Shown here: piece by piece, positions 1 to 64,000 of the stretch
How positions within the stretch are numbered: the stretch's first letter is position 1
Layout of the letters: every line of letters starts with the position of its first letter
Source of the DNA: Sinorhizobium psoraleae
Lineage (GTDB): Bacteria > Pseudomonadota > Alphaproteobacteria > Rhizobiales > Rhizobiaceae
Assembly: GCF_013283645.1 (NCBI RefSeq)
Contig: NZ_JABEKV010000002.1
Span: 627,798-691,797, forward strand
Direction: 5' to 3'
DNA: 64,000 nucleotides
Notes under the pieces: generated by a model
What the model saw: only the letters and a program-made list of their open reading frames with translations
What the model was told of the DNA's origin: nothing
Database searches by the model: none
Position numbers and translations under genes: made by a program

Positions 1-956
1 CCGCCGGTCTTTCCAGCGTCAACTGGTGGGCGCTCGCCGGCATCACGGCGAGCTGGTCGATATCGCCGCTGCTTGGCGGCGTCGTCGCGGCGATTTTCCT
101 CGCCTTCCTCAAGGAATTCATCATCTATCGCGAGGACAAGATCGGGGCCGCGCGGCGCTGGATGCCGGTCGTCCTGGGTGTGACGGCGGGGGCCTTCACC
201 GCCTATGTGGCGGTTTTCGCGCTCGTTCATGTCATTTCGCTCTCGAGCGGTCTCCTGATCGGCCTGCTCACAGGCATCGTCTGTTACGTATCGAGCAAGC
301 CCTGGATCCATCGCCAGTCGGTAGGACTCGACAACCGCAACCAGTCGCTGCGCAAGCTGTTTCGCATGCCGTTGATATTCTCCGCGGCACTGCTTTCCTT
401 TGCGCACGGCGCGAATGACGTCTCCAACGCCATTGGTCCGCTGTCGGCGATCGTTTCTGCCGCCGGTGGCGCCGTATCGACAGAAGGCGCAAGGGCGCCT
501 TTCTGGGTCCTGCTCATCGGTGCGCTCGGCATTTCGCTCGGCCTCTTGCTCTACGGGCCGCTTCTGATCCGCGTCGTTGGCGAGGAGATCACGCGCCTCA
601 ATCCCATGCGCGCCTTTTGCGTCGCGCTTGCCACCGCCGTTACCGTGTTGCTCGCATCCGCTCTCGGGCTGCCGATCAGTTCCACGCACACGGCAGTCGG
701 CGCAGTCTTCGGCGTCGGCTTCTTCCGCGAATGGTACACGCGCCACTCCAGACGGCGGCTGGAATATGTTCGCCAAAAGACCGGGCAGGCGGATTTCATG
801 GGCTCGGCGGAGACCAATTTCGCCGAGGTGCGTCGTCGTCGGCTGGTGCGCCGTTCCCATTTCCTGACGATCATTGCGGCCTGGGTCATTACCGTTCCGG
901 CGTCCGCCCTGCTCTCCGCAGTCGTCTACCTCATCCTGTCCGGCCTTTTCCTCTGA
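1..956 (+). CDS. pit: Inorganic phosphate transporter, PiT family (5' end outside window)
   Basis: The reading frame is open from base 3, so the gene starts upstream of the window and only its C-terminal ~317 residues are seen. PiT proteins are inner-membrane, cation-coupled low-affinity phosphate importers. The segment beginning INWWALAG-like ([19 protein letters not shown]) and the later [13 protein letters not shown] and [12 protein letters not shown] motifs are the two duplicated PiT signature regions, and several hydrophobic membrane spans are evident. The stop lies 11 bases before the rsmE start, so the two genes may be co-transcribed. Transport substrate is inferred from the family only. 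Confidence 0.9.
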
Positions 957-967
957 AGGTGACCGAA

Positions 968-1705
968 TTGCGTGCCAATTTCCGTATGCAGCGCCTGTTC
1001 GTCGAAAGCCCGCTTCACGCCGGCTCGGCACATGAGGCCACCAAGGAACAGTACAACTACCTCGTCAACGTGCTGCGCTTCGACGAGGGGGCGTCCGTGC
1101 TGGTCTTCAACGGCCGCGACGGCGAGTGGCGGGCCGAATTGTCGCTGCCGTCCAGGAAACGCCTCCTTCTCACTGCGGTCGAACAGACGCGTCCGCAGCC
1201 CGCCCCTTGCGACCTCGTCTACCTGTTCGCGCCGCTCAAGGTCGGCCGGCTCGATTACCTCGTCCAGAAGGCAGTCGAGATGGGTGCCGGTCGTCTGCAG
1301 CCGGTGATGACACAGCACGTTCAAGGCAAGATCGGCAGCCTCGACCGGGTTCGCGCGAATGTGATCGAAGCAGCCGAACAATGCGGCGTCCTTGGCATTC
1401 CTCAGATCGACCACCCGAGAAAACTCGAAGACCTCCTTGCGACCTGGCCGCGAGATCGCCGCATCATCTTTTGCGACGAGGGCAACGAGAGCCAGAATCC
1501 GCTGCCGATCCTGCAGGTAATCAGCGAGCGTCAGCTGGCCCTGCTGATCGGCCCTGAAGGTGGCTTTTCCGAAGCCGAGCGGACACTGCTGTATAGCCTC
1601 GACTTTGTAACAGCGATACCGCTCGGGCCGCGGATCCTGCGCGCGGATACGGCAGCGGTTGCGGCCATGGCGGTCATCCAGGCGGCGGTCGGCGACTGGC
1701 GATGA
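968..1705 (+). CDS. rsmE: 16S rRNA (uracil1498-N3)-methyltransferase RsmE
   Basis: The product (about 245 aa) matches the RsmE family, which methylates N3 of U1498 in 16S rRNA using S-adenosylmethionine. The C-terminal SPOUT-type knot is recognisable: [13 protein letters not shown] followed by [11 protein letters not shown]. The N-terminal PUA-like part is [23 protein letters not shown] chose the TTG at 968 (LRANFRMQ...) because an AAGG ribosome-binding sequence lies about 8 bases upstream at the end of the pit gene; the ATG at 986 is the alternative and removes six residues. Length is normal for the family. The close spacing to the upstream transporter gene suggests read-through. Confidence 0.9.
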
Positions 1706-1726
1706 TCCGCCGCTCTCTTGGCCACC

Positions 1727-1825
1727 CTACAGGCCCGCATGTCTCATCAGACGCGCAAAGATTGCTGTAGCGCTTTGAATTGCTGCATGATTTGCCCTTG
1801 AATCGGCTCTGGTTTAAGAAATGCG
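1727..1825. repeat. Sinorhizobium-type intergenic palindromic repeat, copy 1
   Basis: The segment begins CTACAG and contains CTGTAG about 35 bases later, enclosing a GTCT...AGACGCG hairpin, followed by CTTTGAATTGCTGCATG and an imperfect AATCGG...GGTTTAA half. The same arrangement recurs at 4637-4733. It lies between rsmE and gshA. From memory it resembles the RIME/motif-ABC type intergenic mosaic repeats of Sinorhizobium; that family assignment was not checked. Confidence 0.6.
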
Positions 1826-1949
1826 GGCGGTGGGAAGTTTTTTTGAGGAGATCTTGAAAGAAATTCACTTGCGCCGCACCTGATTACGGTTCAAGCACCC
1901 ACCATCGCCCCTGCTGCCCGGCAGAGCCGCTCAAACAAAGAAGACGCTT

Positions 1950-3323
1950 ATGGCCCGAGACACCACCGACCAGACGCCGGTTACCTCTGTCGCTGAACTG
2001 ACCGCCTATCTGGCGTCGGGATCGAAGCCGAAAGAGAAGTTTCGGATCGGGACGGAACACGAGAAATTCGCCTTCTTCAAGGCGGACAACAGCCCTGTAC
2101 CTTATTTCGGCGAAGCCAGCATTCAGGCGCTTTTGAACGGCATGGCCGAAAGGAGCGGTTGGGAACCGATCGTCGACGAGGGCAACATCATCGGGCTTGC
2201 CGAGCATTCGGGCAACGGCGCGATCTCGCTGGAGCCGGGCGGACAGTTCGAACTCTCCGGCGCGCCGCTCGAAAACCTGCATCAGACCTGCAAGGAATCC
2301 AACCAACACCTGGCCGTTCTTCGGGAAATTGCCGAACCGCTCGGGATACGCTTCCTCGGCATTGGCGGCAGCCCGAAGTGGACATTTGCCGAAACGCCGC
2401 GCATGCCGAAGTCGCGATACGATATCATGACGCGCTACATGCCGAAGGTCGGCACCAAGGGCCTCGACATGATGTATCGCACCTGCACGATCCAGGTGAA
2501 CCTCGACTTCTCGTCCGAGGAGGACATGCGGCGCAAGATGCAGGTTTCGATGAAGCTGCAACCTCTTGCAACCGCTCTCTTCGCAAGCTCGCCTTTCACC
2601 GGCGGCAAGCCGAACGGCCTCCTTTCCTGGCGGGGCGACATCTGGCGCGATACGGACAATCAGCGCGCCGGCCTGCTGCCGGCTGCCTTCAAGCCGGAAT
2701 TCGGCTTTGCCGACTATGTCGAATGGGCGCTCGACGTGCCAATGTATTTCGTCGTTCGCGACGGACATTATCATGACTGTACCCATGTAACGTTCCGCCA
2801 GTTCATGGCGGGTGCGCTCAAGGGCGAGGTTGCCGAGTGGCAGCCCAATATGGGCGACTGGGCCAATCACCTTTCGACGCTCTTCCCCGATGTCCGGTTG
2901 AAGCGCTTCCTCGAGATGCGCGGCGCCGACGGCGGCCCCTGGCGCCGGATCTGCGCGCTGCCGGCCTTCTGGGTCGGCCTGCTCTATGACGACGAGGCGC
3001 TCGCGGACGCCGAGACGCTGACGCGCGGCTGGAGTTACGACGATGTGCAGGCGTTGCGGGACGCCGTACCCGCCCAAGCGCTTTCGGCAAAGCTCGGCAC
3101 AACCTCCCTCTTCGATATCGCGCGTGAAGTTTTGACGATTTCGCGTGCTGGCCTGAAGCGGCGCAATCGGCTCAACGGCGACGGAATAGACGAAAGCCAA
3201 TTCCTGGCGCCGCTCGACGAAGTGCTGGCGAAAAAGGCGACGCTCGCCGAGGACCTGCTGGCCCTTTACAACGGCCGTTGGAACGGCTCTGTCGAACCGG
3301 TCTTCGCCGAATACCAGTATTGA
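1950..3323 (+). CDS. gshA: Glutamate-cysteine ligase (plant/alphaproteobacterial type)
   Basis: The 457-residue protein is the ATP-dependent ligase that joins glutamate and cysteine to gamma-glutamylcysteine, the first step of cytosolic glutathione synthesis. Family-typical blocks are RIGTEHEKF (about residue 30), GNGAISLEPGGQFELSG (about 90), MYRTCTIQVNLDF (about 170) and HDCTHVTFRQFM (about 275). Length is normal. A purine-rich AAAGAAG precedes the ATG by about 6 bases. It is monocistronic by appearance, flanked by repeats on both sides. In Sinorhizobium meliloti the regulator LsrB is reported to activate gshA; an LsrB-like gene sits 1.9 kb downstream here, but no direct link can be read from the sequence. 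Confidence 0.95.
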   Translation: MARDTTDQTPVTSVAELTAYLASGSKPKEKFRIGTEHEKFAFFKADNSPVPYFGEASIQALLNGMAERSGWEPIVDEGNIIGLAEHSGNGAISLEPGGQFELSGAPLENLHQTCKESNQHLAVLREIAEPLGIRFLGIGGSPKWTFAETPRMPKSRYDIMTRYMPKVGTKGLDMMYRTCTIQVNLDFSSEEDMRRKMQVSMKLQPLATALFASSPFTGGKPNGLLSWRGDIWRDTDNQRAGLLPAAFKPEFGFADYVEWALDVPMYFVVRDGHYHDCTHVTFRQFMAGALKGEVAEWQPNMGDWANHLSTLFPDVRLKRFLEMRGADGGPWRRICALPAFWVGLLYDDEALADAETLTRGWSYDDVQALRDAVPAQALSAKLGTTSLFDIAREVLTISRAGLKRRNRLNGDGIDESQFLAPLDEVLAKKATLAEDLLALYNGRWNGSVEPVFAEYQY

Positions 3324-3385
3324 GCAATTCCAGAAAAAGTGTGTAACGGTTTCCGTCCGGAATCGCGCAGGTTCAAAGGCCTAGA
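3324..3385. repeat. Rhizobial short intergenic repeat (copy 1)
   Basis: Immediately after the gshA stop the sequence AGCAATTCCAGAAAAAGTG is followed by CGGTTTCCGTCCGGAATCGCGCAG. A related block follows the DUF937 gene (4316-4365) and an inverted one lies at 6866-6905. The shared core is a CGGTTTTCCGTCCGGAATTGCG-like palindrome, a form common in Rhizobium/Sinorhizobium intergenic DNA. It may also act as a terminator or mRNA stabiliser. Confidence 0.5.
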
Positions 3386-3498
3386 CGCTGCCTTCGCTCC
3401 GGCCCGGTGCTGCCCACGCCGTTTAAAAAGCGGTTTGAAGTCCACCAATTCCCGTTATAGTGCAGCGACATGCGTCGTTCGGCCGGGAAGGATATGGG

Positions 3499-4317
3499 AT
3501 GGCACCGCTTTTTGACATGTTCGCGCAGGCGCAGAACGGCAAGGCCATCGAAATGATGGCGAAGCAGTTCGGCCTCGCCCAGGAACAAATGGTGAAGGCT
3601 ACGGCGGCACTTCTGCCCGCTTTCTCCACCGCCTTCAAGCGCAACACGGCCAATCCTTATGATTTCGGTGCGTTGCTGGGTGCGCTTTCGACCGGCAATT
3701 ACGCAAAGTATTTCGAGGACATGAGCCAGGCATTCACGCCACAGGGCATGGCGGATGGCAACGGCATCCTCGGCCAACTTTTCGGCTCCAAGGAGATGTC
3801 ACGCGCGATCGCCGCGCAAGCGGCGCAGATGACCGGCATCGGCCAGGAGATCTACAAGCAGATGCTGCCGGTAATGGCGAGCACATTGATGGGCGGCCTC
3901 TTCAGACAAACGACCGGCACGTCCGGCAATGCCTTTGCCAACAATCCAATGATGGTGATGATGCAGCAATGGATGGAGGCAACCGGGCTGGCCAAGAAGC
4001 CAGGACCTGCCCAAACCGCCTTCGACAATCCCTTCATTCAGGCGATGCAGGGTTTCTTCGGCACGGCAAAGACGGAAGATAAACAGAAGACGCCCGATAT
4101 CTTCGCCGGCAATCCTTTCGTGAAGGCATTTCAGGACATGATGCAGGGCGGCGCGGGCGCACCTGAAAAAGCCCCCGCGGAAAACCCCGCCTTCGCGCAA
4201 TTCTCCGAAATGATGAACACGATGTTCGACAGCGGGCTCGAAATGCAGAAGGAATACCAGAAGAACATCGACGCTCTGTTCGAGAGCTACAAGAAAAGTT
4301 CGGGCGACAAGGCCTGA
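3499..4317 (+). CDS. DUF937 domain-containing protein
   Basis: A 272-residue, Met- and Ala-rich soluble protein with no signal peptide or membrane span. The N-terminal half (LFDMFAQAQNGKAIEMMAKQFGLAQEQM...DGNGILGQLFGSKEMSRAIAAQAAQMTGIGQEI) is a clear DUF937 domain, whose function is unknown; the C-terminal ~100 residues are low in complexity and end with a helical, charged segment. The ATG at 3499 follows a GGGAAGGAT ribosome-binding sequence; an in-frame upstream ATG at 3460 lacks one. It stands alone between two repeat elements. Function is not assigned. Confidence 0.8.
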   Translation: MAPLFDMFAQAQNGKAIEMMAKQFGLAQEQMVKATAALLPAFSTAFKRNTANPYDFGALLGALSTGNYAKYFEDMSQAFTPQGMADGNGILGQLFGSKEMSRAIAAQAAQMTGIGQEIYKQMLPVMASTLMGGLFRQTTGTSGNAFANNPMMVMMQQWMEATGLAKKPGPAQTAFDNPFIQAMQGFFGTAKTEDKQKTPDIFAGNPFVKAFQDMMQGGAGAPEKAPAENPAFAQFSEMMNTMFDSGLEMQKEYQKNIDALFESYKKSSGDKA

Positions 4318-4365
4318 TTCCGGAAGAACGGTTTTCCCTGCGGAATTGCGCAGTTTCAAACAGTC
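4316..4365. repeat. Rhizobial short intergenic repeat (copy 2)
   Basis: ATTCCGGAAGAACGGTTTTC followed by CCTGCGGAATTGCGCAGTTTC overlaps the end of the DUF937 gene. It shares the CGGTTTTCC...GGAATTGCG core with the block after gshA. Confidence 0.45.
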
Positions 4366-4450
4366 AGATCGTTGACGGGCGAGAAGCAGGGTCCAAGCTT
4401 TGCTTCCTCCGATGACTGCAGCCTTGGCAGCAATCCTCGCAGAATCGTGC

Positions 4451-4488
4451 AAAAAAAGCCCGGTACATGTCTTGGTCATGTACCGGGC
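4451..4488 (-). terminator. Rho-independent terminator
   Basis: A 12-bp perfect stem (GCCCGGTACATG with its complement) and a 7-base loop are followed on the minus strand by seven T residues at 4457-4451. It ends the structured transcript described for 4451-4610. Confidence 0.85.
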
Positions 4489-4610
4489 AAGCGGCAGGGT
4501 CTATTGGCTCATACCCTGCGGGGAACGTTCGGTGCGGTCGACGCACCGCAAACCGGAATCTCACGGCATGATCCGCGAAGGCGGCAACCTCTGGCGGATC
4601 ATGCCGTATT
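4451..4610 (-). ncRNA. Candidate structured small RNA or long structured 3' UTR
   Basis: Read on the minus strand, four consecutive perfect stems follow each other: 4607-4594 with 4576-4563 (14 bp), 4548-4542 with 4536-4530 (7 bp), 4519-4513 with 4500-4494 (7 bp), and 4488-4477 with 4469-4458 (12 bp). The last is followed by seven T residues and is a textbook rho-independent terminator. No convincing protein is encoded here. It could be an independent trans-acting sRNA of the alphaproteobacterial type; AbcR sRNAs lie next to lsrB/vtlR in other Rhizobiales, but I cannot match this sequence to AbcR. It could equally be the 3' UTR of the DUF1127 transcript that ends at 4740. Confidence 0.55.
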
Positions 4611-4636
4611 GGCGCATCCAAGGCGGCGGGATGCGC

Positions 4637-4733
4637 CTACAGCGCCGGGCGTCTCTTCAGACGCGTTGCGGCCCTGTAATACTTTGAGTTGCTGCATGTT
4701 TAAATCGGCACCGATTTGAGGAAACGTGCAGCA
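4637..4733. repeat. Sinorhizobium-type intergenic palindromic repeat, copy 2
   Basis: It has the same layout as 1727-1825: CTACAGCGCC, GTCTCTTCAGACGCG, CTGTAAT, CTTTGAGTTGCTGCATG, then an inverted AAATCGG/CCGATTT pair and GTGCAGCAG. It lies between the structured RNA and the DUF1127 gene, so it would be part of any read-through transcript. Confidence 0.65.
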
Positions 4734-4739
4734 GGATGG

Positions 4740-5036
4740 TCAATCGTGGCGCACCCCCCGGTAGAAGAGGTTCGCCCGGTTTCGGGACGCGCGCGTCAGA
4801 TAGCTTCCCGGGTTGTCAAAGAAGGAGGAGGTCAAAGCCTCCTGCAGGTCTTCGCGTTTCAATCCCATGTCGAGCAACTGCCGGTCATCGAGATCTTGCA
4901 GACGTGCGATCTGGCAACGGTTTCGGAACAGGCGCCAGACAGTCGTCAGCACGCCGGTCACGCCTGCGGTGCGGGATGCGAGCGGCTGCTTTCCTGCAAC
5001 GAGGTCGAGATTGAAGGCGTGTTGGGTCGTGCTCAT
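4740..5036 (-). CDS. DUF1127 domain-containing small basic protein
   Basis: A 98-residue basic protein. The segment WRLFRNRCQIARLQDLDDRQLLDMGLKREDLQEAL is the DUF1127 (YjiS-like) domain, in which an Arg-rich start leads into an L-D-D-x-x-L-x-D-x-G core. Proteins of this class in Agrobacterium and Brucella have been linked to RNA binding and to control by VtlR/LsrB-type regulators; that is family knowledge, not shown here. The ATG follows a GGAGT element. It is divergent from the LysR gene at 5241, and its leader carries a stable hairpin (5071-5097). Confidence 0.85.
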   Translation of the reverse strand: MSTTQHAFNLDLVAGKQPLASRTAGVTGVLTTVWRLFRNRCQIARLQDLDDRQLLDMGLKREDLQEALTSSFFDNPGSYLTRASRNRANLFYRGVRHD

Positions 5037-5070
5037 GGCGGTACTCCTTTTCAGGCACGAAGAAGCCCAC

Positions 5071-5097
5071 CCCCTGCGGGGAGGTCATACGCAGGGG
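5071..5097 (-). promoter_or_regulatory. Hairpin in the leader of the DUF1127 gene
   Basis: CCCCTGCG at 5071-5078 pairs with CGCAGGGG at 5090-5097 around an 11-base loop that, on the minus strand, carries a CCTCCCC-like stretch. It lies 35 to 61 bases upstream of the DUF1127 start codon and so would be in its 5' UTR. Loop pyrimidines could contact an anti-SD-like or sRNA sequence, which is inference. Confidence 0.45.
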
Positions 5098-5240
5098 CAG
5101 GCCGGAAGTTTTAGGGTCAGCGATGAATTTCGCGGACAGGACTTGATGTGATTTGCACGCTATTAGTCGCAAATCCTTATTGATCAGTCCAACGAATGTT
5201 TTTAATGATATTCATCAAACAATCTTATGGGTATACGGCC

Positions 5241-6191
5241 ATGTCAGCACCGCTCGATATCGACCAGTTGCAAACCTTCGTTGCCATTGCAGATACCGGT
5301 AGCTTTACCAAGGCTGCCGATCGTGTGTTCAAGACGCAATCGGCTGTGTCGATGCAGATGCGCCGTCTGGAAGAGCGGATTGGCAAGGCGCTTTTCATGA
5401 AGGACGGACGCGGCAACCGGCTGACCGTCGAAGGCGACCGGCTCCTGAATTTCGCCCGCCGGATGATCCGCCTCAACAACGAAGCGATTGCCTCCTTCGA
5501 CGACAACCGTCTTGAGGGCACGCTCAGGATCGGTACGCCGGACGACTATGCCGATCGCTACATGCCGGAGATCATCGTCCGTTTCGCCAAGACACATCCG
5601 AATGTCGAACTCTACATCGTCTGCGAACCCTCGGTCGACCTCGCCGAAAAAATGGCAAAGGGCGATCTCGACATCGCGCTCGTCACCCATAACCCAAGGG
5701 CAAGGGCTTCCGATGTTGTACGGACGGAACCGCTTTGCTGGGTGAGCTCAATCAACCATCCGCTGCCGGAAAACGCGCCGATCCCGCTTGCCGTGGGCCG
5801 GCGCGACTGTCAGTGGCGGCAGGCCGCCTGCGCGGCGCTCGACGCCACGGGCAAGGAATATCAGATCCTGTTCACGAGCTGGTCGTCGACCGTCGTCGCC
5901 GCGGCCGTGCTCGCCGGGATGGCGGTTTCGGTGTTGCCGGAATCGGCGCTGCGGCCCGGCATGAAGGTGCTGACGCAGGCCGATGGCTTCCCGGCGCTGG
6001 CGCCGGTTCAGATCGGCATCATGAAGCGCCCCGGCCTGTCGCCGTCGCTCTCCAACGCGATCACCAACCACATCACCGCCTGCCTCGACAACATCACGCC
6101 AATCACGGTCAATGACGACCTTGACGGCGACCTGAAGAGCTATCCGCGTTATCCGCGCCTCAGGCAGAGCCATATGCTGCCTGGGTGGTAG
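5241..6191 (+). CDS. LysR-family regulator, LsrB/VtlR-like
   Basis: A 316-residue LysR-type regulator: an N-terminal winged helix-turn-helix (DIDQLQTFVAIADTGSFTKAADRVFKTQSAVSMQMRRLEE) and a C-terminal substrate-binding domain with cysteines at about 128, 166, 190 and 197. The ATG at 5241 is preferred over 5196 because family members begin M-S-x-P-L-D-I-D-Q-L-Q-T-F. The sequence and the divergent DUF1127 neighbour fit LsrB of Sinorhizobium and VtlR of Brucella, which control envelope, redox and small-protein genes; LsrB is reported to be redox sensitive. OxyR-type or other LysR paralogues remain possible. The 200-base divergent region is the natural place for its binding sites. Confidence 0.75.
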   Translation: MSAPLDIDQLQTFVAIADTGSFTKAADRVFKTQSAVSMQMRRLEERIGKALFMKDGRGNRLTVEGDRLLNFARRMIRLNNEAIASFDDNRLEGTLRIGTPDDYADRYMPEIIVRFAKTHPNVELYIVCEPSVDLAEKMAKGDLDIALVTHNPRARASDVVRTEPLCWVSSINHPLPENAPIPLAVGRRDCQWRQAACAALDATGKEYQILFTSWSSTVVAAAVLAGMAVSVLPESALRPGMKVLTQADGFPALAPVQIGIMKRPGLSPSLSNAITNHITACLDNITPITVNDDLDGDLKSYPRYPRLRQSHMLPGW

Positions 6192-6290
6192 AAGACACAC
6201 CCCGTAAAGCGAGAGCCACGTCTCGGCAAAGGGCGAGGCCCTCGCTATTTCTCAATCGCCAACGAACGCCACAACATTCGGAGAGCACAG

Positions 6291-6617
6291 GTGAGCGAAC
6301 TCCCGGACTGGTTAGTTCCGCATGTTTGGCACGGCCTATTGGGCGAAATCTACCCTTCAATTAGAGCGATTGCCATTGGTCTAGGGGGCGACCGAACGCT
6401 AACCGTCAGATATTATCTGGATAGGGAGCCTCATGCCTTTGATGAAGAGAGCCTAGAGGTTGTAGCCACCAACATTTCTGCGTCCATAGGCTCTAAGCTG
6501 GTGGAACACATTGAAATCGATTGCCAATTTAAGACGGCTCCGTTGTGTGATCTCGATCCGTTGTCTGGGTTTATCTACTGTCGACGCGAATATGACATGC
6601 CAGACGAGCTATCTTGA
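6291..6617 (+). CDS. Small hypothetical acidic protein (immunity-like size and composition)
   Basis: A 108-residue protein of unknown family, starting at a GTG with GGAG about 7 bases upstream. It is acidic, with predicted beta-rich segments (TLTVRYYLD, EHIEIDCQF), and its DNA has lower GC and different codon use from the flanking chromosome (many AT-ending codons). These traits recall polymorphic-toxin immunity proteins, but no toxin gene is adjacent and no domain is recognised. It is followed by a GA microsatellite and a strong hairpin. Probably acquired DNA. Confidence 0.5.
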   Translation: MSELPDWLVPHVWHGLLGEIYPSIRAIAIGLGGDRTLTVRYYLDREPHAFDEESLEVVATNISASIGSKLVEHIEIDCQFKTAPLCDLDPLSGFIYCRREYDMPDELS

Positions 6618-6677
6618 CAGGAAGCTTCGGCCCGGCTGGTGCGCATACTTACCTCATAACCGGGTGTGACCCAGCTT

Positions 6678-6694
6678 GAGAGAGAGAGAGAGAG
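6678..6694. repeat. GA dinucleotide microsatellite
   Basis: Eight and a half GA units occur in an intergenic stretch (6618-6911) that otherwise holds only the hairpin at 6812-6844. Such tracts are prone to slippage. No coding frame spans it. Confidence 0.8.
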
Positions 6695-6811
6695 CGCGCT
6701 CGATGGTATTGCCCGGGGGGCGCCGCCCATCGCTGCGATCCAATCAAAAGCAGTATGACTGGTAATAAGAGCAGGACCACGAACCGCTCAAACTTGCCGC
6801 GATCCCACTTT

Positions 6812-6856
6812 GCATTTCACTGTTTCGCCGAAACGGTGAAATGCTTGGACTTTTTT
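6812..6856 (+). terminator. Long hairpin with T-run, candidate terminator
   Basis: GCATTTCAC at 6812-6820 pairs with GTGAAATGC at 6836-6844, continuing inward as GTTTCG with CGAAAC, giving a stem of about 15 bp with one wobble pair. Six T residues at 6851-6856 follow on the plus strand. It probably ends the transcript of the 6291 gene; the dienelactone hydrolase gene converges from the other side. Confidence 0.55.
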
Positions 6857-6865
6857 GAAGCGATG

Positions 6866-6905
6866 CAGTGCGAACGGAAAACCGTTACACGCGTTTCCTG
6901 AAGCT
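6866..6905. repeat. Rhizobial short intergenic repeat (copy 3, inverted)
   Basis: GCAGTGCGAACGGAAAACCG followed by TTACACGCGTTTCCTG is the reverse complement of the core seen after gshA (GTGTAACGGTTTCCGT). It ends just before the stop codon of the 6916 gene. Confidence 0.45.
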
Positions 6906-6915
6906 GCTGTCGCCT

Positions 6916-7791
6916 TTAGGCCAGTTTTGCCTTGAGGAATTCGACCGTCCGGCCCCAGGCGAGATCGGCCGCAGCCTTGTCGTAGCGGGCGGCCGACGTG
7001 TCATTGTTGAAGGCGTGGTTGACGCCGTCATAGAGGTGGATCGTGGCGTCCTTGCCGTTCGCCGTCAGCGCCTTGCGATAGTCTTCGATGCCGGCATTGA
7101 TGCGTTCGTCGAGCCCGGCATAGTGCAGCAGCATTGCGGCCTTGATCTTCGATACATCCTCGGCCTTCGGCTGAGCCCCGTAATAGGCGACCCCGGCCTT
7201 GAGATCGGGCGAGTTGACGGCCAGGCGGTTGACGAGACCGCCGCCCCAGCAAAAACCTATAGCGCCGACATTCCCCGTGCTCGCTTCGTGCCCCTGCAGG
7301 AAGGTGACGGTTGCAACCGCGTTCTCGTTGGTTGCGGCGGCGTCAAGCGCGCCGATCATCTCGCGTGCCTTGTCCTCGTCGCTTGGCGTTCCGCCGTCGG
7401 GAGAAAGGAAGTCGGGCGCAAGCACGACAAAACCTTCCAGCGCCATGCGGCGGGCAACGTCGCGGATATGCGGATTGAGACCGCGGTTTTCGTGGATGAC
7501 AATCACCGCCGGCAGCTTGCCGGAGGCTTCGGCCGGACGGACGAGGTAACCTTTCATCTCACCATCACCGCCCGGATAGGTGATGTCCTCGCCCTTGATG
7601 CGCTGATCGGTCTCGGCGATCATCTCAGCCTTGGCACTGTTTGCCGCCAGCATCGGAGCAATCGCTGCAGCGGCCGCAGCGGAACCGGCCAACGCCGTCA
7701 GTGTCTCCATGAAACGGCGGCGGTCCAGTGTCAGGTGCGTATATTCGTCAAAGGCATCGATCATCGCTTGGGTAATGACAGGTTCGTTCAT
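6916..7791 (-). CDS. Dienelactone hydrolase family protein, Tat-exported
   Basis: A 291-residue alpha/beta hydrolase. Near the N-terminus LDRRRFMETLTALAGSAAAA is a twin-arginine signal, so periplasmic location is likely. The DLH core is visible: IVIHENRGLNPHI, then nucleophile cysteine in GFCWGGG (about residue 180), an acidic residue in LDERIN (about 227) and histidine in GVNHAFNND (about 260). DLH enzymes hydrolyse dienelactones and related esters or lactones; the true substrate cannot be told. Start ATG is preceded by AGGGCG. Length is normal for Tat-borne members (YghX-like). Confidence 0.88.
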   Translation of the reverse strand: MNEPVITQAMIDAFDEYTHLTLDRRRFMETLTALAGSAAAAAAIAPMLAANSAKAEMIAETDQRIKGEDITYPGGDGEMKGYLVRPAEASGKLPAVIVIHENRGLNPHIRDVARRMALEGFVVLAPDFLSPDGGTPSDEDKAREMIGALDAAATNENAVATVTFLQGHEASTGNVGAIGFCWGGGLVNRLAVNSPDLKAGVAYYGAQPKAEDVSKIKAAMLLHYAGLDERINAGIEDYRKALTANGKDATIHLYDGVNHAFNNDTSAARYDKAAADLAWGRTVEFLKAKLA

Positions 7792-7950
7792 TACGCCCTC
7801 CTTCGGCTATCCTCTCCGTAGGCGGTACCGGAAGGAAAGCCGCCCGGCGACAAGATAAGTCAACCGGCGCGCGCATGGCGTACAAAACTGCGTTACCGGC
7901 AGCACCGGATCGGGCGAAGCGGGGCGAAGAACCGCCCCGTCCCGTTTCGC

Positions 7951-8110
7951 CTAGCCGTTGAGATCGAGGACGATGCGGCCGTCGATCCTGCCCTCCTCCA
8001 TGCACTCGAAGATGGCGTTGATGTTCTCAAGTTTGTCCCAGGAAAAATGGGCCGCGATCTTGCCCTCGCCCGCAAATTCCAGAGCTTCACCACAGCGGCT
8101 TTCATGGTCT
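7951..8110 (-). pseudogene. 3' remnant of a zinc alcohol dehydrogenase (AdhP-like)
   Basis: Minus-strand translation gives GEALEFAGEGKIAAHF followed by WDKLENINAIFECMEEGRIDGRIVLDL, the C-terminal end of AdhP-type zinc alcohol dehydrogenases. Nothing of the catalytic or Rossmann regions is present upstream, so about 85% of the gene is missing. It sits between the dienelactone hydrolase and MAPEG genes with no start or ribosome-binding site of its own. Confidence 0.7.
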
Positions 8111-8289
8111 CCGATGCTTGATGTTGGCGCCGGCGCGGCCGGCATCGCGCACATCCTCCTCTGCGGGGCGCGCTGACGGACGAAAGCTTAGCGGCAGAAA
8201 AAAACGCGGTTCCTTGACGCGCATCAAGGAGCGGCCATTCGGCGGGAAATTCGTCGCAGATCTGAAACAGTCGCGCCGGCAAATAGCGA

Positions 8290-8706
8290 TCAGCTGGTCG
8301 CCATCCAGACGCAGAGCCAACCCCACATCGCGAGGAGTGTCACGAAGCCGGTGATGAAAAGCGGGCGGCGATAACGGAGACGGTTGCTGGTCACATGAAC
8401 GGCGGCATGGACGTAGCGCAGAGCGACGAAGAGCCAGGCGAGACCGAGCGAGACAAGGTTGTCGGCTTCGGTGATGTAGAGCAGCACACAGCAGACATGG
8501 AAGAGCACCGGCAACTCGAATTGGTTGGCGATGCTGTTGCGGACGACAAGGCTCTCGGCCGGCTCGTGGCGGTTTTCGCGGAACTGCGACGCCTCAACCT
8601 TGCCCGTTCGAACAAGCGAAACGCGACGCGCCGAGAGCAGCGCATAGAGCGCGAAAACCAGCGAAGCATGGGCGACCATCGGCCAGAAGATCTCGAAGCC
8701 TGTCAT
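8290..8706 (-). CDS. MAPEG-family membrane protein
   Basis: A 138-residue integral membrane protein with four hydrophobic spans. RNSIANQFELPVLFHVCCVLLYI followed by WLFVALRYVHAAVHVTSNRLRYR matches the conserved core of MAPEG proteins (membrane-associated, eicosanoid and glutathione metabolism); the N and R residues after the first helix are typical glutathione-contact positions. Bacterial MAPEG substrates are mostly unknown. ATG follows GGAGCAGCG. It lies downstream of guaB in the same direction with a 76-base gap. Confidence 0.85.
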   Translation of the reverse strand: MTGFEIFWPMVAHASLVFALYALLSARRVSLVRTGKVEASQFRENRHEPAESLVVRNSIANQFELPVLFHVCCVLLYITEADNLVSLGLAWLFVALRYVHAAVHVTSNRLRYRRPLFITGFVTLLAMWGWLCVWMATS

Positions 8707-8781
8707 CGCTGCTCCGCGTCAAAATATCGGATAGGAGTTTCCGGGTGGAGTGGGACGCCCGACGGCGTCCCGTGGAAGATA

Positions 8782-10395
<1,614 letters not shown>

Positions 10396-10412
10396 TCAGA
10401 ATGAAAATAGTC

Positions 10413-10436
10413 AAGGCCCGGAAATCTCCCGGGCCG
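10413..10436 (-). terminator. GC-rich hairpin between the MBL-fold gene and guaB
   Basis: GGCCCGG at 10415-10421 and CCGGGCC at 10429-10435 pair around a 7-base loop. On the minus strand it follows the 10474 gene and precedes guaB. The T-run is weak, and a TTGACT element directly after it may be the -35 of guaB, so the site could serve as both terminator and promoter boundary. Confidence 0.45.
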
Positions 10437-10473
10437 CGGTAATTGTTGTTGCAGGGCAACATTTCTCTACCGC

Positions 10474-11457
10474 TCAAATATCGAACTGATAGGTCGCCGG
10501 CACGAAGCGATAGCCGAGGTCGCTCCGCTCGACGAAGCCTACCGCCGGGAACGGCATGTGATAGCCAATGAAGGGCAGACGGTCCGTGGCGATCATGTCG
10601 AAGACCTTGCGCCGAGCAGCGGCCGCAGCCGCCTTGTCCATGTCGAAGCGAACCTCCCAATCGGGCCGTTGCAGCGACAGGACATAATGATTGGCCGTGT
10701 CCGCGGTCAGCATCAGCGCCTTGTTGTCGGAATCGAGCCGGAACACCATGTGTCCCGGAGAGTGGCCGAAAGCGGCGAGGGCCGTGATGCCCGGCACCAT
10801 TTCGGCACCATCGGCAATGAAGGTGGTCTTCTCCGCAAGCGGCACGACCTTTTCGAGCACGGCCTTGTGGCCGTTTTCGGCCGGCGTGCCGGCACGCGCC
10901 TCGTCCTTCCAGAAATCGTACTCGACCTGCCCGGCAACGTAGCGCGCATTTGGAAAAGTCGGCTTGCCGGCGGTCATGAGACCACCGATGTGGTCGCCAT
11001 GCATATGGGTGATCACCACCACCGAGACCTGTTCGGGCATGTAGCCGGCGGCTTTCAGTCCATCGACGAGCTTGCCGGTCCCCATTTCCCGGCCGGCCTC
11101 GCCAAGGCCGGTATCGAAGAGCACGACATCGGTTCCGGTATCGACGAGCGCCGGTGAAAAACCGTTGACGAAGCCGTCGGCGGGCAGGAAATTTTCCGTC
11201 AGCAGGGCGGAAACCGCGTCAGCCGGCTGATTGAGACCATAGGTCTCGTGCGGCTTTCCCGACATGCGCGTGCCATCGCTGATCACCGTGACCTTGGCGG
11301 CGCCGAGCTTGAGCGTCTTGAAGGCGGTGCCGTCCGTCGTTGCCGAGGTTTCCATCCTGTCTTGAGCCTTGGCGAAATGCGTCAACAAGGTCGGGGCCGC
11401 CAGGGCGCCCACTGCTCCCGTTCCGAACAGCGTTCGGCGCGTCAGCGAAAACGTCAT
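10474..11457 (-). CDS. MBL-fold metallo-hydrolase, Tat-exported
   Basis: A 327-residue protein with a twin-arginine signal (SLTRRTLFGTGAVGALAAP) and a metallo-beta-lactamase fold. The zinc motif HMHGDHIGG lies at about residue 149, followed by FGHSPGHMVFRL and a late GYHMPFPAVGFV histidine. This group includes lactonases and sulfatase/quinolone-type esterases; the substrate is not determined. The ATG at 11457 follows GGAGGGAAGAAG. It is divergent from an MFS exporter, which may act on a related compound. Confidence 0.85.
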   Translation of the reverse strand: MTFSLTRRTLFGTGAVGALAAPTLLTHFAKAQDRMETSATTDGTAFKTLKLGAAKVTVISDGTRMSGKPHETYGLNQPADAVSALLTENFLPADGFVNGFSPALVDTGTDVVLFDTGLGEAGREMGTGKLVDGLKAAGYMPEQVSVVVITHMHGDHIGGLMTAGKPTFPNARYVAGQVEYDFWKDEARAGTPAENGHKAVLEKVVPLAEKTTFIADGAEMVPGITALAAFGHSPGHMVFRLDSDNKALMLTADTANHYVLSLQRPDWEVRFDMDKAAAAAARRKVFDMIATDRLPFIGYHMPFPAVGFVERSDLGYRFVPATYQFDI

Positions 11458-11733
11458 CTTCTTCCCTCCATCCTGCAAGTGGGCCCATTGCCACCACGTG
11501 GCGTGGCAGGCAGGAATTAGGGCTCCAAAGAAAAAGCACAGGCGGCATCACGGGCTTTTGATCTGCAATCGCTGGTTTGGTTTGCGCTTCGACGGCTTTC
11601 GTGTTTTTAGACGTCCAAAAAGGTCGCGCTTTGACCGACCGTAATTTCCTGAAATCGATTCCGCTTCCGGGAATTATGCTGTAGGCGATCATCGCCGCGC
11701 CATCCCCGCGCCACTCAGCCTAGGGCATTCCGC

Positions 11734-13143
11734 ATGAATCGTGTCGTCCCGTTGATCCTCGCCGTGGCTCTCTTCATGGAGCAGATGGATTCAACGGTGA
11801 TTTCGACGTCACTGCCGGCAATCGCGCGCGACATCGGTGTCGGGCCGATCACACTGAAGCTGGCGCTGACGTCCTACATGGTGGCGCTCGCGATCTTCAT
11901 ACCGTTGAGCGGCTGGATGGCGGACCGATTCGGTGCCAAGCGCATTTTCCGGGCGGCGATTCTCGTCTTCATCGTCGGCTCGGTGCTCTGCGCCATCTCG
12001 AACAGTCTGATCGCTTTCGTCCTCTCGCGCTTTCTGCAGGGCATGGGCGGCGCAATGATGACGCCGGTCGCGCGCCTCGTTCTGGTCCGCAGCGCCCCGC
12101 GAAGCGAGCTGGTCTCCGCCATGGCCCTGCTGACGATCCCGGCACTCGTCGGACCGCTCGCCGGGCCGCCGCTCGGCGGCTTCATCACGACTTACTTTTC
12201 CTGGCACTGGATCTTCCTGATCAACGTGCCGGTCGGTATTGCCGGCTACGTGCTTTCCGGCCTCTACCTGCCCGAGATGGAGCGGCGAAACCCGCCGCCG
12301 GTCGACATTCTCGGCTTCCTGCTCGGCGGCATCGCCGCCTCGGGCATCGTCTTCGGCCTGTCGGTCATCAGCCTGCCGGCGCTGCCGCCGGCGATCGGCT
12401 TCGCATCCGTCTCGGCCGGCATCGCGGCCACGTTCCTCTACATCGTCCATGCCCGCCGGCATCCGGCGCCGGTGCTCGATCTGAAGCTCTTCAGGAACAG
12501 CGCCTTCCGCGCAGCCACGATCGGCGGCACCGTCTTCCGCATCTCGGTCGGCGCCGTTCCCTTCCTGATGCCGCTGATGCTGCAGATCGGCTTCGGCCTC
12601 AGCCCGTTCCAGTCGGGCCTGATCACCTTCATCGGTGCAGTCGGGGCCATCACCACCAAGTTCCTCGCCCGCCGCGTTCTCGCTCTTGCCGGCTTCCGCA
12701 CCACGCTGATCATTGCCGCGATCACCGCCGCCCTGATGACTTTCGCCAACGGCTTCTTCACGCCGGCAACGCCCTATCTGGTCATGCTCTCCATTCTGCT
12801 GGTTGCCGGCTTCGCCCGTTCGTTCTTCTTCACGAGCGTCAACGCCCTCTCCTTCGCCGAAATCGAGGACGAAGATGCCAGCAAGGCGACGTCGATGAGT
12901 GCCGTGCTGCAGCAGATCAGCCTTGCCCTGGGGGTTGCCGTCGCAGGCGCGATCCTGGAGATCGAAACGGCGGTGAGCGGTCGCCCGCTGAGTCTCGAAG
13001 ACTTCCAGATCGCCTTCATGATCATCGCCGCCGCCAATCTGCTGGCGGCAATTCCCTTCCTGCGGATGGCGAAGGACGCCGGCGCCTCCATCTCCGGACA
13101 CCGCCTGCAGCTGCGTGAAGTCGAGACGACGGCCGGCAAATAG
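11734..13143 (+). CDS. MFS multidrug exporter, DHA2 (EmrB/QacA) family
   Basis: A 469-residue inner-membrane transporter with about 14 hydrophobic spans. Motif D1 (LFMEQMDSTVISTSLPAIA), motif A (GWMADRFGAKRIF) and the antiporter motif C (PALVGPLAGPPLGG) are clear. Members export drugs or hydrophobic metabolites using the proton gradient. No membrane-fusion partner is adjacent. The ATG lies 276 bases from the divergent MBL-fold gene; that intergenic region is A/T-richer than its surroundings and should hold both promoters, but no regulator gene is present. Confidence 0.9.
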   Translation: MNRVVPLILAVALFMEQMDSTVISTSLPAIARDIGVGPITLKLALTSYMVALAIFIPLSGWMADRFGAKRIFRAAILVFIVGSVLCAISNSLIAFVLSRFLQGMGGAMMTPVARLVLVRSAPRSELVSAMALLTIPALVGPLAGPPLGGFITTYFSWHWIFLINVPVGIAGYVLSGLYLPEMERRNPPPVDILGFLLGGIAASGIVFGLSVISLPALPPAIGFASVSAGIAATFLYIVHARRHPAPVLDLKLFRNSAFRAATIGGTVFRISVGAVPFLMPLMLQIGFGLSPFQSGLITFIGAVGAITTKFLARRVLALAGFRTTLIIAAITAALMTFANGFFTPATPYLVMLSILLVAGFARSFFFTSVNALSFAEIEDEDASKATSMSAVLQQISLALGVAVAGAILEIETAVSGRPLSLEDFQIAFMIIAAANLLAAIPFLRMAKDAGASISGHRLQLREVETTAGK

Positions 13144-13213
13144 GGCGGCTAATTCGTTATTCCGTCTGAATCCGGGCGTGGGCGGAAAACCGCTCACACT
13201 TGCCTCGCCCTCT

Positions 13214-13597
13214 CTATTCCGGCCGCTCGCAGACCGCCGACAGCTTGTTGCCGTCCGGATCGCGGACGTAGGCCGCATAGAAATTCGGGTGGAAGGGCCT
13301 CAAGCCAGGCGCGCCCTCGTCCGTGCCGCCATTCGCGAGTGCCGCCGCGTAGAAAGCATCGACGGCGGCGCGGTTTTCCGCCTCGAGCGCGACCATGGAA
13401 CCGTTGCCGATCGTCGCCGCCTTGCGATTGAACGGCGTCACCACCCAGAGGCGGCAGCGGATATCGCTTTCGGCGCCGTAGCCGATTTCGACTTCGTCCT
13501 GCTTCCGGCGCTTCAGGCCAAGTGTTCCGAGCGTCTTGTCATAAAACGCGCCCGCCCGATCGAGGTCGTTCGTGCCGAGCGTCACATAAAGCAGCAT
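13214..13597 (-). CDS. VOC-superfamily (glyoxalase-like) protein
   Basis: A 127-residue single-domain protein of the glyoxalase/bleomycin resistance/dioxygenase fold. LGTNDLDRAGAFYDKTLG at the N-terminus and FHPNFYAAYVRDPDGNKLSAVCE at the C-terminus are the two babab modules. It is likely a dimeric metal-dependent or binding protein of unknown substrate. It follows rlmE in the same direction with a gap of 3 bases, so probably the same transcript. Confidence 0.85.
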   Translation of the reverse strand: MLLYVTLGTNDLDRAGAFYDKTLGTLGLKRRKQDEVEIGYGAESDIRCRLWVVTPFNRKAATIGNGSMVALEAENRAAVDAFYAAALANGGTDEGAPGLRPFHPNFYAAYVRDPDGNKLSAVCERPE

Positions 13598-13600
13598 GTT

Positions 13601-14338
13601 CTACTCCGTTGCAGCGTCTTCCGCCGGTTCGCTGGGTTCTTCCGCGCGCCGACCCTTGAAGCCCTTGGCGAGCAGGAACATCTCGACCGATTCGGCGCGA
13701 GACGAGGCCGGCTTGACGTGGATGACCTGGCGGAAATTCTGCTTCAGCATGTTCAAAAGATCGCGTTCGGTGCCGCCCTGGAACGTTTTGGCCAGGAAGT
13801 GGCCGCCGGGCGCGAGTACATCGACGGCAAAATGGGCCGCGACCTCGCAAAGATGCATCGTGCGCAGGTGGTCGGTCTGGCGGTGGCCGGTCGTCGGCGC
13901 CGCCATGTCGGAGATGACGAGGTCGGGCGTCCCGCCAACCGCTTCCTTCAGCCTGTCGGGAGCCTCCGGATCGAGAAAATCCATTTGCAGGAAGCGCACG
14001 CCGGGGATCGGATCCATTTCGAGGAAGTCGATCGCTGCCACACGTGGATCGGCATCGGTCGAATTGGTCACCTTGGCGGCGATCTGCGACCAGCTGCCGG
14101 GCGCGGCGCCGAGATCGATGATGCGCCGCGCGCCGGCAAGAATCTTGTGCTTTTCGTCGATTTCGAGAAGCTTGAAGGCCGCCCGGGCGCGATAACCTTC
14201 GAGTTGAGCCCGCTGCACGTAAGGATCGTTGATATGGCGCTCGATCCAGCGGCGCGAAGAAGCCTTGAGCTTCCCCTTCTTCACCTTCTGGCCAAGCTTA
14301 CGGCCGCTGCGGTTACCGCCGATCGGCGATTTCGTCAT
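13601..14338 (-). CDS. rlmE: 23S rRNA (uridine2552-2'-O)-methyltransferase RlmE
   Basis: A 245-residue RrmJ-type enzyme that 2'-O-methylates U2552 in the 23S rRNA A-loop. It has an Arg/Lys-rich N-terminus, [11 protein letters not shown] with the first catalytic lysine, the SAM-binding [26 protein letters not shown] with catalytic aspartate, and FLAKTFQGG with the second lysine. Its ATG overlaps the stop of the upstream phosphatase gene by four bases (ATGA), indicating translational coupling. The C-terminal tail is acidic and longer than in E. coli. Confidence 0.95.
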
Positions 14339-15981
14339 ACCTTGTTCCCCTCATGGGCCCTATTCCCCTCATGGGCCTTGTTCCCGTGGTGGGCCTTGTT
14401 ACCTTCGTGCGCTTTGCTTCCTTCCTGGTTCGCCGTTCCGCCATTGAAGTTACGGTGCCGGCGCGGACGCGCGCGGCGCCAGGCGCCGTCGTCAGCCATC
14501 ATGTCCGTTAGCAGGCCTTCGCGCAAACCGCGATCGGCCACGCGCATGCGCGTCGAAGGCCAGCGGCGGCGGATTGCCTCGAGGATCGCACAGCCGGCGA
14601 GCACCAAATCGGCGCGATCGGGCCCGATGCAGGGATTTGCGGCGCGTGCCTCGAAATCCCAGGAGAGCAGCCTGGACTGCATCGCCGAAACCTCGTCGTC
14701 AGAGAGCCACAGCCCATCCACCTTGCGGCGATCGTACCGCGGCAGATCGAGATGCACGCCTGCAAGCGTCGTGACCGTTCCCGACGTTCCGATCAGATGA
14801 AAGCCGTTGCCCGATGCGCCGTTTGCCAAAGCCTCTACCGGAGGGCTGTCGAAGCGGGCGAGCATACCCTCGACCTCGCGTACCATCTCCTCGAAGCTCT
14901 GCGGCGTCACATGCTCGCCGCCGTGGCGTTCGGAAAGGGTCACTACGCCGACGGGAAGCGAAGTCCAATGGGTGATGTGATTGGCAAGCCGGCTCGACCG
15001 GTTGTCACCAATACGGATGATGGCGATCTCCGATGAGCCGCCGCCAATATCGAAGAGGACGACGGACCTCGTCTCGCGATCGACCAGCGACGAGCAGCCG
15101 GAAACCGCCAGCCGCGCTTCCGTCTCGCGATCGATGATCTCCAGCTCGAGCCCGGTTTCCTCAGCTACGCGCTTCAAGAAGGTTTCGCCATTGGCGGCCG
15201 AGCGCGCAGCTTCCGTCGCGATCAGCCGACGACGGCGGATCGAACGGGCATTGAGTTTTGCGGCACAAATCTTGAGTGCCTCGACGGATCGCTCCATTGC
15301 ATCGTCCGAAAGGCGCCCGCTCGCTCCGAGGCCCTCGCCGAGCCGAACGATACGGGAGAACGCGTCGACGACCCTGAACTGGCCCGGCCGGGTCGGTTGC
15401 GCGACCAGGAGTCGGCAATTGTTGGTGCCGAGATCGAGAGCCGCGTAAAGCGGTGCCTGTGGTTCGCCCGCTGTAACAAAGGGGGCGCGGAGATTTTCCG
15501 GTCGGGATGCCTGTGCCGACTGCGAAGCCGCGGCGGTCTCGGCACCGCGCTGATCGCCCGGTCGCTCGGTGACATGCGCTTTGCCGTTCGACGCCAGCGG
15601 CCGCCCCTGAAGCCCGCGCCGATGCCGCGCCTTCTTGCTGCGCTTGTGGCCCTTCTTGTCGGTAATCGCCGCATCGACAAGCTCGACGCTTCCACCGGAA
15701 CCGGCGGTCGCTGTCTGGCCCTGCGGTCTTGCTGCTTTCGAGCGTCGGCGCCGTTTGCGCTTGCGCGCCGGCTCCGCCACTTCCAGTCCTGCGGGACGCC
15801 CTGCTTCTCCGGCCTGACCGGATTGGCTGGCAACTGCAGACGGCGAGCCGGACGGCCTGCGCCGTCTCCGCTTGCCTTTTCCGCCGCGCGGCACATGCTT
15901 GTGCCCCTCGCCACGGTCTGCTGCCGACGCCCCGTTCTCAGCCGGCCTTGCGCCGTGATCGGGGTCTCTCACTTGTCTCAA
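14335..15981 (-). CDS. Ppx/GppA-family exopolyphosphatase with extended low-complexity ends
   Basis: A protein of about 548 residues. Residues ~176-500 form an Ppx/GppA phosphatase ([28 protein letters not shown]), which hydrolyses polyphosphate or pppGpp. The first ~170 residues are disordered and strongly basic ([31 protein letters not shown]), suggesting polyanion or RNA binding. The last ~30 residues are tandem hexapeptides of the form EGNKAH. The start is uncertain: TTG at 15981 or GTG at 15972 in frame, both with weak ribosome-binding sites. It leads an rlmE-VOC operon. Enzyme specificity is not resolved. Confidence 0.85.
14340..14430. repeat. 18-bp tandem repeats in the 3' end of the Ppx gene
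   Basis: About five units of an 18-bp sequence resembling CTTGTTCCCCTCATGGGC run from 14341 to about 14430, in frame, encoding (E/H)-G-(N/S)-(K/R)-A-H hexapeptides. The two units nearest the stop are most alike, a sign of recent expansion by slippage. Confidence 0.85.
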
Positions 15982-16294
15982 CCATCGCGCCGGGCGAGAC
16001 CTTTCGGCCGCTCAAGGCGCTCTCTCGATTTTACGTTGCGGCGACTGTACCAGCGCCGTCCCTTTTCGCCAAACCTTTTTTGACGCTGCCGCAAGACCGA
16101 TAAACTGAACCGCCACCGACGTTTGCGGGCGCGTGATTCACCCCTTTCCACGTCCTGCCCGCCGCCATCGCGTGGAAAAGGATGGCTGGCCACAGGCCAG
16201 TCGCATTTTTTTGCCAAAAGGTATTTGCATCGGGCGTTCTTTTGTTTATAAGCCCGCCACACCGACGCGGCGGCCACGCCCAGCCAGCGAACCT

Positions 16295-16368
16295 TGGGGA
16301 ATAGGTTAACGGTAGACCAGCGGACTCTGACTCCGTTAGTCCTGGTTCGAATCCAGGTTCCCCAGCCA
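16295..16368 (+). tRNA. tRNA-Gln (anticodon CUG)
   Basis: A full cloverleaf can be drawn: acceptor TGGGGAA/TTCCCCA, D arm with GGTTAACGGTAGACC, anticodon stem GCGGA/TCCGT with loop CTCTGAC (anticodon CTG), T arm CCTGG-TTCGAAT-CCAGG and encoded CCA. The island begins at its 3' end, which it leaves intact. The upstream 120 bases should carry its promoter. Confidence 0.95.
16349..16368 (+). other. Putative attL core (3' end of tRNA-Gln)
   Basis: The last 20 bases of the tRNA, GAATCCAGGTTCCCCAGCCA, recur at 63088-63107 with 17 identities. Integration by a tyrosine recombinase into the T arm/acceptor end of a tRNA is a standard arrangement, and an integrase gene follows 155 bases later. Confidence 0.55.
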
Positions 16369-16440
16369 ACTCTCGCTAAAACCCCTTAATTCCTTGATTT
16401 TCCAGTCGTGCCGGATACCGTTTTGGCATCATTGGCGACC

Positions 16441-16479
16441 TGATGCCCAGAACTGATGCCCAGAGGTGATGCCCACGCG
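16441..16479 (+). repeat. Three 13-bp direct repeats (TGATGCCCA boxes), possible integrase arm sites
   Basis: TGATGCCCAGAAC, TGATGCCCAGAGG and TGATGCCCACGCG follow one another with a 13-base period, 73 bases inside the tRNA end and just upstream of the integrase gene. A further TGATGCCCAAAGC lies at 62985-62997 near the other island end. Position and spacing fit arm-type binding sites of the recombinase. Confidence 0.6.
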
Positions 16480-16523
16480 AAACAACGCGATGGACGAGCC
16501 CTGGGGAAGACAGGGCATTCGTC

Positions 16524-18614
16524 ATGGCCGTACGCCACGAGGTCGAGAATCTGATCCGCCGCGGAAACATCTTCTATTGGCGGGCACGCGTACCGGCCGT
16601 CTTCGTCCACTGCCGGCCAGGCACTCGCCTTTCACTCAGCCTTCATTGTTCCGACCATAGAAAGGCTCAGATGATCGGCCGGAAGCTCAATACGCGGCTG
16701 GCCGAACTAAAGATGAATTCGAAGGACGTGATGACCACCAAGAAGCAGCTCCAGATCCTGTTCGAGCACGTACGGGATGAAGAAATCGAGAGGCTCGATG
16801 ACATCAGCACGATGGCCAAGCGCAACGGCCGCGGTGGCGATGTCGTCGAGATGGAGCTCGATCTCGAGGTTGGATGGGCCTGCCAACTGCTGGCAAAGTT
16901 CGGGACCCGGTCGGAGCTCATCCTCCAAGGCGATTGCCCTGGTCTCACCTACCTCCTGAAGAACGGCGTCCCCGCCTCGCATGTCGATGCCATCCGGGCG
17001 AACTATCGCGGCGAGCTGAGTACGGCGCGTAGCCCTGGATTTGAGGACGGCATTAGACGACTGATCTACCACTTCGAGATTGAGGACACGGCGCTCAATC
17101 GCGAACGCGCCATGTCGAAAATGTTCGAAGGCCGCGCTGCGGCCCTACTGGATATCGATGAACGCCACGACCTCGTCGACCGCAGCTTAAGCGAATTCAC
17201 AGGTGGCGGCAGAGCGAACAAGTCCGTGGTCGAGGAGAAGCCCGTCGAGGTCGAACCTGCTGCCGCTCCCTCGTTGAGGCTGACCAAAGAGAGCAAGTCG
17301 GCACCAACTGCGACCGACATCCCGGAAGCACCGGAAATCGCTTACCTCGAACTTTCGCCGCGCACGGCACCGACAACCGAGAAGGGGGCGCTCGGCAATC
17401 AACAGCCCAACCAGAGAATTGTTGCTGTCGCGGATTTCGAGCAAGAGTGCGAAAAGCTCATCGCCAACATGGGCGAAGAATGGACCGCGGAAACGGGGCG
17501 AGACGCCATGGCGCTGGTGCGGATGTTCAAGTCGGTGCTCGTAGAACATGGCGTCGAGGATTCCGGGCAGATCGAGCAGTACCACATCGGTCTGTTGCGT
17601 CAGCACTTCAATGAGATCCCGATCAACTGGGGTCGAAGCAGCCGGATGAGGATCATGTCGGCGCCGGAACTGCGCGCGAAGGGCCATGAGCTGCGCAAGG
17701 CGGCGGAGGCTTCGGGAACCAAGGCGGAGGTGGGTCTCGCCGCCGGGACTATCCGCAAACACTTCGGCAACCTGCAGCATTTCCTGAAACATCTGAAGGG
17801 ACACGGGTTCGAAATCGAGGATTGGACGTTCGAAGGTCTGCGCCCGAGAAAGCCCAAAGCTGGCGAAATCCGCCGCCAACAGTACAAGCCAACGCCGCAG
17901 GATATTGCCCCAATTTTCGCCAGCCCTCTCTATCGAGGTTCACGAGGTCATCTGCGTGGACAACGTCGGGAGCCGGGCAAGCATGTCTTTCACGATTCGC
18001 TCTACTATCTGCCGATCCTGTTCACCTATCTCGGACCCAGACGCAAAGAGTTCGCCGGACTGACAGTCAACGACATTGCCAAGGACGAGGAAGGTTATGT
18101 CATCATCCTTCGCACGAACAGCCTTCGGCGGCTGAAGACCGCACAATCGGAACGACTGCTGCCCATGCCTGGTGAAATGGTTCGCTTGGGTTTCATCGAC
18201 TATCTTCAAGCGATCAAGAAGCTTGGATACGAGGCTCTGTTTCCGGATCTCTTCTCGGACAAGACGGAGAATGATCCGGGCAATCGTTTCTACGACACAT
18301 TCATCCCTGTCATGCGCGGCGCGCTGGGCGAAAAAATGTGGGAGCGATCCATTCATGCCCTTCGCCACGGCATGGCAGACACCCTGAAGCAGGCCGGCGT
18401 CTCGTCTGAAGTGATCGATGACATCTCGGGGCGATTGAGCGAAGGGAGTGAAACGAACACGCGATACACCAATCCGGCCGGCCTTCCATTGATGCGCAGC
18501 GCGCTCAAGCACTATCCGATCATTACGTCAACCATCGAACCGAAGCCGCTGCAGCTTCTTCCGTGGATCGAGAACAAGCAGCCGCCGCCATGGGCGCGAG
18601 AAGGCAAGAAGTGA
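16524..18614 (+). CDS. Tyrosine recombinase / integrase, island-end type
   Basis: A 696-residue site-specific recombinase. The N-terminus (VENLIRRGNIFYWRARVPAVF) is the DUF6538-like segment common in large rhizobial integrases. The catalytic domain shows arginine in FTYLGPRRKEFAGL (about residue 505), HALRH (about 610) and the nucleophile tyrosine in ETNTRYTNP (about 650). It is adjacent to the tRNA end and probably catalysed island entry and excision. The long middle region (residues 60-400) is helical and charged. ATG follows a GGGGAAGACAGGG stretch. It converges on the second recombinase, with a perfect palindrome (18622-18644) between their stops. Confidence 0.9.
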   Translation: MAVRHEVENLIRRGNIFYWRARVPAVFVHCRPGTRLSLSLHCSDHRKAQMIGRKLNTRLAELKMNSKDVMTTKKQLQILFEHVRDEEIERLDDISTMAKRNGRGGDVVEMELDLEVGWACQLLAKFGTRSELILQGDCPGLTYLLKNGVPASHVDAIRANYRGELSTARSPGFEDGIRRLIYHFEIEDTALNRERAMSKMFEGRAAALLDIDERHDLVDRSLSEFTGGGRANKSVVEEKPVEVEPAAAPSLRLTKESKSAPTATDIPEAPEIAYLELSPRTAPTTEKGALGNQQPNQRIVAVADFEQECEKLIANMGEEWTAETGRDAMALVRMFKSVLVEHGVEDSGQIEQYHIGLLRQHFNEIPINWGRSSRMRIMSAPELRAKGHELRKAAEASGTKAEVGLAAGTIRKHFGNLQHFLKHLKGHGFEIEDWTFEGLRPRKPKAGEIRRQQYKPTPQDIAPIFASPLYRGSRGHLRGQRREPGKHVFHDSLYYLPILFTYLGPRRKEFAGLTVNDIAKDEEGYVIILRTNSLRRLKTAQSERLLPMPGEMVRLGFIDYLQAIKKLGYEALFPDLFSDKTENDPGNRFYDTFIPVMRGALGEKMWERSIHALRHGMADTLKQAGVSSEVIDDISGRLSEGSETNTRYTNPAGLPLMRSALKHYPIITSTIEPKPLQLLPWIENKQPPPWAREGKK

Positions 18615-18621
18615 AGCGACC

Positions 18622-18644
18622 GAGGCGGAAATGATTTCCGCCTC
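18622..18644. repeat. Border palindrome 1 (GCGGAAATNATTTCCGC family)
   Basis: Two perfect 11-bp arms, GAGGCGGAAAT and its complement, flank a single G at 18633. It lies in the 43-base gap between two convergent recombinase genes. Copies occur at 30168, 42030, 56263 and 62951. By shape alone it could terminate transcription, but no T-run follows. Confidence 0.85.
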
Positions 18645-18657
18645 AGCACTCCGCAAA

Positions 18658-20994
18658 TTAGGCCGCTTCCCAGACCTGGTTGAGAATGCGGGCAGCCAGC
18701 GCCGCCTTGTCCTGCGGAAGGAAGCGGCCGTAGTGCTTGGCGACCATGTCCGCCGTATCCTGGATGGCGTAGCTTGCCTGCTCGTAAGAGCCAGTCTGCT
18801 TCAGGATGTGGGTCGCCAGAACATCACGAACGTTATGGGGGCCATGGGGCAGCAGGCCTTTGATCGCCCCTCGCCCGGTATAGGGGTTGTAGATGCCATA
18901 ACGCTGGATGGTGAGCCGCCACGCCTCATAGAAGCTGGTGATGTCGTAGGCGGCGTCGGTACTCGTCGTCTTGACCGTCTTCACGAAAAACGTCCCGGGA
19001 TCGGCAGCACCTTTAAGAAGTACCGAACGGTGGCGCTCGACGTAATCATCAATGTGGCGGTAGAGGTCGAGCAGATCGGGCAGCACCAGCCTAAATGGTT
19101 TGTCTCCGAAGAACGACGAATGGGCGTTCTTGAAAGCCACCGCCGGGATCAACACCTCCCAGCCACCGTCTCGGTCACTCCAGCGGATTTCACCACGCTT
19201 GAGCTTTTCGAGCACGCGCTCCGAACGGGGCATTTGTCCGCGCGGGCATAGCATCAACTGCCGCAGGTTTTTCTGGCGAAGTCCAAGGTGCAGTCCTAGC
19301 CTCAGCATGAGGAACGAGCGAACCGCCTCGGCAGCCGGACGCGGATAGCGCTCCTCATCAGGCATCAGCCTGATGATCTCCTCGGTGATCCTCCGATATT
19401 CGCCGACAGGACTGTCAGCTTCGAGGACCGGCATGATCGGCTCGAACGGATCGCGATGGACCCGGGCGATGCGCTGGATTTCCTTCACACGGTGAGAGGC
19501 ATGTTTGTGAAAGTCCTCGCAAGCGCCGTGCCAATCCTCCCGGGCATAATCGATCTCGTTCTGCGAGACGAGACCGGCAATAGGCTGCACACGCGCCAGG
19601 AGTTCCGGATGTTGCCGAAGCCACCCGGTGCTTTCCTTGGTGATTGCCAAGGCGATCCGCAGCATGTCGACTTCCCACGCCGTGTAGAAACCCCGGCGGC
19701 TTTCGCGCCATTGCAGATACCAGTCCCAGACCCCCGGAAAGATTAGCAGTCCGAAGGTCAGTTGGCGCAGCGGCACCCCATATCCCTTGATCTCTCCCGC
19801 CTTTGACGCCGCAAGTGCGCCAAACATCAGGCCGAGATGCTCAATCTTCTGGGAGGCGGTTTCCTCGCCCCAGACACCGTTTCGCTGAAATCCGATCGAG
19901 GTCAGCGCGGATGTCTTGAAGCGGACCAAGTCCGCCATTTCCATCGCGAGCGTCGGCGGCGCATCGATGACGCCGGACAACAGGTCAGGGTCTTCGATCC
20001 AGGTCTCTTCATAGTTCGCCGGAACCGCGATCTTTCCATCACGCGGCGCGCGTCCACCGTAGGATACGCCGGGAAAGCGGATGGCATAGCGCTGCTTCGC
20101 CGCGGCAGCCTGAAATTTGCGATAGTCCGTCGACCCGCTGATGATCACGCGACGGACCCAATCCAAAATCTCCTCGCGCTTGGCGAACGGAAGCGAGTTG
20201 AAATCATCTGGTAGATGCCACGCGATCCTGCGTCGTTCCGCAGGCTCGAGACCAGAGAGATTGAAACCGGACGCCGACCGCGACTGATGCGGCAGCTTCG
20301 CTTTGAAGTAGCCCTCCGGGAGACGATAGCGGCGCTCGATACGGCCAAGGACATCGAAGCTGTCGGTGCTACGTGGCACACGCCGGCCTTCGATCCAGCT
20401 CAACAGTGTATTCTTGTCCATGGGCTCATCAGGTCGCACGACTGATCGATAGAGAACCCAGTAGGTCTCACCGTGGCGACGCATGTGGAGCTGGAGTGCG
20501 GCTGCGAAGTCGGCGGGGTCATCCCACTCGCGAAACAAAGGTTGCGGAAACTCGACTATCACGCCAGGCTTATGCACCGCGGGGGCGACCTGGGAACGCG
20601 CAAATTTCGGAAGTGCCGACTTGATTGTCGGTTTCGCTTTCTCGGCGCTGGCATTCTTTGCCCTCGTTGCGCCTCCGACCTTTCGGGACCCCTCTTGCAC
20701 CGCTCCAGCGGTTTTCTCGCCGTCCCTGTTCCAACGAACGATGGCATCAAACCCGGGGTCGATCAAACGGTGGTGCGATGCAAGCGATCGAGCATCGATT
20801 CCGGTCGTGCGGGCAACGACATCCCATTCTGTGCGGCCTCCCGTTCGGGGCGGTCCGCACCTTCGCTCGATAAGTCGTCGCATGTAGGCCCTAAGGGCTT
20901 CGGCTTCGTCGCTGGAGAAGGTGGTCGAGAGACGCAGTTCGCAATAGGCGTCGATCTTACGTTGGAAGGCTTTGATTGCAGTTAGCTTGGTCAT
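18658..20994 (-). CDS. Second large tyrosine recombinase-like protein
   Basis: A 778-residue protein unrelated at the N-terminus to the first integrase. The C-terminal third has the tyrosine-recombinase signature: arginine in LHLGLRQKNLRQLML (about residue 570), HNVRDVLATH (about 721) and tyrosine in KHYGRFLP (about 753). The N-terminal 500 residues include a basic linker (about residues 95-150) and a part with PYRLP/LSWIEGRRVPRS segments resembling DNA-binding helices. It follows a 104-residue small gene in the same direction. It could be a partner recombinase or move its own sub-element; role is inferred. Confidence 0.8.
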   Translation of the reverse strand: MTKLTAIKAFQRKIDAYCELRLSTTFSSDEAEALRAYMRRLIERRCGPPRTGGRTEWDVVARTTGIDARSLASHHRLIDPGFDAIVRWNRDGEKTAGAVQEGSRKVGGATRAKNASAEKAKPTIKSALPKFARSQVAPAVHKPGVIVEFPQPLFREWDDPADFAAALQLHMRRHGETYWVLYRSVVRPDEPMDKNTLLSWIEGRRVPRSTDSFDVLGRIERRYRLPEGYFKAKLPHQSRSASGFNLSGLEPAERRRIAWHLPDDFNSLPFAKREEILDWVRRVIISGSTDYRKFQAAAAKQRYAIRFPGVSYGGRAPRDGKIAVPANYEETWIEDPDLLSGVIDAPPTLAMEMADLVRFKTSALTSIGFQRNGVWGEETASQKIEHLGLMFGALAASKAGEIKGYGVPLRQLTFGLLIFPGVWDWYLQWRESRRGFYTAWEVDMLRIALAITKESTGWLRQHPELLARVQPIAGLVSQNEIDYAREDWHGACEDFHKHASHRVKEIQRIARVHRDPFEPIMPVLEADSPVGEYRRITEEIIRLMPDEERYPRPAAEAVRSFLMLRLGLHLGLRQKNLRQLMLCPRGQMPRSERVLEKLKRGEIRWSDRDGGWEVLIPAVAFKNAHSSFFGDKPFRLVLPDLLDLYRHIDDYVERHRSVLLKGAADPGTFFVKTVKTTSTDAAYDITSFYEAWRLTIQRYGIYNPYTGRGAIKGLLPHGPHNVRDVLATHILKQTGSYEQASYAIQDTADMVAKHYGRFLPQDKAALAARILNQVWEAA

Positions 20995-21237
20995 TTCACT
21001 TCATGCTGTTCGTTACTCGGACCCTCTATGCGAGGGGGCCGGTCGAGCTAAGCCAAGCAGATTAACGGAGGATTGGAGCAGCAGACTGCTTCTCCGGAAA
21101 TCCGATTCAGAATCAAACGGCGTTTTACGAAGTAATGGGGGGAGAAGTCGTCATTCCATCAAACGCCGTTAGGCGTTGGATCGGCTTCGTCGAGCAAACA
21201 TATCCGATACCAAAGGACCGTGCGGACCCAGGCGCGC
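20995..21237. other. Spacer between small gene and recombinase 2
   Basis: No gene seen. It carries ATCAAACGGCGTT (about 21113-21125) and ATCAAACGCCGTT (about 21158-21170), a closely related pair that could be operator half-sites for the downstream recombinase gene. Confidence 0.4.
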
Positions 21238-21552
21238 TCAAATCTCCTGGTCGAGGCCGTCGGGATGGATCAGGTGGATTTTCCTGCGGAACGGCGAGCC
21301 GCCCGTCCGGTACTTTGCGACCAAATCGTCGAACACTGCGTCGCATTCACGCTCATCGAACCCCTGATCGGTCAGCATCGAGACGATCTTGTTCTGGAAC
21401 TTCTCAAGCTCCAACTGCTGCCCCTTCTCGATCGCCCGCCGGATCAGCCAAAACAGCGCCACCCGGGCCACGTCATCTCTGTCGGGCCGCTTCGCCCTCT
21501 TGTTGGCGTCGCGAAGCGCCTTCTGTCGTTGCCTGGCTATCTTCAGGGTCAT
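21238..21552 (-). CDS. Small helical protein beside recombinase, unknown function
   Basis: A 104-residue charged, helical protein (MTLKIARQRQKALRDANKRAKRPDRDDVARVALFWLIRRAIEKGQQ...). The ATG at 21552 is chosen because GGGAGGAGC lies 3-6 bases upstream; an earlier in-frame ATG at 21582 has none. No family recognised. Genes of this size next to large recombinases often encode directionality or accessory factors, but there is no evidence for that here. The 243 bases between it and the recombinase gene hold two AAACG(G/C)CGTT boxes. Confidence 0.65.
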   Translation of the reverse strand: MTLKIARQRQKALRDANKRAKRPDRDDVARVALFWLIRRAIEKGQQLELEKFQNKIVSMLTDQGFDERECDAVFDDLVAKYRTGGSPFRRKIHLIHPDGLDQEI

Positions 21553-21665
21553 GCTGCTCCTCCCGCTGCTTACCCTCTTCAATGGTCAGGGGAACGGCCT
21601 GCCGGCGCAAGCCTTGTTCGGCGGAATCGGAAATATCGACCTTTGAATCGGCGGCGCAGAAAAAT

Positions 21666-21816
21666 GAATCAAATGAGCGCAATTTGTTTCGAATTGCGGG
21701 CACGTTATCTCAACCCGAGACAACGCAATCGGCTGCGAACGGCGTTGATGAATCGTCGTATTCGAATTCCGAATCAAAAATCCGGTGTTCGGAATCAAAT
21801 GAGCGCAATTTGTTTC
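21666..21816. repeat. Pair of 25-bp direct repeats
   Basis: GAATCAAATGAGCGCAATTT followed by GTTTC occurs identically at 21666-21690 and 21792-21816, 126 bases apart, in the gene-poor stretch 21553-21871. Additional GAATC-rich sequence lies between. It is upstream of the small gene/recombinase 2 and downstream of the DUF429-like gene, so it may be a recombination or regulatory site. Confidence 0.8.
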
Positions 21817-21871
21817 AGGTTGCCGGAGACTTGATGTGAGTTGCAGACAACGTGCCGCACCTCATCTCAAA

Positions 21872-22810
21872 TCACGCCACATCATCACGATGGTGCCCGA
21901 GGATCCAGCCCTCCCATTTGTGGACGGCATCGATTGCAGGAATGCCTTCACCCCGCCGACCGTCAACGACATCGAGCATACCCAGCAATCCGATGACGGC
22001 ATCGAAACGATCCTCGCCTGTCTTGTCCGAGCCGAAGCCATCGTCGATGATCGGCTGAAGCAGACCGGTATCGAGGTTCGGCCGCGCTGCAAGCCAGGGC
22101 ACTATACTCTGTCCCATCCGTATCCGGTCTGTGTGGCGCCGCTTGCTCCATCCACTTCGGGGCATGCCGATCTGACGGTACACGTCACTGGGATAGGTCT
22201 CAGTGACGATGACCCGGTTGCTGTCCGCGAGATCGACTAGGCTTCCGTCAAACGGCCACAGTCCGATTTCATTCAGTCTCGGCACGATGATTTCCCGCCA
22301 TCCCGAGATCGCACCCTTGCCGACCTGATTGCCGCCAAGCGTCCAGAACAACAGGCAGGCCGCCTGCCGATCGGCGGTCGCCCGTTCGCAGATGCGCAGG
22401 AGCGACAAAGCGTCAGAGATCCGAAGGGCGTCGAACAGATGGGCGCGCGCCGTGCCACCGGGACGGACGGGATAGAACGGGCGCTGCAGCGAGATATGGT
22501 CGCGATGATCAGCGACATTGTACCAGTCCGACCAGATCTCGGACCCGAATGATGTCAGCGCCTCCCGGAAAGAACCGAGGCCGATTGCTCGCGTATAGGC
22601 CGCCGGCAGGCCTATCGGGAAGTCGAAGCCGATGAGAAGCGCGCCAGGATCGGCCGCGCGACGCCGCAGCCGCTCGAACAGGCTCGACGTGTCACCGACG
22701 AGTTCCGGAGATTGAAGATGCCAGTCTTCGCCGCGCTTGGTGGCCACAGCCATCCAGCGCTTTTTGTGGTCCATGCTCCAATCGCAATGGGCGACAACCG
22801 CGACACTCAT
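21872..22810 (-). CDS. DUF429-like (RNase H-fold) protein
   Basis: A 312-residue protein. VAHCDWSMDHKKRWMAVA near the start, LLIGFDFPIGLPAAY (about residue 60), VTETYPSDVYRQIG (about 200) and EDRFDAVIGLLGMLDV (about 270) resemble the spaced acidic motifs of DUF429, a predicted RNase H-fold nuclease family. Conserved Asp/Glu residues (D10, D62, E203, D273 by rough count) could form a metal site. It is the last gene of a five-gene minus-strand run with the M41 protease and AAA+ ATPase; the 41-base gap and GGAGTGCAGG ribosome-binding site fit an operon. Function is unproven. Confidence 0.65.
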   Translation of the reverse strand: MSVAVVAHCDWSMDHKKRWMAVATKRGEDWHLQSPELVGDTSSLFERLRRRAADPGALLIGFDFPIGLPAAYTRAIGLGSFREALTSFGSEIWSDWYNVADHRDHISLQRPFYPVRPGGTARAHLFDALRISDALSLLRICERATADRQAACLLFWTLGGNQVGKGAISGWREIIVPRLNEIGLWPFDGSLVDLADSNRVIVTETYPSDVYRQIGMPRSGWSKRRHTDRIRMGQSIVPWLAARPNLDTGLLQPIIDDGFGSDKTGEDRFDAVIGLLGMLDVVDGRRGEGIPAIDAVHKWEGWILGHHRDDVA

Positions 22811-22851
22811 CCTGCACTCCGCTTCTCCTCATCGGCGCATGACTATCAGGT

Positions 22852-23628
22852 TTAGGGCGGCAGATCATCGTCTGTCAGGATCTGCAGCACAGCCTCTTCA
22901 TCCAGCGCCTGGGCATCGAACAGCGCCTTGGCCAAGGCATTGAAGGTCGGTCTGCGCCTCCTGAGGATTGCCGCCGCCCGGTCGAGCGCCGCCTCCAGCC
23001 TGGCGTGAACGCGAGAGGCCAGGTCGGGGTCACGGTCGAGAACCGCGCCCGGATCGCGATGGGGTCGATAGAGCAGCGGATGTTCAGTCCCGAAGCCAAG
23101 CGTCCGCTCCAAGTCGAAGCCGATCCTTGTCGCCCGCGCCAGATCACTGTCGTCGGAGCCACCGGAGCCGCTCGATACGCGCTTGAGCATCAGTTTTTCC
23201 GCTGCCCGCCCGGCCATGAGCATGGTCAGCATATTTTCGTACCAGTCTCGGGTATCGGTGGACCAGACATGGAAGCCGACGAGATTGTAGCCGCCCTGCC
23301 CGGTATCGATATTGAGCCCACGGACGGGACCGAGATCGAGTGCATGATGGACAACCGCATGCCCTGCCTCATGGAACGCCCACCGCCAACGCAGATTGTA
23401 GGGCACGGGCGGACGATGGCCGCGGATGCCGTCTTCGATATCCTCGAAGCAGATCGCCCGCTTGCCACGTCGCGCCTTCAATCGCGCCTCCCGGACGATG
23501 CGTTCAATATCGGCGCCCGTCAGCCCCATGGCCCGCGTCGCCAGACGCCGAAGGATCGCGTCGCCGGGATTGCTCTGTTGCGAGGCTGCCGGCGTTTCCG
23601 CCGTGTTGCCGTTCTCCGGCTCGGTCAT
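22852..23628 (-). CDS. Stand-alone M41 (FtsH-type) zinc metalloprotease
   Basis: A 258-residue protein with the AAA lid-like stretch ATRAMGLTGADIERIVREARLKARR followed by the M41 peptidase: HEAGH zinc motif at residues 86-90 and the downstream aspartate ligand in GSDDSDLARATRIG. In FtsH these parts are fused behind a membrane anchor and an AAA+ module; here there is no membrane span and the AAA+ module is the preceding gene, whose stop overlaps this start by four bases. It most likely assembles with that ATPase as a split soluble FtsH-like protease. Substrates are unknown. Confidence 0.85.
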   Translation of the reverse strand: MTEPENGNTAETPAASQQSNPGDAILRRLATRAMGLTGADIERIVREARLKARRGKRAICFEDIEDGIRGHRPPVPYNLRWRWAFHEAGHAVVHHALDLGPVRGLNIDTGQGGYNLVGFHVWSTDTRDWYENMLTMLMAGRAAEKLMLKRVSSGSGGSDDSDLARATRIGFDLERTLGFGTEHPLLYRPHRDPGAVLDRDPDLASRVHARLEAALDRAAAILRRRRPTFNALAKALFDAQALDEEAVLQILTDDDLPP

Positions 23629-25598
23629 CGGCCTGCTCCCTTTCGTTCGTCTTCCGCCTCTTTCTTCAGATGGTCGGCAACGATCCTCTTCAGCGAGAAC
23701 CCGTCATCGGTCTCCGACCGGGCGTCCGGTTCCTGCTCCCGGATCAGCGACATCACATCGTCGCCGAGATGATGCGCCAGGATTTGCGCGAGCGTCGGGA
23801 CACCGGGCTTCGGGATTTCGATATGGGTTTCCAGCCGTCCGGAGCGTTTGATCGCCTCGTCGATATCGTCGGGGCGGTTGGTAGCGCCGACGACGATGAG
23901 CCCCTCGCTCTTCACGGCGCCGTCGAGCAGTTCAAGCAGCTTGTTGACCACGGTATTCCAATAGTCGGCATGTTCGCGCTCGGCCGACTGCCGCTTGCCG
24001 ATGCCGTCGATCTCATCGATGAACAGGATCGCCGGTGCCATGGTACGCGCCTCGACGAAGGTCTTGTTCATCTTGTCGATCACGTCGTTGAGATGCCCGC
24101 CCTGAAGCCAGGTCGAGACGGAGGTTACGACCAGCGGAACCTGCAGGCTGTTGCACAGCGCCCGCGCAAAACTCGTCTTGCCGGTCCCCGGCGGGCCGGA
24201 CAGAAGCAGCTTGGTACTCATCTCCGACCAGACAAGGATGCTCGCGCGATAGTCGTCGAGGTCGGCTTTGAGATCGAGCGCCCAGTCCTTCGCCTTGCCG
24301 TAGCCGGAGAGCGTTTCGACGGTCACGGGTGGCCTATGGCCGGCCTCGTCAGTCGCCAGCAAAGGTTCCGGCTGGATCACTTCGGCGCCCGACGGCTTGT
24401 CCTTTTTCCAGCGGGTGCTGCTATCGCTGTCAGAAGGTTTTGGCTTCTCGTCCGACCCCGTGGGTTTGTCGGTGGAGGTGGCGGAAGGCTTCGATCCGGA
24501 TCCCCTTGCCTTCTCGCCACCATCGCCGTCCTCCTCCTCGAAGTCACCGCGATTGCGTTCGATGAGGATTGTAAGGACGTGCAGCACGTCCCGGACATGC
24601 CGTCCCGGCCGGAACGCAAGGACCAGATCCTCGAGCGACAGCCAGCGCGCATCGGAATCCGACGGCAGGCCCAGCGTCTCGATTCCCGCATTCGGATAGA
24701 GCACCTCGACGAGGTCAGAGACGAAGCTGCGCTCGAGCTTTCCCGTTTCCAACGACAAGTCGGCGGAGATGCGCAGGAGGGAGGGAATGTCCGACCGCTT
24801 CTCCGCGAGGGTAAGGATCGGGAAGCCGCGGGACAGCGCACTCAGCATCCGCCGACGCAGGGCTTTGCCGGTGACGCGATGCACCCCTGCGCCCGAGAAC
24901 GCCATGAGACGCCTGCGTGTCTCCCCTTCAACGACGTCGAAGTGATCGTCGTTGAACATGTGATCGGACTCGATGATCGCGAAGGGACCGCCAGGCACCA
25001 GCCGGGACTTTTCCAGAAGCCGCGTCACTTCCCGCTCAAAGCCTTCGAGTGGCGCGTGGAGCGTGACGACCGGCGTCACACAGGTCAGGGTATGAACGAT
25101 CTCCCGAAGTGACCGTCCGCTACCTCTGACCGCGCGCGCCAACACCAGGGCCGTCACGGTGTGACTGACTAGCGGCGCCGCCGCCCGATCGACCAGACCG
25201 ACGGCGTAGGCACGCCGATCGATGCCGTTGCCCAGGGCCGCATCTTGCACCAGCACGCCACGCCGCGCCCGGGGGAAGGCCACCAGCCGGGAGGCGAGCG
25301 GCACGCCGCTGACCTCCGTCGTCACGGCAATCTCGCCGCCAGAGCTAGAGGCCGGATTGCCGGTCTCTTTAGGCGTGACCAGCCAATCGCCAAAGTTCCG
25401 CCGGAACCAGGCGCCATCCCGAATCGGATCGCCGCTCAGCCGCGTCGTGTCGAAGGCCGGGCTGTAGTGGAAGAGCAGATGACCATCGACATCGATGATC
25501 TTGCCTTCCAGCAGGCCGCTGCGCAAAGCGGCCCGACGCGCCTCGCGGCGGGCGAGATGCCGAAGACGGTGAACGAACAGGCGGGCGATCTTATCCAT
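23625..25598 (-). CDS. FtsH-like AAA+ ATPase (partner of the M41 protease)
   Basis: A 657-residue protein. The C-terminal third is a classic AAA+ module: Walker A GPPGTGKTS (about residue 465), Walker B ILFIDEID (about 523), sensor GATNRPDDID and arginine finger region KRSGRLETHIEI. The N-terminal ~370 residues form a novel region, followed by an acidic, Ser/Pro-rich linker (about 375-430). No membrane span is present. The ATG at 25598 overlaps the upstream stop (ATGGATAA), and its own stop overlaps the M41 start, so three genes are translationally coupled. Unfolding of substrates for the M41 protein is inferred. Confidence 0.85.
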   Translation of the reverse strand: MDKIARLFVHRLRHLARREARRAALRSGLLEGKIIDVDGHLLFHYSPAFDTTRLSGDPIRDGAWFRRNFGDWLVTPKETGNPASSSGGEIAVTTEVSGVPLASRLVAFPRARRGVLVQDAALGNGIDRRAYAVGLVDRAAAPLVSHTVTALVLARAVRGSGRSLREIVHTLTCVTPVVTLHAPLEGFEREVTRLLEKSRLVPGGPFAIIESDHMFNDDHFDVVEGETRRRLMAFSGAGVHRVTGKALRRRMLSALSRGFPILTLAEKRSDIPSLLRISADLSLETGKLERSFVSDLVEVLYPNAGIETLGLPSDSDARWLSLEDLVLAFRPGRHVRDVLHVLTILIERNRGDFEEEDGDGGEKARGSGSKPSATSTDKPTGSDEKPKPSDSDSSTRWKKDKPSGAEVIQPEPLLATDEAGHRPPVTVETLSGYGKAKDWALDLKADLDDYRASILVWSEMSTKLLLSGPPGTGKTSFARALCNSLQVPLVVTSVSTWLQGGHLNDVIDKMNKTFVEARTMAPAILFIDEIDGIGKRQSAEREHADYWNTVVNKLLELLDGAVKSEGLIVVGATNRPDDIDEAIKRSGRLETHIEIPKPGVPTLAQILAHHLGDDVMSLIREQEPDARSETDDGFSLKRIVADHLKKEAEDERKGAGR

Positions 25599-26133
25599 CG
25601 GCGCGCCCTTCGGTCTCCGCGGCAATAATTGCCGTTTCGGGGTTCCGCACCGGATCGCGCGACCGTGTCCGGAGGCGCCTTTGACGGTCGCGGTGACCGG
25701 ACATCGTGGAAGCCGCCAGCACACGTTCGCGCGGCGAACGACGCAGCGGATGGGTGTTCCCCGGAGGAGCGACCGAAGCAGGCGACGAGAGATGCTCGTT
25801 CGGGAAGCGGCCGAAATCCCGGTTGCGGCTTCGCAGCCAGTCGAGCAGCAGGCGGCATGCCGGGTCGCCGCCATCGGCAAGCGCATTCAGCCGCAGCATT
25901 ACGGGCTTCGGCACGTGGCCATCCAGCAAAGGACCTTGCCGGACGAAGGCGAGCGCCAGGCCGATTAGGATGGCGGGATCGTCAGCGGAACCTGGATGCT
26001 GGTCGACGCCAGCGGATACGAGGCAGGGAATAGTCGCGAGCCTGCCGTGAAGGCAGGGCAATGCGATGGTATCGGGCGTGACCGCTTCACAACGGAAGCC
26101 GGCCACAGACGGGCTGTGGGTATCGATGGACAT
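25591..26133 (-). CDS. Unknown 180-residue protein of the AAA+/M41 operon
   Basis: A protein of about 180 residues with no recognised domain. The first ~100 residues look folded (AILIGLALAFVRQGPLLDGHVPKPVMLRLNALADGGDPACRLLLDWLRSR); the rest is Arg/Ser/Pro-rich and probably disordered. Start ATG at 26133 follows GAGGAGACAGTC. Its stop overlaps the start of the ATPase by eight bases. An adaptor or substrate-delivery role would fit its place but is speculation. Confidence 0.6.
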   Translation of the reverse strand: MSIDTHSPSVAGFRCEAVTPDTIALPCLHGRLATIPCLVSAGVDQHPGSADDPAILIGLALAFVRQGPLLDGHVPKPVMLRLNALADGGDPACRLLLDWLRSRNRDFGRFPNEHLSSPASVAPPGNTHPLRRSPRERVLAASTMSGHRDRQRRLRTRSRDPVRNPETAIIAAETEGRADG

Positions 26134-26241
26134 GACTGTCTCCTCGCCGGAGCGCATGGCCTCCAGCGTTGTCGGAATGGAAGAAGGGGAAGCGGGCCGC
26201 GCACGTCTCGGCGCGGCCGCGATCAGTGCCGCTGGCTAGCG

Positions 26242-27309
26242 CTAGTGCCGGCGCGGACGGCGGGCGAAGCCGACCCGGATACGGACCGGTTCCGGTTCGT
26301 CATCCGGATCCTCGTCGAAGCAGCCAAGATCGCAATGGCCATCATCCTCGTCCGGCGCGGCCATCGCCTGCTCTTCCTCGTAGCTGAGCGCCGGACCGTT
26401 CAACGCGATCCGCGGCTTACCGGAGATGGTGGAAGTGTGCGCATCCGACACCACCGTCGCCATGATACCGAGGGCCTCGCGCGCCTCCGCCTCAAGAAGC
26501 TGCTGCACGCGACGACCGAAGCGGAGACGCAATTCCGCCATACAGGCGGCGACGCCATCGATCTCGAGCAGGTCGTCGATCTCAGACAGGGCCCAGATGC
26601 CGGTGGCATGATCGCTCGGGCGGCTGGCGCCGTCGACAATGGCAACCTCAACCGTATCGACCATCGTCCGCTTGTGATTCTTGTACAGCCAGTCCGGCAA
26701 CACCATCGCCGACGCCATCATCTTCAGCTTCAGCTCCTCGATACGGCTGGTGTCGCCGTAGGAGGCGAGCGACCGCTTGAGGTCGAGGATGTAGGCCGTA
26801 TGCCGCGCGCGGTTCACGACGATGAGGTCCGGCGTGTAACTGCCCTTCGCCGGCGCCTCGCAGTCGAGTTTGACCCCATCAAGACTCTGCCAGTCGTTTC
26901 CGGAGACGGCTTCGAGGGCGGCCTTGACCAGCGGCAGCTTCAAGGACTGGGTCAGCACGGTGATGTTCGGGTTGGCCTTTGCCAGACGCTCGACCGCCTG
27001 CTCGAGCAACTTGCCTTCCCGGAACGACACCGCGCGGACGAGCGAGGCGATGTGAACGTAGTGGCCGAGGATTTCGTCCTCGACCGGATCGCCGTCGGCG
27101 ATGGCGGCAATGGCGCGATCGATCAGCAGATCGAGTTCGGCTTCGCCTTCAGCGAAGCGAACGATGTGCGGATAGCGGCGCAGCGCGGCCGGCTCGCCAA
27201 GGCCGGTCCGGGCGCCGGGACCGGACGAACGGTGGGAGAAGACAGATGCCGCTGCTGCGGTCGAACGGAGAGCTTCCCCAGTGGGGACAGAGAGAGTATG
27301 CGTGGTCAT
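26242..27309 (-). CDS. Predicted PD-(D/E)XK nuclease
   Basis: A 355-residue protein. TPDLIVVNRARHTAYILDLKRS (about residues 159-180) is a PD-(D/E)XK signature, preceded by a helical region that could carry the upstream acidic residue. The C-terminus is acidic then basic (DEDDGHCDLGCFDEDPDDE...RRPRRH) with a possible CxLxC pair. It is the first gene of the run nuclease, unknown, AAA+, M41, DUF429-like, all on the minus strand. The ATG follows AAGGAA. Nuclease activity is predicted from the motif only. Confidence 0.65.
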   Translation of the reverse strand: MTTHTLSVPTGEALRSTAAAASVFSHRSSGPGARTGLGEPAALRRYPHIVRFAEGEAELDLLIDRAIAAIADGDPVEDEILGHYVHIASLVRAVSFREGKLLEQAVERLAKANPNITVLTQSLKLPLVKAALEAVSGNDWQSLDGVKLDCEAPAKGSYTPDLIVVNRARHTAYILDLKRSLASYGDTSRIEELKLKMMASAMVLPDWLYKNHKRTMVDTVEVAIVDGASRPSDHATGIWALSEIDDLLEIDGVAACMAELRLRFGRRVQQLLEAEAREALGIMATVVSDAHTSTISGKPRIALNGPALSYEEEQAMAAPDEDDGHCDLGCFDEDPDDEPEPVRIRVGFARRPRRH

Positions 27310-27562
27310 AGCCCGATTCCTTTTCGCGAAGGCTGAGGGTCAGGCCCTAGTCGATGTTACCAGCATCGGCTTGGGCCGCTTTGTGTCCGGTCTTCCGAAC
27401 GGCCTTACCCTGGCAGGACCGGGAGCCGGGCTCAAGGACCCAGAAGAGCAAAAAAGAACAAAGCCGGTACATAGTTAACGGCGGGCCCACGAGGTCCGGG
27501 ACCGATGAACGCTTCCGGCGATCGTCACATTCGCCGGCGCGTGTCCACTGGCCATCGAATGC

Positions 27563-27590
27563 AAAAAGAAAAGGCCGACGTGCGGCCCTT
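27563..27590 (-). terminator. Rho-independent terminator after the DUF3102-like gene
   Basis: GGCCG at 27573-27577 pairs with CGGCC at 27583-27587 around a 5-base loop, and on the minus strand is followed by TTTTCTTTTT (27572-27563). It separates the 27644 gene from the nuclease operon, whose promoter should lie in 27310-27560; that 250-base stretch shows no gene. Confidence 0.75.
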
Positions 27591-27643
27591 TCGAATTTGG
27601 TGGGAAGGCCGGGATTCCGGCCGCCCGGTCTTGGGTCAAGCGA

Positions 27644-28870
27644 TCACGCGGCGGCGTTTGGTGGCGTTACGGATTTCGTAACGATGCCCGACTCGGACTT
27701 GATCCGGCCGACGAGTTCCGCTCGCGTCGGGCGCTTTTCAGGCTTGGCCAGTGCTTCAGCGACGGAAGGAACGTCATCCCCCAGTGTGAGCTTGGACTTG
27801 GGCGCCTCGATCGTGGCAGTGGCTCCAAACGCCGCAGCGATAGACTCCATCCTTTCTTCGACCGAGGGGATAGGCGTGAGTACCGAGTCGGGGCTGCCGC
27901 TGACATCCGCAGGAGCTGGCTCGTCCGCACCAACCTCGACCGGAACACTCGCGCTCGGTGCTTCACTTGTTTCCGCACCTGGCCAGGCCGGGGCGCTTGA
28001 TTTGGAGGTGGCCCATTCCAGAATCGGCACGACTTCCGTTTCCAACCAGGTCCGAAGCTCGCCTTTGTCCGGCCAAGTCGTTTCGCTGCCCATCTTGTAG
28101 AGCAGCGCGCTGACCGCGGCCCAACCAGTCTTGCTCGGAAGGGCACTATTTGAGATTACATATGCCGCGGTTGGATAGGGCCTGACGAACTGCGCCAGAC
28201 TTTCCAGTTCCTTATGGGCAAGGCGCGCCGTCAGATGTGTCTTTTCGGCGAGGGTCTTCTTGACGATGTTCTTCTTCGGCAACGCCTCACTGACGTGCGC
28301 GCGGATCTCCTCCAGGTGTCCGACGAAGGATTTGATGCCATCCCGGACCTTGATCGCAATGATCGCTTTGAGCCCGTCAAGGCCTCCGATATCGTACGGA
28401 TCGATCTGCGGCCGTGCCTCTGTCTCGTTTTTCGAGCCGGCCATAATCGCTGCGACGTCCTGGACCCTGAGCTTGCCGTTCTGGGCGGCGAAGCCAATAG
28501 CCTGCTCGATCTGCTCGGGCTCCGCAGCACTCAACTTCCCAAGGACTGTGGGACCCACGGCCAGCTCCACCAGAATATCCCGGTAGGCATCCAGGTTGCG
28601 AAATACCGCGCGCTGGGTCCGGACGTGGCGCGCGGTATAACCGCAGCGCTCCACGGCCCATTTTTCCAACGTCCCATCCGGGAGCAGCTCGGCTGCGCGT
28701 TCAAGATGCTCCCCGAGCTTGAAGGTCTCTTCGGTTGAACGGCGCGAAACGCTGATGAGGAACATGGCCGTCTCTTCGAGCTGGCTCTTGATGTCTTCTG
28801 CGACAGCGTTGGCTTCGTAGAACGTGCGGGCGGCGGACGGGAGAGCGGATGCGTTGGCAGTCTTGGTCAT
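27644..28870 (-). CDS. DUF3102-like protein with variable C-terminal tail
   Basis: A 408-residue protein. The N-terminal ~100 residues (SVSRRSTEETFKLGEHLERAAELLPDGTLEKWAVERCGYTARHVRTQ) resemble DUF3102, a helical domain of plasmid and phage genes thought to bind DNA; residues ~150-260 are helical and charged; the last 130 are Pro/Ser/Ala-rich. The ATG at 28870 is used because GGAGATAACC precedes it directly. It is divergent from the HNH gene across an AT-rich region (28871-29227). A regulatory role for the pair is possible but unproved. Confidence 0.6.
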   Translation of the reverse strand: MTKTANASALPSAARTFYEANAVAEDIKSQLEETAMFLISVSRRSTEETFKLGEHLERAAELLPDGTLEKWAVERCGYTARHVRTQRAVFRNLDAYRDILVELAVGPTVLGKLSAAEPEQIEQAIGFAAQNGKLRVQDVAAIMAGSKNETEARPQIDPYDIGGLDGLKAIIAIKVRDGIKSFVGHLEEIRAHVSEALPKKNIVKKTLAEKTHLTARLAHKELESLAQFVRPYPTAAYVISNSALPSKTGWAAVSALLYKMGSETTWPDKGELRTWLETEVVPILEWATSKSSAPAWPGAETSEAPSASVPVEVGADEPAPADVSGSPDSVLTPIPSVEERMESIAAAFGATATIEAPKSKLTLGDDVPSVAEALAKPEKRPTRAELVGRIKSESGIVTKSVTPPNAAA

Positions 28871-29227
28871 GGTTATCTCCATGTAAGAGGGATGATTGTA
28901 AAAGCATAACCGCCTTTACCCCTCTATTATCTCAGAACAGTCTGCCATAGGAAAGCAATCCTAAGTTTTGCAATAAATTGTTTCCAAGTATCTCACTGAA
29001 TTAGACATCAATAATTACTTTAAAATACCTTAAATTACTTCATATCGGCATCACCTCAAAAAATTTTTACTTCCGCGAACGCAAGCAACAAGCACAATTA
29101 ATACGTGCGTTCCTTCCGCCAAAGTAGGGCTGAAACGGCGGGAGCATCCGGCTCTTTTCAAGTCAGCCTGCGACCTGGTAACAAGGTCCCGCAGCCTGAT
29201 TTGCAGAGTGAGGGCAAGTCCATCCCA
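28871..29227. promoter_or_regulatory. AT-rich divergent intergenic region
   Basis: About 360 bases between the divergent DUF3102-like and HNH genes, with a core (28900-29080) markedly richer in A+T than anything else in the island (for example TTTAAAATACCTTAAATTAC). It has no credible gene and should hold both promoters. An alternative GTG start of the HNH gene lies at 29105. Confidence 0.6.
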
Positions 29228-30163
29228 ATGGTGAAGGCCATACTCACCACCAAGGTCGATCCGACCTACGACGATCTCCCGGAACAGCGGTATCATTTTC
29301 CGCGGACTTACTTGCGTCAGGTCGAGGCGGCCCGCGGCGACTGGATCGTCTATTATGAACCGAGGCGTCCGAGCGGCGACTTGATGAAGACAGGTGGCAG
29401 ACAGGCGTATTTCGCGACGGCGCGAATTGCCGACATCATACCGGATCCATCGAAGCCCGATCACTTCTACGCGCTGATCAAGGACTTTCTGCCCTTCGAT
29501 CATGCCGTCCCGTTCAAGGAGGCGGATCATTACTATGAGAGCGGCCTGCGCAAGGAGGACGGCTCGACGAACAAAGGCGCGTTCGGCCGCGCTGTCCGGA
29601 ACATCCCCGACGCCGAGTATGACCTGATCCTCGCGGCTGGCTTCGCGCATGTCCTCGGGAAACGTGACCGCGCGCGGCCGACGCCGGATCCGGCCGAGGA
29701 AGCACACATCGGCTTTGGCGACAATCCGCAAATGCCTTACGAGATCGACAACATCGATCGCCGGATCGTCTCCCAGGTGTTACAGCGCCCCTTCCGGGAT
29801 CGAGCGTTCTCCGCAGCCATCAAGACGGCCTATCATGACACCTGTGCCGTCACCGGACTCAAGCTGATCAACGGTGGCGGAAGATCAGAAGTCCAGGCGG
29901 CTCATATTCGTCCGGTGGCACATGGTGGGCCGGACAGTGTGCGAAACGGGCTCGCGCTCTCCGGGACGGTCCATTGGATGTTCGATCGCGGCCTGATCTC
30001 GGTTGATGATGACTACAGCCTGCTGATCGCAGGCGGCGGCGTACCCGATACCATCACGCGGCTTATCAAGCCGGAGCGGCGCCTGCTCGTCCCATCACGG
30101 CCGGACGAACGGCCGCATTCGCAGTTCCTACAGTATCATCGCGAGCAGGTGTTCAAGGGGTAA
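29228..30163 (+). CDS. HNH endonuclease (restriction-like)
   Basis: A 311-residue protein. The C-terminal part is an HNH nuclease: CAVTGLKLINGGGRSEVQAAHIRPVAHGG then DSVRNGLALSGTVHWMFDRGLISV (about residues 209-262), with the AHI histidine, N and H catalytic residues intact. The N-terminal ~150 residues (KVDPTYDDLPEQRYHFPRTYLRQVEAARGDWIVYYEPRR) look like a PUA/EVE-type modified-base reader fused to HNH in type IV-like restriction proteins. Start ATG 29228 is chosen for homology-like beginning; GTG at 29105 is possible. Border palindrome 2 begins five bases after its stop. Confidence 0.8.
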   Translation: MVKAILTTKVDPTYDDLPEQRYHFPRTYLRQVEAARGDWIVYYEPRRPSGDLMKTGGRQAYFATARIADIIPDPSKPDHFYALIKDFLPFDHAVPFKEADHYYESGLRKEDGSTNKGAFGRAVRNIPDAEYDLILAAGFAHVLGKRDRARPTPDPAEEAHIGFGDNPQMPYEIDNIDRRIVSQVLQRPFRDRAFSAAIKTAYHDTCAVTGLKLINGGGRSEVQAAHIRPVAHGGPDSVRNGLALSGTVHWMFDRGLISVDDDYSLLIAGGGVPDTITRLIKPERRLLVPSRPDERPHSQFLQYHREQVFKG

Positions 30164-30167
30164 GGTG

Positions 30168-30184
30168 GCGGAAATGATTTCCGC
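30168..30184. repeat. Border palindrome 2 (GCGGAAATGATTTCCGC)
   Basis: Two perfect 8-bp arms around G30176, placed between the convergent HNH and Mrr genes (stop codons 4 and 19 bases away). Confidence 0.85.
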
Positions 30185-30203
30185 TCTTTCTACCTTCTCC
30201 CCT

Positions 30204-31127
30204 TCACTCCTCGCCGAAGAAGTCCTCGTCTAGTCGCTTGAACTCGACGGTGCGATAGCTGCGGACGCCCACACCGTGCTCGATCATCAAATCAGCCAGT
30301 TCCTGTCCATCCATGAGAATGACCCGCTGTGCCAGATGCTTCACGTAGTCACGCGCCGGCTGGCTGAAGGTTGAGGTGGTAACGAAAACGCCTTTGGTGG
30401 CGCCGAGGCCAACGAGACTTCCCACGAAGCCATTCACGTCCGGGCGGCCGACCGGATTGCCGGGCGCGTAGCGTTTGGCCTGGACATAGATTCGGTCAAG
30501 GCCGAGGCGATCCTCGTTGACGATGCCATCGACACCGCCGTCGCCGGAGCGACCGAGCTGGGCAGCGGCGTCCTTGTGGCTACCGCCATAGCCCATGGCG
30601 ACCAGGAGATCGACGATCAGTTGCTCGAAGAAGGCCGGGCTGTTCGCGAGGATGCGTTGAAGGAGTTCGTCGCGCAGCGCGGCCATGAGTGCCGCATGGG
30701 CTGCATCGATCTGCTCCTCCGGCGTCGTCCGGGGAGAGGCCAGATTAAGTGGCTTCGCGATGACGCCGTCCTGCTCGGCGGCACCGCCTTCGTTCCTGTA
30801 GAACTCGCGGAACTCCGGCTCTCGCATCAGGACCGCCACGTCGATGCGTTCCGGCGCCGTCGCCAACAGCGCCTTCCCCTTGTCTGTCGCAACAAAGCGG
30901 CCCCGCGCTGGCGAGGCGATCAGCCCGGCCTTGCTCATATAAAACTTCGCCCAATGGATGCGATTATGGAGCACGCGCTGGCGGCCGCTCGGCAGCAATT
31001 CGTCTCGCTCCTCCGGCGTCAGATCCAGATCGTCAGCAACCCGCTCCGCGATGTCAGCGACGCGGGTTTCGCCTACGGCAGCGAGGCGCAGCACAGGCAG
31101 CATGAGGCTCTGGTAGTCCGGTATCAT
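30204..31127 (-). CDS. mrr: Mrr-type restriction endonuclease (type IV)
   Basis: A 307-residue protein with an N-terminal winged-helix Mrr_N domain (residues ~1-95) and a C-terminal Mrr catalytic domain: FFEQLIVDLLVAMGYGG, SGDGGVDGIV and IYVQAKRYA give the D-(Q)xK nuclease core, with the conserved phosphate-binding segment ending in VFVTTSTFSQPARDYV. Mrr enzymes cut methylated DNA. It is the last gene of a six-gene minus-strand run with a type III Mod, and follows res after 34 bases. Confidence 0.92.
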   Translation of the reverse strand: MIPDYQSLMLPVLRLAAVGETRVADIAERVADDLDLTPEERDELLPSGRQRVLHNRIHWAKFYMSKAGLIASPARGRFVATDKGKALLATAPERIDVAVLMREPEFREFYRNEGGAAEQDGVIAKPLNLASPRTTPEEQIDAAHAALMAALRDELLQRILANSPAFFEQLIVDLLVAMGYGGSHKDAAAQLGRSGDGGVDGIVNEDRLGLDRIYVQAKRYAPGNPVGRPDVNGFVGSLVGLGATKGVFVTTSTFSQPARDYVKHLAQRVILMDGQELADLMIEHGVGVRSYRTVEFKRLDEDFFGEE

Positions 31128-31161
31128 CGGTCTGGCTCAGCGATGCGGTTAGGGTCGGGCG

Positions 31162-34100
31162 TCACGCGCTCCTCACAACGTCCATGAGCCGTGAGTAGTC
31201 CGTGACTACGTCATACTTCACCTTGTCAGTCGTCATCGAGTTTCCGATTTTTTCGAAGAACCGCCGGGCGCACTCAATCTTTGTGCTCTCGAACTCGCGC
31301 AGCTTCAGGGATGACAAGGTGCCCTTCGTCTCGGCGACGAAGTATATGTGCCGAACCGAACCTTCCTTGAACGAGATGGCCCAGTCCGGATTGTAGTCAC
31401 CTACAGGAGTCGGGATCGCAAAGCCTCTCGGAAGCTTCGCGTAGACGACGATCTCGTTGCTGGTGTCCAACTGCTCGACGAACTTGCGCTCGGTGTCTGA
31501 ATCGAGAAACGCATAGTCGTAGACGTGCTTCTTCAACTTCTCGCTCGCCCTGGAGAAGTCCTGAACGGTCTGGCTGGCCGTGAAGATGTCGGACTCATAG
31601 CGCTCGGCAACAGCATCGTAGGTCAGGCGCTCGATGACCATCGTCGCCTTCTGCTCGATAATCAGGCGGGACGCTTCGCTGATAAAGTGTTCCGGGTTCT
31701 GCTTGAACTGGCCGAACACACTCGACTGGATCCCAGACAGGATCTCCGCGATGGTCTGCCGGGTGAGTTGGGTCGCTTCTGCGAGCTTTGCCAGCAAGTC
31801 GTACTTGACGAGCGAGACAACCGTTTCGGCCTGGTACGTCTCCTGCTCGTTTTCGCGGAAGCTCTTGCCATCCCCGACCGCGTCATAGGTCAGGCCGTCT
31901 CGTTGGATGCCTGCGGTGACCGTATATTGCAGCGGTGTCACCCGAAGATGGCTGTCCAGCGCGCTGATGCTCTTGCGGATTAGTTCCGCCGGCTCGAACT
32001 CGACCTTGTAGACTGCCTTCTGGTTGATCCGGCTCCAGAGCTCCTGAAATTCCTTCCGGTGGAAGTTGTCATTCAGCGGGTTGTGCTTCGAGCGGCGGTC
32101 GTCCTGCATCTTTGGCAACTGCCGTTCATTGAAGACGCCGTCAATCAGTTCCACGATCTGGTCGGTGTAGGACTTCAAATCTTCCGGTAGCTCAGCCAGC
32201 GTCCCGTTCTCACGGGCGCTCTGATACTTTTCAGTGATGTTCTTCTGCCGGTCAACATAGCCGTTTTGCACGAGATAGAACTCGATGCCCGCTGCCATGT
32301 CGGACGATACCTCGATCGGCGCGCCATCCGCCTGAATGAGCTTACCCTTGAAATACTCCTCGTTCGCCTGCCGCGGTCGGGCAGTCAGCGCTTCGACCAT
32401 TTCCTTCTGAAGCGCATCCACAAAATTCCTGTAGCTCTCGCTGGCGACCACCGTCAGCACGTTGATGTCGTGAACAGTGACCGGATTGTCCATGCGATCG
32501 CCGTTCTGGTCCACGCTCAAACGCAGACCACGACCGACCTCCTGGCGCCGCGAGATTTGGTTCTCGCTGTGCTTCAACATGCACATCACGAAGACGTTCG
32601 GATTGTCCCAGCCCTCACGCAGCGCGGAGTGGGAGAAGATGAACCGGGTCGGCTCTGCAAACGATAGCAGCCTCTCCTTGTCCTTCAGAATGAGGTCATA
32701 GGCGTCCGGATCCTCTGATTGCCCCTTATTGTCCCCCGTCTTGACGACATCGGGGTCCTTGAGGCGGTTGGTTTTCTTGTCGATCGAGAAATAGCCATTG
32801 TGGGTCTTCGCGGGGTCGATGCCGGCCAGGAATTTGCGATGGGCCTCGTTGTCGATTGCAAGCTCCGACAGATATTCGCCCTTGAGAAGCGCATACTCTT
32901 CCTCGAAAACACGGGCATACTCGCCCCGCTCGTCGGGTTGCGTATAGTCGCGATACTTCGCCACCTCATCGATGAAGAACAAGGACAGCACCTTGATGCC
33001 ACGGGAATGGAGCTGCTTCTCCTTTTCGAGATGCGCCTTGATCGTCTCCCGGATCTGAATGCGGCGAATGTCGTGTTCCGAGACGTCGCCGTTAGGTTCA
33101 CCCGCCTTGAGGACGACACCGTTCGTGAATTCAACGGTCTCGCTCACGGCATCGATCTGGCTGACGGTAAAGCCGCGATACTGATCAAGCTCACCCGACA
33201 GCGTAAAGAGGTCGTCCTTGAACTCCACACGGCGAAGCTGGCGCTTGATCTCCCCCGAAGTCAGCTTCACCTCCAGCTCGATCCGGGCAACGGGAGCTTT
33301 TTTCGAGATCTCGATGCCTTCGAGATAGAGGTAGGCATTGGTGCCTGCGAGGCCGCGTGCCTGGATACCGCGTACAGCGATCTTCTTCACCAGCTTCTGG
33401 TTATAGGCGTCGAGCGCGTCGAGGCGGTGGATGCGGTTGTGCTGCGTCTTGTGCGTGGCTGAGTATCGCAGGATCATCAGCGGCTTGAACTTCGGCAGGG
33501 CTTCGGTGGTCGCCGCGCCCTCCATCTTCTGAGGCTCGTCGAGGATCAGGATCGGACGGTTCGACGCGATGACGTCGATCGGCTTTCTCGACTGAAAGTC
33601 ATCCAGCTCGTCGTAGATGCGGCGGTTATCAGCTCCGCGCGCGTTGAACGCCTGGATGTTGATGATCATCACATTGATGCCGGCGTCGGACGAGAAACTC
33701 TCCAGTTCATGCAGGCGCTTCGAGTTGTAGATGAAGAACCGCACCTTCTTGCCATAGCCTTCGGTGAAATGCTCGGCGGTAATCTGTAGCGATTTGGCCA
33801 CGCCCTCACGGATGGCAATCGAGGGCACCATGATGATGAACTTCGACCAGCCATAGCGCTTGTTCATCTCGAAGATGGTCTTGATATAGCAGTAGGTCTT
33901 GCCCGTGCCGGTCTCCATCTCGACGTCGAGATGCACGCGGGTCGCCGCAACCGCATCCCTCTTATAGGTAGCGGCAACGGCCACGCGTTCGCCACGGGTA
34001 TTGAACGTGGTGAATTCGGTCAGAGACTGCGATAGCGGCAGGTTCTGGCGCCGCTGCACCATTCGGATGTTTTCAAGAATCTGCGCCTCGCTGATCGAGA

Positions 34101-34263
34101 AGTCGGCGTTTTTGAACCCCTCCTCGAAAGCACTTGTCTGCGCCTTGCGGCCGGGATCGATCCGGTAGCTCAAGGCATCGGATTTGACCTGGCCTTCGAA
34201 GCAATCGACGACCGCCTCAACGGCATTAGTCTGGTATGGCTGAACCTTGAATTTGAGCTTCAT
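31162..34263 (-). CDS. res: Type III restriction enzyme, Res subunit
   Basis: A 1033-residue superfamily 2 translocase and endonuclease. Walker [11 protein letters not shown] is at about residue 113, the DEAD-like box ILDEPQK at about 240, and helicase motif VI-like [15 protein letters not shown] near 590. The C-terminal nuclease is intact by motif: NPDWAISF...YFVAETKG (about 960-985). With Mod it cuts DNA 25-27 bases from unmethylated sites in classic type III systems. It is separated from mod by an AlbA-type gene, which is not the usual mod-res order. Confidence 0.93.
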
Positions 34264-34327
34264 GAGACGTCAGCTTTCTTAAATTTCTTTCGTAGCTCTC
34301 GTAGAGCTTTCGTAGGATGTTCGCGCT

Positions 34328-35983
34328 TCATTCCACAAGACGCCACTCGGGAGCCGCAGTGGAACCAAAATTGCGAATTCGCCCCTTCCTCCGTAAGGCA
34401 CTCAAAAGATTGCCGATTTTGTGTGTCTTCTGCGTTTCGTTCAGCACATCGCTCAGCTTTTTCCTCAGAAGGTCATCCAGCTCCTTACGTGAAGCGTGTC
34501 CGAACTCTCGTAAATATCCGACAACCATCTCTTCATAATGATAATCGTCGAACGCTCGCGACTTGATGTATTGGGCTTTTTGCGAGGTCGCATCTGCGAC
34601 CCGGGCTGATATGAAGAAGTTGGGTTTGCGTCCCTCGATCAAGCGCGCCTGCTTGAGATGCCGCACGGCGTCATCGGTAATCGGCAAATGCTTCTGAACC
34701 CGGTCCAGTGCTAAAACGTCGGCTAGCGGCAGTCCGGTCTGATGCATCAACAATTGGCTATAAGCCTCATCGACAACCCGGCCGTGGATGGTCAGGCGAA
34801 CAACCTCAGGCTCTGTCAGATCATAATCAGGCAGAGGCAGGAAACGCTCACGCTGACGGCGATAGATATCCTGAATGCCATAGCCCATGTGATCGATCAT
34901 ATTCAGTTCGGTCATGGCATTGATCAGAAAGGGGTTGCGATACCGACGAGGCACCCGATCTCCCAAAACATAGTCATCCGGCTGCCCTTCAAAGAAAGTC
35001 CCTTCATTCTCCAGGATAAGCCGATCCAGCCGTTCCGTAACAACAATTCTGGCCGACCGAGCGTAATCCTGATGGGCTATGCAGTTATGGAGCGCTTCGA
35101 GGACCACCCGCTGATCGTACTTTGCCACCTCATGCGGAAGCAGCTCATTTTGCGGCAGCAGGCGCAGTTGGATGTTGCGAATACGGCTGAAGATCTGTGA
35201 CGTGGCCAGCAGGAAAGGCGGCCCAAAGTGCTCATAGGCACGCTCTTCTCCTTCAAGCTTCCAGGTGATTTCGACCGGATGCGGACTGAGCCTCCAGGCC
35301 GATTCCGGTTTGCCAAGCAACAGTAGTGCGGCACGAGTGATCGCGCCATTCTGTGTCAGCTTGGCTCGATCCAGGAAGCTTTCATCGCTCCAGCCAGCGA
35401 TGTCCTCAGCGTTGAAACGGTTGGCATGTTTGGCAGCGAAACGTTCGCGCGCAACCCTCAGCGCCTGCGGTTCAAGGTCGGCGAGGCCGGCACCCTCGAC
35501 AAGCTGCGCCGTCCAATCCGTTGCAAGTGTCTGTGCGCGTATCTCGTCCAGTTTATCGTGACCGAGGGCAACAAGGCTCTCACCTGCCCGACCGTAATAG
35601 TGGCCGTTCCAGTTGATCGGCATACCGCGGGGCGCCGCCGGGATCTCAAACAGAACCACCCTGCCGTTTGGATGGTTCAGCACATGAATATCCCGAACCG
35701 TAAAACTGCCCGTACCATCGAGGATCGACTTCTTGTCAGCCTGAAGATGGATATGATTTTCCTTGTAGGAGGTACCAACAACGTCCCGCGTCTTGTCCTC
35801 GACGCCGAACACCAGCCAGGCGCGCTCACGGCCTCGGAGATTAGCCTCATTCGCCAAGGCCGAAACATATTTGCCGAGTTCGCTGCTCGAAAAGCCATCT
35901 TTCCCGCGCTTGAACTCGACCGCCTCGCTCTCCCAGTTGGAGATGAGTTGGGTCAACAGGGCAGAAAGCGTGGCTTGATCCAT
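34328..35983 (-). CDS. AlbA_2/Schlafen-like putative ATP-binding protein
   Basis: A 551-residue protein. Residues ~10-150 form an AlbA_2 (Schlafen-like) domain (ESEAVEFKRGKDGFSSSELGKYVSALANEANLRG), about 280-420 a GHKL ATPase of HATPase_c_4 type (VVLEALHNCIAHQDYARS), and the C-terminus winged-helix segments (VVGYLREFGHASRKELDDLLRKKLSD). Such proteins are often called transcriptional regulators, but in R-M clusters they recur between mod and res as defence components or fitness-cost checks. Start ATG follows GAGGTCGCGCC; mod ends 10 bases upstream. Confidence 0.85.
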   Translation of the reverse strand: MDQATLSALLTQLISNWESEAVEFKRGKDGFSSSELGKYVSALANEANLRGRERAWLVFGVEDKTRDVVGTSYKENHIHLQADKKSILDGTGSFTVRDIHVLNHPNGRVVLFEIPAAPRGMPINWNGHYYGRAGESLVALGHDKLDEIRAQTLATDWTAQLVEGAGLADLEPQALRVARERFAAKHANRFNAEDIAGWSDESFLDRAKLTQNGAITRAALLLLGKPESAWRLSPHPVEITWKLEGEERAYEHFGPPFLLATSQIFSRIRNIQLRLLPQNELLPHEVAKYDQRVVLEALHNCIAHQDYARSARIVVTERLDRLILENEGTFFEGQPDDYVLGDRVPRRYRNPFLINAMTELNMIDHMGYGIQDIYRRQRERFLPLPDYDLTEPEVVRLTIHGRVVDEAYSQLLMHQTGLPLADVLALDRVQKHLPITDDAVRHLKQARLIEGRKPNFFISARVADATSQKAQYIKSRAFDDYHYEEMVVGYLREFGHASRKELDDLLRKKLSDVLNETQKTHKIGNLLSALRRKGRIRNFGSTAAPEWRLVE

Positions 35984-35992
35984 GGCGCGACC

Positions 35993-37858
35993 TCAGATCG
36001 ACTTGACGTCAGTGGTCGGGGAAAGCTGGCGGAAAATCTGCTCGACATTGATCTTCACGGCGTCGGAAACGAAGCCGTTGTCTCGGAAGACGGCTCGGAG
36101 CGGTTGGCGCTTCGCCAGTTCCTTCACCAGATCCTCGGTGATGCCCTTGTCGAAGCAGGCAACAAGAGCATTGTCGTCTACGAAGAACACTGTCTTGCTC
36201 TGCACCGTCTCGCGGCGGATCGGCAGCGTCAGGTCCACGCCCCAATCAACCAACACCTGGAACAGCAGATCGTCGGCTGTACGGCCTTCCTTGAAGTTGT
36301 CGACCGTGTCCAGCAGGTCACCCTGCTTCAGCTCGTCGGGACGATAATAGACGTCCTTCATATTCGAGGTAGCAACCTTGAGCACACGGAAGCCGACGTC
36401 GCGGTTCCATTCAGGATGACACGCGCCTTCGAGGACTTTTTTGCCAGCGCGGCGAATACGTTCACGAGACATCTCAGCTATATTCGCAAAGTTGTCTGCG
36501 AGATCATTTTGTCGCCTCACGGGTTCCGGCCATTGAACCTGGATGTACTTGAACCCCGCATTCTTCTCGGCATTACACTCAAGAACGGCGTGAGCAAAAC
36601 TTGAGGAGCCCGCGAAGAAATCCATCACGATCCCGCCGCTCCCGAATGTCTCTAGTAGTCGCCTCATGAGTCGAACCGGCTTCGGCGTGTCGAAAGGCGA
36701 AGCGCCATCGAATAACGCCTTCATTTCAAGCGTAGCCTCTTTATTGTGCCCTGCGCTTTCATAGTCCCACCAGGTATGCGGGGTAGTGGTGGCATCTTTC
36801 TCGTTCAAGTATGACTTCAACATTGGGCGGGCCGTTCCATCCATTCCCCACCAGATTCGCCCATCACTTTCCCAAGCGTTGAATTGCGCCTCATTGCAGC
36901 GCCAATAGCGATTGGGCGGGGGATTAAACTGTTGTCCGTTTTTTCGAATGGTGAACAGGCCGGCTTGGTATGGCTTGCTAGCAGACAAATCCTGTGCTCG
37001 CCAAAGACCTCTGGGGTCCCCGTCCGGATTGCGATAAGCTTGAAGTTGCTCTTCGGTCAGCGCCCATTTTTGAATTTTCGCATCGGCCGCATTTTTTGAG
37101 TAGACGTGGATAAAATCATGCATGTCTGAAACATGCCGAGCGGTAACGTTGGCTACATACCGCTTCTGCCAAACGAGGGTAGCAACAAAGTTTTTTTCTC
37201 CAAAAACTTCATCCATAACTTTTTTCAAGTTGGCGGATTCGCCGTCATCGATAGAAACACAAATGAAGCCATCCTCCGAAAGAAGGTTCTTGGCGACGCG
37301 CAGGCGGGCGTAGATCATAGAAAGCCAGTCAGAATGAAACCGGCCGTTGGACTCCAAATTGACAACCATCCGATTACCGGCAGAATCCAACTGCATTGAC
37401 CTACCAAGAAAATCCTGCACGCCCTCAGAGAAGTCATCCTCATATACAAAGTCGTTTCCGGTATTATACGGAGGATCAATATAGATGAGGCGAATTTCTC
37501 CCAAGAACGAATCCTGAATTAATTTCATAGCCTCAAGATTGTCTCCTTCAATGAAGATATTTCTGGTCGAATCAAACTCGACGCTCTCCTCAGGTTCGGG
37601 ACGCAGAGTCTGTGCTATCGGAGCATTAGCTGCGACAAGCGCTTCCCGCTTGCCGGGCCAATCCAATCTATACCGCTCCTGGGCCCCCTCCACGATGCTG
37701 TCGCTCAATTCCTGGCGAAGCTGATCGAAGTCCACGGCCATACGCAGTTTGCCGGTCACTTCGTCTCGCGCCTCGCTCACGCAGCCGGGAAACAGGTCGC
37801 GGATCCTGGCGATGTTCTCTTGGGTCAGATCCGGGCTGTGCATCTTCAGCTTATCCAT
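35993..37858 (-). CDS. mod: Type III DNA methyltransferase, Mod subunit
   Basis: A 621-residue beta-class N6-adenine methyltransferase: catalytic motif DPPYNTGNDF (about residue 131) precedes the SAM-binding motif DFFAGSSSFAHAV (about 413), the order typical of type III Mod. A target-recognition region lies between them. The ATG at 37858 is chosen because GAGGACGAGA lies just upstream; a longer in-frame version lacks a ribosome-binding site. It would methylate one strand of an asymmetric site and guide Res. Specificity cannot be predicted by eye. Confidence 0.93.
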   Translation of the reverse strand: MDKLKMHSPDLTQENIARIRDLFPGCVSEARDEVTGKLRMAVDFDQLRQELSDSIVEGAQERYRLDWPGKREALVAANAPIAQTLRPEPEESVEFDSTRNIFIEGDNLEAMKLIQDSFLGEIRLIYIDPPYNTGNDFVYEDDFSEGVQDFLGRSMQLDSAGNRMVVNLESNGRFHSDWLSMIYARLRVAKNLLSEDGFICVSIDDGESANLKKVMDEVFGEKNFVATLVWQKRYVANVTARHVSDMHDFIHVYSKNAADAKIQKWALTEEQLQAYRNPDGDPRGLWRAQDLSASKPYQAGLFTIRKNGQQFNPPPNRYWRCNEAQFNAWESDGRIWWGMDGTARPMLKSYLNEKDATTTPHTWWDYESAGHNKEATLEMKALFDGASPFDTPKPVRLMRRLLETFGSGGIVMDFFAGSSSFAHAVLECNAEKNAGFKYIQVQWPEPVRRQNDLADNFANIAEMSRERIRRAGKKVLEGACHPEWNRDVGFRVLKVATSNMKDVYYRPDELKQGDLLDTVDNFKEGRTADDLLFQVLVDWGVDLTLPIRRETVQSKTVFFVDDNALVACFDKGITEDLVKELAKRQPLRAVFRDNGFVSDAVKINVEQIFRQLSPTTDVKSI

Positions 37859-37868
37859 TCTCGTCCTC

Positions 37869-38627
37869 TTATTCTTGAACCGGCGCGGTTGCCGCACTTG
37901 CGCTCACCAGCCGCTCCAGCTCCTGCTTGGCGGCACGCAGCTCTGCATTGATGGCGACACGTTTATTGAATTGTTTCTCGCGGGCCAAGCGCGTCTTGAT
38001 CCGGTCGATCTCGCGTGTCTTCACCTTAACCGCCTCGGCATGCGCAATCCTGGCTTCGAGCGGCACTGGTTCGGCCGAGGGGGCCTGGCCAAAGGGGGAT
38101 TGCGGATCTTCTGCGAAACCAGACCCCGAATGTGACAACAGCCTAGCCGCCTGTTGCTCGACCAGTGGCCTGAGGAGCAACTCGTAGAGTGCGCCCATGT
38201 TCAGCGCCACCGGTAGCGGCATCCGCTGCGCATCCTCCGGCTGCCATGGCCCCTCGAAATAGTCACCAAGGACCCATTTCGAGCTATCCGCCTCGCTCGG
38301 CCGCTTATAGGCCACCGCGAGCTTCACCCTGCCGTTGTGGACCAGCTCGAACAGCAAGGGGAAGGGAATGGCGCGATCAATGGCGCGCAGGGCGTCCATA
38401 TCGAGGCTGCCCTCCCTTTGGGCAATCCGGAAGACCTGGATTTCGGTCACGGACTTCGACGCTGGCAGGTTGATAGTCTCCGGTGCCAGCTTATGAGCCC
38501 AGACGATCTGATCGACCTCGCGCACGAACAGGTCCTTGAGCGCAGTGCTGGCGCCTGCGTGCTCATAGATCTTGTTCTTGGGGATCACCCGCCCGAAGGC
38601 GGTTGCCCGCGGCCAGTCATATAGCAT
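37869..38627 (-). CDS. DUF4391 domain-containing protein
   Basis: A 252-residue protein of the DUF4391 family (WPRATAFGRVIPKNKIYEHAGASTALKDLFVREVDQIVWAHKLAPETINLPASK), commonly found between an SNF2 helicase and a type III-like mod gene. The C-terminal 60 residues form a charged coiled coil (EARIAHAEAVKVKTREIDRIKTRL). Its ATG shares one base with the stop of the helicase gene, so they are coupled. It may bridge helicase and methyltransferase; this is inference from constant gene order. Confidence 0.88.
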   Translation of the reverse strand: MLYDWPRATAFGRVIPKNKIYEHAGASTALKDLFVREVDQIVWAHKLAPETINLPASKSVTEIQVFRIAQREGSLDMDALRAIDRAIPFPLLFELVHNGRVKLAVAYKRPSEADSSKWVLGDYFEGPWQPEDAQRMPLPVALNMGALYELLLRPLVEQQAARLLSHSGSGFAEDPQSPFGQAPSAEPVPLEARIAHAEAVKVKTREIDRIKTRLAREKQFNKRVAINAELRAAKQELERLVSASAATAPVQE

Positions 38628-41600
38628 CAGCCCTCTGCCTCCTCGACCCGCAGAAAGGCAATCAGCTCGAAATCATCCAGGCCCTGGATCGTGTGCGTCA
38701 ACGCGGTCGTTCGCCCGCCACTGAACAGGCTGTCGATATCCTTCTCTTCCTTTACCTCGATCATCGATCGAATGGCCTGGCTCAGCAGGTCGGAGTAGGG
38801 CCCCATCCGGCGACCGTCTTCCGTCCGCTCGTTGAACAGCCGGCAGACATCCGGAATTGGCTCGGAACGGCCCTTACAGCTTGTGCGAATCAGGTCGAGC
38901 AGCCGCTTGACCTCCGTATGGTCGGAGACGATCTCGCCGTCGTCATCGATATAGACCAGGTAGAAGGGATGCAGACGGTTCTGCTGGTTAACGTTGACGC
39001 TGTCATGAATGTTCTTGAGCACGAAGATCATGCCTGGTCGCAGTCCCAGTTCTGGTGCTGCCGGCACGACGGCATGCATACCATAAGGCATGCTTTCGAG
39101 GTCGCCATGGTCCTTGACGTAGTTCAGGAGATCCATCCTAAAGTCGTTGAGGCCAAGATCGGTGATCGAGATGCCGGCCTTGACGTCCTCCAACTCGATG
39201 ACCTCATCCTGCAACCGCTTCAGTTGCTCCTTGCGGTAGGCGATGTCGCTCGACTTCGCGGTCAAGACGTTGTCGTCGCCTGTCGCGGTCACGTCGGCGA
39301 TCACCATCCGGTTTTCGACGCGCTCTTTGAGATTGATGTATTCGTCGAGCGTGATGTCAGGCCAGTAGTTGACGAGCTGGATCTGGTCGTTGGGTGACCC
39401 GATACGGTCAATACGGCCGAACCGCTGGATGATGCGGACCGGGTTCCAGTGGATGTCATAGTTCACCAGGAAGTCGCAGTCCTGCAGGTTCTGGCCTTCG
39501 GATATGCAATCCGTTCCAATCAGGATGTCCAGCTCCGCCGTCTCATGCGGCAGCACGACGGCCTTCTCTTTCGAGCGCGGCGAGAAGAGCGTCAAGACGC
39601 TCTGAAAATCATAGGATTTCGTGAGTGTGGTTTTCGGTGAGCCGGAGCCGGTCACCTCCCCCACTTGGAGCCCGAGCTCTTGCGCAACGGGCGCCAGGTT
39701 CGCGAACAGGTAGTTGGCCGTGTCGGCGAAGGCGGTGAACACGATGACCTTCCGGTTACCCGGATTAAGGGGCTCCGCGACCTTCTCCTTCAGAAGCGCG
39801 ATGAGGTGCTGCAGCTTGGCGTCATCCGCAGCCGTCACCTTGTCCATCGAAGCAATCAGTGCATCGATCAATGACCTATCGGCCGCGAGATCATGTTTCC
39901 AGGAGGGAAGATCCATGTCGGCGAGGCTGATCTGAACCTTCTTGCCAACGGTGAACTCATCGAGCCCTGCCAGGTCTTCATCCTCTGGATCAAAATCACT
40001 GATGTCCTCGAGATGATCGCTGATACTGCCGCTACGCCCCGTCCGCTCATATTCCGCGATGGCGTCGAGTGCCCGCGTGATGTTGCCGCCAAGCGCTCGC
40101 AGGGTGAGGCGGAAGGCTTCCACAGAGCTTTCCAGGCGCTTCAGCAGATTAGTGGTCATCAGGGCCTGCAGGCTTCGCTCACGGTCTGCCTGCCGCAGCT
40201 TGCCGCGGCCGCCCTCCACCTGCGTGTCATAGATCGCCTCGTACTTCGCGAGACGGCTCGACAGGATGTAGCTGATCGGCGCATAGACCGCGAGCTTCAA
40301 GAGGGAGAGTTGGCCGAAGATCTCGTTCAGGCCCATCACATCCGGTCGCTGTGTGATCGGGCAATGGAACGAGAGAGGTTTCCGACGCTGGGGAAAATTG
40401 CCGATGTCCTTGGTGTCGTAGAAGGTCTCGATGTGCTTGCGCGACCTGGCGATGGTGACCGCGTCGAGAAGCTCAAAGAAATCGAAGTCCAGCGTGCGCA
40501 GAATCGACGCCGCGGTTCGTTCATTGGGTGGCAGGGCGGACCATTCGTTGAACGCCTTCTGGGCTCGGCGAAAGATCTCTTCCACGCTGGTCTGTGACTT
40601 CAAGCTCTTGCTGAGCGCATCTGACTGGCCCTCGTAGGCAAGCGCGAGCTGGTTGCGCAGATCGTTGAAGCGGTTGTTGACCGGCGTTGCGGACAGCATC
40701 AGCACCTTGGTCTTGACCCCGGCGCGGATGACCTTGTTCATAAGCTTCTGGTACCGCGTCTCCCGATCCTTGTAGACGTCGTTGTTCCGGAAGTTATGGG
40801 ACTCGTCGATCACCACGAGGTCATAGTTGCCCCAGTTCACCCTGTTCAACGGTATGCCGAAGGACTCGCCCGACGTGCGCGACAGATCCGTGTGGCAGAG
40901 GACGTCATAGTTGAAGCGGTCGTTGGCGAAGATGTTCGTGGTGAGATTGGTGTTGTAATTCCGCCAGTTGTCCGCCAGCTTCTTCGGGCAGAGAACCAAC
41001 ACGGACTTGTTGCGAAGCTCGTAGTATTTGACCACAGCGAGCGCGGTGAAGGTTTTACCCAAACCGACAGAGTCGGCCAGGATGCAGCCGTTGTAGGTTT
41101 CGAGCTTGTTGATGATCCCCGTTGCCGCGTCTCGCTGGTAGTTGAACAGCTTGTTCCAGACAATGCTGTCTCGATAGCCGGTCAAATCATTCGGCAGAAC
41201 GTCCTCATCGATATCCTCCAAAAATTCCCGAAAGATGTTGTACAGCATCAGGAAGTAGACCCGCTCAGGGGCATTTTCCTGGTAGACGGACTCGATGTGG
41301 TCGCAGACAGCGTCCGTCACATCCCTCAGTTTATCCGCGTCGTTCCAGATTTGGTTGAAGAGCTGGAGATAAAGGCCGGCATGCGCCGGCTCATCCATCC
41401 GGGTCACGAAATTGGAAACGGCGTTGCCCTTCTGATAGCCAAGATCCACGGCGGTAAAGCCGCTGATCGGCTGATAGGCGACGGCAGCGCCTCCGACCTC
41501 TACATGCGCAAAGGGCTGCATGGCTGCCTGTGTGGCGTTGGACTTGAAGCGCGCCTTCTTACGGATCCATTCCGCACATTCGCGAGCAACGGCGCGCTGT

Positions 41601-41899
41601 GTGAGCTTGTTGCGAAGCTTGATCTCGAATTCGGTGCCATAAAGGCTGCTTTCCCGACCAGCCTTAGGAATGAAGAACTCGCGTTTTTCTTTCCGTAGTT
41701 TGTCGGTCGCTTCCGTGGGTACAAACGTCGGAGAGGTAAAGATGAACTGAAGACTCTCAACCTTCGCCAGCTCGGACTTCAGGGCCTCATATGCATAGAT
41801 CGAGAAGCACGACGCCGCGATCTTCACGCGCGAGCCACGGCCGAGGGTTTCCCTCAGATCATCGCCAAGAAGTTGAGAGGTATTGTCGATGATTTTCAT
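38627..41899 (-). CDS. SNF2-family helicase with N-terminal PLD-like domain
   Basis: A 1090-residue protein. Residues 1-~190 resemble a phospholipase D-like domain (RGSRVKIAASCFSIYAYEAL...QFIFTSPTF) without a visible HKD pair. The SNF2 motor follows: ADSVGLGKTFTALA (about 275), VVIDESHNFRN (about 362), LSATPVNNRFNDL and, in the C-terminal lobe, NYDIHWNPVRIIQRFGRIDRIG (about 810-840). First gene of the six-gene block running to mrr. It probably moves on DNA for the R-M-like complex. Length is typical of PLD-SNF2 defence helicases. Confidence 0.9.
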   Translation of the reverse strand: MKIIDNTSQLLGDDLRETLGRGSRVKIAASCFSIYAYEALKSELAKVESLQFIFTSPTFVPTEATDKLRKEKREFFIPKAGRESSLYGTEFEIKLRNKLTQRAVARECAEWIRKKARFKSNATQAAMQPFAHVEVGGAAVAYQPISGFTAVDLGYQKGNAVSNFVTRMDEPAHAGLYLQLFNQIWNDADKLRDVTDAVCDHIESVYQENAPERVYFLMLYNIFREFLEDIDEDVLPNDLTGYRDSIVWNKLFNYQRDAATGIINKLETYNGCILADSVGLGKTFTALAVVKYYELRNKSVLVLCPKKLADNWRNYNTNLTTNIFANDRFNYDVLCHTDLSRTSGESFGIPLNRVNWGNYDLVVIDESHNFRNNDVYKDRETRYQKLMNKVIRAGVKTKVLMLSATPVNNRFNDLRNQLALAYEGQSDALSKSLKSQTSVEEIFRRAQKAFNEWSALPPNERTAASILRTLDFDFFELLDAVTIARSRKHIETFYDTKDIGNFPQRRKPLSFHCPITQRPDVMGLNEIFGQLSLLKLAVYAPISYILSSRLAKYEAIYDTQVEGGRGKLRQADRERSLQALMTTNLLKRLESSVEAFRLTLRALGGNITRALDAIAEYERTGRSGSISDHLEDISDFDPEDEDLAGLDEFTVGKKVQISLADMDLPSWKHDLAADRSLIDALIASMDKVTAADDAKLQHLIALLKEKVAEPLNPGNRKVIVFTAFADTANYLFANLAPVAQELGLQVGEVTGSGSPKTTLTKSYDFQSVLTLFSPRSKEKAVVLPHETAELDILIGTDCISEGQNLQDCDFLVNYDIHWNPVRIIQRFGRIDRIGSPNDQIQLVNYWPDITLDEYINLKERVENRMVIADVTATGDDNVLTAKSSDIAYRKEQLKRLQDEVIELEDVKAGISITDLGLNDFRMDLLNYVKDHGDLESMPYGMHAVVPAAPELGLRPGMIFVLKNIHDSVNVNQQNRLHPFYLVYIDDDGEIVSDHTEVKRLLDLIRTSCKGRSEPIPDVCRLFNERTEDGRRMGPYSDLLSQAIRSMIEVKEEKDIDSLFSGGRTTALTHTIQGLDDFELIAFLRVEEAEG

Positions 41900-42029
41900 T
41901 AGCTAAGCATGCCTTGCGTGTGAACGGGTCACCCGTCGAACGAGAAAAATCATATAAACCGATATGCCTTGAGTAGAGCCGCCAGACAAGCACTGTGCAA
42001 CAGGATTGCGATCCGACCTGACGTGGGCA

Positions 42030-42044
42030 CGGAAATTATTTCCG
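42030..42044. repeat. Border palindrome 3 (CGGAAATTATTTCCG)
   Basis: Two perfect 7-bp arms around T42037, in the 256-base gap between the SNF2 gene of block B and the last gene of block C. Confidence 0.85.
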
Positions 42045-42060
42045 CTATGACGCGGAGACT

Positions 42061-42152
42061 TACAGACTCGGCTCCTTGCGGATCAGGCCTGTGTCGCCTT
42101 TCTTGCCGTTGTGGGACTCGATGGTCGCCTTAAGCGTTCCAACCCTGCGAAC
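42061..42152 (-). pseudogene. Possible C-terminal tail of a lost gene
   Basis: Directly after the stop of the 42156 gene, the minus strand reads open for about 30 codons (ending GTLKATIESHNGKKGDTGLI then RKEPSL and TAA at 42062-42060) with island-like GC-rich third positions, but without a start. It may be the truncated end of a gene removed when block C was placed next to border palindrome 3. Family not recognised; it could also be chance. Confidence 0.35.
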
Positions 42153-42155
42153 CTA

Positions 42156-45100
42156 TCAGAGCCCGAACGCCGCAACAATCTGCGCCTTGATCGCCGCTGC
42201 ATCGAAACCCCCGACCTCTGTGGTTGCTAACAATCCAACCTCAGCTTCACCTTCCGCGATCGGCACGACGCCAGCGTTCCGGTACCACTTTTCCTTCGCC
42301 TTCCAACGCCGAACATAGTCCGGATGATCCATCATCCCGAGGTGTTCGATCAAAATCCGCCGGCCCGTCTCAGCGTCGTCGACCGTGAAGTCCGGATACC
42401 GCACCGAACCATCTGGGCCAGTGAAAGGTTGCTCGTAGCCGTAGGGAAGCCCCAAACCATGGAGCAGGTCGGCAATGATGACCTCGGATTTTGACCGCAC
42501 AAGTTCGCCGCGCGTTGTGCGATGAATGAGACCTTCTTCCAGGAAGGAACCGCTATAGGCAACAAGCTTCGGCTCACGGAACAGGTTCGTGAACCGCCGC
42601 GCCGTCTCAGAACGATCGGCACCTGACAGCCTTACCAAATCACGCAGTTCGCCCTGATGGAATAGGACCACCTCGCGCTGCTGCCGCGTCAATGCTGTAT
42701 AGAGCAACTCGCGCGAGAGCGGCCGACAGGGATTTGGGATGATTACGAACGTTGTGCCGAATTCGCTCCCTTGAGATTTATGAATTGTCAGCGCGTAGGC
42801 AAGTTCCAGGCGTTCGTCGCCATCCTCGCCAAAATCCGATCCGCTAAATCCGAACTTGAAGCCGAGCTGGGTCGAGAACTCGACCTCCAGTTTCCAAGGC
42901 AGCCTCTTCGGCTTCCAGCTCTTGCCTTTGTACTGGCCGATGACGAGACCGATTTCACCGTTCGCGAGATATGCCCTCTCCATATCCGGATAGACGTCAC
43001 GGCGACGGCCATTCGAGAGGTTGATGACCTTATCGCCGTAGAGGATTGCCTGACTTCCCATTGGTTTGGCGATCTTGCGATACCAGTGCGGCTCTGCTTC
43101 AGCCCATTCTCGAACCGAAACACGAAACAGCCGCTTGATCCAGCGGTTGAGACCGTCAACCCCGGTTTCTCCTGCGCGCATCGGTACGAGGATTTGCCAT
43201 GCCTCAACGCCGGCTCCGCCTCCTTGGCGTCGTCCATCTGCGCCTTCGCGCGAAGGGTTGAAATAGCCACGACCGTTATACTCCGAACCACCAAGGCTGA
43301 TCTCGAAGGCCGTCTCGTCGGTTACCGAGGCGTCCATGTCGGAACGGATATAAGCAGTAAGCTCCTGTAGCAGCTTGGTTTGCAGATCAGCGTCACCGTC
43401 CCAAGTTATGGCGCGGATGCCTCTCGCTGAACCAGTTGCCAACCGATCCCACACCTCGTCCGCCCCCGCGTCAGGAGCTTCGCCACTGAACCAGCGTGAG
43501 AGAAGCACGTCGTCTCGGGGAGTTTCAGGATCGTCCGAGCTTCCGGTCTGACGGCGCACTACTGTAAGTTCGGCTAGGCCGCGTGGCTGCATCGCGTCCT
43601 GCTCTCTGAGAAGGCGGATCGCATCCACGAACGGTCGCCCCGCTCCGATCGGGGGAAGTTGGCGAGGATCGCCTACAAGGATGAGCCGCTGGACACTTGT
43701 CGGATCAAGGGCATCAAGTGTGGCTGCGAGTTGGTCTTCCGTGAGCATCGAGGCTTCGTCGATGACGACCGTGGCAAAGCCATTCTCGCGATCCGGAGAG
43801 TTCGTTACGAGGTACGCGCCGGTCTGCCCGTCGTAGCGATTGAAGCCGAGCAGAAACTGCGCCAACGTGAATGCCTTCACGTCCCCGGCCTTTTTCTGCA
43901 TTTGAACCCGCGCCTTGCCTGTTGGAGCCAGCAGCAGCACACCACCTTTGCGAACCTGTTCGAGCGACAACAGCGCAAGCAAAAGCGTTGTTTTGCCGGT
44001 GCCCGCGGGGCCAATCAGAACAGAGGCACGGGAGCGGAAGAGTTCCTCTAGTGCCGCCGCCTTTTCCTTGCGCGCCATCTCTTCTGCAGGGTCGCCTTCC
44101 TTGGCAGGCCCACCCAGAGCCTTGTCAATAAGGTCTTCCCAATCATAGTCCCCAGGGTGTCGTGTCCCCCCCAGGCGTCGCTTGAGTCGAGTACCGATCA
44201 ACGCGCGCGTGGCTGCATAGCGGCTGATTTGCCAAGCGGGTGCCCCGTTTGCGGTTTCCACTCGCGCGAGCTGGAGGGTGAGATTATCATCGAAGGCGGC
44301 AATCCAATCCCCGGTGATTGCACAAGGCGGCGAGACCACTGCACTCCGAACCCTTTCCACCAGCCAATCCTGCGGGAGCATCGTGTGACCATGCTCGACA
44401 GCGGCTGCTTCGAGTGTTTGGATCATGAGCGCCCGACCTCTGCGCGGATCAATTGCTTCCGGACAGACGGACGGTTCTGGAATGGGGATGGCTGCAAGCA
44501 CATGCGGGTCGGGAAACAACCCTCTGTCGACGACGGACAGGGGGATACTGTCGATGCGTCCGCGGTCGGCCTCAAAGCAGAGGTAGGGATTGGCAAGGAT
44601 TGTGGCGTCTTCGAGCTCAATCCCGGCTTTGGCGCGCTCTTCTCGAACCCACCACCTCTGCGTCTGGTCGGCGGTTAGCTCGAAACGGGCGAGTAGCTTG
44701 AGAAGGTCACGACGTTCAGGCTGCAAGCTGTCCCATAGCTTCGCAGCGACAGGGCCGACTGAGCCAGCGAGGTCCGGTGGCAGGCGCTTTGGATCGTGAA
44801 GCACGGACTCCACTACAGGCCAGGGATCACGAACATCCTGTCCGCCATCGGCGTGCAGCAGATTGCCGACAGCGTGCGCGAGCAGAGTGCCATTCGAGAG
44901 TCCCAGAGCACCAAGGGCAGATCCAAGACCGGGATATGCGCCGCGCAACCGCCAGAGCCGGTTGAGCTCCGCATCGATCCAGCGGCGCGCTGCGCCCCAG
45001 TCACCAGGAAGCAATGTCTCATAGCGCCCTACGACTATGGCTGCGGCCAACAGCACGGCTACAGCTTGGTCATGGCTGACGTGTTCGGAGCCCATCGAGA

Positions 45101-45923
45101 ATGCGTCGAAACTTTCGCTTGGCGCATGCAGCACAAACGGTTGAATATCGAAACCCGGATCGCTTTCAGCATGCTCCAACAGCTCTCGATAGGGCAACAG
45201 GAAGCCATCGCTGATTTCCGGCTCGATGGAGTGGCCGATGTTGCGCTCCCACACCATCGAGCGCAGGGCATTACTTGTCGCGCCCTCATAGTTATATTCA
45301 GTAGCGTCGCCAACGCTCCTCACCCGACCGATCCCGACGATGACGCGCCGCGGATCTTCGGTAAGAGGCGTCTTCTTGGCGTAGAAGAAAACCAGCGACT
45401 CCTTCGGCTCGATCGCACCAAAGAACGTGTCCAACATAACGAGCTGATTGCGACGTTCTTGAACCCAAATACTCTCGAAGCCGAGCTCCGGTTCCAACTC
45501 CGGCCGGAAACCAAGGGCCAGCCGGGTGGCGATTTCCGGCAAGCCATCATCACCCTTCATCATCCAGGCGAAGGGGACAGCCGACGCCGATCGTGGCGCG
45601 TGTACGTATCTTGTTTTGCGAAAATGGGTGTAAAGCGAATGGTGCTCATAAGGGTGGGGAAACCGGCGCTCATATGCAAAATCAGCCATGAACGCTCCAC
45701 GCTCTGCAGCGCAGGCGGGCAGACGGACACCCTCCGTATCGAAGAGTTCTGCCCGAACGGAAGTCTCCCAAGCATCGTCACGAGTGTCACCGATGCGCGG
45801 AAGCGCTACGCAATGGGTGTTCTTCAACGGATTCACGCAAACGCGACCGGACCAACCAGAATCATGCCACGGCACACGAATTGAGATGTGTTGTGTCGGT
45901 AGCTTGCGCGCACCCTCTATCAT
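42156..45923 (-). CDS. RecD-like SF1 helicase with C-terminal nuclease-like domain
   Basis: A 1255-residue protein. The N-terminal ~600 residues are unassigned and helical. The RecD/TraA-like helicase follows: Walker A LIGPAGTGKTTL (about 632), VVIDEASMLTEDQL, LVGDPRQLPPIGAG and UvrD_C2-type ALTIHKSQGSEF (about 1045). The C-terminus (RSKSEVIIADLLHGLGLPYGYEQPF, then RYPDFTV and ILIEHLG, about 1130-1190) resembles a PD-(D/E)XK-type nuclease. ATG follows GGGGAG. It is the last gene of a four-gene block, 74 bases after the Hsp70-like gene. Confidence 0.85.
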   Translation of the reverse strand: MIEGARKLPTQHISIRVPWHDSGWSGRVCVNPLKNTHCVALPRIGDTRDDAWETSVRAELFDTEGVRLPACAAERGAFMADFAYERRFPHPYEHHSLYTHFRKTRYVHAPRSASAVPFAWMMKGDDGLPEIATRLALGFRPELEPELGFESIWVQERRNQLVMLDTFFGAIEPKESLVFFYAKKTPLTEDPRRVIVGIGRVRSVGDATEYNYEGATSNALRSMVWERNIGHSIEPEISDGFLLPYRELLEHAESDPGFDIQPFVLHAPSESFDAFSMGSEHVSHDQAVAVLLAAAIVVGRYETLLPGDWGAARRWIDAELNRLWRLRGAYPGLGSALGALGLSNGTLLAHAVGNLLHADGGQDVRDPWPVVESVLHDPKRLPPDLAGSVGPVAAKLWDSLQPERRDLLKLLARFELTADQTQRWWVREERAKAGIELEDATILANPYLCFEADRGRIDSIPLSVVDRGLFPDPHVLAAIPIPEPSVCPEAIDPRRGRALMIQTLEAAAVEHGHTMLPQDWLVERVRSAVVSPPCAITGDWIAAFDDNLTLQLARVETANGAPAWQISRYAATRALIGTRLKRRLGGTRHPGDYDWEDLIDKALGGPAKEGDPAEEMARKEKAAALEELFRSRASVLIGPAGTGKTTLLLALLSLEQVRKGGVLLLAPTGKARVQMQKKAGDVKAFTLAQFLLGFNRYDGQTGAYLVTNSPDRENGFATVVIDEASMLTEDQLAATLDALDPTSVQRLILVGDPRQLPPIGAGRPFVDAIRLLREQDAMQPRGLAELTVVRRQTGSSDDPETPRDDVLLSRWFSGEAPDAGADEVWDRLATGSARGIRAITWDGDADLQTKLLQELTAYIRSDMDASVTDETAFEISLGGSEYNGRGYFNPSREGADGRRQGGGAGVEAWQILVPMRAGETGVDGLNRWIKRLFRVSVREWAEAEPHWYRKIAKPMGSQAILYGDKVINLSNGRRRDVYPDMERAYLANGEIGLVIGQYKGKSWKPKRLPWKLEVEFSTQLGFKFGFSGSDFGEDGDERLELAYALTIHKSQGSEFGTTFVIIPNPCRPLSRELLYTALTRQQREVVLFHQGELRDLVRLSGADRSETARRFTNLFREPKLVAYSGSFLEEGLIHRTTRGELVRSKSEVIIADLLHGLGLPYGYEQPFTGPDGSVRYPDFTVDDAETGRRILIEHLGMMDHPDYVRRWKAKEKWYRNAGVVPIAEGEAEVGLLATTEVGGFDAAAIKAQIVAAFGL

Positions 45924-45997
45924 TAAATTCTCCCCACTTTGCTACAACATCGTGTCAATACCCTGCCTCCCAGCTCAGGGCGGGTATTACTTCTCGA

Positions 45998-47602
45998 TCA
46001 ACAGTAGTCCTTGCTATCCGCATAATCGACCACGCCAGGAGGCGTCCACTGGCGGGGCTCTTCGGCTGCGCCGAACTGGCTCGGCAGACCTATGTCCGGC
46101 CCCGCCCCAAAAGGAAACGACAGGCCGTAGGAGATGGCAAAGCGAATAAACTCATCGGCGCTGCCTTTCGGCACGATGAAGTCCTTGGGCCGGGGAACCT
46201 CCACCAGCTTGTATGGCGGGACTCCCGCGCTGTGGTGTTTGAAGGCCGTGTAGGTGGACTCGATCGACCCCTTGTACCATTCGGACTTCGAGCCGCCCCC
46301 GCCGATGAAAACGATCAGCGGGCGCATACGGGAAGTCGATAGCCGGCCGATGAACTTCCTTTCATAGTCGGCGCTCTGGAAGGCGTCTTCCTGCCAGTTC
46401 CGGCCGTCTTTCCGCCGGGCGGTCATGACGACGTACGCGACGAGTTTGTGGATTCGCAAAACGAGTTCCGCGAGAGTCGATTGCGAACATGCTCTCAGGA
46501 GCTTCTCCAGCCTCACCGCATCGATTTCACCTGGCCCTCCTTGCGCGAGCGAAGCTCCAATCGCTGAGACGCCAAGGGGCTCGACCTTGCCGGAATAGAA
46601 ATTGATGCGGCGCTCCCCCCGGAAGTTCAGATAGTTGAACGCGACGCCATCAACCGTGCCGCCGCCAACGTCGAAATATACATAGATGCCCGGCACGGCT
46701 TCACGGGACATGACGAACGACTGCACCGCCGCAGCAATTTCCGGCACCGCATGGAAGTCCGTGACTTCGGCCGCAAGGCGCGGCTGGGTGAGCCGGTACG
46801 AAGGCAGCGCCTGCTGGAGCGTTTTCGGCACCAGATCGTCCTTTACCCACAGCCAGGCAACGCCAAGCACCTCTTCAAACGTCGCAAGCGCTTGTGAATC
46901 GTAGTGCTCGACAGGCACTCCCACATTCGCGGACCAGTCCGCAACGCGGTTCTTCAGCCTGTCGGCCTCATGGACGGCAAGCCATTGCTGGCTGCGCTGG
47001 ATCACCGACGCAAGAAACCAAGCCGCAAGCGCCCTGACGGATTCGGCCTTGTTCAGGCCGATCCCCCCGAACTCGGGCAGGCGCTCGCCGATTGGCCCGC
47101 CCGCAAGGCGCATCTTCAGGTAAGGAACGATAACGGCGGCTTGCTTGCTGGAAACGCTGTCGCCAAGAAACAGCCGCCCATCGGAACCGATTGCAACAAT
47201 CGAGGGCACAAGCGCTTCCTTGCCGCCCTTGCCGGCCGCGACAGTTCCCGATACCTCACTGCCGAGGTCGCGAAAGCAGACTTTCGTGAAGCTCGTGCCA
47301 AAATCGATGCCGAGATTGATGGCTAGCGGTCTTGCCTTGGGCGTGCTCCGTGGCGGAGCGTCATTCGATGCGACCGCCGCCCGCTTGCCTTGTGTCTTGA
47401 CGGTTGCCGGCGCTTTGCCCGTAGGGGCTCTTGCCCGGCTTGCGGGCGCCTTCTCCGCAACGACAGGCGCGGCCTGCGCAAGATCGGGGGACTCCGTAAT
47501 GCTGGGCCGTTCGTCGTCTGATTCGGAAGAGGATGGCGGAACTTCCGCCCTGCCAAACACACGCTCGTGAAGCGATCTAAGCCTGTTACGCCAGCTTGCC
47601 AT
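45998..47602 (-). CDS. Hsp70-like ATPase
   Basis: A 534-residue protein with a disordered, Ala/Pro-rich N-terminus (residues 5-90) and an actin/Hsp70-type ATPase: LGIDFGTSFTKVCF (about 97-110) and FDVGGGTVDGVAF (about 305). No typical Hsp70 substrate-binding domain follows; the C-terminal ~100 residues are distinct. The start ATG at 47602 lies one base after the stop of the SNF2 gene; a TTG at 47611 overlaps it. Divergent Hsp70s paired with SNF2 helicases occur in defence loci; the role, perhaps chaperone or nucleotide switch, is unknown. Confidence 0.82.
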   Translation of the reverse strand: MASWRNRLRSLHERVFGRAEVPPSSSESDDERPSITESPDLAQAAPVVAEKAPASRARAPTGKAPATVKTQGKRAAVASNDAPPRSTPKARPLAINLGIDFGTSFTKVCFRDLGSEVSGTVAAGKGGKEALVPSIVAIGSDGRLFLGDSVSSKQAAVIVPYLKMRLAGGPIGERLPEFGGIGLNKAESVRALAAWFLASVIQRSQQWLAVHEADRLKNRVADWSANVGVPVEHYDSQALATFEEVLGVAWLWVKDDLVPKTLQQALPSYRLTQPRLAAEVTDFHAVPEIAAAVQSFVMSREAVPGIYVYFDVGGGTVDGVAFNYLNFRGERRINFYSGKVEPLGVSAIGASLAQGGPGEIDAVRLEKLLRACSQSTLAELVLRIHKLVAYVVMTARRKDGRNWQEDAFQSADYERKFIGRLSTSRMRPLIVFIGGGGSKSEWYKGSIESTYTAFKHHSAGVPPYKLVEVPRPKDFIVPKGSADEFIRFAISYGLSFPFGAGPDIGLPSQFGAAEEPRQWTPPGVVDYADSKDYC

Positions 47603-47603
47603 G

Positions 47604-50600
47604 TCAGACAACCCTCACAACGCCCGCCGCAAGCGGGATCATGGTCGGATCGACCTGTTGGCGCCGTGAAACGCGATCGAGCTTGATCTTCAACTGCTCC
47701 TCCTCTTTCCTTATGAGGCCTTCCGTCATCGCAACGGGGCGCAGATTCCCTTCCGCGCGAAACCGGGCGACGCGGGCCTTCAGGCCTTCGATGCGGCGGG
47801 TCGCGAGCTTTTCGGCGCTGGTTCGCTGCTGATCGCAGCGCACCGTATTCTCCGCCTCAAAATCGGAAAGGCGCTCCGAAAATGCGTCCCCCAGCGCTTC
47901 TTCGCATCCTACGGCAGCCTCGCAGATGATCTCGATGTCCGGGAGCACGTTGACCGCGTTCGGCAGCTTCTCGCCCGCGCGCGAGGCAACGGTAATCAGC
48001 GCTTCGGCCTCCGAGGCCCCCAGCGTGCGGTCGCTTCCGAGCGGCTTCACCCTGAAGGCAAGCGACTGATCGGATTTCAGGCCGTTAAACGACCAGCGGT
48101 GGGCGCTGAATACATAGTCGCCTGGAGGGACACCGGCATCCTGCGCCGGGACTTTTATCGCGGTGACGCGATGGAGCTGACTTTGGTCGTCCTCGTAGCT
48201 GAAGCGTATCCATTGTATGAGGGGATGGCTTGGCTCGATGAACTCTGCTTCGGCGGAAACCTCGTCGGCGCGGCGCGGGTCGAAAATGCAAAGGATCGGC
48301 CTGCCGCTTCGATGAAGCTGCGTTCTCGTCGATGGCCGTGCCTCCGATATGAAGTAACCCAGCGAGCGCCGCGCTTCCTCCGAGAGAGTAATGCGCAGGG
48401 CATATTCCGCGCCCGCGACAGCGTCGAACTTGGTGCCGGGAAAATTGCGCGCGAAGAAGTCCTCCACGAGAGACTGGAGCTCGCTTGCGCTCAGCCACCG
48501 GCCCTTTTCACGGCTGTCGCTGATATGGTCGAGGATGTAGTCGGAAAACCCGACAAGGTTGACCGCCTCTTCCTCCAGGCGCTGCTGCTCCCTCTGCGTG
48601 TTGCAGATTGCAAGTTCCTCCTCGACGGATTTTCGCTCGCGCTCCTCGTCCGTCAGGGTCGGATCGAGCAGGTTGACGAGCAACTGCTCCGTCACTTCCC
48701 CGAGAATGTCTTCGAGATCGCCGATGCTCTCGCGGAACACGTTGATGCGATCGTACAGCCTTATCAGGATGCGGTCTTCGATCGTGTTCTCGACCACCAT
48801 GTTGATGATCGAGATGCGTTCCGCTTTCTGCCCCAATCGGTCGAGACGGCCGATCCGCTGTTCCACCCGCATGGGGTTCCAGGGAAGATCGTAGTTCACG
48901 ATAAAGCGGCAGAATTGAAGGTCGATACCCTCGCTTCCGACTTCGGAAGAGAGCAGGACTGACGGCCCGTCGGGTCGGGCGAAGGCGCGGATCAGATCGT
49001 CTTTCTCTTTGCCCATGTCCCCCATGATCAGCGCCGCATTGATCCCGTCAGCCTTCAGACGGCGGGCGAGGTATTTCAGGGTGCCGCGATAGAAGGCGAA
49101 GATGACGAACTTCTCGCGCGGATTCCGTTTCAGCTCATTCGCAAGAAACTGCTGGAGCGCCCGATATTTTTCATCGCCCTTTTCCAGCGCGCCCAGCTCG
49201 TGCTTGAGGCCGATGTCGGGCGGTGCGACATCAACCGCATCGTCGCCATCTTTGTTGCCCTGCGGCTCCGAACGGAGCTGCGGCGAAATCCCGAAGTCTT
49301 CCCACAAAAGCTCTTCGATGAGGCCCTTGTCGCCCCAGCTTTCGAGCGCGCCGACGATCGAACTGGCCATCTGCCTCTGCCGCGCGATAAGCGAGAATAG
49401 CGACACGCCGGTTTTGCCCGTCGCTTCATCGCGCAGGCGACTGGTCACATGGTCGTAGAGCTGCTTTTCGTCCGCGCTGAACCTGACGCTAAGAACCTGG
49501 GGCGCCCGCTCGACGCGCCGCTCCAGAACTTCGCGCTTCCTGCTTCGGGTCATGTATTGGGAAAGAAGCGAGCGCGATTCCAGAAGCCGGAGAATCTCCA
49601 CGCGCCGTTCGGCATCGGTGGCGTCATCGCGAAGATGTTCCTTGATGCGCGCAAGGACGGCGTCATTCTTGAAATAGTCGGACTTCTCCGCCTCCGAAAT
49701 CGCCTTCAGCGCCGCCGGAATATCGGCGGGCTGCTGCCATAACGCCCTTTGCGCGCGCACGATGCAGGAATTCGCCGAAAGCATTTCCCCAAACAGGTAT
49801 GAATCGTAGAACTGATCGGGATCGATCAGGCGCAGAAGCTGATAAAGATTGTCGCTGCCGATCTGGATCGGCGTTGCGGTCAGCAGCACAAGGTGATGCG
49901 ATGCCTCTCTTAGAAGCTGGGCAAGCCTATTGTTGGCGGTCGAAGGATTCCTGAGATAGTGGGCCTCGTCGATAACGACATGGTCGAAGAGGGCGAACTC
50001 GTCGCTGGCCGTGTTCTGGTAGAGAATGCGGGCAAATTCCGCCCTGACGCCGCCGATGTTCTCATCCGCGTAATTCGCGGGAGGACGCAGTCCCTCCAGG
50101 CTGGTGATGTAGACGAACGACTCCGCGCTCCTGTAGCTGGCGATGTCCTTGACCCGCTCATAAAGGGTGCTCGCGGAAACGATTTCGCCGGTTATGTTGA
50201 AACGATTGCGCAGATCCTCGCGCCACTTCTCGCGCAGCATGGCGGGACAGATGATCAGCAGCCGCCTGGCTTGATGACGGGCCTGAATTTCTTTCCAGAT
50301 ATACGTTGCTTCGATCGTTTTCCCGAGACCGACTTCGTCGGCGATCAGCATCCGGCCGATCGGGGATTCGATAAATCGCATGACCGGCTTGAACTGGTGC
50401 GGATAGAAGTCTGTGTTGCTGGCTTCCATCGAATAGAAGACGTTGGTCAATTCGCCTTTGATCTTCTCAAAGGTCAAAACCCGCCGGAGGTCGCTGGGGC
50501 CGCCGAATGAACCGCCCTCAAGCAGATCAAAAATCTGCACCTCCTCTGCGATGGGCTCCAGCAGCTCGTAGCGCTTGTATTGCTTTTCGTTGGGGCCGAA

Positions 50601-50750
50601 ATCGATTTCGACCAGCAGGAAAGTGCCTGCCTTCTTGACCCTTCCGGTCGTCGTTCCCTGTCTGCCCGGATTCTCGCGGAGCCGAACGCGCGTCCCGCTT
50701 ATTTCCGGGTTCCAGCCGGCCGGCTCTTCTTCCTGTATTGCGCCCGTCAT
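47604..50750 (-). CDS. SNF2/RapA-like DEAD-box helicase
   Basis: A 1048-residue SF2 helicase of the SNF2/HepA class. It opens with a small beta-rich domain (SGTRVRLRENPGRQGTTTGRV), then the motor: IADEVGLGKTIEATYI (about 140), VVIDEAHYLRN (about 260), LLTATPIQIG, and the C-terminal lobe VNYDLPWNPMRVEQRIGRLDRLG (about 615-640). A coiled-coil region lies near 990-1030. The ATG at 50750 is chosen because GAGGGGC precedes it by 5 bases. It is coupled with the Hsp70-like gene and lies 183 bases after the RecQ-UvrD gene. Confidence 0.88.
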   Translation of the reverse strand: MTGAIQEEEPAGWNPEISGTRVRLRENPGRQGTTTGRVKKAGTFLLVEIDFGPNEKQYKRYELLEPIAEEVQIFDLLEGGSFGGPSDLRRVLTFEKIKGELTNVFYSMEASNTDFYPHQFKPVMRFIESPIGRMLIADEVGLGKTIEATYIWKEIQARHQARRLLIICPAMLREKWREDLRNRFNITGEIVSASTLYERVKDIASYRSAESFVYITSLEGLRPPANYADENIGGVRAEFARILYQNTASDEFALFDHVVIDEAHYLRNPSTANNRLAQLLREASHHLVLLTATPIQIGSDNLYQLLRLIDPDQFYDSYLFGEMLSANSCIVRAQRALWQQPADIPAALKAISEAEKSDYFKNDAVLARIKEHLRDDATDAERRVEILRLLESRSLLSQYMTRSRKREVLERRVERAPQVLSVRFSADEKQLYDHVTSRLRDEATGKTGVSLFSLIARQRQMASSIVGALESWGDKGLIEELLWEDFGISPQLRSEPQGNKDGDDAVDVAPPDIGLKHELGALEKGDEKYRALQQFLANELKRNPREKFVIFAFYRGTLKYLARRLKADGINAALIMGDMGKEKDDLIRAFARPDGPSVLLSSEVGSEGIDLQFCRFIVNYDLPWNPMRVEQRIGRLDRLGQKAERISIINMVVENTIEDRILIRLYDRINVFRESIGDLEDILGEVTEQLLVNLLDPTLTDEERERKSVEEELAICNTQREQQRLEEEAVNLVGFSDYILDHISDSREKGRWLSASELQSLVEDFFARNFPGTKFDAVAGAEYALRITLSEEARRSLGYFISEARPSTRTQLHRSGRPILCIFDPRRADEVSAEAEFIEPSHPLIQWIRFSYEDDQSQLHRVTAIKVPAQDAGVPPGDYVFSAHRWSFNGLKSDQSLAFRVKPLGSDRTLGASEAEALITVASRAGEKLPNAVNVLPDIEIICEAAVGCEEALGDAFSERLSDFEAENTVRCDQQRTSAEKLATRRIEGLKARVARFRAEGNLRPVAMTEGLIRKEEEQLKIKLDRVSRRQQVDPTMIPLAAGVVRVV

Positions 50751-50933
50751 AGTGCCCCTCGCACAGTATTTCACGAACAACTCAAGTAACTACAATATCC
50801 ATGTGGTCATTTCCACATTTTTACTTTCTATATTTCAACTTCTCCTTATAAGCCCCCCGCCATGCCGAGATGTTAGCCCGCGATGTCAAGCGAAGCTGTT
50901 CCGATCGATCCGCCGTTCGCGACGAACAAACTA

Positions 50934-53900
50934 TCAGCCGAACACAAGCTCCGGCACAACCGCCTCCCAAACATCTCGGTGAAGGTGCACCCGGAACTCT
51001 TCCTGATTGTCGGCCTTGCGCCAGCGCACGATGGCGCCGACCTCGCCGCGGAGGAAGTTGAGTCCTTCGGGAGGTGACCAGCTTTTGGCCATGCGTCCGA
51101 GAGCTTGTCCCCGAGCATCCTGCATTATCCAAGTGGGGCCATCGCGCACGATCTGAAGTGGATCTCCTGCCTTTGCCGCCGAGATTGCGACAAGCGAGGG
51201 ATGATCCGGCTTGAGACGCCCGGCCCACGACAGGTCTACGGTCTTGAGGTTAGGCACTTGGTATAGCGCAGCCGGAAAATCGGCGGCATTAGAGACGGTG
51301 GACGCGGCGCGGCGCAGCAGATGCTCTTCGCCGTGTGGGACGAACGGATGCTGTCCTTCGGCAATGATGGAAAGGCTACGTCGCGCTCTGGTCATGGCAA
51401 CATAGAAAAGGCGGCGCGGCGCATCGGGATCCTCGCCCTTAGAAGGCTTGTCCCAGCCACCGTTCAGGATGACGACGTTGTCGAATTCCAAGCCTTTCGA
51501 TCGATGCGCCGTCAGAAGAAGCAGTGCGCGCTGATCGCTGCGCGCATCATGGGCCCACTCAGCGAACCACTCGACGAGGTCAGGTACGGGCATGGTCTTG
51601 TTCGCAAGCTCCTTGGCCAGCGCGGCGATGCCTTCGCCGATCAGATCCGTCCAGCGATTGGACTGTATCGCATTCAGCACGCCCACCAGATCACGCACGC
51701 CCAGCAGACGTGTCGAATCGCGGCGCAGGACATCGATAAACTGCTGCATCTCACGCAAACGCCAGATGCTTGGCAGGCTCTCATTTGCCATCTCCACCGG
51801 AATGCCAAGCTTTTCGGCATAGGCGCGCACCGGGGCCAACCGCCGCCAGTCGCGAGCTATGACCGCCGCGCGCGACCAGCTCCACTCCGGATCGAGGCGT
51901 GATAGTCGGACGAGTTCATCAACCGCGGTCATCGCCTGCGCCACATCGCCGGGCGGGCAGTCCAACACCTGCACCCTCCCATGGGCTACCGGATCGAGCG
52001 CCGCCATATCTCCTCCGGGCGGAGCCTTGATGCGTTTGCGATCTATGGCAATGTCATGGCCGGCTTTCATGCGGGCCACGGCTGGCGCTATGACTGCGTT
52101 GGCGGCGGTAATGATATGCCCAGTCGAGCGGTAGTTCTCGACAAGAAACATCGGTCGTGCGCTATAGTCGGCCTCGAACTGGCGGATGAAGCGGATGGAC
52201 GCCCCAGCGAAAGCGTAGATATTCTGATCATCGTCGCCTACCGCAAACAGGCTGAGCCGAAGCTCCTTATCGTCCAGCGAGCGGCCTGCGACGGCCGAGA
52301 TCAAAGCATATTCCTCGGGGCCAATGTCCTGATACTCGTCTACCAGGATCCAGCGGTAGCCTTGAATCAGCGTATCACGTTGTGCCTCTGCCTCCGGTTT
52401 GCTCAGTCCTTCCCCGTTCAACTGGCGCACTGCCTCCAGAACGATCCCGTCGAAGTCGTGGGACGTCTCGCTTGCAGTTCCGGCAAAGCTCGCGCCCACC
52501 AGTCGCATCGCAAGTGCGTGACAAGTGGATATGGTCACCGCAGCCGCATCATCGCCGATCAAATGCCGCAGCCGGATGCGTATCTCGGCAGCGGCATGAC
52601 GGTTGTAGGTCAGCACGAGGATGCCGCGCGGGTCCTCACGGCGGACACGGATTATGTAGGCGATGCGATGCACCAGAACGCGCGTCTTGCCCGAGCCCGG
52701 TCCTGCAAGAACCAGGACGCTTGTTTGTTCGCGGTCGTCAGCGACAATCTCCTGCTGGACTGGATTCTTCAGCGCCTCTACGATCGTCTTCCAAGAGCTG
52801 CCAGTAGTCTGACGCCGGATCTCACCACCCTTGCCGGGCATCCAGCGGCGCAGAAAGGCGTCGCGCTCCAGCACAAAGTAATCCTCGGACAGCCGCAGCG
52901 CCTGCTCCATCGCGGCAAGGCCCTTTTCTGCATAGGCCGCCATCACATGGGTCTGAATGGTCTGCTCCGTGTAGTGATCCTCCAAGGGTGTGAAATCCTT
53001 TACGGTGAACTGGCCGCCCGAAGGGTTCAAATGAACCGTCATCGCCTGCCGGAAAATAGTCAGTCCCTTGCCGAGGGTCACAACCTCCTGCTCGTGCAGC
53101 CACAGGAGTGCGCGCTCCATCAGTTTTGTCATGTCCTGAATGCCGCTGCCGCGCAGCAGCGCGTCTCCTGTCAGGGTGGCGAGCAGGTCACCTATCGTGG
53201 TCTCGACCTGGATGTCCTTGCCGCGGCTACCCTTCGGCAACTTGCCCAGAAGGTGCCCTAGCAATCGTTCTGCCCCCTGCTGCCGCAGGATTGCTGTCTG
53301 TTCCAACGCCTGCCAAGACCGTTGCAGCGTGACCATCAACGTGTTGCGCGAAGCCTTGCGCAGCCGCAGATTTCCCTTACCACCATCCTGATCGCGCCCG
53401 TCGCGGCCCATGCTACGCAAGAGCTTCTCCACGATGTCGGGCCGCACTGCGCTGTGCCCCTGATTGCGGAGCGCCTGGCAGGTTTCAGCCAGATGCAAGG
53501 GAACGTCTGCTGCGCCTTCCGCATCTGGGGCGGCCTCCCGCATCAGGGCAATCAGCGCCGTTTCAAGTCGCGCGGCCTGCGTCAGGCGCTGCTGCGAATG
53601 ACCGTCCACCGCAACATGGACAAATATCGTGACCACGACGTCGTTGCGGGCGATCCCGAGCGCCTCGAGATCGGCCAGCGCCTTGTTCAGCATACCCCCT
53701 GTCAATCCGCTGATCCCGGCCAGCTCGTCGGTGGAAATGCCCTGATCGGGCGGCGCGTTCATCAAGTGGCGCGTGATATCCAGAAGCTGCTTGCGACGGG
53801 TGCCGGTGATCGCGGCTCTGGCCAGAATCGCCTCGGCTTCCTCCAGGTTGCGGATCCTGAGCGATGAGGGGAAGACCTGAACCTTGTTCTCTTCGCGGCT

Positions 53901-56036
53901 CAGCAGCGTGGCCTCCTCCAGCCATGACACCGCGGTCTTCACCCTGGTGTCGTCGGTGTTAGTGTCGCGCTCGAATTCCTGATCGCGTTCAGCTCGCACG
54001 ACTTCGCCCGACGTAGCGACCACGGTGCCGGTCTTTTTCGTCCGCTCGTCAAGACGCCGCAGGGCCTTGAGGATCGCGCCGATTTCGTGCCGGGCTAAGC
54101 GCGAGCGAGCCGAAAGCGAGAACTGGCGCTCGACGTCCTCTTCGCCAAAGAGCAGCACGCAGTCGGCATGGGCACGGTCACGGCCCGCTCGCCCCGCTTC
54201 CTGCAGATAGTTCTCCAGTGATCCGGGAATGTCGCCATGGACCACCAATCGGATATCGGGCTTGTCGATCCCCATGCCGAAGGCGTTGGTCGCAGCAATA
54301 ATTCGCAGATCTCCGATGCGAAATCGTTCCTGAATGTCACGCTTCTCCTCGGACGTCAGCCCGGCGTGGAACCGTTCCGCGGACAGACCCTGCTGCTTGA
54401 GGAACTCGGCCACTCGCTGTGTCTCGCTGCGGGTGGCGCAATAAACCACGGCACCCGAAGCGCCCTCCTGTGGTAGCTTGGTCTCGATCACATCGAGGAT
54501 GTCCGCCAGCTTGGTGCCGCGCTGCGTCGGCCGGACCTCGAAGCTGAGATTGGTGCGCACTGCGCCACCGTCCAGCAGCAAAAGTTCGCGTCCAATCCGT
54601 GACTTGAAATGCTCTCGGATGTCCCGCACCACTTCTGGCTTGGCGGTGGCGGTTAGGCAGAGCACCTGGGCAGGCGCTTCATCGCCCGAAGATTCCTTGA
54701 TGAAGCGGCTGACATAGCGGTAATCAGGCCGGAAATCGTGTCCCCATTTCGACACACAATGCGCTTCGTCCAGCACCCAGAGCCCGATCTCACGCTGTGC
54801 CAGAACCGATCGAACCGAGTTGCTGCGCAATTGCTCGGGTGAGATCAGGAGCATTGCGGCCTCTCCCATGCGGACACGATCCAGCGCATCCTGCCGCTCG
54901 GGCATCGAAAGCATTCCATTGACGGTCACGGCAGAGGATATCCCTGCCCGCGCCATACCCTGCACCTGATCAGCCATCAACGCGACCAGCGGCGAGATCA
55001 CCACTGTCAGCGCTCCGGTCTTGTCGAACTTCGACAGGGCGGGAATCTGATAACAGACCGATTTGCCGGTGCCGGTCGGCAGAATGCCGAGGGCGCTCGA
55101 CCCGCGCATCGTCTCATCGACGATCCGCTCCTGTAGGGGGCGGCCCATATCATCCACGGGCTCCGCGCGGAAGGCATCGAACCCGAACCAGCGTGACAGC
55201 GCGCGCACCGGGTCGTTCTTCTCGCTACACCAGGCGCAATACGGGCTTTTGCAATTAGCGTCGCGTAGGTGCCGCACGATCAGTGCAGCCTCGCGGAACT
55301 GCGCCCGTACCCAGGGCGGCATGACGGAATCCCCGCCCGCAACCAGGATCCAGGACAAAGCATAGGCCATCGGCCAACCGAGCTGAGGATTAGAAAGGCG
55401 GTTCAGCGTCTGCTCGAGCCGCATCCCGCAGGCGCGCCTCGCCAGAAGCCGGGAAATCGCTTCTTGTGCCGCGAGAGGATCGGGCGCGGGAGCTCCGCGA
55501 ACCTCCCGAAACACCGCGTCGAACCCGCCTGGGTTCTCCATCCTCGTAGCAAGGAAATGAAAGGCCGCAACGGCATCGGGCTGGTCGGCGTTCTGCTGCC
55601 TCAAAGCCGCCAGTTGATTGCGCATTACCTGAAACACCAGTCGCGCATCCAGTTCGGGATCGTTGACATGGCCCGCTTGCAGGCGCCCGTCATGGTAGTG
55701 TTTGACCAGGTGGTGGTAGGGATTGCGCGGAAATGCGAGGGGATTGAGCCATAGAGTGTCTATCGGTGATCGAAGAACATTCGCCAACCCGGGCCGCACC
55801 GCGAACAGATGAGGCAAGTCATGCCGAAGTATGTTGTGGCCGAGCAGGTGCACGCCCTCGGTTGCTTCTGCTTCCAGGCGGTCGAGGGCCATCACGAGAT
55901 CGCGTTTTTTTGCCAGGATCGAGAGACGAGCATCATCGCTCACTGCCGCAAAAGCGAAGATGCTAGCAGTTGCAGGATCAACTTCCAGGTCGATCGAAAC
56001 GCAACGCTGCAGGAAGTGTTGGAGAGGCTCAGCCAT
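50934..56036 (-). CDS. Exonuclease-RecQ-UvrD fusion helicase
   Basis: A 1700-residue protein with three enzymatic parts. Residues ~12-135 are a DnaQ-like (DEDD) exonuclease: SIDLEVDP (D and E), LLGHNILRHDLP and NDPELDARLV. A RecQ-type helicase follows, with Walker A LPTGTGKSVCYQ (about 316), LDEAHCVSKWGHDFRPDY (about 427) and QEAGRAGRD (about 620). A UvrD-type helicase ends the protein, with LAGPGSGKTRVLVHR (about 1113), VDEYQDIGPEEY (about 1233) and HRSKGLEFDNVVI (about 1508). The ATG at 56036 is preferred over a TTG at 56045. It leads block C. Confidence 0.9.
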   Translation of the reverse strand: MAEPLQHFLQRCVSIDLEVDPATASIFAFAAVSDDARLSILAKKRDLVMALDRLEAEATEGVHLLGHNILRHDLPHLFAVRPGLANVLRSPIDTLWLNPLAFPRNPYHHLVKHYHDGRLQAGHVNDPELDARLVFQVMRNQLAALRQQNADQPDAVAAFHFLATRMENPGGFDAVFREVRGAPAPDPLAAQEAISRLLARRACGMRLEQTLNRLSNPQLGWPMAYALSWILVAGGDSVMPPWVRAQFREAALIVRHLRDANCKSPYCAWCSEKNDPVRALSRWFGFDAFRAEPVDDMGRPLQERIVDETMRGSSALGILPTGTGKSVCYQIPALSKFDKTGALTVVISPLVALMADQVQGMARAGISSAVTVNGMLSMPERQDALDRVRMGEAAMLLISPEQLRSNSVRSVLAQREIGLWVLDEAHCVSKWGHDFRPDYRYVSRFIKESSGDEAPAQVLCLTATAKPEVVRDIREHFKSRIGRELLLLDGGAVRTNLSFEVRPTQRGTKLADILDVIETKLPQEGASGAVVYCATRSETQRVAEFLKQQGLSAERFHAGLTSEEKRDIQERFRIGDLRIIAATNAFGMGIDKPDIRLVVHGDIPGSLENYLQEAGRAGRDRAHADCVLLFGEEDVERQFSLSARSRLARHEIGAILKALRRLDERTKKTGTVVATSGEVVRAERDQEFERDTNTDDTRVKTAVSWLEEATLLSREENKVQVFPSSLRIRNLEEAEAILARAAITGTRRKQLLDITRHLMNAPPDQGISTDELAGISGLTGGMLNKALADLEALGIARNDVVVTIFVHVAVDGHSQQRLTQAARLETALIALMREAAPDAEGAADVPLHLAETCQALRNQGHSAVRPDIVEKLLRSMGRDGRDQDGGKGNLRLRKASRNTLMVTLQRSWQALEQTAILRQQGAERLLGHLLGKLPKGSRGKDIQVETTIGDLLATLTGDALLRGSGIQDMTKLMERALLWLHEQEVVTLGKGLTIFRQAMTVHLNPSGGQFTVKDFTPLEDHYTEQTIQTHVMAAYAEKGLAAMEQALRLSEDYFVLERDAFLRRWMPGKGGEIRRQTTGSSWKTIVEALKNPVQQEIVADDREQTSVLVLAGPGSGKTRVLVHRIAYIIRVRREDPRGILVLTYNRHAAAEIRIRLRHLIGDDAAAVTISTCHALAMRLVGASFAGTASETSHDFDGIVLEAVRQLNGEGLSKPEAEAQRDTLIQGYRWILVDEYQDIGPEEYALISAVAGRSLDDKELRLSLFAVGDDDQNIYAFAGASIRFIRQFEADYSARPMFLVENYRSTGHIITAANAVIAPAVARMKAGHDIAIDRKRIKAPPGGDMAALDPVAHGRVQVLDCPPGDVAQAMTAVDELVRLSRLDPEWSWSRAAVIARDWRRLAPVRAYAEKLGIPVEMANESLPSIWRLREMQQFIDVLRRDSTRLLGVRDLVGVLNAIQSNRWTDLIGEGIAALAKELANKTMPVPDLVEWFAEWAHDARSDQRALLLLTAHRSKGLEFDNVVILNGGWDKPSKGEDPDAPRRLFYVAMTRARRSLSIIAEGQHPFVPHGEEHLLRRAASTVSNAADFPAALYQVPNLKTVDLSWAGRLKPDHPSLVAISAAKAGDPLQIVRDGPTWIMQDARGQALGRMAKSWSPPEGLNFLRGEVGAIVRWRKADNQEEFRVHLHRDVWEAVVPELVFG

Positions 56037-56562
56037 TTGCAACAAGTTCTAATCACGTGACTAAACGATTAGCGATCACGGTCGTGTGATTGGCGAAAGG
56101 CCAACGTTCTACTTGTACCACACAAGAACTTTACGAAATTGCCACCTATCCAACTCAGTTCTACAATACGACCCTCTACCGTGGCGAGTGTTAACTGCTC
56201 CTGATGCCTCACAGAGGGGATTTGCGCCTGGGTTCTTCGCGGGGCGGCAACCGGCGGCGTAAGCGGAAATAACTTCCGCGCTGAGCGCCGAAGCTACCTT
56301 ACTGGCAACCACCGCGGCACGGCGGCTACGCGCCTCGGTCGTAAATGCTGCTTCGGCCGATTGCCAGAAGCGGACGGTCTCCCCAATCGTCACTTCAAAA
56401 CGACCTACTCAACCTTTTGGGGTGTTCTTTCGTAGATCGACTATTGCGCGGGCCGGATTTTGCCGGCAAGGATTGACCGGTGCTTCGGATTCCTTTGGAA
56501 ATCCTGAGCTGGGGGAAACAACGAATTCGGAGCAATTGGTCGGCGCCGCGCTGTGCGCGAGG
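56037..56562. promoter_or_regulatory. Divergent control region of blocks C and D
   Basis: About 520 bases between the RecQ-UvrD gene and the flavin oxidoreductase gene, holding border palindrome 4 and both promoters. A 94-codon frame beginning with GTG on the minus strand (56393-56109) crosses it but has no ribosome-binding site or recognised family, so it is not called. Confidence 0.5.
56263..56279. repeat. Border palindrome 4 (GCGGAAATAACTTCCGC)
   Basis: Two 8-bp arms with one mismatch around A56271, between two divergently transcribed blocks. Because both neighbours point away from it, a terminator role is excluded for this copy. Confidence 0.8.
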
Positions 56563-58953
56563 ATGCCCGCGCCGAGCAAAGTAGGCATGATCGGTATCTC
56601 GGACCCGCTAAATGATTGGATTACGGCAAGCACGCTGCCGGGAAGCGACGGTCTATATTTTCTAGGCACGTTCGAGCGGCGCATCACATTCTATTCCCAG
56701 CAGGTCCGTGCATTCCGATTGGTCAGAGCGCTGCACGAGCGAGGCATGCTTAAGCCGAACGATACAGTGGCCGTTGTCGGTGGTGGCGCCGCGGGCGTGA
56801 CTTGCGCATTGGCACTGGGCCTTCTGGACTACGACGTCGGCCTGTACGACCCCGCGCTAGAAGTGCTTCAACTTCAGAGCGCCTCGCCTCGCCTGCTCCA
56901 TCCCCATATCTACGAATGGCCAGCGCCAGGGTCGCTCGACAAGAGCGCCGGATTGCCGTTCCTCGACTGGGATCTGGATACCGGCAAGCCGATCGCGAAG
57001 CGGCTAGCAGCCGAATTCCATAGCCACAACGCCATGCTCCCGAAGCTCATTTGGAATAAGGGAGCTCGCCTCGAGAAGCTGGAAAAGTCCGGTGCGGAAT
57101 GGCGAATGACGTTCGCCGGTGGCGTGTCAAAGATCGTCCAGAAGGTCTTCCTCGCCATGGGCTTTGGAGACGAACGGACCGTCGGGGCGGCTGACACCTA
57201 TGACTATTGGAAGGAGCGGGGCGTCGGGACAGCCGCGGTCGAGGCCATTGCGCCTGCGACCTATCTTGTAAGCGGGAATGGCGATGGCGCACTAACTGAC
57301 ATCCTAAACCTCCTTATCGATGGGTTCGAGCACGTCCCGTTTACAGAGACCTTCCTCGGCTATTTCAATCAAGACATCCTGCGAACTACTGTCCTGAAGG
57401 CGTACGAGGGTCTCGCGCCGGAGGCTGATCTGGAGCCGATATTCGAGAAGGACGTGCTCACGACCTTTGGTGAGCGGGGGATCCTAGATCGGCTGGTACC
57501 GCAAGTCCGGGCCGATCGGCTTCTGACCGTCAACTCCAGCGGTCCGCTGTTCTCAGTGGGAAAGGCAGCTCAGCTCAACCAAGCAATGGTCTTCGCTGTC
57601 CTGCACGCAGCTCAGCAGAAAGGTGTCGTCGTCCGCCGCAGCTCCGGTATGATCGAAGATGTGATCGAGCACGCAGATGGCCTTGAGCCTGTAGGGATAA
57701 CCTTGAATGGGGCAGCCCTTGTGGAGCGGTTCCATCATGTGATCCTGCGGCATGGCCCAGATAAGAACGAGCGGTATTTCCCAGCAAAAGAGCAGTTCGA
57801 CGAGTATCAGAGGGTATCCACGGACCGGTTCAAGGCGAAGCCCGAACTGCTTGTCCCGCCCACCCTCGATGCCGAAACTTATACTGTGTTTTTCGACCTC
57901 TGGCTGCATAGACTTGCCGACGCTGCCAGAAAATCGCAGCTCGCCGGGCGATCCACCCTTGAGGCCTCCACCATTTTAGTCACCTGGGACGTCGCGACCC
58001 AGACATTGGTGCAGCGCGGCAAGGTCTTGCTTGAGGAGCTGGTGACCCAGTGCGAGTCCGCGGCCACACCTGTCGTCGTGCAACTAGAGGTGACACCGGA
58101 GAAAATCGACGCTGATGATTTGATTCGCTTGAGCAAAGCCAGTGGAGGCAAGATCACCCTCAGCCTTGGAGCAACCGTGCAAGAGGCGTGGAAATCCAGG
58201 CTGCCCAACGCCGCCACCGCTATGACTGCGGCGTCACGCTATCCCTACCGGTTGGTCAGCGCGATCGATATCAGAGAGCATGTCGATGCCTCTCTCGTCC
58301 GCCAATTGGAAGCCATGCTCGTAGCAGCGCAGGCTGCTGGTACATGCGATACTTTGGGAAAGGTCGCAGCAGATGTTTTTGCAGAGGTTCTCGCCACCTG
58401 GGCCGGATGGCGCCATACACTTGATGCGTCACCCGCCCTCCGCCGTGATTTCCTTGCTTGGTTGGGCAGCATCGGCCCTGAGAGCGCAAAGCCATGGAGC
58501 GGCGACGTAACTGTGCTCGAGCGCATGGCGGGCGCATTGGTGCTGATCCTTGCAACCCACCTCGGTGAGCCACTCCAGCCGGCATCAGTGCCCAGAGGAA
58601 ATCTTAGCTTCGACGAGAACGGGCATGCACTGGGTTCATCCGCTGACAAGTTGGACGATGGCGGCTTGCTCACTGAATGGAGTTTGCCCGAACATTGGGA
58701 CGTCGACGCCCTTATCCTCTCTCGCAGCTCCGAGGTATTCGTAACAGGACCTGACGACACAATCCTGAACGGCGGAGATCCCGGAACCGGGCTTGATGTA
58801 GCGCGACGTACCAAGCCGGCGATCGTTCGGAATGATGGGCCGTGGCGCACGGCACTCAAGACTGGGCTTCCTGCGTGGAAAACCGCGGTGAAGGAAGAAT
58901 TTCAGGCGTGGCGTGAGCGGCAGAACAACGATCGCGATAGGGTACTGACATGA
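56563..58953 (+). CDS. lmuA: Lamassu/ABC-3C effector with flavin-dependent oxidoreductase domain (LmuA-type)
   Basis: A protein of about 796 residues. After ~65 residues comes a Rossmann dinucleotide site VAVVGGGAAGVTCALALG (about 70-87) and a long FAD/NAD(P)-binding region (to ~450) including LFLAMGFGDE-like and YLVSGNGDGALTDIL segments. The C-terminal ~250 residues are helical and fit the ABC-3C C-terminal domain that couples effectors to the SMC partner. Its stop overlaps the next start (ATGA). Lamassu systems with FMO-type effectors are known; NAD(P) depletion or redox damage is a plausible toxic effect. Start is uncertain: ATG 56563, ATG 56587, or alternative upstream starts. Confidence 0.75.
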   Translation: MPAPSKVGMIGISDPLNDWITASTLPGSDGLYFLGTFERRITFYSQQVRAFRLVRALHERGMLKPNDTVAVVGGGAAGVTCALALGLLDYDVGLYDPALEVLQLQSASPRLLHPHIYEWPAPGSLDKSAGLPFLDWDLDTGKPIAKRLAAEFHSHNAMLPKLIWNKGARLEKLEKSGAEWRMTFAGGVSKIVQKVFLAMGFGDERTVGAADTYDYWKERGVGTAAVEAIAPATYLVSGNGDGALTDILNLLIDGFEHVPFTETFLGYFNQDILRTTVLKAYEGLAPEADLEPIFEKDVLTTFGERGILDRLVPQVRADRLLTVNSSGPLFSVGKAAQLNQAMVFAVLHAAQQKGVVVRRSSGMIEDVIEHADGLEPVGITLNGAALVERFHHVILRHGPDKNERYFPAKEQFDEYQRVSTDRFKAKPELLVPPTLDAETYTVFFDLWLHRLADAARKSQLAGRSTLEASTILVTWDVATQTLVQRGKVLLEELVTQCESAATPVVVQLEVTPEKIDADDLIRLSKASGGKITLSLGATVQEAWKSRLPNAATAMTAASRYPYRLVSAIDIREHVDASLVRQLEAMLVAAQAAGTCDTLGKVAADVFAEVLATWAGWRHTLDASPALRRDFLAWLGSIGPESAKPWSGDVTVLERMAGALVLILATHLGEPLQPASVPRGNLSFDENGHALGSSADKLDDGGLLTEWSLPEHWDVDALILSRSSEVFVTGPDDTILNGGDPGTGLDVARRTKPAIVRNDGPWRTALKTGLPAWKTAVKEEFQAWRERQNNDRDRVLT

Positions 58954-59597
58954 CACCTGAGGTTTTGAAGTTCTTGTTGGTCGCCGCGACGGAGCAACTG
59001 GGTTGGAGAGCTGACGAAGTCAAAGACTTCGCCTCACCGACGTTTCGCAGCCGGCCGGCTGAAGCCGAGACGAAGGCGATGCCTGGCCTGTTTGGTCTCC
59101 GCCTGGGTCAGTATCCGGTGATCGTCGCGCCTATAGCGCTCGATACGGTTGAGGGCGTTACGGCTGCACTCAAAAAGCTGCACGCCCAGATGGTCGTCGC
59201 CAGGTCATATATGTATGAGCGAGAGGTCATAAACGCACATTTGTTGCTATGCGCAACCGCTCCTACTCCGACAGGGGACTGGGCCCGGCTGGTCGACCTC
59301 ATCGAACGTGACGAGACCGTCTGTCGGAAACTGGTTTGGATCCCGAAACAGACGGCGATGCAGGAGTCGTTCGACGTTTTCTTGGCGAGAACTTTTCTGT
59401 CGATGCCGTGGGAGCATGTGACGGCGGTGAGTGACGCACCGCTCGATCAGACACACGAATTGGCTCAGCGCCTTCTCGAGAAACACGGGCTCAATCAGGA
59501 TGTAGCTCAGCAGTGGGTTTCGCTCTCACAGCAGTTGATAGACGACCCAGAGAGCCTTGTGACAGAACTTGTCCTGACAAGGGAGGCGTCGAAATGA
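58950..59597 (+). CDS. lmuC: ABC-3C middle component (LmuC-type)
   Basis: A 215-residue protein lying between the effector and the SMC gene and overlapping each by four bases. An alpha/beta N-terminal part (PVIVAPIALDTVEGVTAALKKLHAQMVVARSYMYERE...HLLLCAT) is followed by DETVCRKLVWIPKQ and a helical tail with FDVFLARTFLSMPW, the pattern of ABC-3C middle components. These small proteins bridge the SMC sensor and the effector. Assigned mainly by context and this motif. Confidence 0.7.
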   Translation: MTPEVLKFLLVAATEQLGWRADEVKDFASPTFRSRPAEAETKAMPGLFGLRLGQYPVIVAPIALDTVEGVTAALKKLHAQMVVARSYMYEREVINAHLLLCATAPTPTGDWARLVDLIERDETVCRKLVWIPKQTAMQESFDVFLARTFLSMPWEHVTAVSDAPLDQTHELAQRLLEKHGLNQDVAQQWVSLSQQLIDDPESLVTELVLTREASK

Positions 59598-62500
59598 GCA
59601 GGGTTTACCTTACCCGCGTCCGGCTAGAGCAGTACCGAACCTTCAGGCAGTTGGATATTCGCCTCCGTGACGGTCCCGGCGTGCTGATCGTTCAGGGTAG
59701 CAACGGTATCGGTAAGTCCTCACTATTCGATGGACTCGAATGGGCGCTGACAGACAGGATTGACCACTTCCGTGATGCCGACGGGGTCAAAAAGGTTGGC
59801 AGCTATCTTTGCCGGTGGCGCGAAGGAACGCCTGGCCCCACGTCCGTGACCATGGACTTCACTGGGGAGAAAAGTGTTTCTCGCACCCTGTCTTCCTCCG
59901 AGGCTACCAGGTCGGTCACGGGCGGCAATATCGACGACATTACGGAATTCTTAAAAGACGAGAACTGGGGCCGGAGTATTTCCGGACTGTCGAGGTATTT
60001 GCTACTCACCCACTTCCTTGGACAGTCCACGATGTCCCGGCTCACGAACCGAGATCCGGGTGAGCGGTTCGATATCCTGAAGGAGGCAGCCGAAAGCAAA
60101 GAGATCGAAGACGTCGCGAATGCGCTTCATGGCAAGGGCAATACGAAAGCCGCCCGAGCCTATAACGGCCGGATCAAACTGCTGAGTGACGAGGTCGACG
60201 CTCTCCAAGGTATTCTCGACACAGAGGCGAATCTTTGGTCCGGGCTGACCGGAGTTGGCGCCTTGGATGACGTTGCCGCCACCGAGGCAACCCATACAAT
60301 TTCGCGGCTACTGGATGATGCGGCGGGCAACAAGTCTCAGACGCCAGTAGCTGGCTTCGATCAGAACACGATCTCGGCGTTGGACGAGCGTCTCAATGAG
60401 CAGCGGATACGACTGCGGAGCCTTGAAAAAGGTCTGGCCGAGGCGACGTCTGTACTTGAGGAATGGGAGAGCGCGACGCGGCAAGCGCTCGAGCATGAGG
60501 CTGCAAAGGCGATCGCTGACGGGCAGGTAGTGACTATGACGTCACAACACGCGGAGACCGCCGCCTCATTGGAGAAGGCCAAGGCCGAGGAGGTCAGCGC
60601 GACCAGCTTGGCAGAAGCGCACCGAGCCGTCTTCAGTCTGCTGACCGGCCTGCGGGACGCAAAGACTGCCCAGGCGGTTGCGCAGACTCGGAAGGAGGAG
60701 GCGGACGCTGCCCTCGTCGGGGCTTACGAGGCAGTCGCTGACGAAAACCTAACCGTGAAGGCCTTGGAACGTCGGCTGCAGATCGTGCGTCGAATTGAAA
60801 GTGATGTTGGCCGGCTCGATGAAAGGAGCCGATTAGACCAGACCGAGAGGCATAATGTGGATCTGTGGCTTGCTCGCGATGCGAAGGTTGCGGAGCTGCA
60901 GGCGTCGATACAGTCGTCCCAACTGCGCTTCCCCACGCTAGACTTGGACATCGAGCAGGCGGACGTCTCGGCTCGAGAAGCGAAGACACTCCTTGATGAG
61001 CAGAACGCCGTCCTTATCGAGTTGAGGAAGACGGTCTCGGAAATGTCGAGCGCGGTCGCTAGCGTTGCCGCCAACCTTCCGCATGATGCATGCGACTGTC
61101 CTGTTTGCGCGACCCACTTCGAGGTTAAGGGTGAACTACAACAACGGGCAGCAAGTGCAGCAGCAAGGCTGGCTCCCCTGGTTCTTGCGCAAGAGGAGCG
61201 CGTTCAATCTGCGTCGCAGCGCTCCGAGACAGCCACCAACCGCCTCGACCGACTGAAGACCGCCAAGCAAGAGCTGACCACGCTCACTGAAGAACTCCAA
61301 TCCGAGGAACGCGCAAGGACTGACGTGGGTATTGGTGTGTTCGGCGACGCTGTAGTTGACCGTGTGGTCGCTGAAGAGCGTCATCGACAACTGGCGACGA
61401 GCGCCGAAGAAATATTGAGGTTGAGGCAGCGGAAGTGGTATTGGCGGAACCGCTTGAACGGCGATTTCTTCACGCCCGGAGGCGAGCAGGCCGCTGCCAT
61501 CAGGAGGCGTGACCAAGCTCAGCTTCAACTGAACGCCGCAACCCAAACACAGTCGACTACTGCAGCCGAATTCGACGCCGCGGCGTCCTCCGTTCGAGAG
61601 CTCGTGGAAATCGTTGGTGATCTCGGCGAGGCCCAGTTGGCGGAAGCAATCCGTGGAACTCAGAGCGAACTTTCTGCGGCTGAGGAGAAGAGCCGACAAG
61701 CAACGCAGGCGCGGCAGTCGATTGAACAGCGGCTGGCATCGCTTGACGTTGCACTCCCGGCCGCAAGGACGCGTCAACAACAGGCTATTGATCAGGTCGC
61801 CGCTGTGACGCGACGAAAAGTCTACGCCGAGGAAACTTGGCAGAGACTTGCTTTCGCTCAATCGGAAGTACCCGACAAGCACGCGATCACTCCGTGGACA
61901 ACGACCATCGGCCGACTGCGAGAGAGGTTGAGAGAAGCCGATGATTTAATGAAGCGGCTGCGGGACGGTCGATCTGCCAAGGCTCTCGTAGATAATCATC
62001 TGGCAGCGCTGGAGCGGCTGCGGGTCGCGGTAAGTGGCGCCCCGAACAGCGAGAGACTGCAGCTTCGTAAGGAGGCGCAGGATCGCGTGTCTGCCAAGGT
62101 CAGACTCACGCAGGCAACCCGAGAGACAAAAGACATCGCCCAGGCCGCGAGCTCAGACATTCTCGACGAACTGGCGGATTTCAACACCAGCTACATGCAG
62201 CCTCTCGACACCCTCATGAAGGCCATAAACATGGCAATCATGGGCGATCCAAGGGTGGGCTTGGAGTCATACGTTAAGAACCGCCGCGTCGAACAGCGGC
62301 CAACAAAAGAGGGGCAGGCCCTCCCTCCTGAGATCGCGTCCATAGATGCACGGTTGATACACAGCGAAGGCCAAATGGCAGCCTTGTCTGTCAGTATGCT
62401 GTGTGCCGCCAGCCTAACCTACCCATGGTCCCGCTGGCGGGGGTTGGTCCTGGATGACCCGCTTCAGCACAACGACACTATCCACGCTGCCGCTTTCGCG

Positions 62501-62707
62501 GATTTCGTCTGCAATCTTGTGGCCAGCCGCGGATATCAGGTGCTCTTATCAACTCACGACCGCGCTCAGGCAGAGTTTCTGCGGCGGAAGATGACATCTC
62601 GAAACCTGCCTTGCGCCGTCCTCAATCTGCTGGGGACCGGGCAAGACGGTGTCGAATGGACCTACAGGACGGGGGAAAGCGCGACGCCCTTTGTGGTATC
62701 CGCATAA
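59594..62707 (+). CDS. lmuB: Lamassu/ABC-3C SMC-like ATPase with Rad50-type zinc hook (LmuB-type)
   Basis: A 1037-residue SMC/Rad50-like ATPase. Walker A GSNGIGKS is at residues 35-42, two long coiled coils flank a CPVC zinc-hook motif at residues 502-505, and the C-terminal lobe carries the signature SEGQMAALS (about 926) and Walker B LVLDDPLQ (about 951) with a D-loop and STHDRAQAE switch. Start ATG 59594 follows GGGAGG by 7 bases and overlaps the upstream stop. In Lamassu systems this part senses DNA ends or structures and releases the effector. Confidence 0.88.
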   Translation: MSRVYLTRVRLEQYRTFRQLDIRLRDGPGVLIVQGSNGIGKSSLFDGLEWALTDRIDHFRDADGVKKVGSYLCRWREGTPGPTSVTMDFTGEKSVSRTLSSSEATRSVTGGNIDDITEFLKDENWGRSISGLSRYLLLTHFLGQSTMSRLTNRDPGERFDILKEAAESKEIEDVANALHGKGNTKAARAYNGRIKLLSDEVDALQGILDTEANLWSGLTGVGALDDVAATEATHTISRLLDDAAGNKSQTPVAGFDQNTISALDERLNEQRIRLRSLEKGLAEATSVLEEWESATRQALEHEAAKAIADGQVVTMTSQHAETAASLEKAKAEEVSATSLAEAHRAVFSLLTGLRDAKTAQAVAQTRKEEADAALVGAYEAVADENLTVKALERRLQIVRRIESDVGRLDERSRLDQTERHNVDLWLARDAKVAELQASIQSSQLRFPTLDLDIEQADVSAREAKTLLDEQNAVLIELRKTVSEMSSAVASVAANLPHDACDCPVCATHFEVKGELQQRAASAAARLAPLVLAQEERVQSASQRSETATNRLDRLKTAKQELTTLTEELQSEERARTDVGIGVFGDAVVDRVVAEERHRQLATSAEEILRLRQRKWYWRNRLNGDFFTPGGEQAAAIRRRDQAQLQLNAATQTQSTTAAEFDAAASSVRELVEIVGDLGEAQLAEAIRGTQSELSAAEEKSRQATQARQSIEQRLASLDVALPAARTRQQQAIDQVAAVTRRKVYAEETWQRLAFAQSEVPDKHAITPWTTTIGRLRERLREADDLMKRLRDGRSAKALVDNHLAALERLRVAVSGAPNSERLQLRKEAQDRVSAKVRLTQATRETKDIAQAASSDILDELADFNTSYMQPLDTLMKAINMAIMGDPRVGLESYVKNRRVEQRPTKEGQALPPEIASIDARLIHSEGQMAALSVSMLCAASLTYPWSRWRGLVLDDPLQHNDTIHAAAFADFVCNLVASRGYQVLLSTHDRAQAEFLRRKMTSRNLPCAVLNLLGTGQDGVEWTYRTGESATPFVVSA

Positions 62708-62950
62708 GCGAGCTTAGCTAGACTTGCTGGTTTGTGATCGTAGGCATGGGTGCCCACCGACCACCAGATGTCCGCTTCCCACCTCGCTGCACCCAGGCGT
62801 AGCTCCGTCCGCTTCATGGCGCGCTGTGGACGGGGCCGTGCCCAAGACGATACCTAATCCGGACCGTTGCAGCGTCCTGTATGACCGACAGGTGGACGTG
62901 CTATCGCGGGGCGAGTTATGGCGGACCGGCAGCCAATCCGAAATTAGACA

Positions 62951-62967
62951 GCGGAAATTATTGCCGC
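62951..62967. repeat. Border palindrome 5 (GCGGAAATTATTGCCGC)
   Basis: Two 8-bp arms with one mismatch around T62959, 244 bases after the SMC gene stop and 121 bases before the putative attR. Confidence 0.75.
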
Positions 62968-62984
62968 TCGCCCGCCCAGTTGAC

Positions 62985-62997
62985 TGATGCCCAAAGC
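62985..62997 (+). other. TGATGCCCA box near right island end
   Basis: TGATGCCCAAAGC matches the 13-bp repeats at 16441-16479 in its first nine bases. It lies about 90 bases inside the putative attR, as the left boxes lie about 73 bases inside attL. Confidence 0.45.
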
Positions 62998-63087
62998 CAG
63001 GGCACAAAGGTGGCATCCACGGTCGCTCGCGATGGGAAAATATAGAGAATTCAAAGGCGATTTCGCTAAGTTATTGAAATCATGTGA

Positions 63088-63107
63088 GAATCCAAGGTCC
63101 CCAGGCA
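63088..63107 (+). other. Putative attR (imperfect copy of tRNA-Gln 3' end)
   Basis: GAATCCAAGGTCCCCAGGCA matches the last 20 bases of the tRNA-Gln gene at 17 positions. It would mark the right boundary of an island of about 46.7 kb. The mismatches imply either divergence since integration or a different attachment sequence on the incoming element. Confidence 0.5.
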
Positions 63108-63749
63108 GGCACAATTTACGCCTGTAGCGCCTCATTCTGATCTGATGGTCGTCTCCAAAATTCTGCAGGTTTTACAGCTACATGCTACCTTTTCGGCACC
63201 GGTAGCCGCAGCTTGGCGCTACTCCGATGTCGCAATCTACGATCCCACGAAAATTGGCTGGGGACCCAATTTGTCAGGGGGCAAATTCTTCCGCTTTGCG
63301 CCCAGGAGCTGTCATCTGCAGCCCCTTCGGCGGTGGCTCGTTTCGACCCGTCTGGCGCAACGAATGGCTCAATTGGGTGCGGGTAGCAGGCGTTCGGACT
63401 GCTTTCGTTGGCCGAGTGTTCCTGTACGCCGGCGACGACAAGCGCGATGACGGCATAGGGGATGGTCGCGGATAAGCGGTGCAGCGCTGGACGATGGACC
63501 GGCATAACCAGGAAGTGCCGCCGTTCTCAGGATCGGATGCTTCGAGCCGTTCTTGTTTATGGTGATGCAAAGCCACCACGTTCGGCCGCCGAGCATAGTA
63601 CTTTGGGGTTATGTTCGATCCACCGCCGCTCGGTCATCATTTCTTCATAACTAAAAAATGCGGGCGGAGACCTGCGCGGAACAGCGATCGAAATTGCCCC
63701 TCCGCAGGTCCCGGCAAGATCAACAACAACTCCTCGCGGAGGCGGAACA
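63108..63749. other. Gene-free junction between island and permease gene
   Basis: No convincing gene, RNA or known insertion sequence was recognised on either strand in these 640 bases. Several short frames exist but lack ribosome-binding sites and family features. It may hold decayed coding remnants; the last ~60 bases are the permease promoter region with GGAGGCGGAAC before the start. Confidence 0.5.
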
Positions 63750-64000
63750 TGAATGACACAGTAAAACTCGACCGCGCACTCGGCCTATGGTCTGTTGTGC
63801 TTTTCGGTCTTGCCTATATGACGCCGATGATCGTCTTCGGCACTTTCGGGGCGCTGGCTGCTGCAAGCCAGGGCACCACGGCGATGGCCTATCTCGTCGC
63901 TGCGGCAGCCATTCTTCTGACGGCCATCAGCTATGGCGTTATGGCCCGCGTCTATCCGGTTGCCGGTTCGGCCTATACCTATGCCCGCAAGTCGATCAAT
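63750..64000 (+). CDS. APC-family amino acid/polyamine permease (3' end outside window)
   Basis: The first 83 residues are visible: MNDTVKLDRALGLWSVVLFG then LAYMTPMIVFGTFGALAAAS and VARAYPVAGSAYTYARK-like (VMARVYPVAGSAYTYARKSIN). This is the beginning of an APC-superfamily permease with the first two membrane helices and the conserved P-x-A-G-S-x-Y-T-Y segment. ATG follows GGAGGCGGAAC by a few bases. Substrate cannot be assigned. It marks the return to chromosomal metabolism genes. Confidence 0.85.

Follow-up and report, generated by a model that had tools for sequence, protein, structure and literature searches.

The short palindrome reported here has its closest described counterparts in KorB operators, Noc sites and pdif modules. 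Noc-NBS and ParB-parS sites are dispersed palindromes, and a dif-like site has a short spacer flanked by two unlike arms. For KorB of plasmid RK2, PMC11790492 describes a 16-bp operator (OB) that lies upstream of promoters, at a distance of either 4-10 bp or from 45 to >1,000 bp. Our site, a 17-mer in which the half-site GCGG[A/C]AAT is inverted around a single base, resembles the RK2 operators of that account (PMC11790492) in that a short site would be paired with a protein having a ParB-type DNA-binding domain and acting near and far, but it differs in sequence and in being located in chromosomal integrative defence islands, where one copy marks an att end and many others lie between convergent genes. 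The candidate protein, fam22, has a DNA-binding domain whose predicted fold may resemble those of Noc-NBS and ParB-parS; unlike Noc and ParB, it has no CTPase domain and the palindromes are found mainly on islands, and unlike KorB, it has no room for such a domain before the DNA-binding domain. The Acinetobacter pdif (XerC/D) modules are similar, as far as the source used describes them, in that repeated short sites border exchangeable accessory modules, but the present islands move at tRNA att sites and the flanks of the palindrome are weakly conserved; a Xer/pdif site was rejected because the 17-bp palindrome has half-sites symmetric around a 1-bp centre instead of dif-like asymmetric arms. 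The locus also resembles islands arranged in tandem at tRNA 3' ends, with a left att at the tRNA, four right att repeats and an integrase beside the tRNA, and differs from them in the extra palindrome found at a near-fixed distance from each right att. Among the titles of the matches listed in a search of the open-licence literature, none dealt with this site or system; the 8-mer GCGGAAAT occurs in 570 papers, 20 of them listed, so that absence from the literature is unproven.

The window, by which we mean the whole stretch of 64,000 nucleotides analysed, carries an integrative island that is inserted at tRNA-Gln(CTG) (16295-16368, + strand). The 3' 20 bp of this gene (16349-16368) form the left att repeat and recur, with 3 mismatches of 20, as the right att repeat at 63088-63107 (+). 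The tRNA gene is followed by int1, a tyrosine recombinase gene (16524-18614, +; DUF6538, Phage_integrase below the Pfam cut-off and a PHROG integrase match). Palindrome copy 1 (18625-18641; unstranded, as are copies 2-4) lies between the stops of int1 and int2 (18658-20994, -), a probable tyrosine recombinase according to a C-terminal HxxR...Y pattern read by eye; int2 gave no family match, its profile did not match int1 and its structure model was unusable. There follow genes for a DUF429-like protein (21872-22810, -; below the Pfam cut-off), an M41-type peptidase (22852-23628, -), an AAA+ ATPase (23625-25598, -), nuc68, a PD-(D/E)XK-like protein (26242-27309, -; motif read by eye, with weak VRR_NUC and PstI matches in two relatives), fam22, a protein with a predicted ParB/Noc/KorB-like DNA-binding domain (27644-28882, -; model residues 27-152), and an HNH endonuclease (29105-30163, +). 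The AAA+ start was shifted, by sequence reading, from 25886 to an in-frame ATG that lies 20 bases past a looser, unstranded family member, GCGGCAATAATTGCCGT (25619-25635). Copy 2 (30168-30184) is found 5 bp past the HNH stop and is followed by a gene for a type IV methyl-directed restriction enzyme (REase; 30204-31127, -) and a type III restriction-modification/SNF2-HKD block (31162-41899, -). Copy 3 (42029-42045), which stands 130 bp ahead of the ORF that starts at 41899, precedes a block encoding PDC-S68, Hsp70-like (weak), DrmD-like and DpdF-RecQ-like helicase proteins (42156-56045, -), and copy 4 (56263-56279) occupies the divergent gap between this block and the Lamassu genes LmuA, LmuC and LmuB (56422-62707, +). 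Copy 5 (GCGGAAATTATTGCCGC; 62951-62967, +) is the start of a conserved right-end segment, which terminates in the copy of the tRNA 3' end; three further right ends follow in series past the end that begins at 62951, and the distance from att to palindrome is 129 bp at all four right att repeats of this genome.

The same island (16343-63110) is also present in G330, a genome of another genus, where both limits of the match are att repeats. Identity is mostly 99-100% (in 250-bp windows) from ~27.8 kb to the right end and 72-97% in the left part, and the switch, near 27.6-27.8 kb, falls within fam22, away from any palindrome. A second unit, common to another species (98.8% identity over 17.7 kb), has att repeats at both bounds as well. 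Because both recently shared units are bounded by att repeats, their transfer was by int-type integration and not at the palindrome.

A sequence-only reading of the window had reported five palindromes, each on a border between defence blocks, and all five are present: copies 1 and 2 are exact, and copies 3, 4 and 5 carry one mismatch, and two of the intervals given there (18622-18644 and 42030-42044) denote these sites, lengthened or shortened according to their symmetry. At ≤3 mismatches, the window contains 8 matches compared with 0.46 ± 0.69 expected, and the 16-kb left flank contains none, as that reading had stated. It had also seen no copy inside any block, whereas GCGGCAATAATTGCCGT, a family member with 3 mismatches to its pattern, falls within the nuclease/AAA+/M41 block and sits 20 bases ahead of the probable AAA+ start. 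The description of every copy as a border holds in part: copy 1 parts the two recombinases from each other, copy 2 parts the HNH gene from the type IV REase gene in this window, and copy 5 is the right end of the island rather than a border between defence blocks. In the whole genome (7.43 Mb), nine sites were found at ≤1 mismatch, eight of them within C12:646422-737279 (91 kb), five in the window and three past its end; thus, the series continues beyond the window, and the copies are clustered in islands rather than scattered through the core genome.

The palindrome is a feature of a family of islands that target tRNA genes in rhizobia and related bacteria. The exact 17-mer was found in 10 of 33 genomes of the genus, 65 of 394 of the family and 6 of 397 sampled across the order, and a reversed control pattern in none of the three samples. 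A scan of public contigs gave at least 119 stretches with the 17-mer, chance matches being mixed in; those listed include many from Hyphomicrobiales (including Rhizobium, Shinella, Neorhizobium, Hoeflea and Brucella) among scattered matches from other phyla, for which we estimate a chance expectation of about 60. Some loci and genomes are duplicates of one another (L211 is G510, L169 is G656 and L226 is G010). Thirty-two IMG/VR stretches contain the 17-mer and none of them matches the module proteins; 12 of these stretches share both arms and look like another element. Five genomes with a looser pattern and without the right-end segment (G004, G008, G012, G015 and G019) were set aside as probably unrelated. 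In G035, two copies are flanked by a conserved segment, for which a search of 12 genomes gave clear matches in G018, G021 and G031. The comparison set comprised 78 regions (2.18 Mb, 130 copies), nearly all picked for holding a copy. In the fuller islands, the order is tRNA (Gln, Ser or Met), int, copy, M41, AAA+, nuc68, fam22, HNH, copy and cargo, and many regions contain a copy with the module genes absent within the 20 kb examined.

The association with the nuclease/AAA+/M41 module was approached from the nuclease side, using a nuc68 profile that was itself seeded from copy-holding regions. It matched 73 genomes, and 27 of the best 30 loci hold a palindrome family member at ≤2 mismatches, compared with 3 of 150 base-shuffled loci; all five of these 30 loci that come from genomes without an exact copy have a one-mismatch site. 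In one lineage, the site is ACGGCAATTATTGCCGC and lies 18-20 bases ahead of the AAA+ start (14 of the 15 stretches listed); in another, the eight regions measured place the site 58-116 bp away from where the nuc68 match ends. Among ten additional module loci, fully symmetric variants (GTGG...CCAC and CTGG...CCAG) were found at two and near matches at four (G466, G474, G699 and G703). The locus of G727 has an unrelated palindrome, and nothing related to the palindrome was found at those of G557, G661 and G668. Other, unrelated palindromes are also present in these stretches. The fam22 gene accompanies the module in 57 of the 73 genomes, and its modelled N-terminal domain aligns with the ParB-parS, Noc-NBS and KorB-operator structures. 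Because only ~26 residues precede the aligned domain, leaving no room for an N-terminal CTP-binding (CTPase) domain, we describe fam22 as one that may work like ParB, Noc and KorB and do not file it as a member. Judging from co-occurrence and position, fam22 is the most likely candidate for the palindrome-binding protein. A symmetric change of both arms is expected of a dimer site or a hairpin, and the conserved one-sided change (an A/G mismatch) in the right-end copies, of which the window example is unfolded, favours a protein site. The logo of class 1 was made from 73 instances, one per flank pair.

These data suggest that the palindrome is a dispersed operator of a DNA-binding protein of the island, most likely fam22, a reading in which belief and doubt are for us about evenly balanced. 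A shared operator had been named as an alternative in the sequence-only reading, and it is the better fit to the data gathered without the palindrome, with the binding itself being what we infer. It is also the simplest account that covers the placement at AAA+ and nuc68, the co-occurrence and the scatter of the copies. The candidate fam22 would bind the palindrome (the 17-mer GCGGAAATNATTTCCGC in this proposal) and, by analogy with the control of RK2 by KorB at near and far sites, may control both the module and the cargo. The computation itself shows that a nearly constant palindrome accompanies the fam22-nuclease-AAA+-M41 module, where it stands 18-20 bases ahead of the AAA+ start, ahead of the nuclease gene or in the interval separating these two genes; more copies occur past int genes and HNH genes, in the gaps that separate cargo operons and at the right att end, and breakpoints are enriched at the copies. 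Modules joined beside a copy would have been retained because the control by fam22 then extends to them. Counting against the operator account, copies are also present in genomes without a fam22 match, and many are placed in convergent gaps.

An extension of this account, which we also hold to be unlikely, is that the site is operator and joint at once, with a ParB- or KorB-like island protein marking every module border and modules of any origin being acquired beside its site, so that the whole mosaic of defence systems would be built up and switched as one regulon. That the palindrome is a recombination joint, at which a recombinase or nuclease of the island inserts or exchanges whole modules, we consider unlikely; a site for module insertion or swapping was the main proposal of the sequence-only reading, and part of the breakpoint evidence agrees with it. 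In total, 480 internal homology breakpoints formed 123 clusters, of which seven lie ≤40 bp from a copy in both sequences (right-end copies account for two of the seven), compared with means of 0.036 for shifted copies (maximum 1) and 0.26 for intergenic-matched pseudo-copies (maximum 4) in 500 trials each, although the regions had been selected for copies and both controls correct this only in part. Block joints are thus observed at the palindrome far more often than expected by chance, whereas the other 116 clusters lie away from it. Of eight HNH junctions compared, seven retain REase-related sequence past the copy, so that copy 2 is not always a block border; in the eighth, L211 (= G510), the HNH homology stops at the copy, and it does so in G512 as well. 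In G656 and L177, int1 is followed by a copy and then by other genes; G593b and G714a share a 98% identical arm and about 19 bases past the copy; and in G773, the arm, the copy and 15 more bases are common to copy 4 of the window, after which a right-end segment begins. The joins are therefore either exact or up to about 19 bp off the copy, and this varying position does not favour a fixed joint. In six Rhizobium plasmid records, homology to the helicase stops 10 bases before copy 4 is reached, yet the two records inspected have no copy at that join, with a right-end copy ~330 bp further on. After near-identical instances had been dropped (286 to 267), homology was confined to one arm in 353 arm pairs and extended over both arms in 169; the one-arm pairs among those listed mostly involve right-end copies. 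Ten candidate empty/filled pairs were obtained, all of them tandem right ends and none internal, and, as described above, the recently shared units end at att repeats. The second tyrosine recombinase, suggested as the agent of exchange, is not borne out in that role: int2 was detected by profile in only 8 of the 78 regions, most of them 20 kb in length, and is absent from the island of G656, which keeps both flanking palindromes; int2 is therefore not the general agent. On the operator account, the enrichment of breakpoints may reflect selection for cargo that landed beside an operator or, alternatively, a recombination role of the site.

We hold it very unlikely that the palindrome separates operons as an insulator hairpin or a bidirectional terminator, although its placement agrees in part with such a function. 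Of the 130 copies, 91 are intergenic (14% of bases are intergenic), and the 90 copies placed between two ORFs comprise 37 in convergent, 37 in tandem and 16 in divergent gaps. Copy centres lie ≤50 bp past a predicted stop in 22% of the 130 cases compared with 5% of random points, and 12% of copies lie 50-100 bp ahead of a predicted start (5% at random). A strong fold was obtained for copies 1 and 2 (z = -4.0 and -3.0) but none for the right-end copy at 62951, which has the conserved mismatch (z = +0.4), and none of 11 sites resembling intrinsic terminators (hairpin and T run) in 18000-31000 is at a copy. The copies at AAA+ and nuc68, moreover, stand upstream of genes. Terminators are also not known to retain the same sequence from genus to genus, which we counted against this reading.

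Highly improbable, too, is an accessory site (arm or excision-factor site) of tRNA-targeting integrases, with the internal copies derived from earlier insertions. Each of the 14 tRNA-Gln att repeats found, which come from six regions, is accompanied by a palindrome at a distance of 123-149 bp, and in 5 of 11 tRNA-Ser regions a copy lies 137-188 bp away from the end of the tRNA; no such att repeat was found within the stretch examined in seven other tRNA-Gln regions. However, no att repeat was found beside the other copies of the window, and the placements at AAA+ and nuc68 are left unexplained. A REP/REPIN repeat, also raised in the sequence-only reading, is rejected, as eight of the nine genomic sites are confined to 91 kb of islands.

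For the question of how defence islands gather unrelated systems and stay in check, the combination of a conserved border site and a candidate DNA-binding protein offers a testable handle on shared regulation and on preferred joining points, and the palindrome is a simple motif with which island modules can be found in rhizobia and their relatives. If the operator reading is true, KorB-like long-range control would extend from plasmids to chromosomal defence islands.

The defence island (window 16343-63110) is also present in another genus, on contig C24 of genome G330, where most of it, the segment corresponding to approximately 27.8-63.1 kb of the window, is 99-100% identical and the tRNA-Gln gene upstream of the island is represented by its 3' end only. 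Past the end of the window, in the genome from which the window comes (G000:C12:690748-737430), the defence island is succeeded by a tandem series of three more right ends, each carrying a palindrome and a tRNA-Gln att repeat. One unit in this region (G000:C12 695734-713425) shows 98.8% identity to its counterpart in another species.

In genome G035, a conserved segment of approximately 77 bp lies approximately 40 bp past each of two palindrome copies (G035:C8:8989-9065 and 20508-20584), and parts of this segment are also present in G031:C4 and, in both G018 and G021, close to module loci. Both arms of the exact 17-mer are common to 12 IMG/VR contigs (including L262, L266, L267, and L269), in which the 17-mer adjoins sequence resembling a tRNA gene's 5' end; no homologues of the module were found at these 12 contigs.

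The module itself (window 22852-28882), comprising genes for nuc68 (a PD-(D/E)XK-like protein), an AAA+ protein, an M41 protein, and fam22 (a protein with a ParB/Noc/KorB-like DNA-binding domain), recurs across the family, with nuc68 and fam22 found in 73 and 67 of the 394 family genomes, respectively. Three forward-strand ORFs (25996-27336, 27354-28100, and 28214-28738) are antisense to, or overlapping with, the conserved nuc68 and fam22 genes, and are probably spurious. Because its AAA+ component matches the PADLOC IetA models, the nuc68-AAA+-M41-fam22 module may represent an undescribed system for defence or control.
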